Positions 1 to 64,000 of a stretch of DNA of 64,000 bases are shown here, one piece after another. The notes below the pieces were generated by a model that saw nothing but the letters and a program-made list of their open reading frames with translations, made no database searches and had not been told where the DNA came from. Each line of letters begins with the position of its first letter. Within the stretch, counting starts at the first letter, position 1. This DNA is from Chiridota heheva (Eukaryota; Echinodermata; Holothuroidea; Apodida; Chiridotidae). The stretch spans positions 28,501 through 92,500 of the forward strand of contig JAIGNY010000069.1 of NCBI GenBank assembly GCA_020152595.1, in the 5' to 3' direction. The position numbers and the translations under genes are program-made.

Positions 1-59
1 AAAGCACAGTAAGTATTGTATTTTTAAAATGTTCACAAAAATTCACCATACTGTATGTG

Positions 60-73
60 GTTGTCATGACAAC
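60..73. promoter_or_regulatory. X-box-like palindrome, variant
   Basis: Reads GTTGTCATGACAAC, a perfect 14-bp palindrome differing from the RFX consensus at two symmetric positions. It is the first of three similar sites within 370 bp. Regulatory use is only inferred. Confidence 0.3.
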
Positions 74-248
74 TTAAATTTCTGACATTATAATCATAGA
101 TCTAGAATTTGATCAATATAATATTTGTGTAAATTTTTCAGTGAAATGCAATACAAATAAAAACATTGTTTTGTCAAAATTTTTGATGAGAAATTTAATT
201 TTCCCAAATAACGGTATTCAACACATATAACATTGATTTATTACAACG

Positions 249-262
249 GTTGCCATGGAAAC
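249..262. promoter_or_regulatory. X-box-like site, one mismatch
   Basis: Reads GTTGCCATGGAAAC, matching the RFX-family X-box with one arm slightly altered. It lies 166 bp before the perfect copy at 415. Confidence 0.35.
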
Positions 263-414
263 TTCTTTATTTGATTAAACATTTGACTTTTTGTCTCAAG
301 ATGAACGCAAAACTATTGGTCAAGTGTAAGAGGTCAAATGGTGCCTCTCCCATGAAAAAACATGGATCCGCTATTTGTTACGTGTGAGAAAATAGACCAA
401 AATTATGAAAAACA

Positions 415-428
415 GTTGCCATGGCAAC
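415..428. promoter_or_regulatory. Perfect RFX X-box palindrome
   Basis: Reads GTTGCCATGGCAAC, the optimal binding palindrome known for RFX winged-helix factors, which control ciliary genes in animals. No promoter or first exon is visible beside it, and palindromes of this sort also occur inside dispersed repeats, so function is unproven. Confidence 0.4.
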
Positions 429-826
429 CAAAGTTGAATTTGCGATAGCTCCACATCTAAAATAAATTATTATGACATGACCAACAAGTGTGCCAAGTTT
501 CACGCTTTTATCAACAAGTAAACAATTTCATTAAATTATGGCCCAAATCTGCTGGACTATTAATACACATCCATGATGGATGAAACCAGAACCTGAAAAT
601 TCGGAGTTAACAAACCTTGCTATTTCTTTGAATAAAAATAAATCAAAATTTCATTAAGCTGCCCAACATTTCATGTAATTTGAATTATCAACACTAATAT
701 GAACCTTTTATTATCAGATGATATCTAAGACCTGCAGAGCAATGTATACAAACCAATAAGATTCCACTTTGAAAGATTACAAATATTTGAGTTTAAAACA
801 CAATGTATAAGTAGTTTTTGCTGCAG

Positions 827-902
827 GGTGTTTCCCTAAATATTGATGATCCTTCATATGGCATTATGAGAAAACATGTTATCAAAGTGGAGAAGATTTT
901 CA
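827..902 (+). CDS. Candidate internal exon, unknown gene
   Basis: A 76-nt segment sits between a good acceptor (TTTTTGCTGCAG, ending at 826) and a consensus donor (GTAAGT at 903-908). Only one reading frame is open: it gives about 25 residues beginning GVSLNIDDPSYGIMRKH and ends in phase 1. The next candidate exon at 1487 starts with the two bases needed to complete that codon, which supports a plus-strand gene entering from the left edge. No family is recognised. The main weakness is that the exon is short and could be a chance pair of splice motifs. Confidence 0.45.
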
Positions 903-1486
903 GTAAGTCATTCAGCACCTCTCCTGAAGAATGAGTGATGAAAGATTCAACAAGATAGATGCTGGGGGAAAAACCTCCCTGATTTCAAAACTTCAGGTCG
1001 TTATAAATATTTCAGGATGAATTCACAAATGTATTATTTTATTTATTAATATGCAAGACTTTTGGATTGTTGTTGGCATGTCCATCTGTCCATAAGCAGC
1101 ATTTGGCCACTGAAAATGTGTGTGTGTGTGTGACATCGTTTAGTAGGTTCAAGTTATGGTTTTGAAATGTAAACAGTTGACCGAATCAATGAAGCCTCTT
1201 AACTACAGGAAATAATAAAAGTGTGTAACACTCAGTACTCACAAGTTTAAGCCTCTTAACTACAGGAAATAATAAAAGTGGGTAACACTCAGTACTCACA
1301 AGTTTTGTGAAATTCTCTCCTGCAAAAGCTCTCAAGATAAAGAATCCTTGGAATATGTGATATATACTGTTCTGTTGAAATCCTCAAGTTAAATATTCTG
1401 CGAATAGTACAGCACTGAGTGAGTAAAATGTACACTTGTTCCAAAGTTCAAAAGGAATTTGAATTTCTGTCAAAACATTTTATTAG
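903..1486. other. Likely intron with a 57-bp tandem duplication
   Basis: This stretch is AT-rich non-coding sequence. It contains a short (TG)n run near 1120 and two adjacent, nearly identical copies of about 57 bp at 1194-1306 (starting GCCTCTTAACTACAGG). No RNA gene or protein match is seen. Confidence 0.4.
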
Positions 1487-1600
1487 GGTATTGCACGATA
1501 CTGTGCACCAGTTTCTTCCCTTGGAGTCACAATAAGAAGACTAAGATTGTCTTCTACCTCAGTGTCTTATTGTCTTGGGAGTTGTGGCAGCCTCCAGGAG
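1487..1600 (+). CDS. Candidate internal exon, unknown gene
   Basis: The acceptor is CATTTTATTAG, ending at 1486, and a possible donor is GTACAA at 1601. Entered in phase 1 from the exon ending at 902, the segment reads on without a stop (codons giving YCTILCTSFFPWSHNKKTK, then a hydrophobic stretch and a QPPGG motif). Local base composition is less AT-rich than the flanks. The open frame continues to 1764, so the true exon end is uncertain; another acceptor-like site lies at 1717 (TTTTTTTTCTTTGCAG). No family is recognised. This is a prediction from splice phase only. Confidence 0.3.
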
Positions 1601-1764
1601 GTACAAATCCATATGAGGGTAAAAAACATGAGTGGAATAAATTGCTTCAATTTCTCCGGCTTTGCTCCAACTTAAGAGAGATTTTAAAAGAGGAAGAGAT
1701 GTTTTTTTTCTTTGCAGTATTAAACAAGGGTGCAGTTAGTCTGTCAGAGAGTATGATGTTATAA

Positions 1765-2287
1765 GCTTTTCTTACACAAGTATCCATTTCTTTACTTTTG
1801 AAGAGTCAGAAATGAGTTTTGAGTTTCTTTTTACAGTTTTAATTAAGGTCTGTTGAGAAATTGTAATTGGATTATTGTTGAAATGGCAAAAATTGTAATG
1901 AAAAAACCGGGGAAATCGCATCATGTCAAAGCTTTTTGAATAGTGGTGAGAATTTCTTTGAATTCATACATTGCTCAGATCTCAATAACGCAATATTGTG
2001 TCTGGCTTTCCTTGTGTTTCGCTGTTTCTTTTCTACATAGTTGCAAATTTCTGTTTTTTTTAGACAAAATGGTTGGTTGGTTAGATGTTTGGCTCATATT
2101 TTAGGAGCAGGAAATGTTGACAATATTATTCTGCATTAGCAGATGAGAGAACAAAATTTACTAGAACCTTATTTCATACAACTCATCACCCCATTATAGA
2201 ATCGTGTGCATGATTGTGCTTTCATTTTTCTAGTAGATAAATACTTAAGGCATTGTTTTACAGCTGTGTAAAGCTTATATTTTAATC
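1765..2287. other. Non-coding stretch, intron or spacer
   Basis: AT-rich, with stops in all frames. No repeat, RNA gene or recognisable protein is seen. Confidence 0.3.
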
Positions 2288-2734
2288 TTAAAGGATTAGT
2301 TCAGGGGTGAAGCATATTCATCTTACATTAAAGAGGACTTCAAAAGCAACAAAATGGTCAAGAAAGCATTCAAAAATCTTATTCTGTTAAGGAGATATAA
2401 GTTTAAAGTTTGGTATCATTTGTGTAGAAACGACTGAAATCAGACTAGTTGTGATGTCATAGCCTCAGATTCCTCAGTCTTTATGTATTTTGTCATACTT
2501 TGATCTGTGATTTTGTGGCTTAAAGACCATGGGATATGTCAAAAAAGTAGTAAAACTGAGTCTAGGAAGGATATTCATAATAAACCACCTGAAGGAAGTT
2601 CTAGGAAAAATGATTTAAATAGTGAAAAAAAATCAATAAACTTTCTTTAAAATACATTAACAATTGTTATAAATGTGAGGAAGACACCCAACTTTCCATA
2701 GTAGACTTACAACTTTTACTAGTCATTTCTATAT

Positions 2735-3708
2735 GCCCACAATCCCGATTAAATCCACCATCAACAAGCACTCTCTCACTCACTCCCACCTCACTCACTC
2801 CCACCTCACTCACTCCCACCTCACTCACTCCCACCTCACTCACTCCCACCTCACTCACTCCCACCTCACTCACTCCCACCTCACCACTCCCACCTCACTC
2901 ACTCCCACCTCACTCACTCCCACCTCACTCACTCCCCACCTCACTCACTCCCACCTCACTCACTCCCACCTCACTCACTCCCACCTCACTCACTCCCACC
3001 TCACTCACTCCCACCTCACTCACTCCCACCTCACTCACTCCCACCTCACTCACTCCCACCTCACTCACACCCCACCTCACTCACTCCCACCTCACTCACT
3101 CCCACCTCACTCACTCCCACCTCACTCACTCCCACCCACCCACCTCACCCCACCTCACTCACTCCCACCTCACTCACTCCCACCTCACTCACTCCCACCT
3201 CACTCACTCCCACCTCACTCACTCCCACCTCACTCACTCCCACCTCACTCACTCCCACCTCACTCACTCCCACCTCACTCACTCCCACCTCCTTATTGGT
3301 TCCCCCCAACCCCTCTGTAACAATTGCCACTGCATCCTCACTATCCATCACGTTCTCCTTGCTTGCCCCTTGTACAACCTTCCCAGAGCTTCCCTCACTC
3401 CCCACAAGTCAATTGCTGAGTTCTTCCAGAAAAGTCCTCCGGATAAAATTATCTCCTTCCTTCATCATGCTTCCCTCTACAACCATTTTTAATTCTCCTC
3501 TTCCACCCCCTCTCTACATTGTTTTTGTTTCACCCATGCACCTCCTCTCTCGATCACAGCTTTCTGACTTTTGTTCTTGAATTTCTCTCATTCTCCCCCT
3601 GTTTTCTTTTCTTCCTAACTCTAAAATGATCTGACCTCTCAGGCACAATTTGACCTTCGTTGTCGTGGTGCCGTCAAGACCTCATCAAACAAACAAACAA
3701 ACAAACAG
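2735..3708 (+). pseudogene. 3' end of an RNase H-bearing LINE, nested insertion
   Basis: The sequence matches the minus-strand LINE end at 9935-10858. It shares PTIPIKSTIN, then a Cys/His segment resembling PQPLCNNCHCTLTIHHVLL, then an Ala/Phe-rich tail, and it ends in the same 3' untranslated sequence with a (CAAA)n tail at 3688-3706. This C-terminal region follows the RNase H domain in I/Jockey-group non-LTR retrotransposons. The copy is 5'-truncated, and its THSHL motif has been expanded into a minisatellite (2771-3291). The coding frame is also broken by small indels, so it is dead. Confidence 0.75.
2771..3291 (+). repeat. 15-bp minisatellite from a LINE THSHL motif
   Basis: About 35 tandem copies of CTCACTCACTCCCAC, with an irregular patch around 3061-3150. 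Because the unit is 15 bp it keeps frame and reads Leu-Thr-His-Ser-His. The sister LINE at about 10350 (minus strand) has the same motif once, as HTHLTHSHLLIGYPQP, and LINE sequence continues on both sides of the array here. The array therefore arose by expansion inside the retrotransposon frame. Confidence 0.9.
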
Positions 3709-3833
3709 AGCTTTAAACTTGAATATCTCCTTAGCGAAATAAGATTTTTGAACGCTTTCTTCACCATTTTGTTTCTTTTCGAGTCCTCTTTTATATAAGA
3801 TTGACATGCTTGACCACTGAACTAATCATTTAA

Positions 3834-5255
3834 CTTACATGAACTGTTCTGGATGAAAATTATGCTGTATACAAAATTAGGAATTAGTAGAGACTAGTTT
3901 TAAAAGGTTGTAAACATTTTTTCTAACTGTTGTAATGTATCTAGCAAAGAATTGTGTTTCTTAAATTTTAAAAACAAACATTCCTTATCATGAATGTAAA
4001 CAATTGTTGTGGGTCTCACATTTGAAATCTTTGTATTCTCCCCTGCATAACGAGCAATATTAATCTTTGCACAAATCATGCTACCCATAGGTCATTCTCT
4101 CAAAGGAAATTAAACTATTCACTCAAAGGTCATTAACCTATCCACCAAAGGTCATTAACCTACAAAAGGTTGTTAACCCACAAGTTTGTTAACTCTAAGG
4201 GTTGTTAACCCCCAAAAAGGTTAACTCCCAAACGACTTTAGCTCATGCATGATTATGTAGTAGTAGTAATAATAGATAAGATAAGGGTATATTGCAGAAT
4301 ACTAGCATCAGCTCAATTTTTCTTCAATATGAAGGAAGTTTTTGAATGAGTTTGTTTGTGTGTATGGGAATATGTTATTGTTGTACTGTTCAAGGTATCA
4401 AAATTACATTCAAGCGTCTTTTTTAAGAAATTGGAAGAAATGTTTGGAATATTTTCATGACTATAAACCACTGTTTCTTAATTAAGTTTTTCTCAGGGCC
4501 ACCATTTGACAACAGCCTCAGGCTGCGGGCCAATTGTGTGGCAAAACCTGCATAATATGGCAAACAAAACCTGTTAAAACAACCCCTGAATACAAACAAG
4601 CTGAGAGCACGTGTGATAAAGATGTCGGCGATTCTTATATCCACCTTCCTTTGACATGCTGCCAGTCTGCCCATCTTATAGCGGAACAAAAACGAGGATT
4701 TTGCAATTTTTACCAATCTCATTCGGATTGATCAGGACGTACTATATATTTTTTTCCACCATGACTATTGTTCGCGGGCCAGGTTGGATTATCTGACGGG
4801 CCAGATTTGGCCTGCGGGCCGCCTTTTAAATATCGCTGCTATACACTAATGCCATCAGTTCTTTAAAGGTTCATGGACTTGTGGTTTAAGCCACAGACTC
4901 TTTGGAAAAATAGAACACAATACATAAAGACTTCTGAGTGTGATTTCTACACAAATGAGACAGAACTTGAACGATTGAACGGAATTTGGATATCTTACTG
5001 CAACAAAATATTTGAATCCTTTCTCTACTATTTTGTTTCTTTTGGTCGAAGTCTTAAGATATAAGATGTGACTTCCTGCTGAAATAATCCTTTCTAGATC
5101 TGAGTAACATTCTCCTGTGGTATTTGTTCAGGAGAGGATTTGTTCTAAGAGGATGCAATATGTATTTGAGAATGTTTACGATTCATATATTTCACCCAGA
5201 CAGATTTAACGCACAATACCTAACAGATTTGTCTTCTCTTTCATCTTCTTCACAG
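3834..5255. other. Spacer with degenerate repeats and a diverged TIR-element copy
   Basis: Positions 4095-4225 hold degenerate copies of a GGTCATTAACCTA / GGTTGTTAACCC motif. Positions 4869-5098 resemble the TIR element at 2288 and 44462 (for example TTTTGTTTCTTTTGG and the closing AATAATCCTTT) but are strongly diverged. Around 4490-4840 there is moderately GC-rich sequence with GCGGGCC motifs; no gene is recognised in it. Confidence 0.4.
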
Positions 5256-5480
5256 TTTATTGGACAATCAAATCCAAACACTACCTTATTTGAGACCGAT
5301 GAGAGGTTTAAACATCTAGGCTTTGACATTGAGGATCTGGGATGTTGCAAGTGTATACGTCACACAGTGTGGGGAACTCATGTGTTTGTAGGAACCATCT
5401 TCACCAGTGCTCCAGCTGATTCATCCATCATTAAACAGATCGTGTGCACTACAGAACAGACAGTTGAAACTGAAAAGTGA
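5256..5480 (+). CDS. Candidate terminal exon, unknown protein
   Basis: A long pyrimidine tract (TCTTCTCTTTCATCTTCTTC) leads into CACAG ending at 5255, followed by 74 codons and a TGA. Only one frame is open. The peptide starts FIGQSNPNTTLFETDERFKH, has a CC-x-C cluster (GCCKCIRHTVWG) and ends in VETEK. It looks protein-like and well above background in composition. An alternative acceptor at 5226 would add about ten serine-rich residues and would also fit phase 1, the phase left by the upstream candidates. It is probably the last exon of the gene represented at 827 and 1487. No function is assigned. Confidence 0.5.
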   Translation, partial: FIGQSNPNTTLFETDERFKHLGFDIEDLGCCKCIRHTVWGTHVFVGTIFTSAPADSSIIKQIVCTTEQTVETEK

Positions 5481-5844
5481 TGTGGGAATATTAGTGTGCC
5501 TAATCATTTTAATGAAATAGTTATGACGATGTGATCTTGTGTTGTGTAATATTTTGAAGGTTTATGAGAATATAAAGGTTCAGAAAAGTGTGTTCAACAG
5601 CATAAATGTTCTTCAATGGGAATGAGAAAGGAATGTGGTATTCCCACCCTGGTTTCAAGTCTCTTTGCTGAAACTGGTACATTCAATCAAAAGCTCAGAT
5701 AGCATGTCATTGGTGCAACTTCATCAGAGCGCTACCACTTTATCAAGATAGATGGAACTCGTATATGTCATGATAGATGGAAAATATATTCATGATTTTT
5801 TGCAAATCTGGTGTTAGTATTTCAAAGATTAATATAGAATTTAA

Positions 5845-6630
5845 TGTGTACAGGTTTCACAGGTTGTGGATGTGTACAGGTTTCACAGGTTGTGGATGTG
5901 TACAGGTTTCACAGGTTGTGGATGTGTACAGGTTGTGGATGTGTACAGGTTTCACAGGTTGTGGATGTGTACAGGTTGTGGATGTGTACAGGTTTCACAG
6001 GTTGTGTACAGGTTTCACAGGTTGTGGATGTGTACAGGTTTCACAGGTTGTGGATGTGTACAGGTTTCACAGGTTGTGGATGTGTACAGGTTTCACAGGT
6101 TGTGGATGTGTACAGGTTTCACAGGTTGTGGATTTGTACAGGTTTCACAGGTTGTGGATGTGTACAGGTTTCACAGGTTGTGGATGTGTACAGGTTTCAC
6201 AGGTTGTGGATGTGTACAGGTTTCACAGGTTGTGGATGTGTACAGGTTTCACAGGTTGTGGATGTGTACAGGTTTCACAGGTTGTGGATGTGTACAGGTT
6301 TCAGGTTGTGGATGTGTACAGGTTTTACAGGTTGTGGATGTGTACAGGTTGTGGATGTGTACAGGTTTCACAGGTTGTGGATGTGTACAGGTTTCACAGG
6401 TTGTGGATGTGTACAGGTTATACAGGTTGTGGATGTGTACTGGTTTCACAGGTTGTGGATGTGTACAGGTTTCACAGGTTGTGGATGTGTACAGGTTGTG
6501 GATGTGTACAGGTTTCACAGGTTGTGGATGTATACAGGTTTCACAGGTTGTGGATGTATACAGGTTTCACAGGTTGTGGATGTGTACAGGTTTCACAGGT
6601 TGTGGATGTGTACAGGTTTCACAGGTTGTG
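5845..6630 (+). repeat. 26-bp minisatellite
   Basis: About 30 copies of a 26-bp unit built from GTGTACAGGTTTCACAG plus GTTGTGGAT. Several shortened units lack the TTTCACAGG part. The unit has no stop on the plus strand in any frame and is not a multiple of 3, so three overlapping open frames run through it. These are by-products of the repeat, not genes. Confidence 0.95.
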
Positions 6631-7752
6631 AACCTAAATCCCTCCTGAAGTGACATTTGTGTCAGTCAGTGGGTACATACATTAATTATATACACTCTGA
6701 AGTGCACTGGTGGGACACATGGTGTGGTCAACAGATCTAACTTTGTATGTAATATCTCATATAATTGTTTTGCCATGTCAACAAGATTAAGCTGGTTGTA
6801 TACTGTTGTACCCTTTAAACACATGGCATCTTTTATAAGCATGGATCCAAGTTTCCAGGATTTGACGATATATGCATATTACCTACCTGCCGCTTAATCC
6901 CTGATAAAGCCTTTCACTATTTATACTTGGATGTTCACTACACTAAACGATAGCAGGTTTGTTAACAAGCAAAACTTGGATCAGTACATACTCAGGAATG
7001 TTTTTGTATGTTAATGAAGCACTCGACCAAAAAATTGTATTTTGCACATATTTTCACCCATTCTTGGGGTTATGTATAATGCATGTTCCTATGTTGTGAG
7101 CATTCATTAATGTTGGTGCCTATAATATTGCTTTGAAATTATGTTAAGTAAATCATGACCTCCACTTCCTCAAGTAGCATGCAAATAATATGGGGTTAAG
7201 TTGGTAGGTACGCATAAGACTGTCCATTGCAATCAATCTAGTTATCAGTTTTACTTTCTGAAGTTTTACAAACATAAAAACCTAAATCTACAAAAACTTG
7301 ACAGCAACTTGATGTTTCTGTGCAAACAAGTACCCATTAATGTATTAACAGTGACTATGCTTTCATCACGAATTTCAAAATCTTCATCCATTCATTTGGT
7401 TTGTAGCAATGAAATACTTGGTGCAAATAAGATAGGGTTTATGATATTTGTGTTGACTCTACTTTTGAGAAAAATTATGGCACTTGGTATATATTTATAT
7501 ATATATATATATATTAAATAGGAGAGTTATTAAGAGTCAACAGTTTCTTGTAGTTAATTTTTGAGAACTTTTGCAGATATTTGATCTCAAAAGAGAACTT
7601 TCTATGAAGTGATGTAATTTGATGTCTAGGGACTTTAACTATTATTTCTTTACCTTGCTAAATTTTGCCAAAAAACCACTTGATAAGTGAAGGTTGGAGG
7701 AACAACGCATGCATGATATGGTTACAAAATGTGAAATCTCCCCACAAATTAG
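6631..7752. other. Non-coding spacer
   Basis: AT-rich sequence with a short (TA)n run near 7490-7515. An open frame of about 100 codons at 7201-7521 is lysine/isoleucine-rich and ends in the TA repeat; I do not consider it a gene. Nothing else is recognised. Confidence 0.4.
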
Positions 7753-7912
7753 ACATGATTGTTCAAGAGTGACGTGAGCCATGATTGTTCAAGAGTGACG
7801 CGAGACATGATTGTTCAAGAGTGACGTGAGACATGATTGTTCAAGAGTGACGTGAGACATGATTGTTCAAGAGTGAAACATGATTGTTCAAGAGTGACGT
7901 TAAACATGACTA
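7753..7912 (+). repeat. 26-bp tandem repeat, six copies
   Basis: The unit begins ACATGATTGTTCAAGAGTGA and closes CGTGAG. One copy near 7858 lacks the CGTGAG end. It is unrelated in sequence to the 26-bp array at 5845. Confidence 0.9.
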
Positions 7913-9934
7913 TTTGTCTCAACTGTTTTCAACAGTAATTTGATTTATGAAATTCCTTAACTTCAGATATTCTGCGTGTTTGTGTTACAGACCATTCATG
8001 TTACATTGTTAAACAATTTATTTGAGATAAAATGTGAGTCTGAAAGATGTTGCTACAGTATAAACTGTTGATATAAAATGAGAAGCATGATCCATGATAT
8101 AAGTTTGCATGTCATATGAAATGACCATTTATGGGAAGAAAGCAGGAATATAATTAATTTATTTTATCTTGCTCTTGTCTTTGTATGGTTTGTTTATGTT
8201 GTTGTTCAAATTGCCCAATCCTCCCATCTCCACCTCATCTCCAGCCCTCCCTCCCTCTCCCCCCCTCCCTCCCTCTCCCCTATGTCATTCATTTTGCCTC
8301 CACGTGCTAATTTTCCCCACTTGTTCTCTGCAGCCCCTCAAGCACTAGTGCCTCATGCCAGTTATTTACCTTCACCACATCCACTCGGTCTATCAACCCT
8401 TTCACTCAGACAGCTCCTTTGTATAATTTTCCTTTCATGCCAGACAAATATAATTTGAAAGTTCTTTTCAGGGCACAATGTGTGAACAGATGATGGACAG
8501 CACCATTAGCACTGCATTGGTGAGGGAATGTTCAGAGAAAAAAACAAGAAAAGAACTCTTCTTATAAAATTTATTTCCATCATATTTTTCTGATTATCAA
8601 ATATTGCATCAAATTTGAGTAACAATCATTAGAATATTACAAAGCTTTTATTGAAATTTCTTCCTCATTGCACATTACAAAAATATATAGAGAATCGATA
8701 TAGATAAACATGGAAGACAAATACATAGTTTGATAGAAGAGAAGATTAATAAGTTCCACCTGAGCTGATCTTAACATTACCAAAAAAAAAAAGGATTTAG
8801 CATGAAACAACGTACAATCTAAGCTCATCGATCAATTCGGAGGATTGCTTAACCTTACTCCTGGTAAGACATCAGGGTCACACCCATTTCTTAGCACTGA
8901 ACTAATAACAAATGTCACATGTGCAACCAGGACCCAAATGTCACTTTTTATATTTTCCATTATACAGTCTACTTACATAATTACCCATAAAAAAAAAAAC
9001 GACACATAATCTTGGAAAATATTTAAGTGTTTACAAAAAGTGAAAGAAAATGATTTGGGGGTGAGTAAAAAGAAGTCCCTCTTTAATCAGACCAGATGTC
9101 TAGGCCTAGGGGTTTAATCTTTTAAACCATCACCTGTATGCTCAGTTTGCATAACAAATAAAAAAGAAGTAGGCCATAATATATTTATTGGTTTGTGCAT
9201 TAGAATGGCATTTTCATATTTTTAAAACAAACTGAGACACTGCAGTGAAAGAATGGATATAAAAGCATACCAACTGTAGTCTAAATTTTTAAACAAGTTA
9301 ATGATCCTTTGTTCTATTTTTTTCCATGTATTCTTTCATTAGGTGCACTTAATCACCCTATACTAATATGAGATGGTCACAGAATGCTTATAAGCCAACG
9401 TCACAGGTTTGAGATAGGGGAGGGGGACCAATGCTGACAATTGAAAAAGGCAAGGCCTATTTAAGATTATTGCTTTGAAAATTACTAAAATATATGAACA
9501 CTGTATTCAATAAGAGAGATCAGGAGAGACTATCTATGTTGCAAATCTGCCAAAACATGCTTATTTGGCGACTTAGAGAGTCATTGATCAGAGATAAACT
9601 GGTTGTGGGAATAAATGACTCCACCACTAGGAAGACACTGGTACAAACAAGGTAATTAACACTTCTAGATTCATTTGAAAAGGGTAGAAGACATGACCAA
9701 TCAGTTATGGATATTGAGAATGTAAATCAAGTGCAAAAAGTGAAACAAACACAGTATTACAAGTGATACACAACTGCATATATTGTGGGAGTCATGACAT
9801 CAGCACTTCTCAACCATCCCATTTCCACTAAACCTACTTTTATAACTTAGGTACATAAGAAGTAACTACCATTGTCTACAAGAAATCCCTTTAAAATAGG
9901 AGGTAATCTAGTTATCATGATCCACCACAAGAAA
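7913..9934. other. Non-coding spacer
   Basis: AT-rich, with a pyrimidine-rich patch at 8215-8285 (CCTCCCTCCCTC). No coding sequence, RNA gene or clear repeat is seen. Confidence 0.4.
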
Positions 9935-10858
9935 GTTTGTTTGTTTGTTTGATGAAGGCTTAACGGCACCACAACAACTAAGGTCAAATTGTGCCTGAGA
10001 GGTCAGATCATTCTAGAGGTAGAAAGTAAAGGAAACAGGGGGAGAATAGGAGAAATTTAAGGACAAAAGGTCAGAAAGCTATGATCGTGAGGGGAGGTGC
10101 ATGGTTGAAACAAAAACAAAGCAGAGAGGGGGTAGAAGAGGAGAATTAAATGTCGTCGTAGAGGGAGGCATGATGAAGGACAGAGATAATTTTATACGGA
10201 GGATTTTTCTGGAAGAACTCAGCAATTGAGTTGTAGGGAGCAAGGGAAGCTCTGGGAAGGTTGTACAGGGGGAAGCAAGGAGAACGTGATGGATTGTGAG
10301 GGTGCAATGGCAATTGTTGCAGAGGGGTTGGGGGTAGCCAATAAGGAGGTGGGAGTGGGTGAGATGAGTGTGACAAATTCTAAGACCGGTAATATGAACG
10401 TTGTCAATACGAGAGAGGTTGTTGATGGTGGCTTTGATCGGAATTGTGGGCTGGATGACATGGAGTTTGTTATCAATTTGGGACTTCCATGAGGTTTGCC
10501 AGCGGTCCCGAACAAGGGAAGCGATAAGCGGTTTGATGTCAGAGATGGTTTTGGGAAAAGGGGCAGGGAGGAGGGTGATGGCTGCATCAGCCCTGTCATT
10601 ACCCGCGATGCCAAAATCCCTTTTCCTGCAGAGGGTGGGAGAAAGGAGTATGCGGAGGAGGTGGCATGAGGAGTTTGGCTGAGCAACAATAAAGTTGAGG
10701 GCAAGGAGAATGGCCTTAGCCTCGGCTGAAAAGATGGATGAGTAGTTGGGAAGTCTGCTACTGAGGGTGATGTCTAGATGACCGCAGCAGCAGCTGTCTT
10801 GTTGCAGAAAGACTACTAATTCTAGAAATGTTTTCATCAGTTTGTGTTTGGCAGCCAA
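9935..10858 (-). pseudogene. LINE 3' end: RNase H tail and C-terminal Cys/His region
   Basis: The minus-strand reading frame carries a partial RNase H domain (the segment with SIFSAEAKAILLAL contains the conserved Glu helix, and FGIAGNDRAD resembles the conserved GN-x-x-AD block). It then has the typical C-terminal segment HTHLTHSHLLIGYPQP, a C-x2-C element and LTIHHVLL. This order is diagnostic of I/Jockey-group non-LTR retrotransposons with an RNase H domain. The 3' untranslated part ends at about 9935 with a (CAAA)n tail. The element is heavily 5'-truncated; the longest open frame is 259 codons. It is the reference copy for the expanded version at 2735-3708. Confidence 0.85.
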
Positions 10859-10954
10859 CCCACTTAAGGTGTTCTAAAATCTTTGAAAATAACTAAAGAT
10901 AAAATAAGGAGTTTCGGGATTCAATCTTGTTAAGATTTGTTCGCATTTATTTCA

Positions 10955-11086
10955 AAAGGGTTTGGGGTTCATGTGAAGCAAGCTGGAATTTAGGATGCAT
11001 GGAATGAACAAGAATTGCTGGAAAGGGTTTGGGGTTCATGGGAAGCTGGAATTTAGGATGCATAGAATGAACAAGAATTGCAGGAA
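10955..11086 (+). repeat. Tandem duplication, about 66 bp x 2
   Basis: Two adjacent copies begin AAAGGGTTTGGGGTTCATG and end in GAACAAGAATTGC. The second copy lacks a few bases. There are no coding features around it. Confidence 0.85.
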
Positions 11087-11562
11087 ATCTTGATACCTTG
11101 AAGGACTTGGATGACATGGAAATTTCTCATGCAATTCCCAAGAATGGCTTCAAACCTTTCCATGATTTCCTACAACCAAATCTTCATATGTGTGAGTTTT
11201 TCAGTGCATGTTGAAAAGCAGGATCGTCATGATGGAGCAGCAGAGTTCTTCTCAGAGCTTTACCAATATGAGCGAAAGCATTAACAATGTATTCAAGCAA
11301 GTGACGGAGCAGGAGAAAACAACTGCCAAAGAGGGCGTATCCAAGCTGCAATACATGAAAGGGTATTTATGGTAATTTAAAGGATCAAAGGAAAGAATGT
11401 GCATCATCATTTGCTGGGCTTAGTGAGCTCTCCGACTCTCCAAGGAAGTGTCAGACTGTAAGGTGTATCTTGAAAATGCTTCAACCTGTCACATTCTGAC
11501 ACAGTGTACCTACCTAGATTTAACAACCTATCAATCATAGATGCCCTTGCTGGCAAGGACCC

Positions 11563-11815
11563 CAAATGACCTTGCCCCCAGATGCTCCCACCAGGCAAGG
11601 TCCCCAAATTACCAGGCAGGGTCCCCAAATGACCTTGCCCCGCCAGGCAAGGTCCCAAATGACCTTGCCCCCAGATGCTCCCACCAGGCAAGGTCCTCAA
11701 ATGACCTTGCCCCAAGATGCTCCCATCAGGCAAGTTCCCAAATTACCTTGCCCCCAGATGCTCCCACCAGGCAAGGTCCCCAAATCACCTTGCCCCAAGA
11801 TGCTCCCATTAATGC
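11563..11815 (+). repeat. 42-bp tandem repeat with internal inverted repeat
   Basis: About six copies of a GC-rich unit containing CCTTGCCCCAGATGCTCCC and CAGGCAAGGTCCCCAAATGA. GGCAAGG and CCTTGCC are reverse complements, so each unit can pair with its neighbour. GC content is far above the flanks. The open frames on both strands are repeat artefacts. Confidence 0.9.
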
Positions 11816-12124
11816 TATAATGAGTTCAAGAAACTATCCGTTGATACAGAGAAGCATTTAAACAAAGAACGGAATCACACCATTGAAATTGCACAGGAAA
11901 TCAACAACACTTCTTAAAACAATGACAGCTGTCAAGAAATTGACTTTTCCTGTCAAAATTGTTCGAAAGAAAACCATGTTACAAGCATGTACAAATCACG
12001 CAGAAAAAGCTGCGATCATACCAAGCAAATCCATAGGGTTGATGAAAATCAGTTAGATGATTGTGATAAATACAGTCACAACAAAACACAAAGACCTGAA
12101 ATGGAGATCAACAACAACAAAGGA

Positions 12125-12196
12125 GTTATATGTAAAGCGCCTTGAGCTGTTTGTTTTGCTATATAAGAATATTGTTATTATTATCATATTTCAGAT
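12125..12196 (+). mobile_element. 3' tail of a CR1/L2-type LINE or a SINE using it
   Basis: Reads TGTAAAGCGCCTTGAGCTG, then GCTATATAAGAATATTG and a short (ATT)n tail. This layout is typical of the conserved 3' end recognised by CR1/L2-group reverse transcriptases. Nothing of the body is clear upstream. Confidence 0.6.
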
Positions 12197-12430
12197 TGGC
12201 ACAGGAGCAAGTCAGTACCATGCCTGAGAAATTTGTTGGTGTTTACGATAGTGAATGTAAGACTATGTGGATTAAAACTCAATTCAAATCAAAAGGCAAA
12301 TGCAGACTCATTACCAAGATCCCACCCACAGCTGCCAATACGTTTCATGTCCTATTTTATCAAAATTGGCATAAATTTTGTCAAACTCCTTTTGAAGAAA
12401 GTTTCCTACGTGTTCACAGTATGATTTAAA
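12197..12430 (+). CDS. Possible small exon or ORF, unknown
   Basis: An open frame follows CATATTTCAG and runs to a TAA at about 12427-12429. It includes MPEKFVGVYDSECKTMWIK and a lysine-rich stretch. It directly follows the LINE-like tail, so it may be the flanking host sequence of an insertion. No family match is recognised and no donor site is visible. Weak. Confidence 0.18.
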
Positions 12431-13059
12431 CATATTTGCCTCAAATTCCAAAGCTTTGCTTCCTGGGTCTAATTTGTATATCATTATGGGACAGTAAATA
12501 ATCACTTACGATTTATCTAGGTGTAAAAGACGAAATTACTTTTGAGTCGGAAAGAAGTAGTTGTACTGTTGTACTTCTGTGCTGAAGGTCCTGGAAGCTA
12601 CTAGCACCAGATATGAATCTAGCCCACAATCAGAATATAGAAGAGAGTAAGGTATTGGTGTAGCAGGTACCAGTACTTCACTTCATTTTGAGCCTTCAGT
12701 ATTTTTGTAGCCCGATCTATTAGGGCAACGAACCACGCAAACAGCCACATGTTACAATTCTTTTTTTTCTTCTGATTAATAAATCAGCAGTGAAGTGTGT
12801 GCACATTTACTTGGTTAAACGATACCTACACTCCCTTCTCGTCATGGCATACAAGTCAACACAGCTGCTAGCACCAATTTTTCCCCAACCTTTTTCAAAT
12901 ATTCAGTCACCCCCACAATCAAGAAGAGCTAATCCCCTGTATTAAACAGCTAAGGGAACAGATGGAACAAACTAATATACTCAAGCAAGAAGCATCTTGG
13001 GAAGCCTAAGCCACCTAAAGAACAACTATGATCAAAACACCAAGAATGGACAGTACAAT
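12431..13059. other. Non-coding spacer
   Basis: No gene or repeat is recognised. Part of 12830-13059 may be degraded retrotransposon sequence belonging to the gypsy-like fragment that follows. Confidence 0.3.
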
Positions 13060-13270
13060 TGTAAGGACACAGTTTAGTTGTTTACCCCCAAACGTCGAGT
13101 TGGGCTAAGCCCTCAACTACAAAGGCATAGGGATGTGCTGTTCATCATTACCAAAAAGTTGACGGAAGTGACCTACAGAATACACAAGTCACTGAGGGCT
13201 ACACCAAAGGTGGTTCCTTTTAATTGTTTTAAAAAGTATAACATAAGGGAAGATCCTAGTTACATGTAGT
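13060..13270 (+). pseudogene. Ty3/gypsy-like integrase C-terminal remnant
   Basis: The translated segment has the pattern of the chromodomain-proximal end of gypsy-type integrases: a V-W-L-like start, then KRRVGLSPQLQRHRDVLF, then a V-x-Y-R-I-x-K-S core and KVVPFNCFKKY before the stop. The upstream catalytic core is not intact in the window. This is a short dead fragment. Confidence 0.6.
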
Positions 13271-13965
13271 TTAAGCCCAACGATACAGCCGTTTCCAAAA
13301 TCAATGTAGCAGAAAATTGCAGCATATCAGCGAAGACTGATTAAGAGATTCTGGTGATAACATGTTGCATGCAGGCAATGACCCACAAAGCTCAATGGCA
13401 AACCAGACAGTACAAAATACTGCATTACAAATGCAGGACTCCATCATCACTGCTGGTTTTGAAGAAGAGAGTTTTGGAGATTGCATGGCAGATGCATGAA
13501 GTCCCTTGATTTTTTAGTTGAGCATCTGTGGAGTAATACTGGCTTGTGCTGAAAAGAATTCTGGCAATAAGATTGTCACAAATCTAAATTTAGGGGTTAT
13601 AATATAGAGGGCAAAGTCTGATTTTAAGGTTATCAACCTGTAGTGCTAAGCTCGTTACATAACTTAAGAGGTCGGATTAGAACGCGAGGGATTCCTTAAG
13701 ATTATCAGAGAAGGGCTTTATAAAATTTATTAATTCCACCAGCTTTATGTAATTTGGGCAAAATTTAATCAAACTAAAAGGAAGGTCTTGGAGGGCCAAA
13801 ACCATTGTTTCAGGGCAAATCAGATACCTAATGATACAGATCAGAGTTGAGGCCAGGAGTGGTATAAGCCTGTATATCTTGTATAAGCCTGGTGTTGATG
13901 CCAGTGCAAGGCTCTCAGAGTCCGGGCTGGTGTTGATGCCAGTGCAAGGTTCTCAGGAGTCAGTG
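13271..13965. other. Non-coding spacer
   Basis: Contains a short direct repeat at 13875-13960 (GGTGTTGATGCCAGTGCAAGG occurs twice). Probably degraded transposon sequence; nothing specific is recognised. Confidence 0.3.
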
Positions 13966-14210
13966 CTGGTGGTATATGCCCCTTGATGTCTCCCTCTTTG
14001 GCCCACTGATATCCAGTCAGCCAATGCCAAACCTATCTGAGGAATCATGCATAAATGGTCATTACGAGATACCACATTTGCCAACTAATTTCCAAAGATA
14101 CATGAATGTGTTAAACCTGATGAGTGGGTTTAAAAAAATGGAAATATTTCCCCTGAACAAGGCAGTGATTTATCTAACCACATTTGAACGTGCCAGGAAT
14201 TGAGTAAGAA
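13966..14210 (+). pseudogene. pogo/Tigger/jerky-like transposase C-terminal remnant
   Basis: The frame reads PLDVSLFGPL, the well-known motif around the last catalytic region of DDE transposases of the pogo group (usually L-Q-P-L-D-V-x-x-F-x-P-L). About 45 residues later it reads SGFKKMEIFPLNKAVI, matching the usual S-G-F-x-x-T-G-I-x-P-x-N block. Lysine/arginine-rich sequence at 14800-14960 and a C-x2-C segment near 15030 (CRVCGLSSPL) may be the rest of the same protein beyond an inserted repeat. No intact catalytic core is present. Confidence 0.65.
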
Positions 14211-14367
14211 AAAAGCCTGAGGAAAGGGACAGCCATGACACAGTGAGGGTGTACCTGGCATCTAAGCTGCCAACTCCAAAGGAAGCGACTGCTAAAAAGA
14301 AAAGAAAAGTCCAGTACCATCCCGACTTTACCGTTACCATTATTCTAAAGATCACAAAATAACATGT

Positions 14368-14741
14368 ACCGTATTTGATGGATTAAGCACCCCTGTTTTA
14401 ATAAGCACCCACCCTACATATGTACCGTATTTGATGTATTAAGCACCCCTGTTTTAATAAGCACCCACCCCACATATTATAGACCACTACCATATTTGAT
14501 TAATTTGAAGACCTAAGATAAGTTTTGCTACTTTATTTGCTTAATTTACGTATAACGCCCACGAGGCTTTTGTGGTGGTTGTTGTGGGGCTGGTATAGAA
14601 CCAGTTCACACAATGCAGTTCCAATAGCACATTGTATGCAACCGTGGAGAATGAGCACTTATTAGGAAGAAACTTTGGGCCTAAAAAGTGGTGAAATGCT
14701 ATCTTCATAAGCACCTTGGACACTTATTACACTGAATACGG
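14368..14741 (+). repeat. Dispersed-type element with TACCGTATT ends
   Basis: It begins with two near-identical 66-bp copies containing TACCGTATTTGATG and TTAAGCACCCCTGTTTTAAT, and ends with the inverse motif AATACGGTGA. It appears to interrupt the basic C-terminal coding remains of the pogo-like protein. The superfamily is unknown. Confidence 0.5.
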
Positions 14742-15582
14742 TGAGTGCAGAGGACAGGAACACTCCTGGTAATTCGAGCCTGAGTGGCACAGAAAAGGAC
14801 AAACTAACGAGTCAAACTTCTGCGTCCCAAGACTAAAAGAGTGAAATTGAAGGAAGATCCAAAGACGACAGTAAAGGAAAGAAAAGAACGGGGCAGAAGG
14901 GAAAGGGAAGAGGAAAGGTGCAACAGCTAGAAAGAAAGCTAAAAGAAGAAAATAATCCACAGCCAATTAAAACTGAAAAAAAACCCCAGACAATTTGAGC
15001 CATTCCGAGATGAGGCGGAGGATAAATGCCGTGTATGTGGACTGTCTTCACCCCTAGAAACTGAGATACTGAATTAAATTCTTGGATTGGAGGAAGTGTT
15101 GTGTTTGTGGGCATTGGGTACATTTAGAATTCTATGTGAAAGGAGTGATACAATTTCTGGTGATAGTGATATTTATGCAACACTGCAGAGGAATAGAATA
15201 AGATTAGTTAATTATTTTCACTGTTTGTTCTTGTTTATTTAATACCCCAGTTTATATTTTAAATATATTGTTGGACTTCTACCTTTCAAATGAATTACCA
15301 AATAATATGAACAATACGTGGCAAAATACAGCGCACTTTTTGAAAAAGGACTTGATAAAGTACCACCATGGACGTTGCACAAACTTTGGGCAACTTCACA
15401 AATCTTAATCATGCGCATTACAGTTTTAAAATGTGCTGCTCCTCATGAATTCTGGAGCACAACAGATCTGAAATTGCCAGGGAAATAGTTAGCATAGATG
15501 ATGTTACTGTGTGTATCTGTTATTGCTTTCATTTTAAGTTCTTTCCTGAAAAAAAAAATGTAATTTGCTTCCTTAGCTGCAG

Positions 15583-15883
15583 GAACTTCAGTCCCACCAT
15601 GCAAACTGTAATAGAGGATGAGATGAATGGATGGAAGGGGCCCAGGAGAGCTTTATCACCCGAAAAGATTACTCTACATCTAAAGGCACCAACCTACAGC
15701 AAGAGAAAATTGGAGGATAGGATCAATGTTGCCACTACCACCCTACTGTTGCCTGCTTCACCACACACACTTGATCCAGAGAAGACACATCCCATGTCAA
15801 TGCTTACACTTCCACAGTTCAGCAATGGTGATGAGAAAGAGCTCACCGTCCTGATTGGTGTACATCCTAACCTAACTGAATAG
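15583..15883 (+). CDS. Hypothetical ORF, possibly transposon-derived
   Basis: An open frame follows a plausible acceptor (CTTCCTTAGCTGCAG) and runs about 100 codons to a TAG. It contains MQTVIEDEMNGWKGPRRAL and RRALSPEKITLHLKAPTYSK, is polar and not low-complexity, and has better base composition than its flanks. It could be an exon, or a remnant of one of the neighbouring mobile elements. No homologue is recognised. Confidence 0.25.
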
Positions 15884-18225
15884 TACAAGTACTGTACCAA
15901 GTGTTGTTAGGGCACATAGTTGAAGCATACATCCATAAACTTACACTGAATTATTTACAGAGAAATACAGGTAGCTCTTTCAGAGTGAGATTGTCATGAC
16001 AACTCCAACCACCAATGACCGTGACAGCTGGGAGAATGTTGCCATTTCCATTTATATCTTGGTGGGTAGGCTGAAGTCTTTAGACAGGTAGAAGGAACTA
16101 CACTGTGGATCTCTTGCTAAGCAAGCTACACTAGCAGCCTTCAGCAACTGGTTTATTGCATTTGATCAAAGGCATTATAGAACCCCATACAGTCACAACT
16201 TACAACCTGCACCACTTTTGTAGATTTGGCTGCAAGTCTGATCCACTAGCCCAACAATATCACATCAGGCAGCAAACATATATATATATATACTGGAAAG
16301 AACCCAGACCCAGAGTCATCACTGATGACCTATGCAGAAGCATTCACAATCCACTTCTGCCTATCTAGGCAAAGAGAGAAAATACCCAGGCCATTTTGCT
16401 TTTACTGCAATGGCACAGAAAAAAGAAAAGAAAAACATTTTCTAACAGATTTTGATATTATCCCAGACAAAAGCACAAACTGTACAAGGTTCCAGTTTTA
16501 AAAGAGAATAAAATTGAGATGACTTGTTTTGACAGCCATATTTGACAATGACTATCGGCACAAATACATTTGTAAAAATTATTATTTGTCCTGAATAAGG
16601 AGGTACTGTAGATGCGCCAGCATATCAATTCGTTTTACACAAAAACTGTTAAAAATCCTAATCAATATCGTCTCTAGATTACGAATTAAACTTGCAGAGG
16701 AGAAATATTGCCACCCTGGTTTTCCTTTTGCTGAGGAAGTTTGTATGTACTATATCATGTATCCTCAGCTTGTGTATAACACTAATGAGATGTAAATAGA
16801 TGCATGTGATGTGTTTCAGACTTTCATACTATTCAGACCTTATTTCTTCATTTGCATATTACATAACATATAGTCAAATATGTTTCAGAGGGAGGGCTAT
16901 GGTTAGTGTTCTTAGCTATTATCCCAGCAGCAAAATTAGCTGAGTCACCAACTTTTTGAAAAAGCCAAAATTATGAAAGCTCATATTTAAACAAAATGGA
17001 TGTAAAATCTTAAAGATATCTGATCATATCTAAATGTAAAGACGTCCTTTATACCCAGGTTCTAATTGGTCCCATTTTCTAGTTATTAAACAAATCAGAA
17101 GGTTCTGCCTAATCTCACACTCTATTAATCCATAAAATCAAAATTAAACTTAAGACAGATATTTTAAATTTCATCTTGCTTTCAAACTTTGCAGCAATTC
17201 TGCAAAATTTTCTTTCAATTTCAAAGAATTTTATTAAGAGCATATGAAAACAAATTTAATTTGATTTTAAAGCTATATCTTGAAAGACAACAAAAGATGA
17301 TTACCTATTTTCTGCCTAAGACTACTTTCCCATCTATGCTTGGAAAATTGTCTATTTTTTCACAACCATTCAATCTTTATAACAACTTTCCAGCTTATAG
17401 TCCCCACTTAAAATTGTCTAGAAATGTTCCGGCTTCTAGGTCCCAAGACCCTTAAACAGGTTCATGTATCTCACCCAACGCAAGGAATAAGTGTTAATTT
17501 AGTACTGTTCAGTGAAAACATTAGGCTTGATTGCAACCATACATGTATACATACTCTACCTTATATACCAAAGTGCCTAGATTTGATAGATGTTTGTAAA
17601 GGAAATATAATCGATCCTTCGTTGATTCCAATCAAACATCACCCTTGACCCTTCTTCATTACCCACCATTTCTCACCACATTTGTCGACTTTGGTCACGT
17701 CAAATTTCTCTTCATTTTATTATATTGATTGATGTGATCATAATTCCATTCGTCATACCACCGACAGCTCCCATGTTCATATTCATCACATGAGACCCGG
17801 GCAGTGTTGGGTTCTCTCGCTGGTATATGGGGCGCTGGCGGCCTCTTGCCCAAGTGGTAAAAACTTTTGTAGTAGTACCTACCAAAAACAGAAAGGAATA
17901 TAGATATAAATTGATGTAAAGCCTGGCTGACAAATCAATAATACATTCAGTATTTGTAAAGAATTTTTGGATATACTTTCAAACCATCATGGCAGTATAC
18001 TAGACTCAGCATTCATGAAACTTGCCCCCCCCCCCCCCTCCCTCCAACTCCGACAAAATTCTGTATGCAAAATATAAGTAGCAGGTTATACCAGTATACA
18101 ATATGCAATAATAGGGAAATAAACTTGTGAAAAATTATTATATAAGGTTGAATATCACCCATATTGGTTATGACTTTGTTCCAAGTGAAAAAACATCTAC
18201 AGTTTTCAGGAAATTTGTTTAATTT
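15884..18225. other. Non-coding spacer
   Basis: Long AT-rich stretch. There is a short (TA)n at 16276-16292 and a poly-C run near 18026. The open frames here (the longest is 88 codons at 17189-17455) look random. No RNA gene or repeat family is identified. Confidence 0.35.
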
Positions 18226-18480
18226 TTAGGGACTTCCTTTTAATTTTTTGAAATTTCTTTCATTTGTGGGAAATTTCTTCAATTTTCTGGAACTTTTCAA
18301 AAATTTTGAGAAATTTTCTTCAATTTTCTGGAACTTTTCTTCAATTTTTCTTCAATTTTGGGCAATTTTCTTCAATTTATGGGCAAATATTTTTCAATTT
18401 TTATGAAAATTGTTTAAATTTCTTCAATGTTGGGGAAATTGTCTTTAATATTCTTTGATTCTTCAGGAATTGTTTTTTTT
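18226..18480 (+). repeat. Degenerate AATTTCTTCAATTTTCTGG repeats
   Basis: Successive imperfect units of about 20-25 bp on the theme AAATTTCTTCAATTTTCTGG. The inverse complement of the same theme occurs at 62600-62770, so both are probably parts of one dispersed repeat family. Confidence 0.6.
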
Positions 18481-18989
18481 TGGGGGGTATTATCTTTCAT
18501 TTTCAAAAAGTTTTTACAAAGATTTTAAAGTAAGTTGCACAAATTTTCAATAATTTTACCACAAGTTTCCTTCATTTGATTATTTTTTATATGAATATTT
18601 TCCTGATTTTATCTCCGGACCGGGAAGGTGAAAATCAGACCCCTTCCCCCCGCCCCCTGCGTTTCCATACATATCTGGGTACAATCCTTTTCCGATAATT
18701 ACCGTTTGCCCCCTGGTACTGAAAGCTGAATATGCGGCTGGGAATTTCCCATCCTGAAAAACTATGTTTTCTTTTAAAACATTAAAGCAAATTTTCTTCA
18801 CTCAATAATTTTAATTTCCTGCATTTCTAGTAGTCCTAATGTACTTCAAACACATTCATGCTAGACCTACAAGTCATAATACCCCACAATTATTTTTCTG
18901 CTAAAAATAATGGGTGTTTCTGTCATAACAAAGGCCCCTATATTTTAATTTTGACCCAAGTCTTGTTTACATTCCAAGGTTCCATTTTA

Positions 18990-20255
18990 GATAGCCATCA
19001 CAAGGCAATTAACCCATGTAATATCTAAGAAAAGTATATAGCCATCACAAGCCAATTAACCCACGTAATATCCAAGAAACGTATATAGCCATCACAAGCC
19101 AATTAACCCACATAATATCCAAGAAACGTATATAGCCATCACAAGCCAATTAACCCACGTAATATCCAAAAAAAAGTATATAGCCATCACAAGCCAATTA
19201 ACCCACGTAATATCCAAGAAAAGTATATAGCATCAAAAGCTAATTAACCCACGTATTATTAATATTATTATTAAATTATGTTTATATAGCACTTTTTCTA
19301 AAAGAAAGCTCTAAGTGCTTTACAAAAGCATGTAAAAATAAAAAGTTAATTACTTATCAATACATAAGGTAAAAGCTAAAATATCAGCAGTATACGAATT
19401 AAAGAAATGATTAAGTTTTAAACGTTTAGTTCAGATACATGAATAAGATAAAACAGTTAATAAAAAAGCGGTGAAAACTACCAATCTTAAACACAAGACC
19501 ACTAAGAGAAATAAAAAAGTAATCAAACGGATAAAATGCATTAAAAGGTGAAACCTGGGTGAAAAAAAAATAATGCTTAAAAATTATTTTAATTAATAAT
19601 ATTTTAATTAACCCACGTAATATACAAGAAAAGTATATAGCCATCACAAGCCAATTAACCCACGTAATACCCAAGAAAAGTATATAGCCATCATAAGCCA
19701 ATTAACCCACGTAATATCCAAGAAAAGTACATTTGCATCCTCACAACTAACACAATAACCATCACAAGCCAATGAACCCACGTAATATCCAAGAAAAGTA
19801 TATAGCCATCACAAGCCATCTAACCCACGTAATATCCGAGAAAAATATATAGCCATCATAAGCCAATTAACCCACTTAATATCCAAGAAAAGTACATTTG
19901 CATCCTCACAACTTACACAATAACAATCACAAGCCAATTAACCCATGTAATATCCAAGAAAAGTATATAGCCATCATAAGCCAATTAACCCACGTAATAT
20001 CCAAGAAAAGTATATAGCCATCATAAGCCAATTAACCCACGTAATATCCAAGAAAAGTATATAGCCATCATAAGCCAATTAACCCATGTAATATCCAAGA
20101 AAAGTATATAGCCATCATAAGCCAATTAACCCATGTAATATCCAAGAAAAGTATATAGCCATCATAAGCCAATTAACCCATGTAATATCCAAGAAAAGTA
20201 TATAGCCATCATAAGCCAATTAACCCACGTAATACCCAAGAAAAGTACATATGCA
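18990..20255 (+). repeat. 47-bp satellite-like array
   Basis: About 19 copies of a 47-bp unit containing AGCCATCACAAGCCAATTAA and CCCACGTAATATCCAAGAAA. Variants CATCACAAG and CATCATAAG form two local blocks. A longer variant with a CATTTGCATCCTCACAACT insert occurs at about 19727 and 19896, giving a higher-order duplication. The array is interrupted at 19255-19602 by an insertion. Confidence 0.92.
19255..19602 (-). mobile_element. LINE/SINE 3' end inserted in the 47-bp array
   Basis: On the minus strand it ends GTAAAGCACTTAGAGC, then GTGCTATATAAACA and an (AAT)n tail, the same layout as the tails at 12125 and 23740. The array resumes in phase after 19602. A TTAATTAA-like stretch occurs at both junctions and may be a target duplication. 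The remaining 300 bp is AT-rich and without a frame. Confidence 0.7.
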
Positions 20256-21160
20256 TCATTACAACTTACACTGGCTATCTGCTTCTAACATTGTAACAAA
20301 TAGGCACTAACTTCTATACTGTAGCATGCATTGTGACATCTCACGAGCTAATTAAATGGATTTGCAAGGGAAATTCCAAATCTAAAAATAAGTTGAATTG
20401 CGCAATAATGCTCTCTCATATATGTTTGTTGGTTGGTATGATTCCATGTTAGAGCTTTGATGAAATACTTTTAAAGTTCACATCAAAAATTGGTAACAAT
20501 TGGACTTTAAACTTTTAATAACATAATTGAGATAAAATCTTGGGTCTTGCTTTGTATTCAATTCTTTGGAAGGTGAACTTTTGAAGTTATAAATCATAAA
20601 GTGACAGGTTGATAATAAATACTGGACATGTTAACACATGCTGTGGAATACACAAACACTGCTGACTAGTAAGTCTTGTAGCTGTCAACACTGTATTGCA
20701 AAAGGTTGCTTAAATGAAAACATGAATCAGAAAACTTGAGCAATCCCAACCAGGAAAAAGGTGAGCTAAATTAAATATCACTGTAACTATAAAAACATTG
20801 ATATTGAAGGTTAGGATATTGTGAGAGCAACATACTCTGAATTATTATAATACCCTGTTTGAAATTGACACACAATATTCTTCATTTTGATGAATCAAAA
20901 TTAACAGAAATACAGCATTATCTACATTTGACATGTTGAACTACTTTTGACAACTAATAACTCTTCACTTTGTAGCATAAACTTTATATACTTGCTATAT
21001 AAACAAGTTTTGATATTTCAACCTCATTCTTTTAAAGTCAAAATTTAATTATTTGTGACATTATTTCCAATTCAAGGACACCTTTAAACAACATCAACTT
21101 TTACTGAAATACACCAGTCTTACTCAAACTCTTCAAGAAGTTTTATATTTTCCACGGATT
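20256..21160. other. Non-coding spacer
   Basis: AT-rich; no repeat, RNA gene or coding signal is recognised. Confidence 0.35.
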
Positions 21161-21161
21161 T

Positions 21162-21597
21162 TTAAATATATTCATCTTGTGCATTTGTGATAGCATTTGA
21201 GGCAAAACTGGTGTTTCTCTTTGGAGCTGAACAAGCAAGGAAGTTTTTTTTTTCCGCCAGGATTTCTGCCAACTTCAACAAATAACTCAAGTTCTCCAGG
21301 AAGACTTTATTTTGGTCTGAAGACAAAAGTACTTTCTTATTGGATGTATTGATGATATTGATTACTTCTAAAGATAGAAATACTATAACAAAAGTGCTTC
21401 GTTTTTTCTTCTCTATAAGACATGGTGTGAGGAGTGTCAATGTCAGTTAGTCCATTAATACTATACAGAAAATGATGCTGATTGCTAAACATTTTATTTC
21501 TTATTTTGAGCTGAGAAAACTTTATATGGAATACTGTTTCATTCAAAATGTGATGTAAATATGTGTTTTTTCCAGCAGGAATACTCAATAGGTCTAT
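21162..21597 (-). pseudogene. Decayed coding remnant, unknown protein
   Basis: Two overlapping minus-strand frames (21337-21588 and 21162-21440) look like one protein broken by a frameshift near 21420. The first part starts SIPAGKNTYLHHIL; the second continues through LLTPCLIEKKKRSTFVIVFL and ends near NAITNAQDEYI. Composition is protein-like rather than AT noise. It faces away from the plus-strand remnant at 21601. No family is recognised; it may be a mobile-element or retrocopied gene. Confidence 0.4.
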
Positions 21598-21600
21598 TCA

Positions 21601-22333
21601 CTGAGAATTTTTAAGCACGACTTTTCTGAGGAAATTTTTAACTTGTTTGGTGAATTTTAAAAGTTTGATTCCAACTTTGTAACTATTTACCCTTTTGATT
21701 TTCATCGTGTTTGGTCTTTGGAGGCATTTCACTCTGAATTCTTGGTGGAAAAAGATCAAACTATATTTGCTGCTGAATGTCAGATCAAAAGTGAGATTGT
21801 GGAAAAACTTCCCTTCAACTTTTTCAAATAAATAAATACACTAAGTACAGCTAATCTAAATTTCAAGAAAATGGCAAGGGACAAAGAAACTGCTCAAAAA
21901 ATTCAAGATATTTATCAACTCCTGGTAGGAAATACATTTCAAGGTACATACAAAGGAGAAAAATGTTTGCAAGACGTTGGAATGACTAGATATGTTATTA
22001 GTGTTAAAAAAAGATGCGATTGTCCAGAAAGTTTGGGAAGTTGAAAGAACCCTGAACAAGCTACAAAAGGTTCTCAGAGTTAGTGTTGGAAAAGGATGGG
22101 CAGCTAAAGGAGATGGTTTAGAGATTGACATACATCTGCTGCGACCTTTAGAATGCTGTACTGAAGTTTTCCGTATTAATTCTGTGAATGTATATCCGCT
22201 TGAAAATAGTACTCACTGGCACTTTGGGGTTAGTTTTGAAATCACAACAGAATCTTCCAACAAAACTTTAAAAAACTCATTTTCCTCGCATTATCCTTAT
22301 TTACGACTTGAGAAAATATCTTTATCAGATTGA
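21601..22333 (+). pseudogene. Decayed coding remnant, unknown protein
   Basis: Successive plus-strand frames carry protein-like sequence separated by stops and shifts: 21601-21828 (including FDFHRVWSLEAFHSEFLVEK), 21871-22041 from an ATG (MARDKETAQKIQDIYQLLVG), and 21992-22333 (including KVLRVSVGKGWAAKGDGLEI and a later STHWHFGVSFEI). The last frame overlaps the previous one by a +1 shift. At least one frameshift and several stops make it non-functional. No homologue is recognised. Confidence 0.45.
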
Positions 22334-22984
22334 CTACATTATACGAGACGATGTGCTGCATGTTAAAATTTCAACAAGGGAGTCCTTGTGACTGGATATA
22401 TCAGATGTGTTCTTGGATTTGAAACTTTGGACTTTGAATAATTTAAAGGGTAAACTTGATGAATATTAATCTAGGGTTTCTATAATATTTAAATTTGTAT
22501 TTTGAATTCTATTCAATTGTGACTCTCAAGTCCTCACAAACATGCAATCAACACCCACCTCAAGAGTGCTTATATTTACTTTTGTTTTGTTTCCTTCTCA
22601 AAAAAAAAAAAATCATTTAAAAATCTTTGTACATTGATCAGCTGCAGTTCAGAAAGTTTCAAAGGTAACTTAAAGTATATGATAGCTAAAGCTTTGATGT
22701 TATGAAAGCATCAGCATCAAACTTCCACCATTAAGGGATAATTTTTTCAAATTTGGTAGAACTCTTTCATTCAAATTTATTAGGTGTATTTAAGAACTTG
22801 TATGCTTATGGCTATATAGCATTTTTCTACAGATTTACTTCATTATAAAAGGTTTAAACAAATTTTTGTATTAATTTTTGAAATATGTACGTTCTTTGGA
22901 GATCTGGTCTTCCAAAAAAAGCAACATTCTCTATCAAATAGTTTTCAAGTCATTTCTATAAATAAATACTGTTCTCTTGGCCTT
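22334..22984. other. Non-coding spacer
   Basis: AT-rich, no coding or repeat signal recognised. Confidence 0.3.
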
Positions 22985-23815
22985 ACTCCACACTTTGTTA
23001 CTGACTTCTTCATTTTCTTAATAATCTTCTCCACCTTCCACATACGTACATCAGTACAAGCTGTTAACTGTGTGCATGACTTAGGTGTATAGTTTGATTG
23101 CAACCTAAATATGAAAATCGATGTAATGAAAAAATGTAGATCAGCATTTATCAATCTTTACAATATTAATAAGGCCTATGCTGACTAACGAATCAGCTGA
23201 ATCCCTTGTATATACATGCATTAGCCTATTCCCACATTGACTATTGTAACTCCCTCCTTGCTGGTATGCCAAGTAACTTAATTCAATCCATTCAACGTAT
23301 TGAAAATTTTGCTGCATGGATAGTAACAAAGGCTAAGAAATATGACCATATAACTCCCATTCTCTATTCCCTGCATTGGCTCCCAATTACTCTGAGAATT
23401 AGATTTAAGATTTTAGTATTAGTTTTTAAATGTATTCACCGTAAATCACCAAACTATCTTTAAGAACTCATATTTTCTAAACAATCCAAATATAATCTTT
23501 GTAATAGAAATGCTGTTTGGCTTTATGTACCAACCATAAAGCACACAACACTTGGTGGGAGGGCATTTTCTAGGGTGGGACCACTTTGGTGGAATGAAGT
23601 ACCAGTTAAAATCAGACAAACTGAAATCCATCTACGTTTCTAAAAACTCTTAAAACCCATCTTTTCAAAGTTTATTTCAACAGTTAATTTAGTAATTTAT
23701 CATCAGCATTTTATGGGGTGAGGGTAGTTTCATTTATTGTTTTCATTGTAAAGCATTTTTGAATATGATTGTATACATAAAATGCTATATAAATTAATTA
23801 TTATCATTATCATAC
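22985..23815 (+). pseudogene. CR1/L2-type LINE reverse transcriptase C-terminus
   Basis: In spite of stops and shifts the order of motifs is clear: VHDLGV-type block, a helix like KCRSAFINLYNI, then HIDYCNSLLAGMPSNLIQSI, RIENFAAWIVTKAKKYDHIT, PILYSLHWLPITLRIRFKIL, and near the end TTLGGRAFSRVGPLWWNEVP. This is the thumb and C-terminal part of CR1/L2-group reverse transcriptases. The 3' end has GTAAAGCATTTTTG, GCTATATAAATTA and an (ATT)n tail at about 23800. The copy is 5'-truncated and inactive. Confidence 0.88.
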
Positions 23816-26160
23816 GTGCCAAGACTTAAATTACTGGGAAGCGAGTCCACTTTATTGTCTTCAATTTTTTATGATTTCATTCAAATAACATTTTTATTTA
23901 CCCAGTGGGTCAATTGGTTAGTTTTAGTCATTTTGCTAATCAGGCTGTTAATAATTCAGCTTTGATTGTTTTCACCGAAAAGCTTATATTAGCAGTAAAC
24001 TTATATCTGCTAAGACAGAGAATAGGGCTAGGGAAAAATCTACTTATAAAAACAAATTGCTTTGTAAAAGCTCTGTACCTAAATAACGTCCAAGTTGGCA
24101 CAGCTTCCAGATTGGTTTGTTGAATTTTTGGCACCATGACATGGATAGTCAAAATGTGCCCAAGAGATTAAATTATGTTAAAAAATAAACACAGGTTGGA
24201 AAAGTCAAACAGAGTGCAGTAGGTAGATATAGGATGAAGATGATTAGTGTAAAATAAATTAGATATATTTATAGTAGCAGGTACGGCATAGGAAGAAGAT
24301 TATTTTTTCTGGGGTATTTTGCGGAAAGCTCTGCAATGGAATTGAGGGGGGCTCTGGGGTGGGCGAAAAGTGGGTGGTCAATTCTAGGGATGCCCACATG
24401 GCTGGATATCCAGAAGAAAAGGATGCATTTCCTACAAAGAGTGTGGGGCGGGGAGAGGGGAAGAAGGAGTTTACTGAGGATGAGATGGGTGTTGAGGTTT
24501 TCTCATTTTAGGTTGTGTAAACAGTTTCCAGGAAAACTCCTTGGTCTCCGCCCCTACACCTTTGGCATAATCATGTTAAGCCTCCTGTTTTCAAAATGTT
24601 TGCTTTTGTTGCCAGAAATGATAAAATAAATAGGTGAGATGTGTGATTGAATTAGTCCAAATTAGACCACATTTGGAATTAATTTGTTTTGTCTGATGGC
24701 AAGTACACTGTAATTCACTCTGCTTGCCTTGACATAATCTGGGTGTTGGTTTATCAATTTTACCAAATATATTTCCAAGCTATGCAATCACCTATGCAAT
24801 TCTGATGTTCATATGACTGAACTTTGACAATTAGTTAAACATACTTATTGGCTGCTGTGAAATAAATTAATGATTTATCTGTTTTTTAAGTGTCATATAC
24901 ATTGAATATCTATTTATACAAACTCAAGTGTATTATTTTTGTTTAGAAGAGGTTGAAAATAGTCAACGTTTGTTTAAAACAAATCCTTTGAAATTATAGT
25001 ACCCAACATCGGAATGACAAAAACTGGTCTACAAATCATGGAGGTAATCTTATGATATGAAATACTGTACTGTGGTCTCTTTCAGGGCTTGTAGTGGTTA
25101 AAGGTTTTATCTTAGATTTATCAGAAATTGTTTAGCAACACAGTGTACATCCAACAACTTTTTAACTTTGAAATGTTCTGTTTAAAACAAATACAGCATG
25201 TCTTTATTCATGTAAATATTTTTGTGTTTGTATTTAATATTTCGAATATGGGTTGATATTTGTATTAGAATATAGAATAGTTTTTCATAAAATAAAACAA
25301 ATCTTCAGCAAGGAACTTCTAAATACAATATCGACAATTGGCAGGTAATCCTTGACAATTGGCAGGTAATTCTTGACAATTGGCAGGTAATTCTTGGTGT
25401 TTTCAAGTGTCAGAAGATGAAGTTTCCAGTAAACAGGCCTTTTTCAAAATCAGTTACAATCCGGCAAAATCTCCATGGCAAAAGTATGTATTGAAACAAT
25501 GTACACAAGCTCAAATAAGTTTTGGTATGACTCGGAAATTGATTTCAAATTTCGTATTGTATCAAACTGTAATGCTCATTTACCTTCTTTGGGTATATTT
25601 TAAACTGTGCAATCAGGAGGGTAAAACAAAACTTTTCAGAGAAATCACTTTTATAGCATTACACAATGACAACTTTGATTAAATTCTCAACATCACTTAC
25701 TGTCAGCTTGGCAATGCCTCTCTTATTCATTAGATTGGTGTATGATCTATGCTAGTAAATATGAAGTTATTTCCCGATTGTTTTATTTACAAACATCACT
25801 TGCATGTTTGATTGAAATCATTCGTGCGACTTACTTACTAAAGGTAAAGCAAACTATTAATACAATACTTATTAAATCAAATTTAAATATGTGTTTCTTA
25901 AAAAAAGAGAATTTCAGAACCCATATGTGATCTACAGAGATTTGTTCATATTATATTAGTGTTCCCCTTTGCCAATACCATGAATGGAAACTTTAGTGCA
26001 ATATTTGGCTTTCTTTAGTGATGCAAATATATTTGAAGAAGAAAATATTTTCTTAATCCCGTGTTTTCTCTTTTAATTGACTTTAAGTTAGACCAAAAAG
26101 TGATTTAACAAAAAATAACATTTTGTATTTTATATTCCATATGTTTGTGTGCCATATTCA
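23816..26160. other. Non-coding spacer with one short tandem repeat
   Basis: AT-rich stretch. At 25332-25397 there are three copies of the 21-bp unit GACAATTGGCAGGTAATTCT(T). The GC-richer patch at 24336-24560 has a 97-codon open frame (24336-24629) with no recognised family. No RNA gene is seen. Confidence 0.4.
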
Positions 26161-26634
26161 TCATAATAATAATGCTTGCATAATAATAATGCTTGCATAA
26201 TAGTAATGCTTGCATAATAGTAATGCTTGCATAATATAATGCTTGCATAATAATGCTGGCATAATAGTAATGCTGGCATAATAGTAATGCTTGCATAATA
26301 ATGCTTGCATAATAATGCTTGCATAATAGTAATGCTTGCATAATAGTAATGCTTGCATAATAGTAATGCTTGCATAATAGTAATGCTTGCATAATAGTAA
26401 TGCTTGCATAATAGTAATGCTTGCATAATAGTAATGCTTGCATACTAGTAATGCTTGCATACTACTAATGCTTGCATACTAGTAATGCTTGCATACTAGT
26501 AATGCTTGCATAATAGTAATGCTTGCATAATAATGCTTGCATAATAATGCTTGCATAATAATGCTTGCATAATAATGCTTGCATAATAATGCTTGCATAA
26601 TAATGCTTGCCTAATAATGCTTGCCTAATAAAAG
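26161..26634 (+). repeat. 17-bp/14-bp minisatellite
   Basis: About 30 copies of GCTTGCATAATAGTAAT (17 bp), and in the flanks the shorter form GCTTGCATAATAAT (14 bp). A local variant block has GCTTGCATACTAGTAAT. The minus strand is stop-free in three frames, giving spurious open frames of about 100 codons. Confidence 0.93.
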
Positions 26635-27105
26635 CACAATTAGGTTTAGAAAAAACATACAAAATTGTGTGAAGGGGAAACACTATTTCTATTTATAGCA
26701 AACAAACAATTTCAATGATAACAATTTCTTTTTCAATTAACTTAAACAAAGTGACAACTAGAATGGTAAATAGCGTCATGGTTCGCATGTCAATGCAAAT
26801 TGACACCAATTTTATATGACCCGCCCAATTATGACAAAAACCAAACGTTTTGAGGTTCCGAACACAATATGGATTTTAAGTTTGACATATTGTATAATAA
26901 ATGTTATTGCACAATGGGCTCAAAATAACAGTGACAACCAATTAACTCACAGTACTTACAAGAATGGATTTTCACAAGTAATAAAATTCAACCATTTTTA
27001 TCCCATTAATATGTATACACTAGCTATTAATTAACATAACTATACCAAATTTGAAACAAATCAGTCATGCGGTTGTTAAAATATAAGCATTTTAAGGTTT
27101 TACCA
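26635..27105. other. Non-coding spacer
   Basis: AT-rich; no features recognised. Confidence 0.3.
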
Positions 27106-29312
27106 TTAACCCTTACTCTACCAAGCGGCAATAATATAGCCGTTTCAAAACTACCATTTTCTAAACATAAAATCGGGAACCTTACCAGAATCCTATAGGG
27201 GTGCAAATAGTTTTCATTGCAAAGATCTCGAAAAGATCTTTTATAAAATTGGTATTTTTGTGGGGGGGTCTAAACTAACTTTTTTTCAGTAAATTTTGTT
27301 CAAACAATGTCCTTTTTGTTTAAAATAAAAAATGCATATTTTTGAAAAATTTACAAAAATTGTTCAGAAAATAAATTTAGATATTTTCTTTTATATATAA
27401 TATGTAGAGAAGTCATATTGTCTAAATCTAATCACATTTTGCTCATAGCTGGCCATAATTTTGAAATTATTTGTAAAATATGAAAAATTTGGTTATTTCT
27501 AGTAATTTTTTGACCCTTTTTCTTAAAAAATTGTGTGATCCACCCCTATATCGTAATGAAAAGTTTTAAACACCATTCTGTAGCGAGAACAATGTGCTTT
27601 CACATGGATTGCTGCAAAAAAAGACATACTCCCTCGATAGTTGCTAAAACGTTTTATAGTTACGTCACTCGAGCTATTTTTAGATGTTTTGACATTTACA
27701 TTGAGACGACAGCAAAATGTGTATCCCGAATCTTGTTTGAAAGTGACACTGAGGATTAGGAAATGTCAGAAGGCTTATCCCCAGTGATGGAGATCTTTTA
27801 GTACCTGGACCCAACCCAGAAGAGGCCTAAAGATTATCAGAACCAGGTGAAATGATTTTTTTCAAATTTCTAAAATCGCGAGTGCATTTTTTAAACTTTA
27901 TGCTTACTAACATTACTCGTTAGGCTTAACGTTATGGATAGCTAACGTTAGTTCCAATCCGTTCAAAATTAAACCAAAACAGTGTAATTTAGCTAGGATT
28001 ATTTACTTGTAATGATTATAAACAAGTAAATGGGTCACTAAAATCCAACATGGTCAACATGAATTGTCTTTATTATGGTAATTTTGAATAAAACTTTACA
28101 GATCAATCTCTGATTTGTGGTGCAACAGTGCCCATATACCTATTTCGCAAATTCTCGATTCCATGTTGTGAAATTGTGGTGCAGTGGAGTAGGATTACAA
28201 TTTTAAGGGAAAAGGGTCCCATGTTGCTGGAAAGAGAGACATGTTGGGGCAAGATACCAATGGTGGGGGCCAAGCCGTCCCATGTAGGGGGAAGTTATTT
28301 TCTTTAAAGCAATTTGGATCCTGGAAGAGGGGCATATTTTTTATTATTTTTTTGAGGGGGGGATGGCATTTCCCCTAGTTCCCCCTACCAATATAAATAA
28401 GCCAGAACCCCCAACCCACCCCCAACCCCTGTATTTCCTTGGAAACAGTTGAAATTGTATTTCTTTGAAAGATTTTCCTGTATTTGGACAAATTTATTGA
28501 CATTTCATATGCGGTACCAACTGTCACTGAAGGATTCTAAGTTTGGCAACATCAACATGATTACTGATGCTTTAAACCATTTTTGAGTACCTTTTCACCA
28601 AGAATTCCTACAGGAATCAACAAAAGTAAATTTCTACAAGACTTTCAGTATATCCTGAATAAATATAAGTATTTTCAATACTTCCAATGGCTAAAATTGG
28701 CTCATAAACTGACAATTTCAAGCCTGTGCATAATAAATTAGGTAAATCAGCTAATTTGCATATCATTTGCATAACATTTTTATTGAAATTTGGGTGTAAA
28801 CATTTCCTTTTTATATAAAATTACTTTTGTGCATCATAGAAAGAAACAATGCATGTTTATAGGAAAGTATGGTGCCAAATCCTATCAGAAAGATCATTGG
28901 CAAAATCAGAGGTCAATTTTTAGGCCAAAAAAGGTCAAACAAATTAAAATTGACGAATATTTTTTTTTCTTGCTCCCAAAAAATCAACAGTACTAACAAA
29001 TGAAAGGTCGTTCTTTCAACAATTCATAAAATCTATCAATAATTATTTTCTAATCAGCCACAAGAAAGCAGAATATCACAAAGATAGCAGTTTTAGGACA
29101 TCTAATAATCTCAATTAATGACCTCATTTGCATAAATTTGCATAATTCACCAGAAAATTATGCAAATCAATGTAAAGTTCAGTCTTAGCTTTCATATAAC
29201 ATAAAGTTATTACAGTAGAAAATGAAAATAAATTTGTGAAAAAGCCCCCTTTCCAAAAAGTTCCCTAAGATAACACTTGTAATCTCAAATGCTCTGGCAG
29301 AGTAAGGGTTAA
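27106..29312. mobile_element. piggyBac-type element, non-autonomous or decayed
   Basis: The left end reads TTAACCCTTACTCTACCA and the right end reads, inverted, TTAACCCTTACTCTGCCA. Both ends are flanked by TTAA, which is the target-site duplication specific to the piggyBac superfamily, and the TIRs start with CCC as in that family. The 2.2 kb interior has no long transposase frame. A small frame at 27535-27759 ends in an acidic ESDTED that might be a remnant of the acidic N-terminus common in these transposases. No catalytic Asp motif could be found. Confidence 0.75.
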
Positions 29313-30227
29313 TCAACGAATATATCTTGCACATCAATATGTTGCTTCATGTGGAAGAGGATGCAATAGCAGTCGCAATGTAGTTACTTTAGTGATTTTG
29401 AGATTTAATGAGTCTGAAAATTAATTGTAATTTGGGCCCTTATAAAGGTGCAACATTTTTTTAATTCACATCGCGTAGTGACCATTATTAGCAAGAAGAC
29501 TAAAACTGTAGATTTTGTAATGCTAACAACTGTAAAGTTAAAATTTAGGGGCCTCTGAGGAAGAAATCTGGCAAAGATGACTAGGGCATACATACCACCC
29601 CTCAACAGGTGCAGTAAACGAAATAAACCAGCCAACAGCCATAAAAGTTCATGAAAATGATAGCCTTAGGACTGTCTCTGCAAACTTCTTGATGAGTGTA
29701 TACAACTTGTCATATAAGACATGACATATATTTCCTAAAAGGTCTAACAAGCCAATTTTTATCGGCATAAAGTAGAAAAAATGTTTATGTGGACAAAGAA
29801 TTGTTTGCTCTGTTTATATCCCAACAACCAGTAAGAGGAAATTCTCATCACTTTCAATGACTGAATTGTGAATTTTGTTTTTATAGACTTGCAATATAAG
29901 ATTTAGATCTTTCTAATGAAACATCCCAAACTTGAGCTACATTGAACAAAACTCACAACTTTTACGAGGCATAACTAAATACACTGTTTTAAAATTAAAA
30001 GACTGATTTACTCAGAAATTAACACTCTTATAAAGTGATGGACAAAATTTAGCACTTTTAAATGGAACTGACCTTAAAGAAAATAAAGGTTTTGTATAAA
30101 GAATGTACATGTTATGTAATAATATTAGTTATATAAAATATTGCCAGTTAGCATAGAGATCTGATTGCATAAATATGTAGCAATTATAAAGAAGAGTAGT
30201 GACCATAAGTAAATCCAGGACACTCAC
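29313..30227. other. 3' flank or last intron of the hydroxylase gene
   Basis: AT-rich, without a convincing exon on the minus strand. Acceptor-like CAG sites exist near 29560-29665, but each gives an immediate stop or an unconvincing frame when joined to the exon ending at 30228. No AATAAA on the minus strand was seen close to 30228. Confidence 0.35.
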
Positions 30228-33200
30228 CACCTCTGGAGAATGAATTTCTGTCCAGCCCTGACCTCAGCCGCTCGGTGCAAGCTCAGAGGTTCACAGTTCC
30301 CTCTCTTGTCCATATTGTTCCAGAAGATTGCCATACCTCTCTTTGGCTTCACAGTGATTCCCAGATCTGGCGATGAATAACAAGAGATGTTTGTTACATC
30401 AGCTAATGGCACAAGTCTTTCGCTTCAAACAAACAGAAGCAACAGATCAAGATTTAAGGACACAAAGAGAAGGTTCAAGTATCCAATGTATTCAACTTAA
30501 AAAGCGTGTAAATATGTGCCTTAGGCATTATAATAATTCTGACAAATCTATTGCATTACTTTATACAAAACATTATAAGGTTTGAGTACAACAATCGTTA
30601 AGCGTTTTGTCAAGATTCCTAATTATGGTGAATCTACATCTTTTGAAAGTTTGTTTTGTAAAACTTTTGATGAAATAGTTACAAAGTTTGTAAGTTTGTT
30701 CTAAAACTAAACCCATTGATGACTAAGAATCTCTTTTCTAGTAAAATGTTTATTAAAGGTATCTTTGCAATTTTTATCATTTCCAACAAACATGTAATCT
30801 AGCTATATGTTGCCTCCAAATAGATAAGATAAAATTAAAACATGTAATTTTGCTACATTTGGCATCAATCACAGGTCACTCCTTTTATTTGCATAAGTCA
30901 TCAAAACAAATCAAGTGTGAAGTTTATTATCTATTTATGTAGCACCGCACTATGAAGAAAAGCAAAATAGTTTCTGAATCATTAGGCCCATAGGGCTGGT
31001 ACTTATCCCTTGTTTCCATGACTCAAGCACATGACCCCCCCTGAATGGAACGACAGTCCATCGCAGGTTTACTCAATCAACGCTGGTACTCATTTCACAG
31101 CTGAGTAAACTAAAGCAAGTAAAGTGTCTTGCTTAAGGACACAATGCAGCGCTTGCAGCAGGAATCTAACCCAGTACCTTTCATATACAAGCATGACTCC
31201 TTAACCACAGAGCCACTGCAATGCCATAGCAGAAGAAGCTGTACATTAATTGTTGTATTGATTTCTCTCTCAATGCCTCCTATGACTGTAGCCTGCTGCA
31301 TGGACCTTGCTGCCATGCAGATACTGGGGTTGTCACCCTAAGTTTAACTTCATACATGGAAAATGTGTTCAATGTGCAAACAGCTGATGATAAGATACAA
31401 GTTTATGGAATCATTTTTAAGTCTATGCATACTACTTTACTTTTAGGCATGAAGTGAACATTAATTCATAAATAGAAACTGCAAGTAACTTAAATTCATT
31501 TTATTCAGTAAGTATCGTCTCTAGACTTCCATATTTGAAATCAAATTGGTTTTTGCTCTTTAGTTTGTAACGGAAGCACAAAATTAAACATAAGTACCGA
31601 ATACAAACAGTATGTGTGCTTAATTTTCCTAAAAACCTATATTCTAAATGTTGAAAATATCTAACGTTTGTTTTAAATCTTCACGTTAAATTACAGCATT
31701 GCAAGCTAGTTAAACCCATCTGTCCAATTATGCCCATAAGGCTTATCTCTGGTTTCCATGGTACAACCACATGAGAGCACATTACTCCCCCTAGACAGCC
31801 AGGAAGCCAGTCCATCACAGGTTAACTCCCCAGCAGTATTGGTACTCATCTTACAGCTGAGTGAACTGAAGCAAGTAAAGTGTCTTGCTCAAGGACACAA
31901 TGCAGCGCTTTGCAGCAGGAATCTAACCCAGTACCTTTCATATACAAATATGACTCCTTAACCACAGAGCCACTGCACTGCCAAAGCAGAAGAAGCTGTA
32001 CATTAATTGTTGTATTGATTTCTCTCTCAATGCCTCCTATGACTGTAGCCTGCTGCATGGACCTTGCTGCCATGCAGATACTGGGGTTGTCACCCTAAGT
32101 TTAACTTCATACATGGAAAATGTGTTCAATGTGCAAACAGCTGATGATAACATTACAGTTTAGGGAATCATTTTTAACTCCATGCATACTACTTTACTTT
32201 CAGGTATGAAGTGAACAATAATTCATGAATAGAAACTGCAAGTAAATTAAATTTATTTTATTCAGTAAGTATCGTCTCTAGACTTCCATATTTGTAAATC
32301 AAATTGGTTTTTGCTCTTTAGTTTGTAACGGAAGCACAAAATTAAACATAAGTACCGAATACAAACAGTATGTGTGCCTTATTTTCCTAAAAACCTATAT
32401 TCTAAATGTTGAAAATATCTAACGTTTGTTTTAAATCTTCATGTTAAATTACAGCATTGCAAGCAAGTTAAACCCATCTGTCCAATTATGCCCATAAGGC
32501 TTATCTCTGTTTTCCATGGCACAAGCACATGAGAGCACATTACTCCCCCTAGACAGCCGGGAAGCCAGTCCATCACAGGTTAACTCCCCAGCAGTATTGG
32601 TACTCATCTTACAGCTGAGTGAACTGAAGCAAGTAAAGTGTCTTGCTGAAGGACACAATGCAGCACTCGTGATGGGAGTCAAGCCGGTTCCTGTCGCATA
32701 CCAGCATGACTCTTTAATCACTTAGTCACTGCAACTCTATCTGAAGCTCGTTTTAGGTGTACAAAGTAAATTACGGCAACACGACCTAACACCCCTATTA
32801 ATCATTGCCATCCTGGATCAAGGAGTTTGTACAAACCAACAAATTCTGTTTCTCCACCCTCCTGGACATCTTGTAAATACACCAAGATGGTGGCTACACG
32901 GTCCCTCAGCTCTGCTGAATCAAGAATACAATCTGTGTGAGACTTGTAACCTGTGAGAAAAAAGTTGAGAATTAATTTAAATCCCAGCAAGCATTGATGC
33001 TCAAACCACCAGGCTACTCCACTACCTAACCTGTGAGAATAGGGATAAAATGGCACCAGCTGCAAAATTTAAAGGTTTATCATTACCATTATACATTACT
33101 GATGATTTGCTATTTTTACTAGACTCTTCAAAAATGTCCTATTCCAGCAGAAAAAACTTAGAACCAATTCTAGTCAGCACCTTAGAATAAATCTATTTGG

Positions 33201-36200
33201 TTTGATGCCAATGATTGATTAATTGATCATTTACAGAATAAGAAATCTTTCTGAAACTTAATACAAAATAAACATTTCTGAGCATTAACTGTAAAGAATA
33301 ATATATCACAAGCAAAATTCTAAGCTGATACAGCAAAATAAAAGTGTTACTTCTTTTTTAATGCTATGCTTTGAGCTTAAACTAAATCCTGTACTATCAT
33401 CAATTAAAAGACTGCTTTAATTCAATTTCCTGAAAATATGCACAAAGGACAATTTTTCTTCACATCCTTCACCTTCTATCAGATGATACAAAAATATTAT
33501 ATCAAGTGGTTATCTTTGTATCCGTCCTCATGCATCACTCCCGACAAAGAGAACATGAACCTTCCCATGAAAACCATATGTATGTATGTCCAACTTTAGG
33601 AAATTTTTGGACAGGTAGAGTCATCATTAGCTAATTGAATTAAAATCCACTAATAAATATGAAGAAAGCAAAATATTTCACCAAAATCAGTCACAAATTG
33701 GCAATTTTACAGGTTTTTGTGCAAATATGGGCAAACATGCACACCTTTGTGCTACTATTGTGATGTATGAACAGGATATAAAACCATTGCTGTTTAACAC
33801 TCTGCCATTTTCGCTTTGAAAATGGGAAGACAATTCTAATGAAAAGAATTTGATCTTTACCACACCCCCAACCAACCTCAAGCTTTTAAACATTTTCAAG
33901 GTCTGAAATTAAGGGAAGAAATATAAAGAAAAACAAAAGCATTTTGAAGTGTTTTCCTTTTCATACATCACATTATTTGAATATATTAAGAAAATTTCAG
34001 TTGGATAACTTATAACTTGAAAACGACACATACTATTTTGATAAATCTAAGACTACCAAACTCAGAATCATATGCTCTTTTTGGTACATGGACCAGAAAA
34101 CTTTTGTACCTGTCCAGAGACCTTTGAAGGAATAGTTCTGTGGTCAGTTACTGTATGTGCATTTCATGATAGACAATTAAAGAAATACAATAGTGAAGAA
34201 AACTAACTACTATTTTGATATCATGTTTCTGTTAAGAAGTTCAAAAGATTATTCACACGTGTTTAAAAGTGACTAGTGTAGTCAGACTAATTGAGTAGTT
34301 TTAACAAGTCATGTAAACCCTAATCGAGATCCAAATAACTAATCATTCAATTGAGTAGTTTGAAGAAGTCATGTAAACCTAAGATCCAAGTAGACTAATC
34401 ATTCAATTAAGTAGTTTTAACAAGTCATGTAAACCCTAATCAAGATCTAAGTGGACTAATCATTCAATTGAGTTGTTTGAAAAAGTCATGTAAACCCTAA
34501 TCAAGATCCAAGTGGACTAATCATTCAATTAAGTAGTTTGAACAAGTCATGTAAACCCTAATCAAGATCCAAGTGGACTAATCATTCAATTGAGTTGTTT
34601 GAAAAAGTCATAAAAACCCTAATCAAGATCCAAGTGGACTAATCATTCAATTAAGTAGTTTGAACAAGTCATGCAAACCCTTATCAAGATCCAATAACTA
34701 ATCATTCAATTGAGTAGTTTGAAGAAGTCATGTAAACCTAAGATCCAAGTAGACTAGTCATTCAATTAAGTATTTTTAACAAGTCATGTAAACCCTAATC
34801 AAGATCTAAGTGGACTAATCATTCAATTGAGTTGTTTGAAAAAGTCATGTAAACCCTAATCAAGATCCAAGTGGACTAATCATTCAATTAAGTAGTTTGA
34901 ACAAGTCATGTAAACCCTTATTAAGATCCAAGTGGACTAATCATTCAATTGAGTAGTTTGAACAAGTCATGTAAACCCTTATCAAGATCCAAGTGGACTA
35001 ATCATTTAATTGAGTTGTTTGAAAAAGTCATGTAAACCCTAATCAAGATCCAAGTGGACTAATCATTCAATTAAGTAGTTTGAACAAGTCATGTAAACCC
35101 TTATCAAGATCCAATAACTAATCAATCAATTGAGTAATTTGAACAAGTCAAAACCCTAATCAAGGTCCAAGTGGACTAATCATTCAATTGAGTAGTTTGA
35201 ACAAGTCATGTAAACCCTAATCAAGATCCAAGTGGACTAATCATTCAATTGAGTTGTTTGAAGAAGTCATGTAAACCTAAGATCCAAGTAGACTAATCAT
35301 TCAATTAAGTAGTTTTAACAAGTCATGTAAACCCTAATCAAGATCTAAGTGGACTAATCATTCAATTGAGTTGTTTGAAAAAGTCATGTAAACCCTAATC
35401 AAGATCCAAGTGGACTAATCATTCAATTAAGTAGTTTGAACAAGTCATGTAAACCCTTATTAAGATCCAAGTGGACTAATCATTCAATTGAGTACTTTGA
35501 ACAAGTCATGTAAACCCTTATCAAGATCCAAGTGGACTAATCATTCAATTGAGTTGTTTGAAAAAGTCATAAAAACCCTAATCAAGATCCAAGTGGACTA
35601 ATCATTCAATTAAGTAGTTTGAACAAGTCATGCAAACCCTTATCAAGATCAATAACTAATCATTCAATTGAGTAGTTTGAAGAAGTCATGTAAACCTAAG
35701 ATCCAAGTAGACTAGTCATTCAATTAAGTATTTTTAACAAGTCATGTAAACCCTAATCAAGATCTAAGTGGACTAATCATTCAATTGAGTTGTTTGAAAA
35801 AGTCATGTAAACCCTAATCAAGATCCAAGTGGACTAATCATTCAATTAAGTAGTTTGAACAAGTCATGTAAACCCTTATTAAGATCCAAGTGGACTAATC
35901 ATTCAATTGAGTAGTTTGAACAAGTCATGTAAACCCTTATCAAGATCCAAGTGGACTAATCATTTAATTGAGTTGTTTGAAAAAGTCATGTAAACCCTAA
36001 TCAAGATCCAAGTGGACTAATCATTCAATTAAGTAGTTTGAACAAGTCATGTAAACCCTTATCAAGATCCAATAACTAATCAATCAATTGAGTAATTTGA
36101 ACAAGTCAAAACCTAATCAAGGTCCAAGTGGACTAATCATTCAATTGAGTAGTTTGAACAAGTCATGTAAACCCTAATCAAGATCCAAGTGGACTAATTA

Positions 36201-39200
36201 TTCAATTGAGTAGTTTGAACAAGTCATGTAAACCCTAATCAAGATCCAAATGAACTAATCATTCAATTGAGTAGTTTGAACAAGTCATGTAAACCCTAAT
36301 CAAGATCCAAGCGAAGTAATTATTCAATTAAGTACTGTAGTTTGAACAAGTCATGTAAACCCTAATCAAGATCCAAGCGAAGTAATTATTCAATTGAGTA
36401 CTGTAATTTGAACAAGTCATGTAAACCCTAATCAAGATCCAAGTAGACTACTAATTCAATTGAGTAGTTTGAACAAGTCATGTAAACCCTAATCAAGATC
36501 CAAGTGGACTTATCATTCCCATTATTTGCAGAGATTGATTTAAGGAAGACTTGAAGAATTACATACAGATTTTAAGCTGACTTTGCATTTAATAATCACA
36601 AATCTTTATACATCACTGCAGGAGATTGACTGGGATAACTTAAAAGCTAAATTTGCTATATCTGAAATTTGATTTATTTCAGGAACTATCATAATATTTC
36701 AAATCATAAAAAATATTTGATTTACCTATGCCTTTGAAGTAAGATGTTATCTGAAACTTTCCTCCACTGGAAGGATCTAAGCCAGTGGCAGCATAAACTC
36801 TGTCTTGAAATGGTATTGAGAATGGAGATTCCGAGGGATAAAACGAAGTGCTGTATGACCACTTCAAGACTTTCTGCAACTCAGCTGAAAGACTTGTGTT
36901 CATACACTTGGTATCTAAATTTGATAATGAAAATGAGGCAAAAAAACAACAACAGTTTGATCTCTCCAGGTAATAATACTGATACAGGGATGTTCTCTGT
37001 TACGTTACGTGTTTGACCAGCCAGAGAATGGCCCCCTGCAGTGGATCCCTGGGAGACCCCAGGGGTCTGCTGGAGCCGTTCTCTGTTACGTTACGTGTGT
37101 GTGACCAGCCAGAGAATGGCCCCAGTGGATCCCTGGGAGACCAGAGGGTCTGCTGGGGCCAATTTCTGTTATGTTACGTGTGTGTCCAGCCAGGAATGGC
37201 CCAGTGGATCCCTGGGCAACCCCAGGGGTCCACTGGGGCCGTTCTCTGTTACGTTACATGTGTGACCAGCCAGAGAATGACCCTACAACAAAAATTTAAA
37301 ATTTTTAGAAACATTTGATAACAAATTTCTGATATCTATGGGGTATGATTATTTGGTTACTTATGTATCCATGGATATAAAATGAAACAAGATAAATTAA
37401 GCTTGGTTATAATTTTATTAATTACCTCCACTAACGGGTTTGTAAACTCCATCATATTTTAGGTATATGGCAAGCACTCATTAAAATCTCAAATTGTACT
37501 AGACCCTAAAACTAATGGAATTAACCATGTAACCTGTAAATTGTAATAAACAATGCTTTAATTTTCCATGTCAAACTAAATAATTGCATTGATCAAAACT
37601 CATTAATGAGCCCTTATTTGCACATGCCTTACTACAAATGAAACAATAAGTCAAAATTGCTTGAAAAAAAAACACATGATTGACCTGTGCTATTTTGTAG
37701 TTGATAAAACACACCTGGGGTGAAATCTTTATTGGTAATTTTCCAGTCCTTGTTGTTGTCGCTTAAATGCTTTTGCAGAGTTGAAAGAGAATCAAAGCAA
37801 ATTATTGGTGTGTTCTTATTCATTTCTTTAACATGTTTGATATGTGCATTCATCAGTCCATCACATTCCCGATTTGTCAAGAAGTTCTCAATCTTGTAAA
37901 CTCTGCCAATAAAAAAAAAAGAAACTTCACTTTCTACTTGTTTGTGTTTGCAGTAAAGGAGTGAGGTTGGTTGGTGGGATCAGAGATCTTGTGCTGCTTC
38001 CCACGAACATGAATCACTTTCTTCCCTCTAGTGTCTCAATATGAAGCCACTAGGACTAATGTCATTGACAAGAGTCCTGACAACAGGGAGACCACACTGT
38101 TTGTGACATAAAGAGCCCTAAATAATAGTGATTTTTTGGAAATGGACACTTTTACATTGTATGTAATGAACCTCTTTGATCATGATGTACTTATGTCCCA
38201 GGTTTGCATATTTGCAAGGTTTTTCAAACAGGGGTGAGGTTTAACAGCACCTTGAGTCTTAAATTGTGTCAGAGAGGTTAATTTATACCAAACAAGGCAC
38301 TGCAAAATGACATGAATCTCCTCACCACTGACAACCCACCTTGCCCACATATCACTAACAACCCTTACTCCTTACTTGCCCGCCCACCTCCAAGTCACTT
38401 TTTATTTTGCTCTGTAGCATCTGCTTTCCACTTGGTCTGTCATCACCAATATCTCCATCTTCTACATGTCATGCCCAACATCCCAACCTTCTGCCCTACC
38501 AAGTACTCCTTATACAACCCATGATTCACCCTAGTACTCCCCGTAAGACTGATGCCAGCCATGTTAGTATGGCTGCTGTTAGTGATGGCTGGCCGTCCGA
38601 GCCTCGTACGGCAATCCCAATGTCAACCGTACTTAGGGATGTGTATAATACTGTAACTAGATTCAACCTACCCACTTTACCCAATCTATCTATAATCTTC
38701 CATGTCCCATTCACTCATTATTCCACCCTTACTGTATCTACCATCCTCAAATCACCTCCCATAGTCAATACATATGCCATCCCAAACACATCCTACTATC
38801 ATCCATCTCTGAGCACCTCTCACCATCCACCCACCAACCCTTCCCAATCCTTGGCTTCAGCATTCCGCCAGCTGCTTCACTCACCTGCACTTTCTTTCCC
38901 ACCCATCTACCAATCTTGCCACTGTTATTGCACTACTCAAAATTTGCCAATTTTTTTATTGGCTGACAATTTGGAATTACAGGTATGATGCTTTAAGATT
39001 TGACCAATAGACTAACTGGATTAAAAAATGTTGTCAGAGTTACATTTGGCATGCACATGGCGGCAGGTCATCACAACTACATGTACACAAAATCCTTTAA
39101 GACTTGTTGGAATTTTCAGCCTTCTGCAACTGCATGCTAACCCATACAGTACAAAATGGACACAATATAATATTAATGTAATTCCTTAATCAAGAAACAT

Positions 39201-40084
39201 TTAAAGTTGACTTTTGCTATCAGGTAAAAGGTTTATGCCATCTGTAGCTAATGTGGTGTTGGACCTAACACACAATTGCAGAAAACATAATAATCATCAA
39301 ATACCCTTGACTTGAAGCAAAAAAGAAAATTGTCTTAAAAATTTGAGATTTAGAATCAGGGAAAACCTGCAAAATAATGATAAAGCTTCCATACAACATC
39401 AACGAAAAATAAGTTTCCAATTTTTGTTAAAAAACCCTTTTCATAGATGAAATTTGCTGATATAAATAGGTTTAAAATGTTAATACCTCACAGATGAGTT
39501 ATGGTCCTTCTTTGGCTTAATTTCTGTTGCTGTGACTGTTCGACCTTCTACCTGGGCAGATCCTGGTCTCAAGCTATCCAAAATGATGGCCTTAAAGTTC
39601 TCAACCAAGTTTCTAATTTCCTCATCTTCTAAAGGATCTTCTACAACCACTAAAGTGTCATCTTCATTTTCTTCATTTGTTTCCATTTTACTTTCAAAAT
39701 TTGAATTTTTAGGCGATGTCCTAGAATCATTTGTTTTTTCATCTTTGTTGCCTACTTTTTCATTTGTGAATTGCTGATTGTTAGATGCAACATTTTCAAC
39801 AATAGTTCCCGGCTCTTCAGAATTGATTTCCTGCTTCATGCCAGGAGGAAACATGATTAATAACATGATTCCAAAGGCCAATGGAAGCACTACAAGTAAC
39901 ATTCCTGTAATGAATTTACTTTGTTTCAGTTCTTCCAATTCTTTCATTTAGTTCTTTTCTTTTGGCAACATTTGTAGCATTGGCCAAATGTGACTTCCTT
40001 TTGCGATTACTAGGCTTACCCATTTTTATAATTTAGCCGTCTCATACAAATCCCCCAGATATAATCAATTTCATCCAGAAAAAC
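30225..40084 (-). CDS. Prolyl-4-hydroxylase-type 2OG/Fe(II) oxygenase, membrane-anchored (5 coding exons)
   Basis: Five exons (39947-39487, 37902-37715, 36914-36726, 32950-32837, 30366-30228) join in one frame to about 364 residues. Seen: a hydrophobic anchor at residues 12-33 after a short charged N-terminus, an acidic Ser/Asn-rich stalk (about 38-125), then a P4Hc domain. The metal ligands are H284 and D286 (SHTD) and H348 (LSLHRAAEV); K358 (GQKF) would bind the 2-oxoglutarate carboxylate. The His-to-Lys spacing of ten equals that in human collagen prolyl hydroxylase alpha subunits (His483/Lys493). YLQDVQEGGETEF is the usual strand before the active site. Known for the family: oxidation of proline or similar residues with Fe2+, 2-oxoglutarate and O2, mostly in the secretory pathway. 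A type II membrane protein with a lumenal catalytic domain is inferred. It lacks the peptide-binding domain of collagen P4H. The substrate is unknown. The span includes a putative 5' UTR to an acceptor at 40085; the in-frame TGA is at 30224-30226. Confidence 0.85.
30228..30366 (-). CDS. Hydroxylase exon 5: distal His and 2OG-binding Lys
   Basis: The acceptor CATCGCCAG joins to give DLGITVKPKRGMAIFWNN, then LSLHRAAEVRAGQKFILQRW. It carries the second iron-binding His and the 2-oxoglutarate-binding Lys. After TGG there is an in-frame TGA, but the same bases form a strong donor, TG/GTGAGT at 30228/30227. The protein may therefore stop here or continue into an unseen exon. Confidence 0.88.
30990..31232 (-). 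mobile_element. tRNA-derived SINE, copy 1
   Basis: On the minus strand the head has box-A-like TGGCTCTGTGG and box-B-like GGTTAGATTCC, followed by a body with TGTGTCCTTAAGCAAGACAC. This head-body layout is a tRNA-derived SINE. It lies in the intron between hydroxylase exons 4 and 5. Confidence 0.7.
31229..32500. repeat. Tandem duplication of about 760 bp
   Basis: The spacer 31330-31740 recurs at 32091-32500, with an offset of about 757-761 bp and only scattered substitutions. With the SINE halves this is a tandem duplication inside intron 4 of the hydroxylase gene. Confidence 0.9.
31740..31990 (-). mobile_element. tRNA-derived SINE, copy 2 (hybrid)
   Basis: The half at 31740-31890 (body) matches copy 3 almost exactly, whereas the half at 31890-31990 (head) and the following spacer match copy 1. 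The switch lies at about 31860-31905. This is the expected product of unequal crossing-over between copies 1 and 3. Confidence 0.8.
32500..32745 (-). mobile_element. tRNA-derived SINE, copy 3
   Basis: The same family as copies 1 and 2, with its own diverged head (CACTCGTGATGGGAGTCAAG on the plus strand). It lies 90 bp downstream, in the transcript direction, of hydroxylase exon 4. Confidence 0.7.
32837..32950 (-). CDS. Hydroxylase exon 4: H-x-D iron site
   Basis: The acceptor is CTTTTTTCTCACAG and the donor GTTG/GTTTGT. It encodes YKSHTDCILDSAELRDRVA and YLQDVQEGGETEFV. It carries the first His and the Asp of the iron-binding triad and the conserved GGETEF strand. Phase 1 in and out. Confidence 0.9.
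32951..34269. other. Intron 3 of the hydroxylase gene, unique part
   Basis: AT-rich intronic sequence between exon 4 and the 61-bp array. A small minus-strand frame at 33687-33899 has no support. Nothing else is recognised. Confidence 0.5.
34270..36520 (+). repeat. 61-bp intronic array with ~960-bp higher-order repeat
   Basis: About 37 copies of a 61-bp unit containing CTAATCATTCAATTGAGTAG, TTTGAACAAGTCATGTAAAC and CCTAATCAAGATCCAAGTGG. Distinctive variants (AAGTCATAAAAACCC at 34603 and 35563; GATCCAATAACTAATCAATC at 35108 and 36068) recur 960 bp apart. A block of about 16 units was therefore itself duplicated. The whole array lies in intron 3 of the hydroxylase gene. Confidence 0.95.
36726..36914 (-). 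CDS. Hydroxylase exon 3
   Basis: The acceptor is CAAATTTAG and the donor ATAG/GTAAAT. It encodes DTKCMNTSLSAELQKVL, a middle region, and GGKFQITSYFKGIG, the beta strand leading to the active site (L-Q-V-x-x-Y pattern). Phase 1 in and out. Confidence 0.85.
36985..37285 (+). repeat. ~80-bp intronic repeat, 3-4 copies
   Basis: GC-rich units containing GTGACCAGCCAGAGAATGGC, CCAGTGGATCCCTGGGAGAC and TTCTCTGTTACGTTACGTGT, in intron 2 of the hydroxylase gene. The open plus-strand frames across it are artefacts. Confidence 0.9.
37715..37902 (-). CDS. Hydroxylase exon 2
   Basis: The acceptor is T-rich and ends in ATTGGCAG; the donor is CCAG/GTGTGT. It supplies RVYKIENFLTNRECDGLM, the usual first strand and helix of P4H catalytic domains (I-x-N-F-L-T-x-x-E-C-D), and ends with TNKDFTP. 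Phase 2 in, phase 1 out. Confidence 0.85.
37932..38297 (+). repeat. Dispersed repeat B, copy 1
   Basis: About 365 bp nearly identical to 43276-43638, starting TTCTACTTGTTTGTGTTTGC. Its right 60 bp (GGTTTAACAGCACCTTGAG, AAATTGTGTCAGAGAGGTTA) resembles the 3' untranslated end of the RNase H LINE at 9950-10010. It is probably a SINE or truncated LINE mobilised with that end. It lies in intron 1 of the hydroxylase gene. Confidence 0.8.
38298..39486. other. Intron 1 remainder of the hydroxylase gene
   Basis: Holds a pyrimidine-rich open frame on the plus strand (38407-38988, 193 codons) that is Pro/Ser/His-rich and matches nothing I know. It may belong to a mobile element attached to repeat B. 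The rest is AT-rich intron. Confidence 0.35.
39487..39947 (-). CDS. Hydroxylase exon 1: anchor and acidic stalk
   Basis: Starts at ATG 39947 (weak context, T at -3), immediately after an in-frame TAA. It encodes MKELEELKQSKFITGMLL, the membrane helix, and a stalk rich in E, D, N and S. The donor is GTGAG/GTATTA at 39487/39486, phase 2. The upstream ATG at 40023 has a better context but is in another frame (see 39916-40023). Confidence 0.8.
39916..40023 (-). CDS. Overlapping basic upstream ORF, or displaced true N-terminus
   Basis: An ATG at 40023 in strong context (A at -3, G at +4) opens 35 codons: MGKPSNRKRKSHLANATNVA and a further Lys/Glu-rich part ending RTETK, with a stop inside exon 1 of the hydroxylase. 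It overlaps the main frame by 32 nt in another register. As a basic cytosolic tail it would suit the type II anchor that follows, so a one-base indel (assembly error or real) may separate it from the main frame. Otherwise it is an overlapping uORF that would reduce translation. Confidence 0.5.
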   Translation of the reverse strand: MGKPSNRKRKSHLANATNVAKRKELNERIGRTETK

Positions 40085-40155
40085 CTGCAATGAAAAATAT
40101 ACAAACATGATTTCTAGTTGAAGGCTAACAATGCCATTACCACTGGTTATTCTCT

Positions 40156-40530
40156 TGAGGAGTCAGTAGCTCAGATGGTAGAGTGCACGACTGAAATGCT
40201 GGAGGTACCGGGTTCAAGCCAATCAGGTCTAACCCATTTTCCACAGCTATGCAGACAGATATGCCAATCATCAAAGCAGAAGTAAGTTGTTTGCAGCTCC
40301 TGCTTCCCATTCAGCTGTTGAGAGAAATGGCAATGGTTGAATGGTGCTCGCTGTCCTTCAGAGGGGACGTTAAGCTGTCGGTCCCGATGGTATGACAGTC
40401 AAACCCTACCTGGTTCTCTGAACACTATTTGAGAAGAGAAGCGTGAAATCGCGGTGTTTGTTCACTTCCCTGAGCTAATGGATGGATTGATGCACCGTTT
40501 GGGCAGTTCTCCCCTATATTAAAGCTCAAA
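40156..40530 (+). mobile_element. tRNA-derived SINE, different family
   Basis: The head has box A TAGCTCAGATGG (40167-40178) and box B GGTTCAAGCC (40211-40220), at the spacing of a tRNA gene. The body contains GCTGTCCTTCAGAGGGGACG and TTAAGCTGTCGGTCCCGATG, resembling the conserved central domains shared by SINEs of many marine animals. The head is not a functional tRNA because the anticodon arm and acceptor stem do not pair properly. It lies just upstream of the hydroxylase 5' end. Confidence 0.75.
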
Positions 40531-40739
40531 TATAACATGGCTTTCAGAACAGCTTCAAATTTTCCCTAATTTTGCACCTCAGAGAGTTTTAAACTTTTTG
40601 CAGGAAATGGATAGTTAAGGAATTTAGCTTACAATTTTAAGAGTTTTATATTACCAGAAATGTAACTTACAGGGATGTAAGTTTTTCAATAAGAATTAAG
40701 ATTCAACAAAATCTGAGGTATTTGATATGTAGTCTAATC

Positions 40740-40995
40740 TTAATTTGTTGAGCCACAAACCCGTCGCAAGACTTTCACTGACAATGCCTTTTCCTGCTAT
40801 GCTCCTCGTAAATGGAATCAACTGCCTGTATATGCAAAGTCCATGCAAAGTCCATTGACATTTTAAAAAAATAGAAACTTCTAAAACATTATCTTTTTGA
40901 ACTTGCTCACAAACTGTAGTTTCTTGTGCGTGTTTAGCCCCTAGTGCAATTGATTGGTTTTCGGCACTATAGAAATTGATTGATTAATTAATGAC
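40740..40995 (+). pseudogene. CR1/L2-type LINE C-terminal fragment
   Basis: The translation shows the end of the reverse transcriptase ORF (KTFTDNAFSCYAPRKWNQLP, then a FKK-x-x-LLKHYLFELA-type helix with shifts). It is followed by a short 3' UTR with GCACTATAGAAATTGATTG and an (ATTG/ATTA)n tail. Strongly truncated. Confidence 0.7.
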
Positions 40996-41199
40996 CCGTA
41001 TGGCTGCCATTTATGCCAAGTTAGTGATTAGGCCATATAACAAAATTATTAGCTTATCACCCTCACTGCACCAGTTTTGAGAGAATCCAAGATTTTTTTA
41101 TCTTTTTTGAAACAGTACCATATTTTCTCTCGGATCAGTAATTCAGCATCCATACTTCAGTTTCTGTATACTTTTTATTGAAATACGAGCAATTGCTTC

Positions 41200-41940
41200 A
41201 GATAGTTTTTAATATTTATTACACCTGATGAGGTGTGAGGCTTAATTGGTTGACATCCTAAAAAGCAAGAAATGCTGTCCTGGGTGGAAAACGCTCAGTG
41301 GGTTCCAAGTACAATTAAAAGAAACAAGAACACACAAAAGAAAAATAAGATGAACACTGGTGCAAGTAAAAACCAGTAGGTTTACCAACCATGGTTGGAA
41401 ACCGTAGCATGGTTGGAAACCATAGGTGGCAAGTATCTAATGCTTGGAAACCATAGGTGGCAAGCATCTAATGGTTGGTAATGCTGCCGAACTGAAGCAT
41501 TGGACTGAGGGTCTGTAACTGCCTCCAGCAGAAGAAGGTTCCAGAGAGGGATGACTCGTGGATAAAAAGAGTACATGTAGGTGTTGATATTGGAAAAAAC
41601 ATGATTGTACCAAATATGATATGAACCTCTGGCTGGCCTTTAGTTTACTTTGAAACATGTGGGAATGGAAATGTTGATGATAACATTCCTGATCTTCAAA
41701 AACATGGCAGCTTGAGCAAGTAGTCTATGGTGTTCGAGCTTATTCCAGTTCGAGCCTATTCCAGTAAGTGTTTCAAGCATGGTGGTAACACTTGGATGTT
41801 CTGCAGTAGTCTCCCACTGTAAAACGGGCTGCTAGCCTTTGTATGCTCTTAAAACTTTTGTCTTGTCATTTTGTATAAATGGGTTGCACACTACAGAAGC
41901 ATACTGGAGCTGGGGTCTTACTAGGCTCTGGTAGGCTTTT
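41200..41940 (-). pseudogene. LINE reverse transcriptase C-terminal fragment
   Basis: The minus-strand motifs, in order, are YQSLVRPQLQYASVVCNPF, a broken RAAR-like region, TTMLETLTGIGSNWNKLEHH, LLAQAAMFLKI, and YMYSFYPRVIPLWNLLLLEA. This is the standard thumb-to-C-terminus order of Jockey/L2-like elements (S-F-x-P-R-x-I-x-x-W-N). At 41380-41480 there are short duplications of the ATGGTTGGAAACCATAGG type. Confidence 0.8.
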
Positions 41941-41954
41941 ACTTTCAAAAATTT

Positions 41955-42460
41955 CATCCAACGTTTTACCACAGATTATAGAAAGTTTTATCAGGTATAG
42001 TGATCTTTACTCTATTTTCATGGTGAAATGTGGGTGGCGCTGGTTCAGTAAAATAAAGCAGCTTGCAGAAGTGCAATAAACATTTTACCGGGGCTCAAAC
42101 TCACAACTGTTGGTTTGAAAAAAATGTGACTTCCGATCGCCGTAACCAACTGGGCCAATTAAACTTCCAGGTGCCAAAGTCTTCCATTGCCTCCCCCTTA
42201 TCAACGGACCTGAACTTTCATAACAAAGTCAAACACTATCCACATACCTCAAAAAGCCCCTCAAATGCATGTTCAGAAAAAAAACGCCTGTGTTTGCCAC
42301 ACATTTTTTCAGACAATCTTGGACAAAACTCATTGGGACACCCCCGTTCCCCCGTTCAATGTTGGTAGAATGAGTGAAACATGTTGGTAAAATGAGTGGA
42401 AAATGTTGATAAATGCTGTCTCTGTATTTCCTAGTAAAATATTTTGACAACATTGAAAGG
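41955..42460 (+). repeat. Dispersed repeat X, copy 1
   Basis: Shares about 400 bp with 44069-44460 (for example AACGTTTTACCACAGATTAT, GGTGGCGCTGGTTCAGT, and CCCCTCAAATGCATGTTCAG). A 97-bp segment at 42070-42166 that is absent from copy 2 is tRNA-like on the minus strand (GGCCCAGTTGGTTACGGCG and GTGAGTTTGAGCCCCGG). It is probably a SINE head inserted later. Confidence 0.75.
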
Positions 42461-42967
42461 GGAAGTGGAGGGGAAGGGGGGAGGGGGGGGCGCTGAAAGT
42501 AGCAGTACATAAATATTTGAAATAACATGCAAACTTTCTGGTATGTGTCCTAACAGCTTTGTCCAAGATTGTCTGATAAATGTCATTAAGAGAAAATATC
42601 GTAAATGTCAATGGAAAAATAGTTTTATGCAGGGAAGTCATGAAATAAAAAAAAATAAAAAAAACAGAGATTCAATTGTTTTGAAAATTCAGGACAATAC
42701 AATAAAAGGTATTAACTTCTAGTGGACTGTGCTATTTTCAGTAGATAGGAAATATGTGATTTATTCTTTTTTTCAGTACAAAAACTCTTGTTTGCAACCA
42801 GTTTTCTTCAGAATATCTGAGTGCTTTATTCTTGACCAAATGCATTCTTTTATGGATTTGGAATAACATGGGAAATGATGGCAGTTAGAGGTGGGGATGG
42901 GAGAGGTGGGGAGGAGAGAAGTGGCCGAGAAGGAGACCTGAAATGATGGCATTTACGTGAAATGTAT
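42461..42967. other. Non-coding spacer
   Basis: Contains a poly-purine patch at 42458-42490 (GGGGAGGGGGGGG-like) and GA-rich sequence around 42890. No gene is recognised. Confidence 0.3.
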
Positions 42968-43965
42968 TTCAATTTTTTCCTTCTTCAGATTCCAGCATGT
43001 AAACAAAAAGTAGTTTCGACATGCTCATATTGCTTTTCTAATCTTGTTATGAAAAATACCGTACAAGAATAAAGGGAAGCCAGGATATTGATGGAAATGT
43101 AACAGTTCAATAACATTTGATGAAATAAAAGAAATATAACACAATTTTGTAAATAACAAAAACTGTTAGATTCCATGTTTAAATTAGACATGCCTCACAC
43201 TCTCGCCTTAGCTAACTGATTAACCAAATTTGCATTCCATAATTTTGTCTTTTATTTGAAGAAATTAAAGAGAATTTCTACTTGTTTGTGTTTGCAGTAA
43301 AGGAGTGAGGTTGGTTGGTGGGATCAGAGATCTTGTGCTTGCCACGAACATGAATCATTTTCTTCCCTCTGGTGTCTCAACATGAAGCCACTAGGACTAA
43401 TGTCATTGACAAGAGTCCTGACAACAGGTACACCAGACTGTTTGTGACATAAAGAGCCCTAAATAATAGTGATTTGTTGGAAATGGACATTTTTACATTA
43501 TATGTAATGAACCTCTTTAATCATGATGTACTTATGTCCCAAGTTTGCATATTTGCAAGGTTTTTCAAACAGGGGTGAGGTTTAACAGCACCTTGAGTCT
43601 TAAATTGTGTCAGAGAGGTTAATTTATACCAAACAAAGCAAAATGTATTTCAATTTTTTCCTTCTTCAGATTCCAGCATGTAAACAAAAAGTAGTTTCAA
43701 TATGCTCATATTGCTTTTCTAATCTTGTTATGAAAAATATCATACAAGAATAGAGGGAAGCCAGGATATTGATGGAAAAGTAACAGTTCAATCAAATTTG
43801 ATGAAATAAAAGAAATATGACACAATTTTGTAAATAACAAAAACTGTTAGATTCCATGTTTAAATTAGACGTGCCTCACACTCTCGCCTTAGCTAACTGA
43901 TTAACCAAATTTGTATTCCATAATTGTGTCTTTTATTTGAAGAAATTAAAGAGAATTTATACGTT
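42968..43965 (+). repeat. Block A - repeat B copy 2 - block A'
   Basis: Block A (42968-43275) recurs as A' (43645-43965), for example CTTCTTCAGATTCCAGCATG and AATTAGAC-GTGCCTCACACTC, in direct orientation with few differences. Repeat B copy 2 (43276-43638) fills the space between them. The arrangement is a tandem duplication of A with B lying at, or inserted near, the junction. Confidence 0.85.
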
Positions 43966-44068
43966 TTCCACGTTGAAGTTGTAGTGACTAGAAATCAACA
44001 AAGTGAAAATAATCGGATAGAGTCCATACACAAATTGAAAAAGAATTTCTTCTTAAGATAAAAATGTT

Positions 44069-44460
44069 GTCAAACGTTTTACCATAGATTATAGAGTTTC
44101 ATTGAAGGACAGTGATCCTTACTCTATTTTTAAGTTAAAACGTTGGGTGGCGCTGGTTCAGTGAAATAATGCAGCTTTACATTAACTTCCAAGTGCCAAA
44201 GTCTTACATTGCCTCCCCCTTATAAAAAGACCCAAATTTTCATAACAAAGTCAAACACTATTCACATACTGTACTTCAAAAAGCCCCTCAAATGCATGTT
44301 CAGAAAATAACACCTGTGTTTGCCACACATTTTTTCAGACAATCTTGGACAAAACTCGTTAGGACACCCCCGTTCCCAAGTTGGTGAAATGAGTGGAAAA
44401 TGTTGATCAATGCTTTCCATGTCTCTGTTCCTAGTGAAATATTTTGACAACATTGAAAGT
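44069..44460 (+). repeat. Dispersed repeat X, copy 2
   Basis: Matches 41955-42460 without the tRNA-like insert. It ends exactly where the TIR element copy begins (44462). Confidence 0.75.
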
Positions 44461-44461
44461 A

Positions 44462-44813
44462 TCATATTTTGTGGCTTAAAAACTATGGGATATGTCAAAA
44501 AAGTAGTAAAACTGAATCTAGAAAGGGTATTTATAATATACCACCTGAAGAAAGTTTGAGGAAAATTAATTCAAATAGTAAAAACATTCAATAAACTTTC
44601 TTTAAAATACATATAGACTTTGATGAATTTGAGGCCGTGACATTATAACTTGTCTGATTCTAGTCGTTTCTACAGAAATGATACCACACTTTAAACTTGA
44701 ATATCTCCTTAACGGAATAAGATTTTGCAATGCTTTCTTCACCATTTTGTTTCTTTTGAAGTCTTCTTTCATATAAGATGGACATGCTTGACCACTGAAC
44801 TAATCCTTTAAGC
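44462..44813 (+). mobile_element. TIR element copy, left end truncated
   Basis: Matches the interior and right TIR of the element at 2288-3833 (TTTGTGGCTTAAAAACTATG to GACCACTGAACTAATCCTTT). It has no LINE insertion and serves as the empty-site reference for that insertion. Its left TIR is missing at the junction with repeat X. Confidence 0.8.
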
Positions 44814-44819
44814 AAGTCA

Positions 44820-46490
44820 AAAAACTCTGTGCACTCCACGTCGTCCAAGATTGTGTGAAGGGATAGTGCAACAGTTTTCCCAGTTTATGTCAGGAAAATT
44901 ACAATCACCAGCAAGGATGATGTTGAGATGTGTATGAGGATGCTTCCTGAGGATTAAGCTGAGACTGAGGATAATCACCAGCAAGGATGATGTTAGGAAG
45001 TGCACGAGGATGCTTCTTGAGGACTAAGCTTAGACTGAGGATAATCACCAGCAAAGATGATGTTATGTAGTGCACGAGGATACTTCTTGAGGACTAAGCT
45101 TAGACTGAGGATAATCACCAGCAAGGATGATGTTTTTAAGTGCATGAGGATGTTTCTTGAGGACTAAGCTTAGACTGAGGATAATCACCAGCAAGGATGA
45201 TGTTATGAAGTGCACGAGAATGCTTCTTGAGGACTAAGCTGAGACTGAGGATAATCACCAGCAAGGATGATGTTATGAAGTGCACGAGGATGCTTCTTAA
45301 GGACTAAGCTTAGACTGAGGATAATCACCAGCAAGGATGATGTTATGAAGTGCACGAGGATGCTTCTTGAGGACTAAGCTTAGACTGAGGATAATCACCA
45401 GCAAGGATGATGTTATGAAGTGCACGAGGATGCTTCTTGAGGACTAAGCTTAGACTGAGGATAATCACCAGCAATGATGATGTTATGAAGTGCACGAGGA
45501 TGCTTCTTGAGGACTGAGCTTAGACTGAGGATAATCACCAGCAATGATGATGTTATGAAGTGCACGAGGATGCTTCTTGAGGACTAAGCTTAGACTGAGG
45601 ATAATCACCAGCAAGGATGATGTTTTTAAGTGCATGAGGATGCTTCTTGAGGACTAAGCTTAAACTTAGAATAATCACCAGCAAGGATGATGTTGGGAAG
45701 TGCATGAGGATGCTTCTTGAGGATTAAGCTTAGACTGAGGATAATCACCAGCAATGATGATGTTATGAAGTGCATGAGGATGCTTCTTAAGGACTAAGCT
45801 TAGACTGAGGAAAATCACCAGCAAGGATGATGTTAGGAAGTGCATAAGGATGCTTCCTGAGGATTAAGCTTAGACTGAGGATAATCACCAGCAATGATGA
45901 TGTTATGAAGTGCAGGAGGATGCTTCTTGAGGACTAAGCTGAGACTGAGGATAATCACCAGCAAGGATGATTTTATGAAGTGCACGAGGATGCTTCTTGA
46001 GGACTAAGCTTAGACTGAGGATAATCACCAGCAAGGATGTTGTTAGAAAGTGCATGAGGATGCTTCTTGAGGATAGACTATCTTGCAACTGATTACGCTG
46101 ATCTTTAAGTGAAGTGTATCCAGGTGACCTAGTAAGTGCCAAGATATAACGTACTATTTCTGGCAAATTCTATGGAGATCCACGTTATTTCAGTCAGTGA
46201 TACGCTGTGCTCTGTCAGTAGCGATAACATCATTTTATCAGCTATAAATACTGCACCTCCTAAGGCATTTCTGTCATTGCAAAAGACAAAATATCCATGG
46301 AGAATATGGAATATGTTGGAAAGGTATTATCTAGATTCACAGCCAGAAACAATATACGGTTTGTACATTACTAACTCCGCCTCAAAAACTTTGTCTATTG
46401 TTGGATTATTCAGTCAGACCAGAATCACGATAGTTTACACCCCAGAAAATAGGTATTTTCTGCCTCTAGGTCTAAAAAAAAAAGTGATAA
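44820..46490 (-). pseudogene. LINE APE-type endonuclease fragment, split by a tandem array
   Basis: On the minus strand, 46480-46090 carries the upstream part of an AP-endonuclease-like domain (GGAVFIADKMMLSLLTEHS, then RSPGYTSLKDQRNQLQDSLS). 44905-44820 carries the next conserved part (NIILAGDCNFPDINWENC), corresponding to the G-G-D-F-N-x-P-x-x-x-W motif. Between them the frame is replaced by the 70-bp array. Both flanks belong in order to one non-LTR retrotransposon endonuclease. The plus-strand open frame at 46136-46516 is its shadow. Confidence 0.8.
44890..46080 (-). repeat. 70-bp array from LINE endonuclease coding sequence
   Basis: About 17 copies, 70 bp each (plus-strand unit containing ATAATCACCAGCAAGGATGA, TGTTATGAAGTGCACGAGGA and TGCTTCTTGAGGACTAAGCT). 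Read on the minus strand a unit gives LSLVLKKHPRALHNIILAGD, which is the endonuclease segment leading into the catalytic GDFN motif. The period is not a multiple of 3, so the frame changes from unit to unit. Confidence 0.92.
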
Positions 46491-46739
46491 TAATTAAAAA
46501 AATTCAACTGGGTTAAGGTGATAAGATAATATTTATGTGTGTGGTCTTATGACATTATGTACATATTGTATATTGTAAACTGTAATGATTAGGCCCAGGC
46601 AAATTCTTAATGATACAGTTTAGGCCACACCACAGGCATTCCTAACATTAGTGGAATTACTAAGAAGAGCTGTGTGCTGGATTGGCAGTAGAAGCACTTG
46701 TCCAGCCTTGCTATAATTTATTAGTGTAGGGAGTAGTAC
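46491..46739. other. Spacer
   Basis: AT-rich sequence between the LINE fragment and the AGATCT-rich region; nothing recognised. Confidence 0.3.
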
Positions 46740-47190
46740 TCATGGTTGGCCGATACGTTAGGAATGCAGGCCTGTCCCTTACCAAAATTCCAGATCTGGC
46801 CCAGATATAAATTCCAGATCTGGGATTTATATCAAATCCAGATCTGCCCAGATAAAGAATTGGGCAGATATAAATTCGAATTTGATCTGGCCAGATCAAA
46901 CTTTGTATGGAAAATTCCAGATCTGGATATTATATCTGGCCCAGATCAAACTTGATTTGGAATTTTCAGATCTGGAAAGTCCAGATCAAGTTTGATCTGG
47001 AGCCAGATCAAGTATGAATTAATATCTGCCCAACCTCTTTATCTGGCCAGATCTGGAACTTCCAGATCAAGTTTGATCTGAACCAGATCTGAGTTTGATA
47101 TAATTCCCAGATCTGGGAATTAAACCTGGGCAGATCTGGAATTTATATCTAGCCCTGGGAATTAAATCTGCCACAAATCTGAATTCTGAG
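46740..47190. repeat. AGATCT-rich palindromic repeat region
   Basis: Many overlapping copies of CCAGATCTGG, CTGGCCAGATC and TTTGATCTGG in both orientations, giving dense short inverted repeats. It is related to 47715-48320, where the same words occur in direct orientation. Confidence 0.8.
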
Positions 47191-47714
47191 CCCATCACTA
47201 ACATGTGGTATTGGTGAGCCAGCTCTAACGTATAAAAAAGCCTTTCAGTTGTACAAAGTGCGTAGTCATAACTGAATGAGATCCTTTAACAATTTATACT
47301 TAATATAACAAAATGGGCATGAGCTTTGTTTTCCACTTTTTAGTTTCATTATGAGAACAAAAATTCCCTGAAAATTCAAACCAAATGTTTGAAATAAATT
47401 ATTTAAGGAATTAAGCCACAGAATTAAGTAAATACATACTAGATTGATCATATAAATTTGATAGAAATATTAATGCAGTTATAAATCACTATTTCTGCAT
47501 GAACATTTATTGGTGTCAATTATTTGACTCCACCCATCACATTTTGTACTTTATTGGTGGATGCTTAAGGAAGCACTTCAGTCAATACAGAGCCACACAA
47601 CAGGACTGAGTCTTCATATCTGCATGCTGAATCACAATAAATCAAATATTATCCACCTTTTTATTTTTAAATCACTTTTTCATTAATAATATAAATCTAA
47701 TGTAGCATAAAATC
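47191..47714. other. Spacer
   Basis: AT-rich sequence between two parts of the AGATCT-type repeat; nothing else recognised. Confidence 0.3.
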
Positions 47715-48320
47715 AAGCTTATGTCTGGCTTGATCTGGCCATATCAAACTTTATTTGTATATCAAATTGACTTTAATCAAGGTTATATCTGACTTTATCT
47801 GGCCAGATCAAACTTTATTTGCATGTCAAATTGAGCATTAAATCCACTTTACATCTGGTCTGATCTGGCCTGATTTAACTTAATTTGTATATCAAATTGA
47901 CTTTAATCAACAGATCAAGGTTATATGTGGCTTTATCTGGCCAAATGAAACTTTATTTGAATATCAAAAGTAGCATTTAATACATCTTATATATGGCTTT
48001 ATCTGCCCAGATCAAACTTTATTTGTATATCGAATGTAGCATTAGATCCATTCTATATCTGGCTTGATTTGGCCAGATCAAACTTTATTTAGGTATCAAA
48101 TTGACTTTAATCAAGGTTATATCTGACTTTATCTGGCCAGATCAAACTTTATTTGTATATCCAATGTAGCATTTAATCCATCTTATGTCTGGCTTTCTCT
48201 GGCCAGATTAAACTTTATTTGTTTCTCAAGGTTTTTTTATATCAAGTTTATATCTGGCTTTATCTAACCAGGTCAAACTTTATTTTTCCAGATATAAACT
48301 TTATTAAAGCCAGATCTGGA
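47715..48320 (+). repeat. Direct repeats with ATCTGGCCAGATCAAACTTT core
   Basis: Seven to eight imperfect units of roughly 60-120 bp, each with ATCTGGCCAGATCAAACTTT followed by ATTTGTATATCAAA and either TTGACTTTAATCAAG or GTAGCATTTAATCC. The alternation suggests a compound unit. Confidence 0.85.
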
Positions 48321-48655
48321 CTTTCTGCAATTTTTGTAAGGGGTAGTTTACACTGTAGCGTAGTAGTAGTTAAATGGGGAAATCTCTGTTTACTTTTCTG
48401 TATAAATGTCTGGAAATCTCCCAAAAAAAATTGTTGTGAGTAACTATGGGTTTCCTATATAATCTCTGAATGTCACAGAAGTAAGAATACCTTGCAGCTA
48501 AAATGTTCTTTAACTTGGTAGGCTGGTAAACTTAGCAAAATTGTTTCTATAATGTAGAAATTTAACAAGGGTTTTCGACGAAATTGACTTGAATCCATTC
48601 AACAGCATGAGAATCCCGTAATCAGTTAACCAAATGTATGATTGACGCAAAAGTA

Positions 48656-49169
48656 TATGGCAAGCCATATGGGACATAAATGCATATTTTATGCGTGTAT
48701 TAAATCGTATTTTATGCATGTAGTAAATCAAATAAATACATGTAGAAATTCTTAGCCAATAGAAGGGATTCTTTTAATACACACATTAAATCGAATATAT
48801 GCATGTATTAAATAGAAATAATACATGTATCAAATCGAATTAATGCATGTATTAAATCGAATTAATGTGTGTATTAATTCGATTTAATACACGCATTAAA
48901 TGGATTGATCTGTCCTTTAATCGAATTAATACACATATTAATTTGGTTTATTACATGTATATAATCGCTCTAATACATGCATTTATTCGATTTAATACAT
49001 GTATTATTTCTATATAATACATGCATATATTAGATTTAATGTGTGTATTAAAAGAATCCCTCCTATTGGCTAAGAATTTATACATGTATATATTCGATTT
49101 TATACACGCCCAAAATACGATTTAATCCACGCATAAAATATGCATTTATGTCCCATATGGCTTGCCATA
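48656..49169. repeat. Large palindrome, ~240-bp arms
   Basis: The left arm (48656-48888) begins TATGGCAAGCCATATGGGAC and is matched in inverse orientation by the right arm (49169-48919), with about 30 bp between them. Both arms contain ATTCTTAGCCAATAGAAGGG-like sequence and repeated TACATGTAT / CGATTTAATACAC words. It would form a long hairpin. It is probably a fold-back or MITE-type element. Confidence 0.9.
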
Positions 49170-49949
49170 ATCGTACACATGTAATTGAAGAGCAAGCATA
49201 TATAGACCAGACCTCTCCCCGTATTTTACGTAATCTACCTTTGCACATGTTGCGCAACATTTGTGCATTTTTGTCTTTTCTGCTAGCGTGCGTACCCAGA
49301 AAAACATGCAAGCGCAATTCACGGTCATCGCAAACGTCTTCTGCTGGATGCTATAAAAGGTGTCAATCATTTTAAAAGCGCCCACCCAATCGATCATTTG
49401 TAAGACGCAATTTCTGTGCATGTATACCATTTTTACATACGCGGAAACAAAATGGGTCACAATTTTATTTTATTTACCAGTTTTTGACACGATCTCATGC
49501 AAATTATAATAGCCACGGGAGATAAAACAAAACATATTGAAGTAAATGTGTGTTTTCATGTAGGCCTATGGCCTAACGTTATGTTGGTGCTTTTGGTTTT
49601 AGGGCGCCTACTTTTAATTTGAGAACGTCTTAAATCCCATTGGCTTTGGCTTTAGCACAGTTTTTTCCTTCTTTTCAGCCGGCGATTTTCTATACCAACA
49701 AACTAAAAATCAACAAACTTGGGGAGTGAAGCCAAGTAGTAACGTTTAAGTAGGCCTAGGCCAACAACGTTAGGTCTTAATAACGTAACACTAGTTCACT
49801 ACAAACGTTACAGTAGCCTAAGTTAAGTAAGGCTTCAGGGCATTAGGCCTACGTCTATAACTTAGTTACTTTTTACATCTAACATTTACTTTTCGTTGCT
49901 TTACTGGCTGACTAGACGAGTTGTGTTGGCAGCTCCTTTACTGTATTTT
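49170..49949. other. Less AT-rich spacer with AACGTT motifs
   Basis: Contains several AACGTTA/TAACGTT words around 49570-49820 and no recognised gene. Part of it may belong to the left end of the inverted-repeat element that follows. Confidence 0.3.
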
Positions 49950-50229
49950 GTCTCGGATCGGATTGACTTTTTCCTTACCCACTTGAAGTTAGCGTCATGT
50001 TCATATCCATATTCAGATTTAACTTTTTACCAGCTGAAGAGCCATCCTTCTGCAAGAGCGCCATCTAACTAGCATACCAACAAGCCAGTTGGAGAATTTG
50101 GGCCACCAACGGAGCGAAATCAGTTGTTTTTTCTTTCCTGTTTTACATTTTGTAATCGTCACATAGAAGTGTTTTGTGGGTGGTGGTTGTTGCAATGTAA
50201 TTACACTCACGAAGTGAAAGCCCACCAAC

Positions 50230-52205
50230 TCCAAAACCAAAAAGTAATGGACTCAGTTATGGGAGATCGTACCCGAACTCTCAAAATCATGGCCCTAAAC
50301 AGCCAAAAGTCATGAAAATTATTCCTATTATAAGGATATATCATGGTCCATAGCTCTTGGGCCCAATGAAAGTTTTGTGCCAGACTTCTGACATATGGGG
50401 GCAAAAACCCAACTACCCCTTAATCCTGTGTATAGCTCTCATATTTGGGAGATTGTTTCTGGACCCTCAAAAATGGGCCCAAATTGAACAAAAGTCGGGA
50501 AATTGCTATAATATGGTTATCACATGGTCCTTGGGCCCAGTGAAGGTTTTGTGCCAGACTTCTGACATATGGGGGCAAAAACTCAACTACGCCTTTTCTT
50601 TTTGTTATAGGTCTCATTTCTGGGAGATCGTATCTGGACCCTCAAAAACGGGGCCCTAAATGGCCAAAAGTGGTGAAAATTATTGCTAGAATAAACATAT
50701 ATCATGGTCCATAGCCCTTGGGCCCAGTAAAGGTTTTGTGTCAGATTTCTGACATATGGGGGCAAAAACCCAACTACCCTTTAATCCTGTGATATAGCTC
50801 TTATTTCTGGGAGATTGTATCTGGACCCTCATAAATGGGCCCAAATTGACCAAAAGTCGGGAAATTGCTATAATATGATTATTACATGGTCCATGGCCCT
50901 TGGGCCCAGTAAAGATTTTGTGCCAGATTTCTGACATATGGGGAAAAAATACCACCTATTCCTTAATCCTGTAGTATATGTCTCATTTCTAAGAGATCGT
51001 ATCTGGACCCTCAAAAACGGGACCGTAAATGGCCAAAAGCGGTGGAAATAATTGCTAGCAGAAAGTTATATTATGGTCCATGGCCCTTGGGCCCAGTGAA
51101 GGCTTTGTGCCAGACATCTGACATATGGGGAAAAAACTCAAATACGCCTAATCTCTGTGGTATATGTCTCATTTCTGAGAGATCGTATTTGGACCCTCAA
51201 AAACGGGGCTCTAAATGGCCAAAAGTGGTTAACTTCATTGCTAGCATAAACATATATCATGGTCCATAACCTTTGGGCCCAGTGAAGGTTTTGTACCAGA
51301 CTTCTGACATATGGGGGGAAAAAGCCCAACTACCCTTTAATCTTGTAGTATAGCTCTCGTTTCTGGGAGATCGTATCTGGACCTTCAAAATTGGGGCCTG
51401 AATTGACCAAAAGTCGGAAAATTGCAATAATATGGTTATCACATGGTCCATGGTCCTTTGGCCCAGTGAATGTTTTGTGCCAGACTTCTGACATATGGGG
51501 TAGAAGCCCTACTACCCCTTAATTTTGTGGTATAGCTCTCATTTCTGGGAGATTGTATCTGGACCTTCAAAAATGGGACCCAAATTGACCAAAATTCGGG
51601 AAATTGCAATAATATGGTTATCACATGGTCTTTGGACCCAGTGAAGGTTTTGTGCCAGATTTCTGACATATGGGGGCAAAAGAACACCTACCCTTTATTC
51701 CTGTGGTATATGTCTCATTTCTGGGAGATCGTATCTGGACCCTCAAAAACGGGGCCCTAAATGGCCAAAAGCGGTGGAAATAGTTGCCAGCATAAACATA
51801 TATCATGGTCCATAGCCCTTGGGCCCAATGAAGGTTTTGTGCCAGACTTCTGACATATTGGGGAAAAAGCCCAACTATCCCTTAATCTTGTGGTTTAGCT
51901 CTCATAACTGGGAGATTGTATTCGGACCTTCAAAAATGGGGCCCAAATTGACCAAAAGTCGGGAAATTGCTATAATATGGTTATCACATGGTCCTTGGGC
52001 CCGGTGAAGGTTTTGTGCCAGACTTCTGACATATGGGGGCAAAATACCACCTACCCCTTACTCCTGTAGTATATGTCTCACTTCTGGGAGATTGTATCTG
52101 GACCTTCAAAAACGGGGCCCTAAATGGCCAAAAGCGGTGGAAATAATAGCTAGCAGAAAGTTTTATTATGGTCCATGGTCCTTGAGCCCAGTGAAGGTTT
52201 TGTGC
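50230..52205 (+). repeat. ~184-bp array, 10-11 units of two alternating types
   Basis: Each unit contains GGGCCCAGTGAAGGTTTTGT, GCCAGACTTCTGACATATGG and GGGAGATCGTATCTGGACC. Type A ends GTCGGGAAATTGCTATAATA; type B ends GGTGGAAATAATTGCTAGCA. The order is irregular, roughly alternating. The open frames on both strands are artefacts. Confidence 0.92.
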
Positions 52206-52949
52206 CTGAAAAAAAATATCATGAGAATATATTTGTATATACTTTTTATTCTCAACTTCTGCAATTTGTATGATTTACAAAATAAATGTTGTTGATATTT
52301 TCCCTCAAAGCTTTATTCTTACTTTCAAAACATGAAAACCATACCTGCACCCCTACTAAAGACACATATTGTAGTCAATAGGATCCTACATTTGAACATT
52401 CGTTCCAAAATATATATTCCTTTGAACTATTTTTACTGTGGAATTGACACAATTTTAAGCAATTTTTTGGTACCCAATTTACGCTGAAAACGCCAAGTTT
52501 TCCTTGACTTGGTCCCTGGGCGCCGATAAGGACGGCAACTCTGGATTTCACATATTATTATGCTATTTTATGCTATTAAAATCGCAAATGCAGGGTTTCC
52601 AGGCATAAGCATATACGCATTTTTTTCGGGGAAAATTGTTGACAATTTGTTTTTATTGATAGATAAACTGATATCCGAAGATAGATACAAAAATTGATCA
52701 AATAAATTAATCGTTTCCGATTAATTAATCTTTGCGTTTTTGATTCACTTTTTAAAATCTGAAAATAGTATGAAAAAAAGATCATGTTGGACAGATGTGT
52801 CCATGTTTATTACTTTACTTTATGATATTTTTTCAGGTATGCATGCCGGGAATATTATATTATTTCAAAAATTCGTTGCTGACAGCATTGATAATACGAG
52901 CAAATTATCTGATAAGGAAGTAACGCCAGGACTGCAGGAGGAGCCAGGA
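52206..52949. other. AT-rich segment inside the inverted-repeat element
   Basis: No array, gene or clear repeat. A plus-strand open frame from 52740 runs into the right inverted repeat and has no recognised family. Confidence 0.35.
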
Positions 52950-53570
52950 CGAAATATCTTTTATAATAATTCTTGGCCATTTAGGCCCCAGAATTCAACT
53001 CAGAATGTAATAACATTACAACAACAGCCACCAATAAATCAATCGTACAGGACGCTTACAAAATGCAACACAAAAGAAAAACTCCTTTTCCTTTTTTGGT
53101 GGCCCAAATCCTATCCAATTGTCTTGTGGGACCCAAGAGATGGCGCCCGTACAGAATGCTGTTCCCTCTCCTGTATACTTCTGCCACACGTTGTTACCTC
53201 CCTGCAGAGTAACACCCATCGCATCTGTAACAGTTAAGGTATAGAAATTCGAATATGAATATGAATATGAATATGACGCTAACTTCAACTGGATTTTTCC
53301 TTTGACGATATCTCACCATACTCTACTGTAACTTGTGTACTTAACCGTGAGTACAATGTAGCCTCACAAGTCTAACTAGTATTGCTAACTAGTTTTTTTT
53401 TACTCATACTTTTTACGCTCGGTTAACGTTTATGTCCTCTTGAAGGATTTTTGCCGACTTAACCGATTCAGATTCAGAAGTCAGCCAAGTCAACTAGCTC
53501 AGGAAATTCTGTTACAGTTTCCTGGTAGTGGTAGTACTGTCACAGTGTTAGCTGCAGTAGTTTCGGTAGC

Positions 53571-53960
53571 ACGGAACTAATTATTTGCCCCATTGGAACC
53601 TATGATAAAAGAGTCAAGTACAGGGTCCCTTTTTGTACCAGAACGCGAACAAGTTGGGATGATTCGTGATGTTTTATAAAAAGAACTATCTTATATCTCT
53701 TGAATGGGGATTGTCTTAATAGGGGGTCACCGGAGGTTTTGGGCATCTTTTTTCAGGCCGAAGTGAAGAGTGAAGTGAAGTACACCCTCACCAAATCACT
53801 CAAATTTTGGTATGGGTGACGGATCCATGGTATAATACTTCCCCATGAAACTTTTTCTGAAGCAGATCTCGTCAAGTTTGGATATGCATAGTTAAGACCT
53901 ACCAATCCTAAAATGTGCAACTTATCTGCTTCCTGGCCAATGAAATGGGACCTCTCGAAA
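53571..53960 (+). repeat. Direct dispersed repeat, copy 1
   Basis: About 380 bp shared with 54849-55230 (for example CGGAACTAATTATTT, CCCTCACCAAATCACTCAAA, CTCGTCAAGTTTGGATAT), with roughly 20 percent differences by eye and in the same orientation 1.28 kb apart. Confidence 0.8.
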
Positions 53961-54848
53961 ATATTATTTGTATTATACCCTATCATTTATGTGCTACCTA
54001 TAGTAGCACAAACTTATTCCTATCTCTTTAAGACTTATATCACTGCATCCGGTACTAAATTCCACCAACCTTGTTTGACCCAAAATTCTTATGGACCATT
54101 TGGGTCCCAGGGAAAAAAAAAGGAAAAAAAAAAAAACCCAGCTAGCATTTGACTGTGCAAAGTGTAACATATTAAAAATTCACAAGTATGATATGCTCAT
54201 AATGATCTATTATCAAAACCAACAAATACAATAGGAAAACAGTTCCTTTTAAGTGCAAAGTCATGACTTTTGTCAATTAAAACAGTGTATAATTTAGTTA
54301 CCTGTGATGACCTATGTCAATATGAGTGACAGAGTTCTGCTCAAAAGAAGATATGAACATTTATCAGTATAATCAAATATATTTTCATGAAAATCAAACG
54401 CTACCATTAGCCAGAACGTACGGCGAAAAAACTTAAAATACACATAAAAAAAGCACTCATTTAAAAAAAAAAAAAAAAAATATAAAATGTTAACAAAATT
54501 CATTCTTTCAATAAAATCTAAGGTCAGTTTCCCTCCCCCGTGCCCCATCAATTTCCTCAAGTACATTACTTTAGGTAAAATATAATGATTCTTTGCATGA
54601 ATAATCACCTCCTTAATTGCCTAACATGCTTTTGAAGTGTACCTTACCATGTATACCTGCAAATATTTGCAGAATTAATCAAGTGGACCAATGAAATGGC
54701 CAATTTTCTGCTCAATCTGGGTCATCTGAGCCAGAAATATCACTTTTTGTGCTTATTTAATGAAATTTCTATCAAATATTTGAAATTGCCACATTTTCCT
54801 TTCTAGGCCTACATGCAATATACACATACCCAGTCTCACTACAGGTAG
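53961..54848. other. AT-rich spacer between direct repeats
   Basis: Contains long A runs at 54113-54135 and 54460-54480. No gene recognised. It may be the interior of an element bounded by the two direct repeats. Confidence 0.3.
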
Positions 54849-55230
54849 CACGGAACTAATTATTTCCCCATTAAAGCCTATGATGAAAGAGTCAAATTTG
54901 GGGTCCTTTTTTTACCAGAATGTTATAGATTTTGGAATCTTTGTGATGTTTTCCAAAAAGTACCATCAATTATCTCCCTGATGAAGGTACTTTTGATAGA
55001 GTGTCACCAGAAGTTTTGAGCCCCTTTTTTAGGCTAAAGTGAAGAAGTCTTATAGACCCTCACCAAATCACTCAAATTTTGGTGTGGGTCCAAAATAAAA
55101 TAGCTCCCCATGAAACTTTTACTGAAACAAATCTCGTCAAGTTTGGATATACATAGTCAAGACCTATCCTTCCTCTACAATTACCGAAATTTTCATCTTC
55201 TCAGCATGGGACCTCAGAAATATAGTTTTA
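54849..55230 (+). repeat. Direct dispersed repeat, copy 2
   Basis: The partner of 53571-53960. If the two were terminal direct repeats the whole would be an LTR-like element of 1.66 kb, but no TG...CA ends or primer-binding site are evident, so a simple duplication is equally likely. Confidence 0.75.
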
Positions 55231-55439
55231 TTTGCGTTTTCTCTGAGGGTTCTCATTTCACTAAAGGTTCTCATTTCTCTTAGGGTTCTCATTTTCGAAT
55301 GGAGGAGTGATACCTTATTACTTCTGTACTACCTATATTTCGTGGATAAAATTTTAGATAGGTGACATGATCACATGGCAGTACAACCAAACATGATTTC
55401 CCGCGGTCCAGGGTCCTTGGTACCTGGAAAAAGTTGAGT

Positions 55440-55590
55440 GGTATTGAATTGAATTGAATTGAATACAAACTTTATTTCAACCATGCAACCAATAAAACAT
55501 ACATACAAGTTAATACAACCATAAATGAATAACATGGCTGAGGGAGGGGGCACTTGAAGACAGATGTTGTCTGTAGATGAGATCATAGCC
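55440..55590 (-). mobile_element. 3' tail of a non-LTR element with (AATTC)n
   Basis: Reads (GAATT)n then ACAAACTTTATTTC on the plus strand, which on the minus strand is a short 3' UTR ending in a pentamer repeat tail, a usual finish of several LINE families. No coding part can be read. Confidence 0.5.
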
Positions 55591-55937
55591 TAGAAATGGA
55601 GCGGGTACTGGGGACGTGCCCTCACTTTTCTGAAAACTGGTAAGAGTGCCCCTTTTGAAAATGAAAACTATCCCCCAATAACAGTCCCAATGGTAGAAAA
55701 CTAGTAATTTGTATCAGTCCCATGTACGGGAGAAATGTGTCCCCATTGGAAAGATGCCCCTTTAAAAAATGAAGTGCCCCCTTCACTATGTTGTTTTGGG
55801 CTCACTTATTCTATCTACAGACCTCCACCTACTTTTCGAAAGCTTTCTACACCACTTACAAAAAAAAAAGCATGCAAACATTGACACAAAGGGTAAACAA
55901 CATATAAACATTGAAACACAGGGTAAAAAAACATTTA

Positions 55938-57335
55938 AACACCTTACCTTACCTTACCTAGCTGCCTCATGCCAGGTAGCATAATAAGCCTCCACACAAT
56001 ATTTCCACTCACTCCTGCATGCTTGCCGGCTGCAACAATCTTGGTTTCGTTCCATGTTTTCCACCCTGCCTGGTTTCTTTCCTTTTCAACGGTTCTCCTC
56101 CCAAGTCGTTTTGGGTCTCCCTCTTTTGCGTTTTCCGTCAGGTGCTCGTGTTAGAGCTGTCATGCTGTTCGTGCTTTAATATTTGAATAATGAATTTCCA
56201 TTCCCTTTGTCTGATCATAGAGATATCCATATAGTATCTCCATGGTCTGATTAGGAAGTTGTTAAGTTCTTGGTCTGATATTATCGCTGAGGAGTTGGAT
56301 ATCAGCTCTGTAGTACTTCCTTGTTTGAAATTTTCTGTTGCCATAATATGTTAAGGATTCTTCGTAGGTATTTGTGTTGGAAAACGTCAACAGTTTTTCG
56401 TCACCTTTATTCATTTTCCAGATTTCGCTTCCGTACAGGACTGCAGGAGAATAGGCTTTACTAGGGTTTTGTACAGCTTGATCTTTGTATTTTTGCTAAT
56501 ATTGCTTAAGCTCCATACCTTTTTTGAGTCTCACGAATGTACTTTATGTAATCTATTGTGGATACCACTCTGCCACTTGATTCTCCTCCTTCTTTGGACA
56601 TAGCACCCAGGTAGATACAACTTTCTACGTTCACTCTTATAAATAAAGGTTCTAGCTTGTCACGTATTTGGAAGCGTTTCGGGTTCTTTAGGAATTATTT
56701 TAAAGAGCTACCTAAAACAAAAAGGTTCGAACTTGTCACGTTTTTGTAAGCTTCTCGTCTTTATAATCCAGTTTTCCAAGAGTTGTCAACAACATCTCCA
56801 TTTACTGTGCTTCTTGTATTGAATTTCATGATCTTGCACTTCTGTGTGTTAAATTTTAATTTGCGGTTCTTTTAGCCTATTTTGTTAGCCTGGTGGTCTT
56901 TGTTTGCATATGCCGTTTGCTGGTTTAGTAGAGGATAGGTCTATGTTGTCAAGTTTGATGTGAACTTCTATCTGATTCCTATTTCGCCATTCTGCACCGC
57001 TCTCCTTATCACCCAGAACAACAGGAAACCTGCCATTGGGTAGTTTTGTTTCACACCAGTATTAACTGGTAACCGGTTAGTTGTGTCATTTTGATCAATT
57101 ACAGCACAGTTGAAAGTGTCGTATACATGGCTTTCACGATGCCGATTTGTTGGGTATTCCGTATTGTTTCATGATTAACCAAATGGATACTCTATGAACT
57201 GAGTCAAATACCTTTTCAAAGTCGATGAAGTGCACATACAGTCATGACAGTGGGGCTTGCCATTTGTTGACCTGTTCGATGTTTCTTAGTATGACTGTAT
57301 GAAGTAGTTCCTTTACCTTTTGTGAACATTGCTTG
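55938..57335 (-). pseudogene. RTE-type LINE, reverse transcriptase to 3' end
   Basis: The minus-strand order is: KEQAMFTKGKGTT (the RTE E-Q-A-G-F-R-K-G-R motif), then HFIDFEKVFDSVHRVSIW (the F-I-D-F-x-K-A-F-D-S-V motif), a decayed middle, a KLDNIDL region, FNTRSTVNGDVVDNS-like sequence, and a C-terminus with PDGKRKRGRPKTTW and a Trp-rich end. The 3' end has an (AAGGT)n tail at about 55938-55958. Frames are broken many times. Upstream of the KEQA motif the sequence turns directly into the 23-bp array. Confidence 0.82.
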
Positions 57336-60300
57336 TTCCTTTTGTTATCTGTTCCTTTCTCGGTTTGTTATCTGATCTTTTCTTAGTTTGTTATCTGCTC
57401 TTTTCTCAGTTTATTATCTGTTCCTTTCTCAGTTTGTTATCTGTTCCTTTCTCAGTTTGTTATCTGATCTTTTCTCAGTTTGTTATCTGATCTTTTCTCA
57501 GTTTGTTATCTGTTCCTTTCTCAGTTTGTTATCTATTCCTTTCTCAGTTTGTTATCTGTTCCTTTCTCAGTTTGTTATCTGTTCCTTTCTCAGTTTGGTA
57601 TCTGTTCCTTTCTCAGTTTGTTAGCTCTTCCTTTCTCAGTTTGTTATCTGTTCCTTTCTCAGTTTGGTATCTGTTCCTTTCTCAGTTTGGTATCTGTTCC
57701 TTTCTCAGTTTGTTGGCTCTTCTTTTCTCAGTTTGTTATCTGTTCCTTTTCAGTTTGGTATCTGTTCTTTTTCAGTTTGTTATCTGTTCCTTTCTCAGTT
57801 TGTTATCTGTTCTTTCTCAGTTTGTTATCTGTTCCTTTTCAGTTTGTTATCTGTTCCTTTTCAGTTTGTTATCTGTTCCTTTCTCAGTTTGTTATCTGTT
57901 CCTTTCTCAGTTTGTTATCTCTTCCTTTCTCAGTTTGTTATCTGTTCCTTTTCTCAGTTTGTTATCTGTTCTTTTCAGTTTGTTATCTGTTCCTTTCTCA
58001 GTTTGTTATCTGTTCCTTTCTCAGTTTGTTATCTGTTCCTTTCTCAGTTTGTTATCTGTTCCTTTCTCAGTTTGTTGGCTGTTCCTTTCTCAGTTTGTTA
58101 TCTGTTCCTTTCTCAGTTTGGTATCTGTTCTTTCTCAGTTTGTTATCTGTTCCTTTCTCAGTTTGTATCTGTTCTCAGTTTGTTCCTTTCTCAGTTTGTT
58201 GGCTGTTCCTTTTCAGTTTGTTATCTGTTCCTTTCTCAGTTTGTTATCTGTTCTTTTTCAGTTTGTTATCTGTTCCTTTCTCAGTTTGTTATCTGTTCTT
58301 TTCTCAGTTTGTTATCTGTTCCTTTCTTCAGTTTGGTATCTGTTCTTTCTCAGTTTGTTATCTGTTCTTTCTCAGTTTGTTATCTGTTCCTTTCTCAGTT
58401 TGTTATCTGTTCTTTCCTCAGTTTGTTATCTGTTCCTTTCTCAGTTTGTTATCTGTTCCTTTCTCAGTTTGTTATCTGTTCCTTTCTTAGTCTGTTGGTT
58501 GTTCCTTTTCTCAGTTTGTTGGTTGTTCCTTTCTCAGTTTGTTATCTGTTCCTTTCTCAGTTTGTTATCTGTTCCTTTCTCAGTTTGTTATCTGTTCCTT
58601 TCTCAGTTTGTTATCTGTTCCTTTCTCAGTTTGTTGGCTGTTCCTTTCTCAGTTTGTTATCTGTTCCTTTCTCAGTTTGTTATCTGTTCCTTTCTCAGTT
58701 TGTTATCTGTTCCTTTCTCAGTTTGTTATCTGTTCCTTTCTCAGTTTGTTATCTGTTCCTTTCTCAGTTTGTTATCTGTTCCTTTCTCAGTTTGTTATCT
58801 GTTCCTTTCTCAGTTTGTTATCTGTTCCTTTCTCAGTTTGTTATCTGTTCCTTTCTCAGTTTGTTATCTGTTCCTTTCTCAGTTTGTTATCTGTTCTTTT
58901 CTCAGTTTGTTATCTGTTCCTTTCTCAGTTTGTTGACTGTTCCTTTCTCAGTTTGTTATTTGTTCCTTTCTCAGTTTGTTATCTGTTCCTTTCTCAGTTT
59001 GTTATCTGTTCCTTTCTCAGTTTGTTATCTGTTCCTTTCTCAGTTTGTTATCTGTTCCTTTCTCAGATTGTTATCTGTTCTTTCTCAGTTTGTTGGCTGT
59101 TCCTTTTCAGTTTGTATCTGTTCTTCTTTCTCAGTTTGTTATCTGTTCTTTTCAGTTTGTATCTGTTCTTTTTTGTTTTAATCTGTTCCTTTCTCAGTTT
59201 GGTATCTGTTCTTTTCTCAGTTTGTTATCTGTTCCTTTCTCAGTTTGTTATCTGTTCCTTTCTCAGTTTGTTATCTGTTCCTTTCTCAGTTTGTTATCTG
59301 TTCCTTTCTCAGTTTGTTGGCTGTTCCTTTCTCAGTTTGTTATCTGTTCTTTTTTCAGTTTGTATCTGTTCTTTTCAGTTTGTTATCTGTTCCTTTCTCA
59401 GTTTGTTATCTGTTCCTTTCTCAGTTTGTTATCTGTTCCTTTCTCAGTTTGGTATCTGTTCCTTTCTCAGTTTGTTGGCTCTTCCTTTCTCAGTTTGTTA
59501 TCTGTTCCTTTCTCAGTTTGGTATCTGTTCTTTTCTCAGTTTGTTATCTGTTCCTTTCTCAGTTTGGTATCTGTTCTTTTCTCAGTTTGTTATCTGTTCC
59601 TTTCTCAGTTTGTTATCTGTTCCTTTCTCAGTTTGTTATCTGTTCCTTTCTCAGTTTGGTATCTGTTCCTTTCTCAGTTTGTTGGCTCTTCCTTTCTCAG
59701 TTTGTTATCTGTTCCTTTCTCAGTTTGTTATTTGTTTCTTTCTCAGTTTGTTATCTGTTCCTTTCTCAGTTTGGTATTTGTTCTTTTCTCAATTTGTTAT
59801 CTGTTCCTTTCTTAGTCTGTTGGTTGTTTCTTTCTCAGTTTGTTATCTGTTCTTTTCTCAGTTTGTTATCTGTTCCTTTCTCAGTTTGTTATCTGTTCTT
59901 TCCTCAGTTTGTTATCTGTTCCTTTCTCAGTTTGTTATCTGTTCCTTTCTCAGTTTGTTATCTGTTCCTTTCTTAGTCTGTTGGTTGTTCCTTTTCTCAG
60001 TTTGTTGGTTGTTCCTTTCTCAGTTTGTTATCTGTTCCTTTCTCAGTTTGGTATCTGTTCCTTTCTTAGTCTGTTGGTTGTTCCTTTCTCAGTTTGTTGG
60101 CTGTTCTTTTCTCAGTTTGTTATCTGATCTTTTCTCAGTTTGTTATCTGTTCTTTTCTCAGTTTGTTATCTGTTCCTTTCTTAGTCTGTTGGTTGTTCCT
60201 TTCTCAGTTTGTTGGCTGTTCTTTTCTCAGTTTATTGGCTGTTCCTTTCTCAGTTTGTTGGCTGTTCCTTTCTCAGTTTGGTATCTGTTCCTTTCTCAGT

Positions 60301-61955
60301 TTAGTATCTGTTCTTTTCTCAGTTTGTTATCTGTTCCTTTCTCAGTTTGGTATCTGTTCTTTTCTCAGTTTGTTATCTGTTCCTTTCTCAGTTTGGTATC
60401 TGTTCCTTTCTCAGTTTGGTATCTGTTCCTTTCTCAGTTTGTTATCTGTTCTTTTTTCAGTTTGTTATCTGTTTCTTTCTCAGTTTGTTATCTGTTCTTT
60501 TTTCAGTTTGTTATCTGTTCTTTTCTCAGTTTGTTATCTGTTCCTTTCTCAGTTTGGTATCTGTTCTTTTTTCAGTTTGTTATCTGTTCTTTTCTCAGTT
60601 TGTTATCTGTTCCTTTCTCAGTTTGGTATCTGTTCTTTTTTCAGTTTGTTATCTGTTCCTTTCTCAGTTTGTTATCTGTTCCTTTCTTAGTCTGTTGGTT
60701 GTTTCTTTCTCAGTTTGTTATCTGTTCCTTTCTCAGTTTGTTATCTGTTCCTTTCTTAGTCTGTTAATTGTTCCTTTCTCAGTTTGTTATCTGTTCCTTT
60801 CTCAGTTTGTTATCTGTTCTTTTCTCAGTTTGTTATTTGTTCCTTTCTCAGTTTGGTATCTGTTCTTTTCTCAGTTTGTTATTTGTTCCTTTCTCAGTTT
60901 GGTATCTGTTCCTTTCTTAGTCTGTTGGTTGTTCCTTTCTCAGTTTGTTGGCTGTTCTTTTCTCGGTTTGTTATCTGATCTTTTCTCAGTTTGTTATCTG
61001 TTCTTTTCTCAGTTTGTTATCTGTTCTTTTCTTAGTCTGTTGGTTGTTCCTTTCTCAGTTTGTTGGCTGTTCCTTTCTTAGTTTGTTATTTGTTCCTTTC
61101 TCAGTTTGGTATCTGTTCTTTTCTTAGTCTGTTAATTGTTCCTTTCTCAATTTGTTATCTGTTCCTTTCTCAGTTTGTTATCTGTTCCTTTCTTAGTTTG
61201 TTATTTGTTCCTTTCTCAGTTTGTTATCTGTTCCTTTCTTAGTCTGTTAATTGTTCCTTTCTCAGTTTGTTATCTGTTCCTTTCTCAGTTTGTTATCTGT
61301 TCTTTTCTCAGTTTGTTATTTGTTCCTTTCTCAGTTTGGTATCTGTTCTTTTCTCAGTTTGTTATTTGTTCCTTTCTCAGTTTGGTATCTGTTCCTTTCT
61401 TAGTTTGTTGGTTGTTCCTTTCTCAGTTTGTTATCTGTTCTTTTTCAGTTTGTTATCTGATCTTTTCTCAGTTTGTTATCTGTTCTTTTTCAGTTTGTTA
61501 TCTGTTCTTTTCTTAGTCTGTTGGTTGTTCCTTTCTCAGTTTGTTGGCTGTTCTTTTCTCAGTTTGTTATCTGTTCCTTTCTCAGTCTGTTCGTTGTTCC
61601 TTTCTCAGTTTGTTATTTGTTTCTTTCTCAGTTTGTTATCTGTTATTTTCTCAGTTTGTTATCTGTTCCTTTCTCAGTCTGTTATCTGTTCTTTTCTCAG
61701 ATTGTTATCTGTTCCTTTCTTAGTCTGTTGGTTGTTCCTTTTCTCAGTTTGTTGCCTGTTCCTTTCTCAGTCTGTTGGCTGTTCCTTTCTCAGTTTGTTG
61801 GCTGTTCCTTTCTCAGTTTGTTATCTGTTCCTTTCTCAGTTTGTTATCTGTTCCTTTCTCAGTCTGTTGGCTGTTCCTTTCTCAGTTTGTTGGCTGTTCC
61901 TTTCTCAGTTTGTTGGCTGTTCCTTTCTCAGTTTGTTATCTGATCTTTTCTCAGA
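57336..61955 (-). repeat. 4.6-kb array of a 23-bp unit from RTE coding sequence
   Basis: About 200 copies of a 23-bp unit, read on the minus strand as CA-GATAACAAACTGAGAAAGGA-A. It encodes D-N-K-L-R-K-E-Q, which is exactly the RTE segment leading into the EQA motif at 57335. Variants include TTGGCTG, GGTATCTG and TTGGTTG forms of the plus unit and frequent 1-2 bp deletions. Blocks such as the TCTTAGTCTGTTGGTTGTTC variant recur and show higher-order duplication. The plus strand is stop-free, giving a false frame of up to 742 codons. Confidence 0.95.
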
Positions 61956-62150
61956 GTGTTACCCACTGACTGACTGAGACTGACACTGGCTACCCACTGA
62001 CTGACTGAGTCTGACACGAACTACCCACTGACTGACTAAGACTGACACGGGCTACCCATTGACTGACTGAGACTGACACGGGCTACCCACTAACTGACTG
62101 AGACTCACACGGGCTACCCACTGACTGACTGAGACTGGTACGGGTTACCC
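61956..62150 (+). repeat. 31-bp tandem repeat, about six copies
   Basis: The unit contains TACCCACTGACTGACTGAGA and CTGACACGGGC. It begins immediately where the 23-bp array ends, with no unique sequence between them. Confidence 0.92.
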
Positions 62151-63540
62151 GGGTGCTGTTTTTTGATACATGATAGATTCCTTAGTGTACAGGGGGTGTA
62201 AGTCAAATTTACCTGAAGAAAATTTGCATTTGCCCGACTTATCAAAAAAAGATATTCATGTGTCTATATTCAATCACACAATATAGAATAGTTGAGGGCA
62301 AATCAACCCTTTCCCACCAATGCGGTCGAACTGAAGTGTCAAACGTGGTACTGCGTAACACCATATGCCCGCTTATGGGTCCCGTTAAGGCCAATAGAGC
62401 GAAGCCTTGGTTGGGGTCCGGGAGGAAAAGCCCCCGGGAACTCCGAAGATTTCTTGTTTTTGATGCTCTAAGGTGGCTGAAAATCAACACAAAGTTCGAT
62501 AATAATTTAATTTATGAGAAAGAGACAATTTTTATTCTAGAAATGGTAAAATCTACTCAGATAATCATTTGGGTTACCAAGGATAGCGGGGAAATTTAAA
62601 GCAAATTTTACGAAAATTGAAGAAATCTTATCAAAAATTGAACACAATTTTTCGAAAATAGAAGACATTCTCCCCAAAATAAAGAAATTGCACAAAAATT
62701 AAAGCAAACTTCACGAAAATACGAAATGAAGAGGATTTTACGAAAAGTGAAGGAAATTTTCCCAAAATTATGCCATGGAATCTGACTAGACTCGTCAAAA
62801 TCAATTGGTTATAACCTTTATTATTGGGGGACCAAAATTGTACTTGACAATTTCAAATTCGAATATTAAAATGTACTCAGAGAACTGGATAAACGTTTAG
62901 ATTACCATTCCTAAAGAGGCAGAGAACTAAAGAACAGTATGCTAAATTTCCCCTGAAATTGTTAAAACTCAGTGGGGCTCATGGACGAAGCCGTGGTCTG
63001 AAGATCTCTTGTTTTTGATGCCCCCAAATGGCTGAAAATAAACGCAAAGTTCCCCAATGTAGATCGTGGTGTCTGGCTGTCTGGGGGCGAAGCAAGAATA
63101 TGGATCCAGGAGAAGAAGTTCCCCTTAAGAGCCCCTTGGAAAAGGTCCAGGCAGCGAAGCCCCCGGTAGCTCTGATGATTTATTGTCTTTGATGCCCCAA
63201 AATGTCTGAAAATCAACACAAACTAATAATTTTCGAAAAATCAACACAAACTGAAATTTTCCAAATTTCCTCTGAAAATTGCGAAAATTCAGGCAAAATT
63301 GTGGGACTAAGGGAGCAAAAAAGTATGATTTTATCCACAACATTTTCAAAAGTATTTTGTATTTTGCGAAAAACAAAACATAAAGATTTAATTTTCCAAC
63401 AATTTTGTTTCAACACTAGGCTACTTTTTTTCCAGACGAAAATTGAAATTGCCCGACGAAATTTGTTTCTAGGGCACCCCTCCCCACACACGCTTTAAGT
63501 TACGCCGCTGTTAGTGTGTTGGGGATGATAGCTATCATTA
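62151..63540. other. Decayed dispersed repeat with three ~60-bp similar segments
   Basis: Segments at about 62447, 63002 and 63175 share TTGTTTTTGATGC and TGGCTGAAAATCAACACAAA. On the minus strand all three translate to variants of IFSHLGASKTR, suggesting a former coding repeat or repeated element. AT-rich GAAAATTGAAG motifs at 62600-62770 are inverse to those at 18226-18480. The right part ends GTTACGCCGCTG. No gene can be called. Confidence 0.45.
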
Positions 63541-63548
63541 ACCAGATA

Positions 63549-64000
63549 AGCATGACTATCAGTCGGCTTTGTGTATTAGGAGGTAACCGATGAACCCAAA
63601 AGCATGACTATCAGTCGGCTTTGTGTATTAGGAGGTAACCGATGAACCCCAAAGCATGACTATCAGTCGGCTTTGTGTATTAGGAGGTAACCGATGAACC
63701 CAAAAGCATGACTATCAGTCGGCTTAGTGTATTAAGAGGTAACCGATGAACCCAAAAGCATGACTATCAGTCGGCTTTGTGTATTAGGAGGTAACCGATG
63801 AACCCAAAAGCATGACTATCAGTCGGCTTAGTGTATTAGGAGGTAACCGATGAACCCAAAAGCATGACTATCAGTCGGCTTAGTGTATTAAGAGGTAACC
63901 AATGAACCCAAAAGCATGACTATCAGTCGGCTTTGTGTATTAGGAGGTAACCAATGAACCCAAAAGCATGACTATCAGTCGGCTTTGTGTATTAGGAGGT
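63549..64000 (+). repeat. 52-bp tandem array, continues past the window
   Basis: Almost nine copies of a 52-bp unit containing AGCATGACTATCAGTCGGCT, TTGTGTATTAGGAGGTAACC and GATGAACCCAAA, with a few single-base variants (TTAGTGTATTAAGAGG). There are no spacers between copies. It is cut off by the right edge. Confidence 0.95.

Follow-up and report, generated by a model that had tools for sequence, protein, structure and literature searches.

Tandem arrays with units from LINE coding sequence in Chiridota heheva: one seed position followed from one to 34 units within a genome

How do short segments of LINE coding sequence come to be repeated in tandem, and are LINEs favoured over other DNA when this happens? 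The question is raised by a window of 64,000 nucleotides, the whole stretch analyzed here, corresponding to bases 28501-92500 of contig 72 (one assembly, 1.1 Gb in 3744 contigs). An initial annotation of this window proposed that units of 15, 70 and 23 bp, taken from the post-RNase H, endonuclease and reverse transcriptase (RT) regions of three LINEs, had become tandem arrays. The three origins are borne out, the endonuclease identification being the weakest; the arrays are also distinct, as had been claimed, from the expansion of tail repeats at LINE 3' ends, being positioned in ORF regions and not in a 3' tail. Arrays and parent elements are indicated below as A, B and C; of the names that we take to designate LINE clades (I-like, CR1/L2-like, RTE-like), none is applied to these elements.

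Array A, with the shortest unit, is located within a LINE A copy, while a second copy in the same window is free of it:

2735..2774, plus strand: LINE A (RT + RNase H type) before the array, in a copy truncated at the 5' side; 88% identity to 10451-10411
2775..3291, plus strand: array A, unit CTCACTCACTCCCAC x34 (TRF: 15 bp x 34.2 at 2775-3291), LINE A post-RNase H region; seed of one unit in other copies
3292..3710, plus strand: remaining LINE A ORF, 3' end and (AAAC)n tail; 89% identity to 10373-9935, tail recognized by eye
9935..10873, minus strand: second LINE A copy, with a single seed unit and without array; tblastn match to the relative L055, E 2e-70

The array interrupts LINE A on both flanks, and the array-free copy, at 10451-9935, matches both. 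The (AAAC)n tail, found at about 3680-3707, is separate from the array, and the 3' part of the element (3292..3710) is 95-96% identical to 39 further copies scored in the genome. In L055, residues 63-184 of a 312-aa frame correspond to an RNase H domain (E 5e-11), and about 70 residues separate the end of this domain from the seed: the label "post-RNase H" is therefore correct for array A. The window copy of LINE A is itself inserted within a repeat with inverted ends, at 2287-3833 (about 2287-2731 on one side and 3711-3833 on the other), a copy of which, without the insertion, is present at 44466-44811. A further fragment, featuring a LINE A-like ORF, is located at 24319-24543.

LINE A is present in the genome in thousands of copies, and the origin of the 15-bp unit may be read in them. 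The native seed is GGTCACA[CCCACCTC]ACTCACT[CCCACCTC]CTTATTGG, where an 8-bp direct repeat, in brackets, recurs with a period of 15, the same as that of the array A unit. Of 29 copies examined besides that of the window, 15 have an exact 8-bp repeat, and in the other 14 it is changed or missing; nearly all of the 29 contain one unit, sometimes altered. In one copy (L049), exactly 15 bp, that is one unit, are lost between the 8-bp repeats. Genome-wide, 5062 matches were found for at least one exact unit followed by the native 3' junction, and 42 loci, window included, feature at least two exact units; the reversed-pattern control gave 0 in both cases, and exact matching makes these counts lower bounds. 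Unit numbers are available for 41 of the 42 expanded loci, one locus on C3728 being left out: 24 loci contain two units, 8 three, 3 four, and one seven; four arrays are long, extending past what could be read or counted cleanly, and the window array has 34. One of the loci with four units (L089) is composed of two pairs, with a short interruption between them.

Other changes are observed around the same position. A common variant of LINE A, probably a subfamily, has a seed shorter by one base (ACTCCTCCC). An identical duplication of 18 bp, immediately downstream of the seed, is shared by copies on C1019, C1525 and C3326, through recurrence or through common descent. On C1767 (854812-854935), a 23-bp duplication overlaps the 3' side of the seed, seemingly in at least three copies, forming a further small array in the LINE A region.

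The tendency of the seed to acquire insertions was compared with that of a neighbouring LINE A interval of equal native length. Insertions of 10-40 bp number 9 in the seed interval (five in the 15-bp register, three represented by one 18-bp duplication, and one of 23 bp) and 2 in the control; all of them, in both intervals, are tandem duplications by eye, and the C1767 locus appears in both lists. The difference gives p 0.065 for all insertions (9 vs 2) and p 0.45 for those in array register (5 vs 2), a base of 3088 being applied to seed and control alike and the control's own base not being counted. An added pull of the 8-bp repeat on duplication is thus suggested, not proven. Direct repeats of this kind are not peculiar to LINEs: three LINE A copies contain 4, 8 and 1 repeats of at least 8 bp at a spacing of 10-100 bp, as compared with about 3 in shuffled sequence (a fourth locus was swamped by an unrelated array). 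Five LINE C copies contain 3 to 9 direct repeats of at least 8 bp each, with the LINE C seed among them in four; about 3 are expected by chance per 1.9 kb of such sequence.

Array C, by far the longest of the three, is found at the other end of the window:

55942..57340, minus strand: LINE C, RT and 3' part; matched by up to 29 of 66 LINE loci
57341..61961, minus strand: array C, unit CTGAGAAAGGAACAGATAACAAA (minus strand) x201 (TRF: 23 bp x 201 at 57341-61961), LINE C RT domain; second array on C1297
61960..62150, no strand assigned: 31-bp array adjoining array C; no LINE similarity with the library used

LINE C pieces from the window show 70-86% identity to other genome copies, with one 36-bp piece reaching 92%. 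The native seed, [AAGGAACA]GATAACAAACTGAGA[AAGGAACA]AGCAGG, again features an 8-bp direct repeat, at a spacing of 23 bp, which is the array C unit. Of the 29 loci of relatives, 13 have this repeat in exact form and 16 in an altered one; L016 and L017, both among the 29, cover overlapping portions of a single copy. The relatives continue through the seed, which lies inside RVT_1 (E 1.3e-28 and 5e-16). LINE homology reaches the array on the left side only: on the right, the array is followed by the 31-bp array, and the LINE lacks its 5' part.

A 46-base dimer of the 23-bp unit finds 120 matches in the window and 0 in the shuffle control. Genome-wide, 156 dimers were found, allowing up to 3 mismatches: 120 in the window and 36 elsewhere. 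Among the matches listed outside the window, 29 of the 36, all are located on C1297, at 354853-355754, where they form a second array. The two arrays have a common basic unit; of five variant types listed for C1297, one is shared and four are absent from array C, a distribution that would suit separate growth of the two. When array C is divided into blocks of 20 units, the most uniform are found in the middle (0.85-1.25 edits per unit vs 1.25-2.30 elsewhere), which could be a product of unequal exchange; as for higher-order structure, a weak excess is present at several lags, none being dominant. On the plus strand, at 57468-61977, open frames of up to 758 aa run through the array: rather than genes, they seem to be a consequence of a repeat unit that contains no stops. 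For annotators, this would mean that arrays with open frames as long as these can be dead LINE sequence.

The 70-bp array B is the case where identification of the parent element is weakest:

44820..44902, minus strand: putative endonuclease of LINE B, on the downstream side of the array (reads ...AGDCNFPDINWENCC); by eye, Pfam
44903..46073, minus strand: array B, 70-bp unit x16.7 (TRF: 70 bp x 16.7 at 44903-46073), each unit encoding SLSLVLKKHPRALHNIILAGD once; TRF, by eye
46074..46340 (outer end approximate), minus strand: putative endonuclease of LINE B, on the upstream side of the array (NALGGAVFIADK...LYLGTY...NQLQDSLS); a broken sequence, followed by eye through two frames

By eye, both flanks appear to be LINE endonuclease, on the minus strand. 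A 51-aa piece spanning the array end matches Exo_endo_phos_2 with E 0.002, below the curated Pfam cut-off; the upstream piece, searched alone in Pfam, gave no endonuclease match. A genome search for further 70-bp arrays, in which very common words were skipped, found none, and returned one single-copy match, on C3267. This relative is unlike LINE B before the unit start, where it is truncated. The unit junction of array B contains six bases (ATCCTC) that neither flank has, and the comparison with the single relative, truncated at the unit start, reveals no direct repeat at 70 bp. An origin of array B from a direct repeat was not adopted, on account of both observations.

Two more arrays were met in loci which had been fetched for other reasons, and not by array searches. 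At L051:735-1120, five copies of a 77-bp unit (VNRLLNHLEQDLLPESQCGFCADRG) have RT-like sequence on both sides by eye; short pieces of this locus found no match in Pfam. The array junction features 2 bp of homology, and not flanking direct repeats of 5-10 bp. L081 is the only other significant match of the LINE B endonuclease search: at L081:2376-3096, an array of 71-bp units follows a LINE endonuclease, at a point where the element presumably leads on to RT, and by eye its units would be LINE coding sequence. For L081, L051 and the upstream flank of array B, the reading as LINE domains leans partly on motifs that we take to be diagnostic. The proposal that the pattern is a recurring one holds: besides the three window arrays, there are the 42 loci, window included, with at least two exact 15-bp units, the second array of the 23-bp unit, and the LINE-related arrays of L051 and L081.

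These arrays are probably minisatellites, which started from chance short tandem duplications in dead LINE copies and expanded at the same site. In arrays A and C, the 8-bp direct repeats would have allowed strand slippage (or an unequal exchange) to generate the first duplication; with several perfect units available, further slippage, gene conversion or unequal exchange would account for growth. The initial annotation had listed rolling-circle copying, replication slippage and break-induced synthesis as possible mechanisms: slippage (or unequal exchange) between the 8-bp repeats is enough for the 15- and 23-bp arrays, and the other two are unneeded there. For the 70-bp array B and the 77-bp array of L051, the first duplication seemingly occurred with little homology, and an event of the end-joining or nick fill-in type is therefore more likely. 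The direct-repeat model covers two (A and C) of the four arrays judged.

The duplication might also be placed within retrotransposition, the LINE RT slipping between the direct repeats, with only the later growth being chromosomal; we regard this as unlikely. Short direct repeats are natural sites of RT slippage. Two copies with two units (L088 and L096) are within about 3% of a native LINE A copy, and Ahmed and Liang (PMC3389668) argue that initiation may be tied to retrotransposition. The exact unit search, however, is sensitive only to undiverged units, and provides therefore little direct evidence for RT slippage; moreover, long arrays are not explained by it, unless later growth is added.

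The relationships among LINE A copies bear on a different possibility, namely that a master LINE A, already carrying two units, was copied often, so that the 42 loci would be mostly inherited, with some losses. For 17 expanded copies and 22 natives, a tree built on 389 flanking columns requires at least six gains or losses; well-supported branches force three of them, which could represent a single gain with two losses. One well-supported cluster contains 12 of the 17 expanded copies, and the tree holds no natives of that subfamily, which leaves room for a duplicated master, as does the fact that unit loss is real (L049). The tree natives are a biased sample, having been chosen by similarity to the 3' flank of the window LINE A. 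Natives with a short or unlike upstream region (L049, L051, L060, L062, L065, L066) were left out, and likewise L095; L040, L089 and L101 were not entered, and L103-L122 are too short. The grouping of all expanded copies into a single clade is rejected (AU p 6e-5), and with it a duplicated master without losses. In addition, copies with two and three units are found with both main upstream types (by eye: TTGGT, 11 and 2; TAGGT, 9 and 4), and those with four and seven units with TAGGT and, in one copy, CTGGT. A master copied with some losses is accordingly rather improbable; several separate births in LINE A are likely, their number not being fixed by these data.

A stronger process may be read in the original proposal: amplification across the genome, by rolling circle or break-induced synthesis, with dead LINEs as its preferred seeds. 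Its appeal comes from the load of tandem repeats, since 20 arrays with at least three copies make up 23% of the window, and from L051 and L081, which came to light unsought. Yet arrays represent 6.5% of 65 other LINE-anchored loci: the window is richer, and hence not typical. In the window, 3 of the 20 arrays are in LINEs, where 1.36 are expected (P 0.15), the LINE share being at least 6.8% of non-array DNA, as measured by the small family library at hand; the other 17 have no match to this library. In the 65 loci (228 kb, half of it LINE), 8 of 34 arrays touch a LINE, one having LINE on both sides and seven on one side, in a sample that favours uninterrupted LINEs and is thereby biased against LINE-embedded arrays. 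Neither set shows enrichment, and a LINE-specific amplifier was rejected on this account. Of the original proposal, the supply of seeds by dead LINEs stands, whereas a preference for LINEs finds no support in these two samples: we infer that LINEs contribute through their abundance, and not through targeting. The ladder of two, three and four units, too, suits stepwise growth better than a single burst, and the strong amplification process is, on the whole, very improbable.

Additional repeats of the window are the following: a direct duplication of 1 kb, self-overlapping, with 90% identity (30981-31977 and 31727-32733); two segments of 320-370 bp, repeated with 96% identity at distances of about 0.7 and 5 kb (37931-38299, 42960-43281 and 43275-43962); a region dense in the palindromic motif TCTGGCCAGATC (46785-48285), with a 66/130-bp periodicity at 47710-48285; and an array with periods of 187 and 363 bp (50252-52206), perhaps a two-step higher-order repeat. 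An Rfam search of the window found no match at gathering scores, and three other open frames, searched in Pfam, gave nothing above cut-off.

Long arrays are often misassembled in length; that the arrays as such are an assembly artefact, or that their resemblance to LINE proteins is due to chance, is hardly credible, because exact matches to the seeds occur in unexpanded copies from many contigs, while pattern and shuffle controls gave 0, and chance similarity was rejected on the former ground.

Stepwise growth in place has precedents. In the model of Haber and Louis 1998, as cited in PMC6947457 and PMC3389668, where its outline is given, a motif flanked by direct repeats of 5-10 bp becomes the unit of a minisatellite. 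Arrays A and C share this anatomy, each having one ancestral unit with an 8-bp repeat, at a spacing of 15 and 23 bp, respectively; it is absent from L051 and, in the comparison with the one truncated relative, not visible in array B. For array A, both intermediates of two to four units and unit loss at the same repeat are observed, as the model predicts. Arrays A and C are thus cases of a known type of minisatellite birth, and satellites derived from LINE ORF2 have already been published.

For human minisatellites, Ahmed and Liang 2012 (PMC3389668) report that 23% are derived from transposable elements, by initiation followed by stepwise expansion in place; that 300 of 7276 are flanked by direct repeats of 5-20 bp; and that multi-locus clusters exist, with fewer loci as the number of units rises. 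The source elements named there are mostly Alu, LTR12 and ERV, with some L1, while LINE coding sequence is the source here; one seed position is, in addition, traced here across roughly 5000 copies belonging to one LINE family. PROsat of Phodopus, Pvc 20 of seal and chicken HinfI/CR1, as listed in PMC9659126, are ORF2-derived satellites whose units are partly LINE coding sequence, as in our case; they are named satellite families, whereas those described here are minisatellites at single or few loci, with seed and intermediates still visible. The maize arrays CRM1TR and CRM4TR, according to PMC3648361, arose separately from similar regions of related retrotransposons, with growth by gene conversion being proposed: repeated births are a common feature, but the maize arrays are derived from LTR and UTR sequences of centromeric retrotransposons. 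In open-access literature listings, no paper was found which traces one LINE position through all its copies.

As to the genome as a whole, we tentatively consider that it may form and grow short tandem duplications unusually fast. LINE A would then act as a natural replicate: about 5000 copies of the seed, of which about 0.8% have started expanding. The number of loci drops steeply with each added unit (24, 8, 3) before a leap to long arrays, as though growth turned rapid above about four units. The starts of minisatellites are usually inferred from finished arrays; the LINE A ladder provides a system in which births and growth may be counted. With one LINE position available at stages from 1 to 34 units within one genome, rates of birth, loss and growth become directly measurable.
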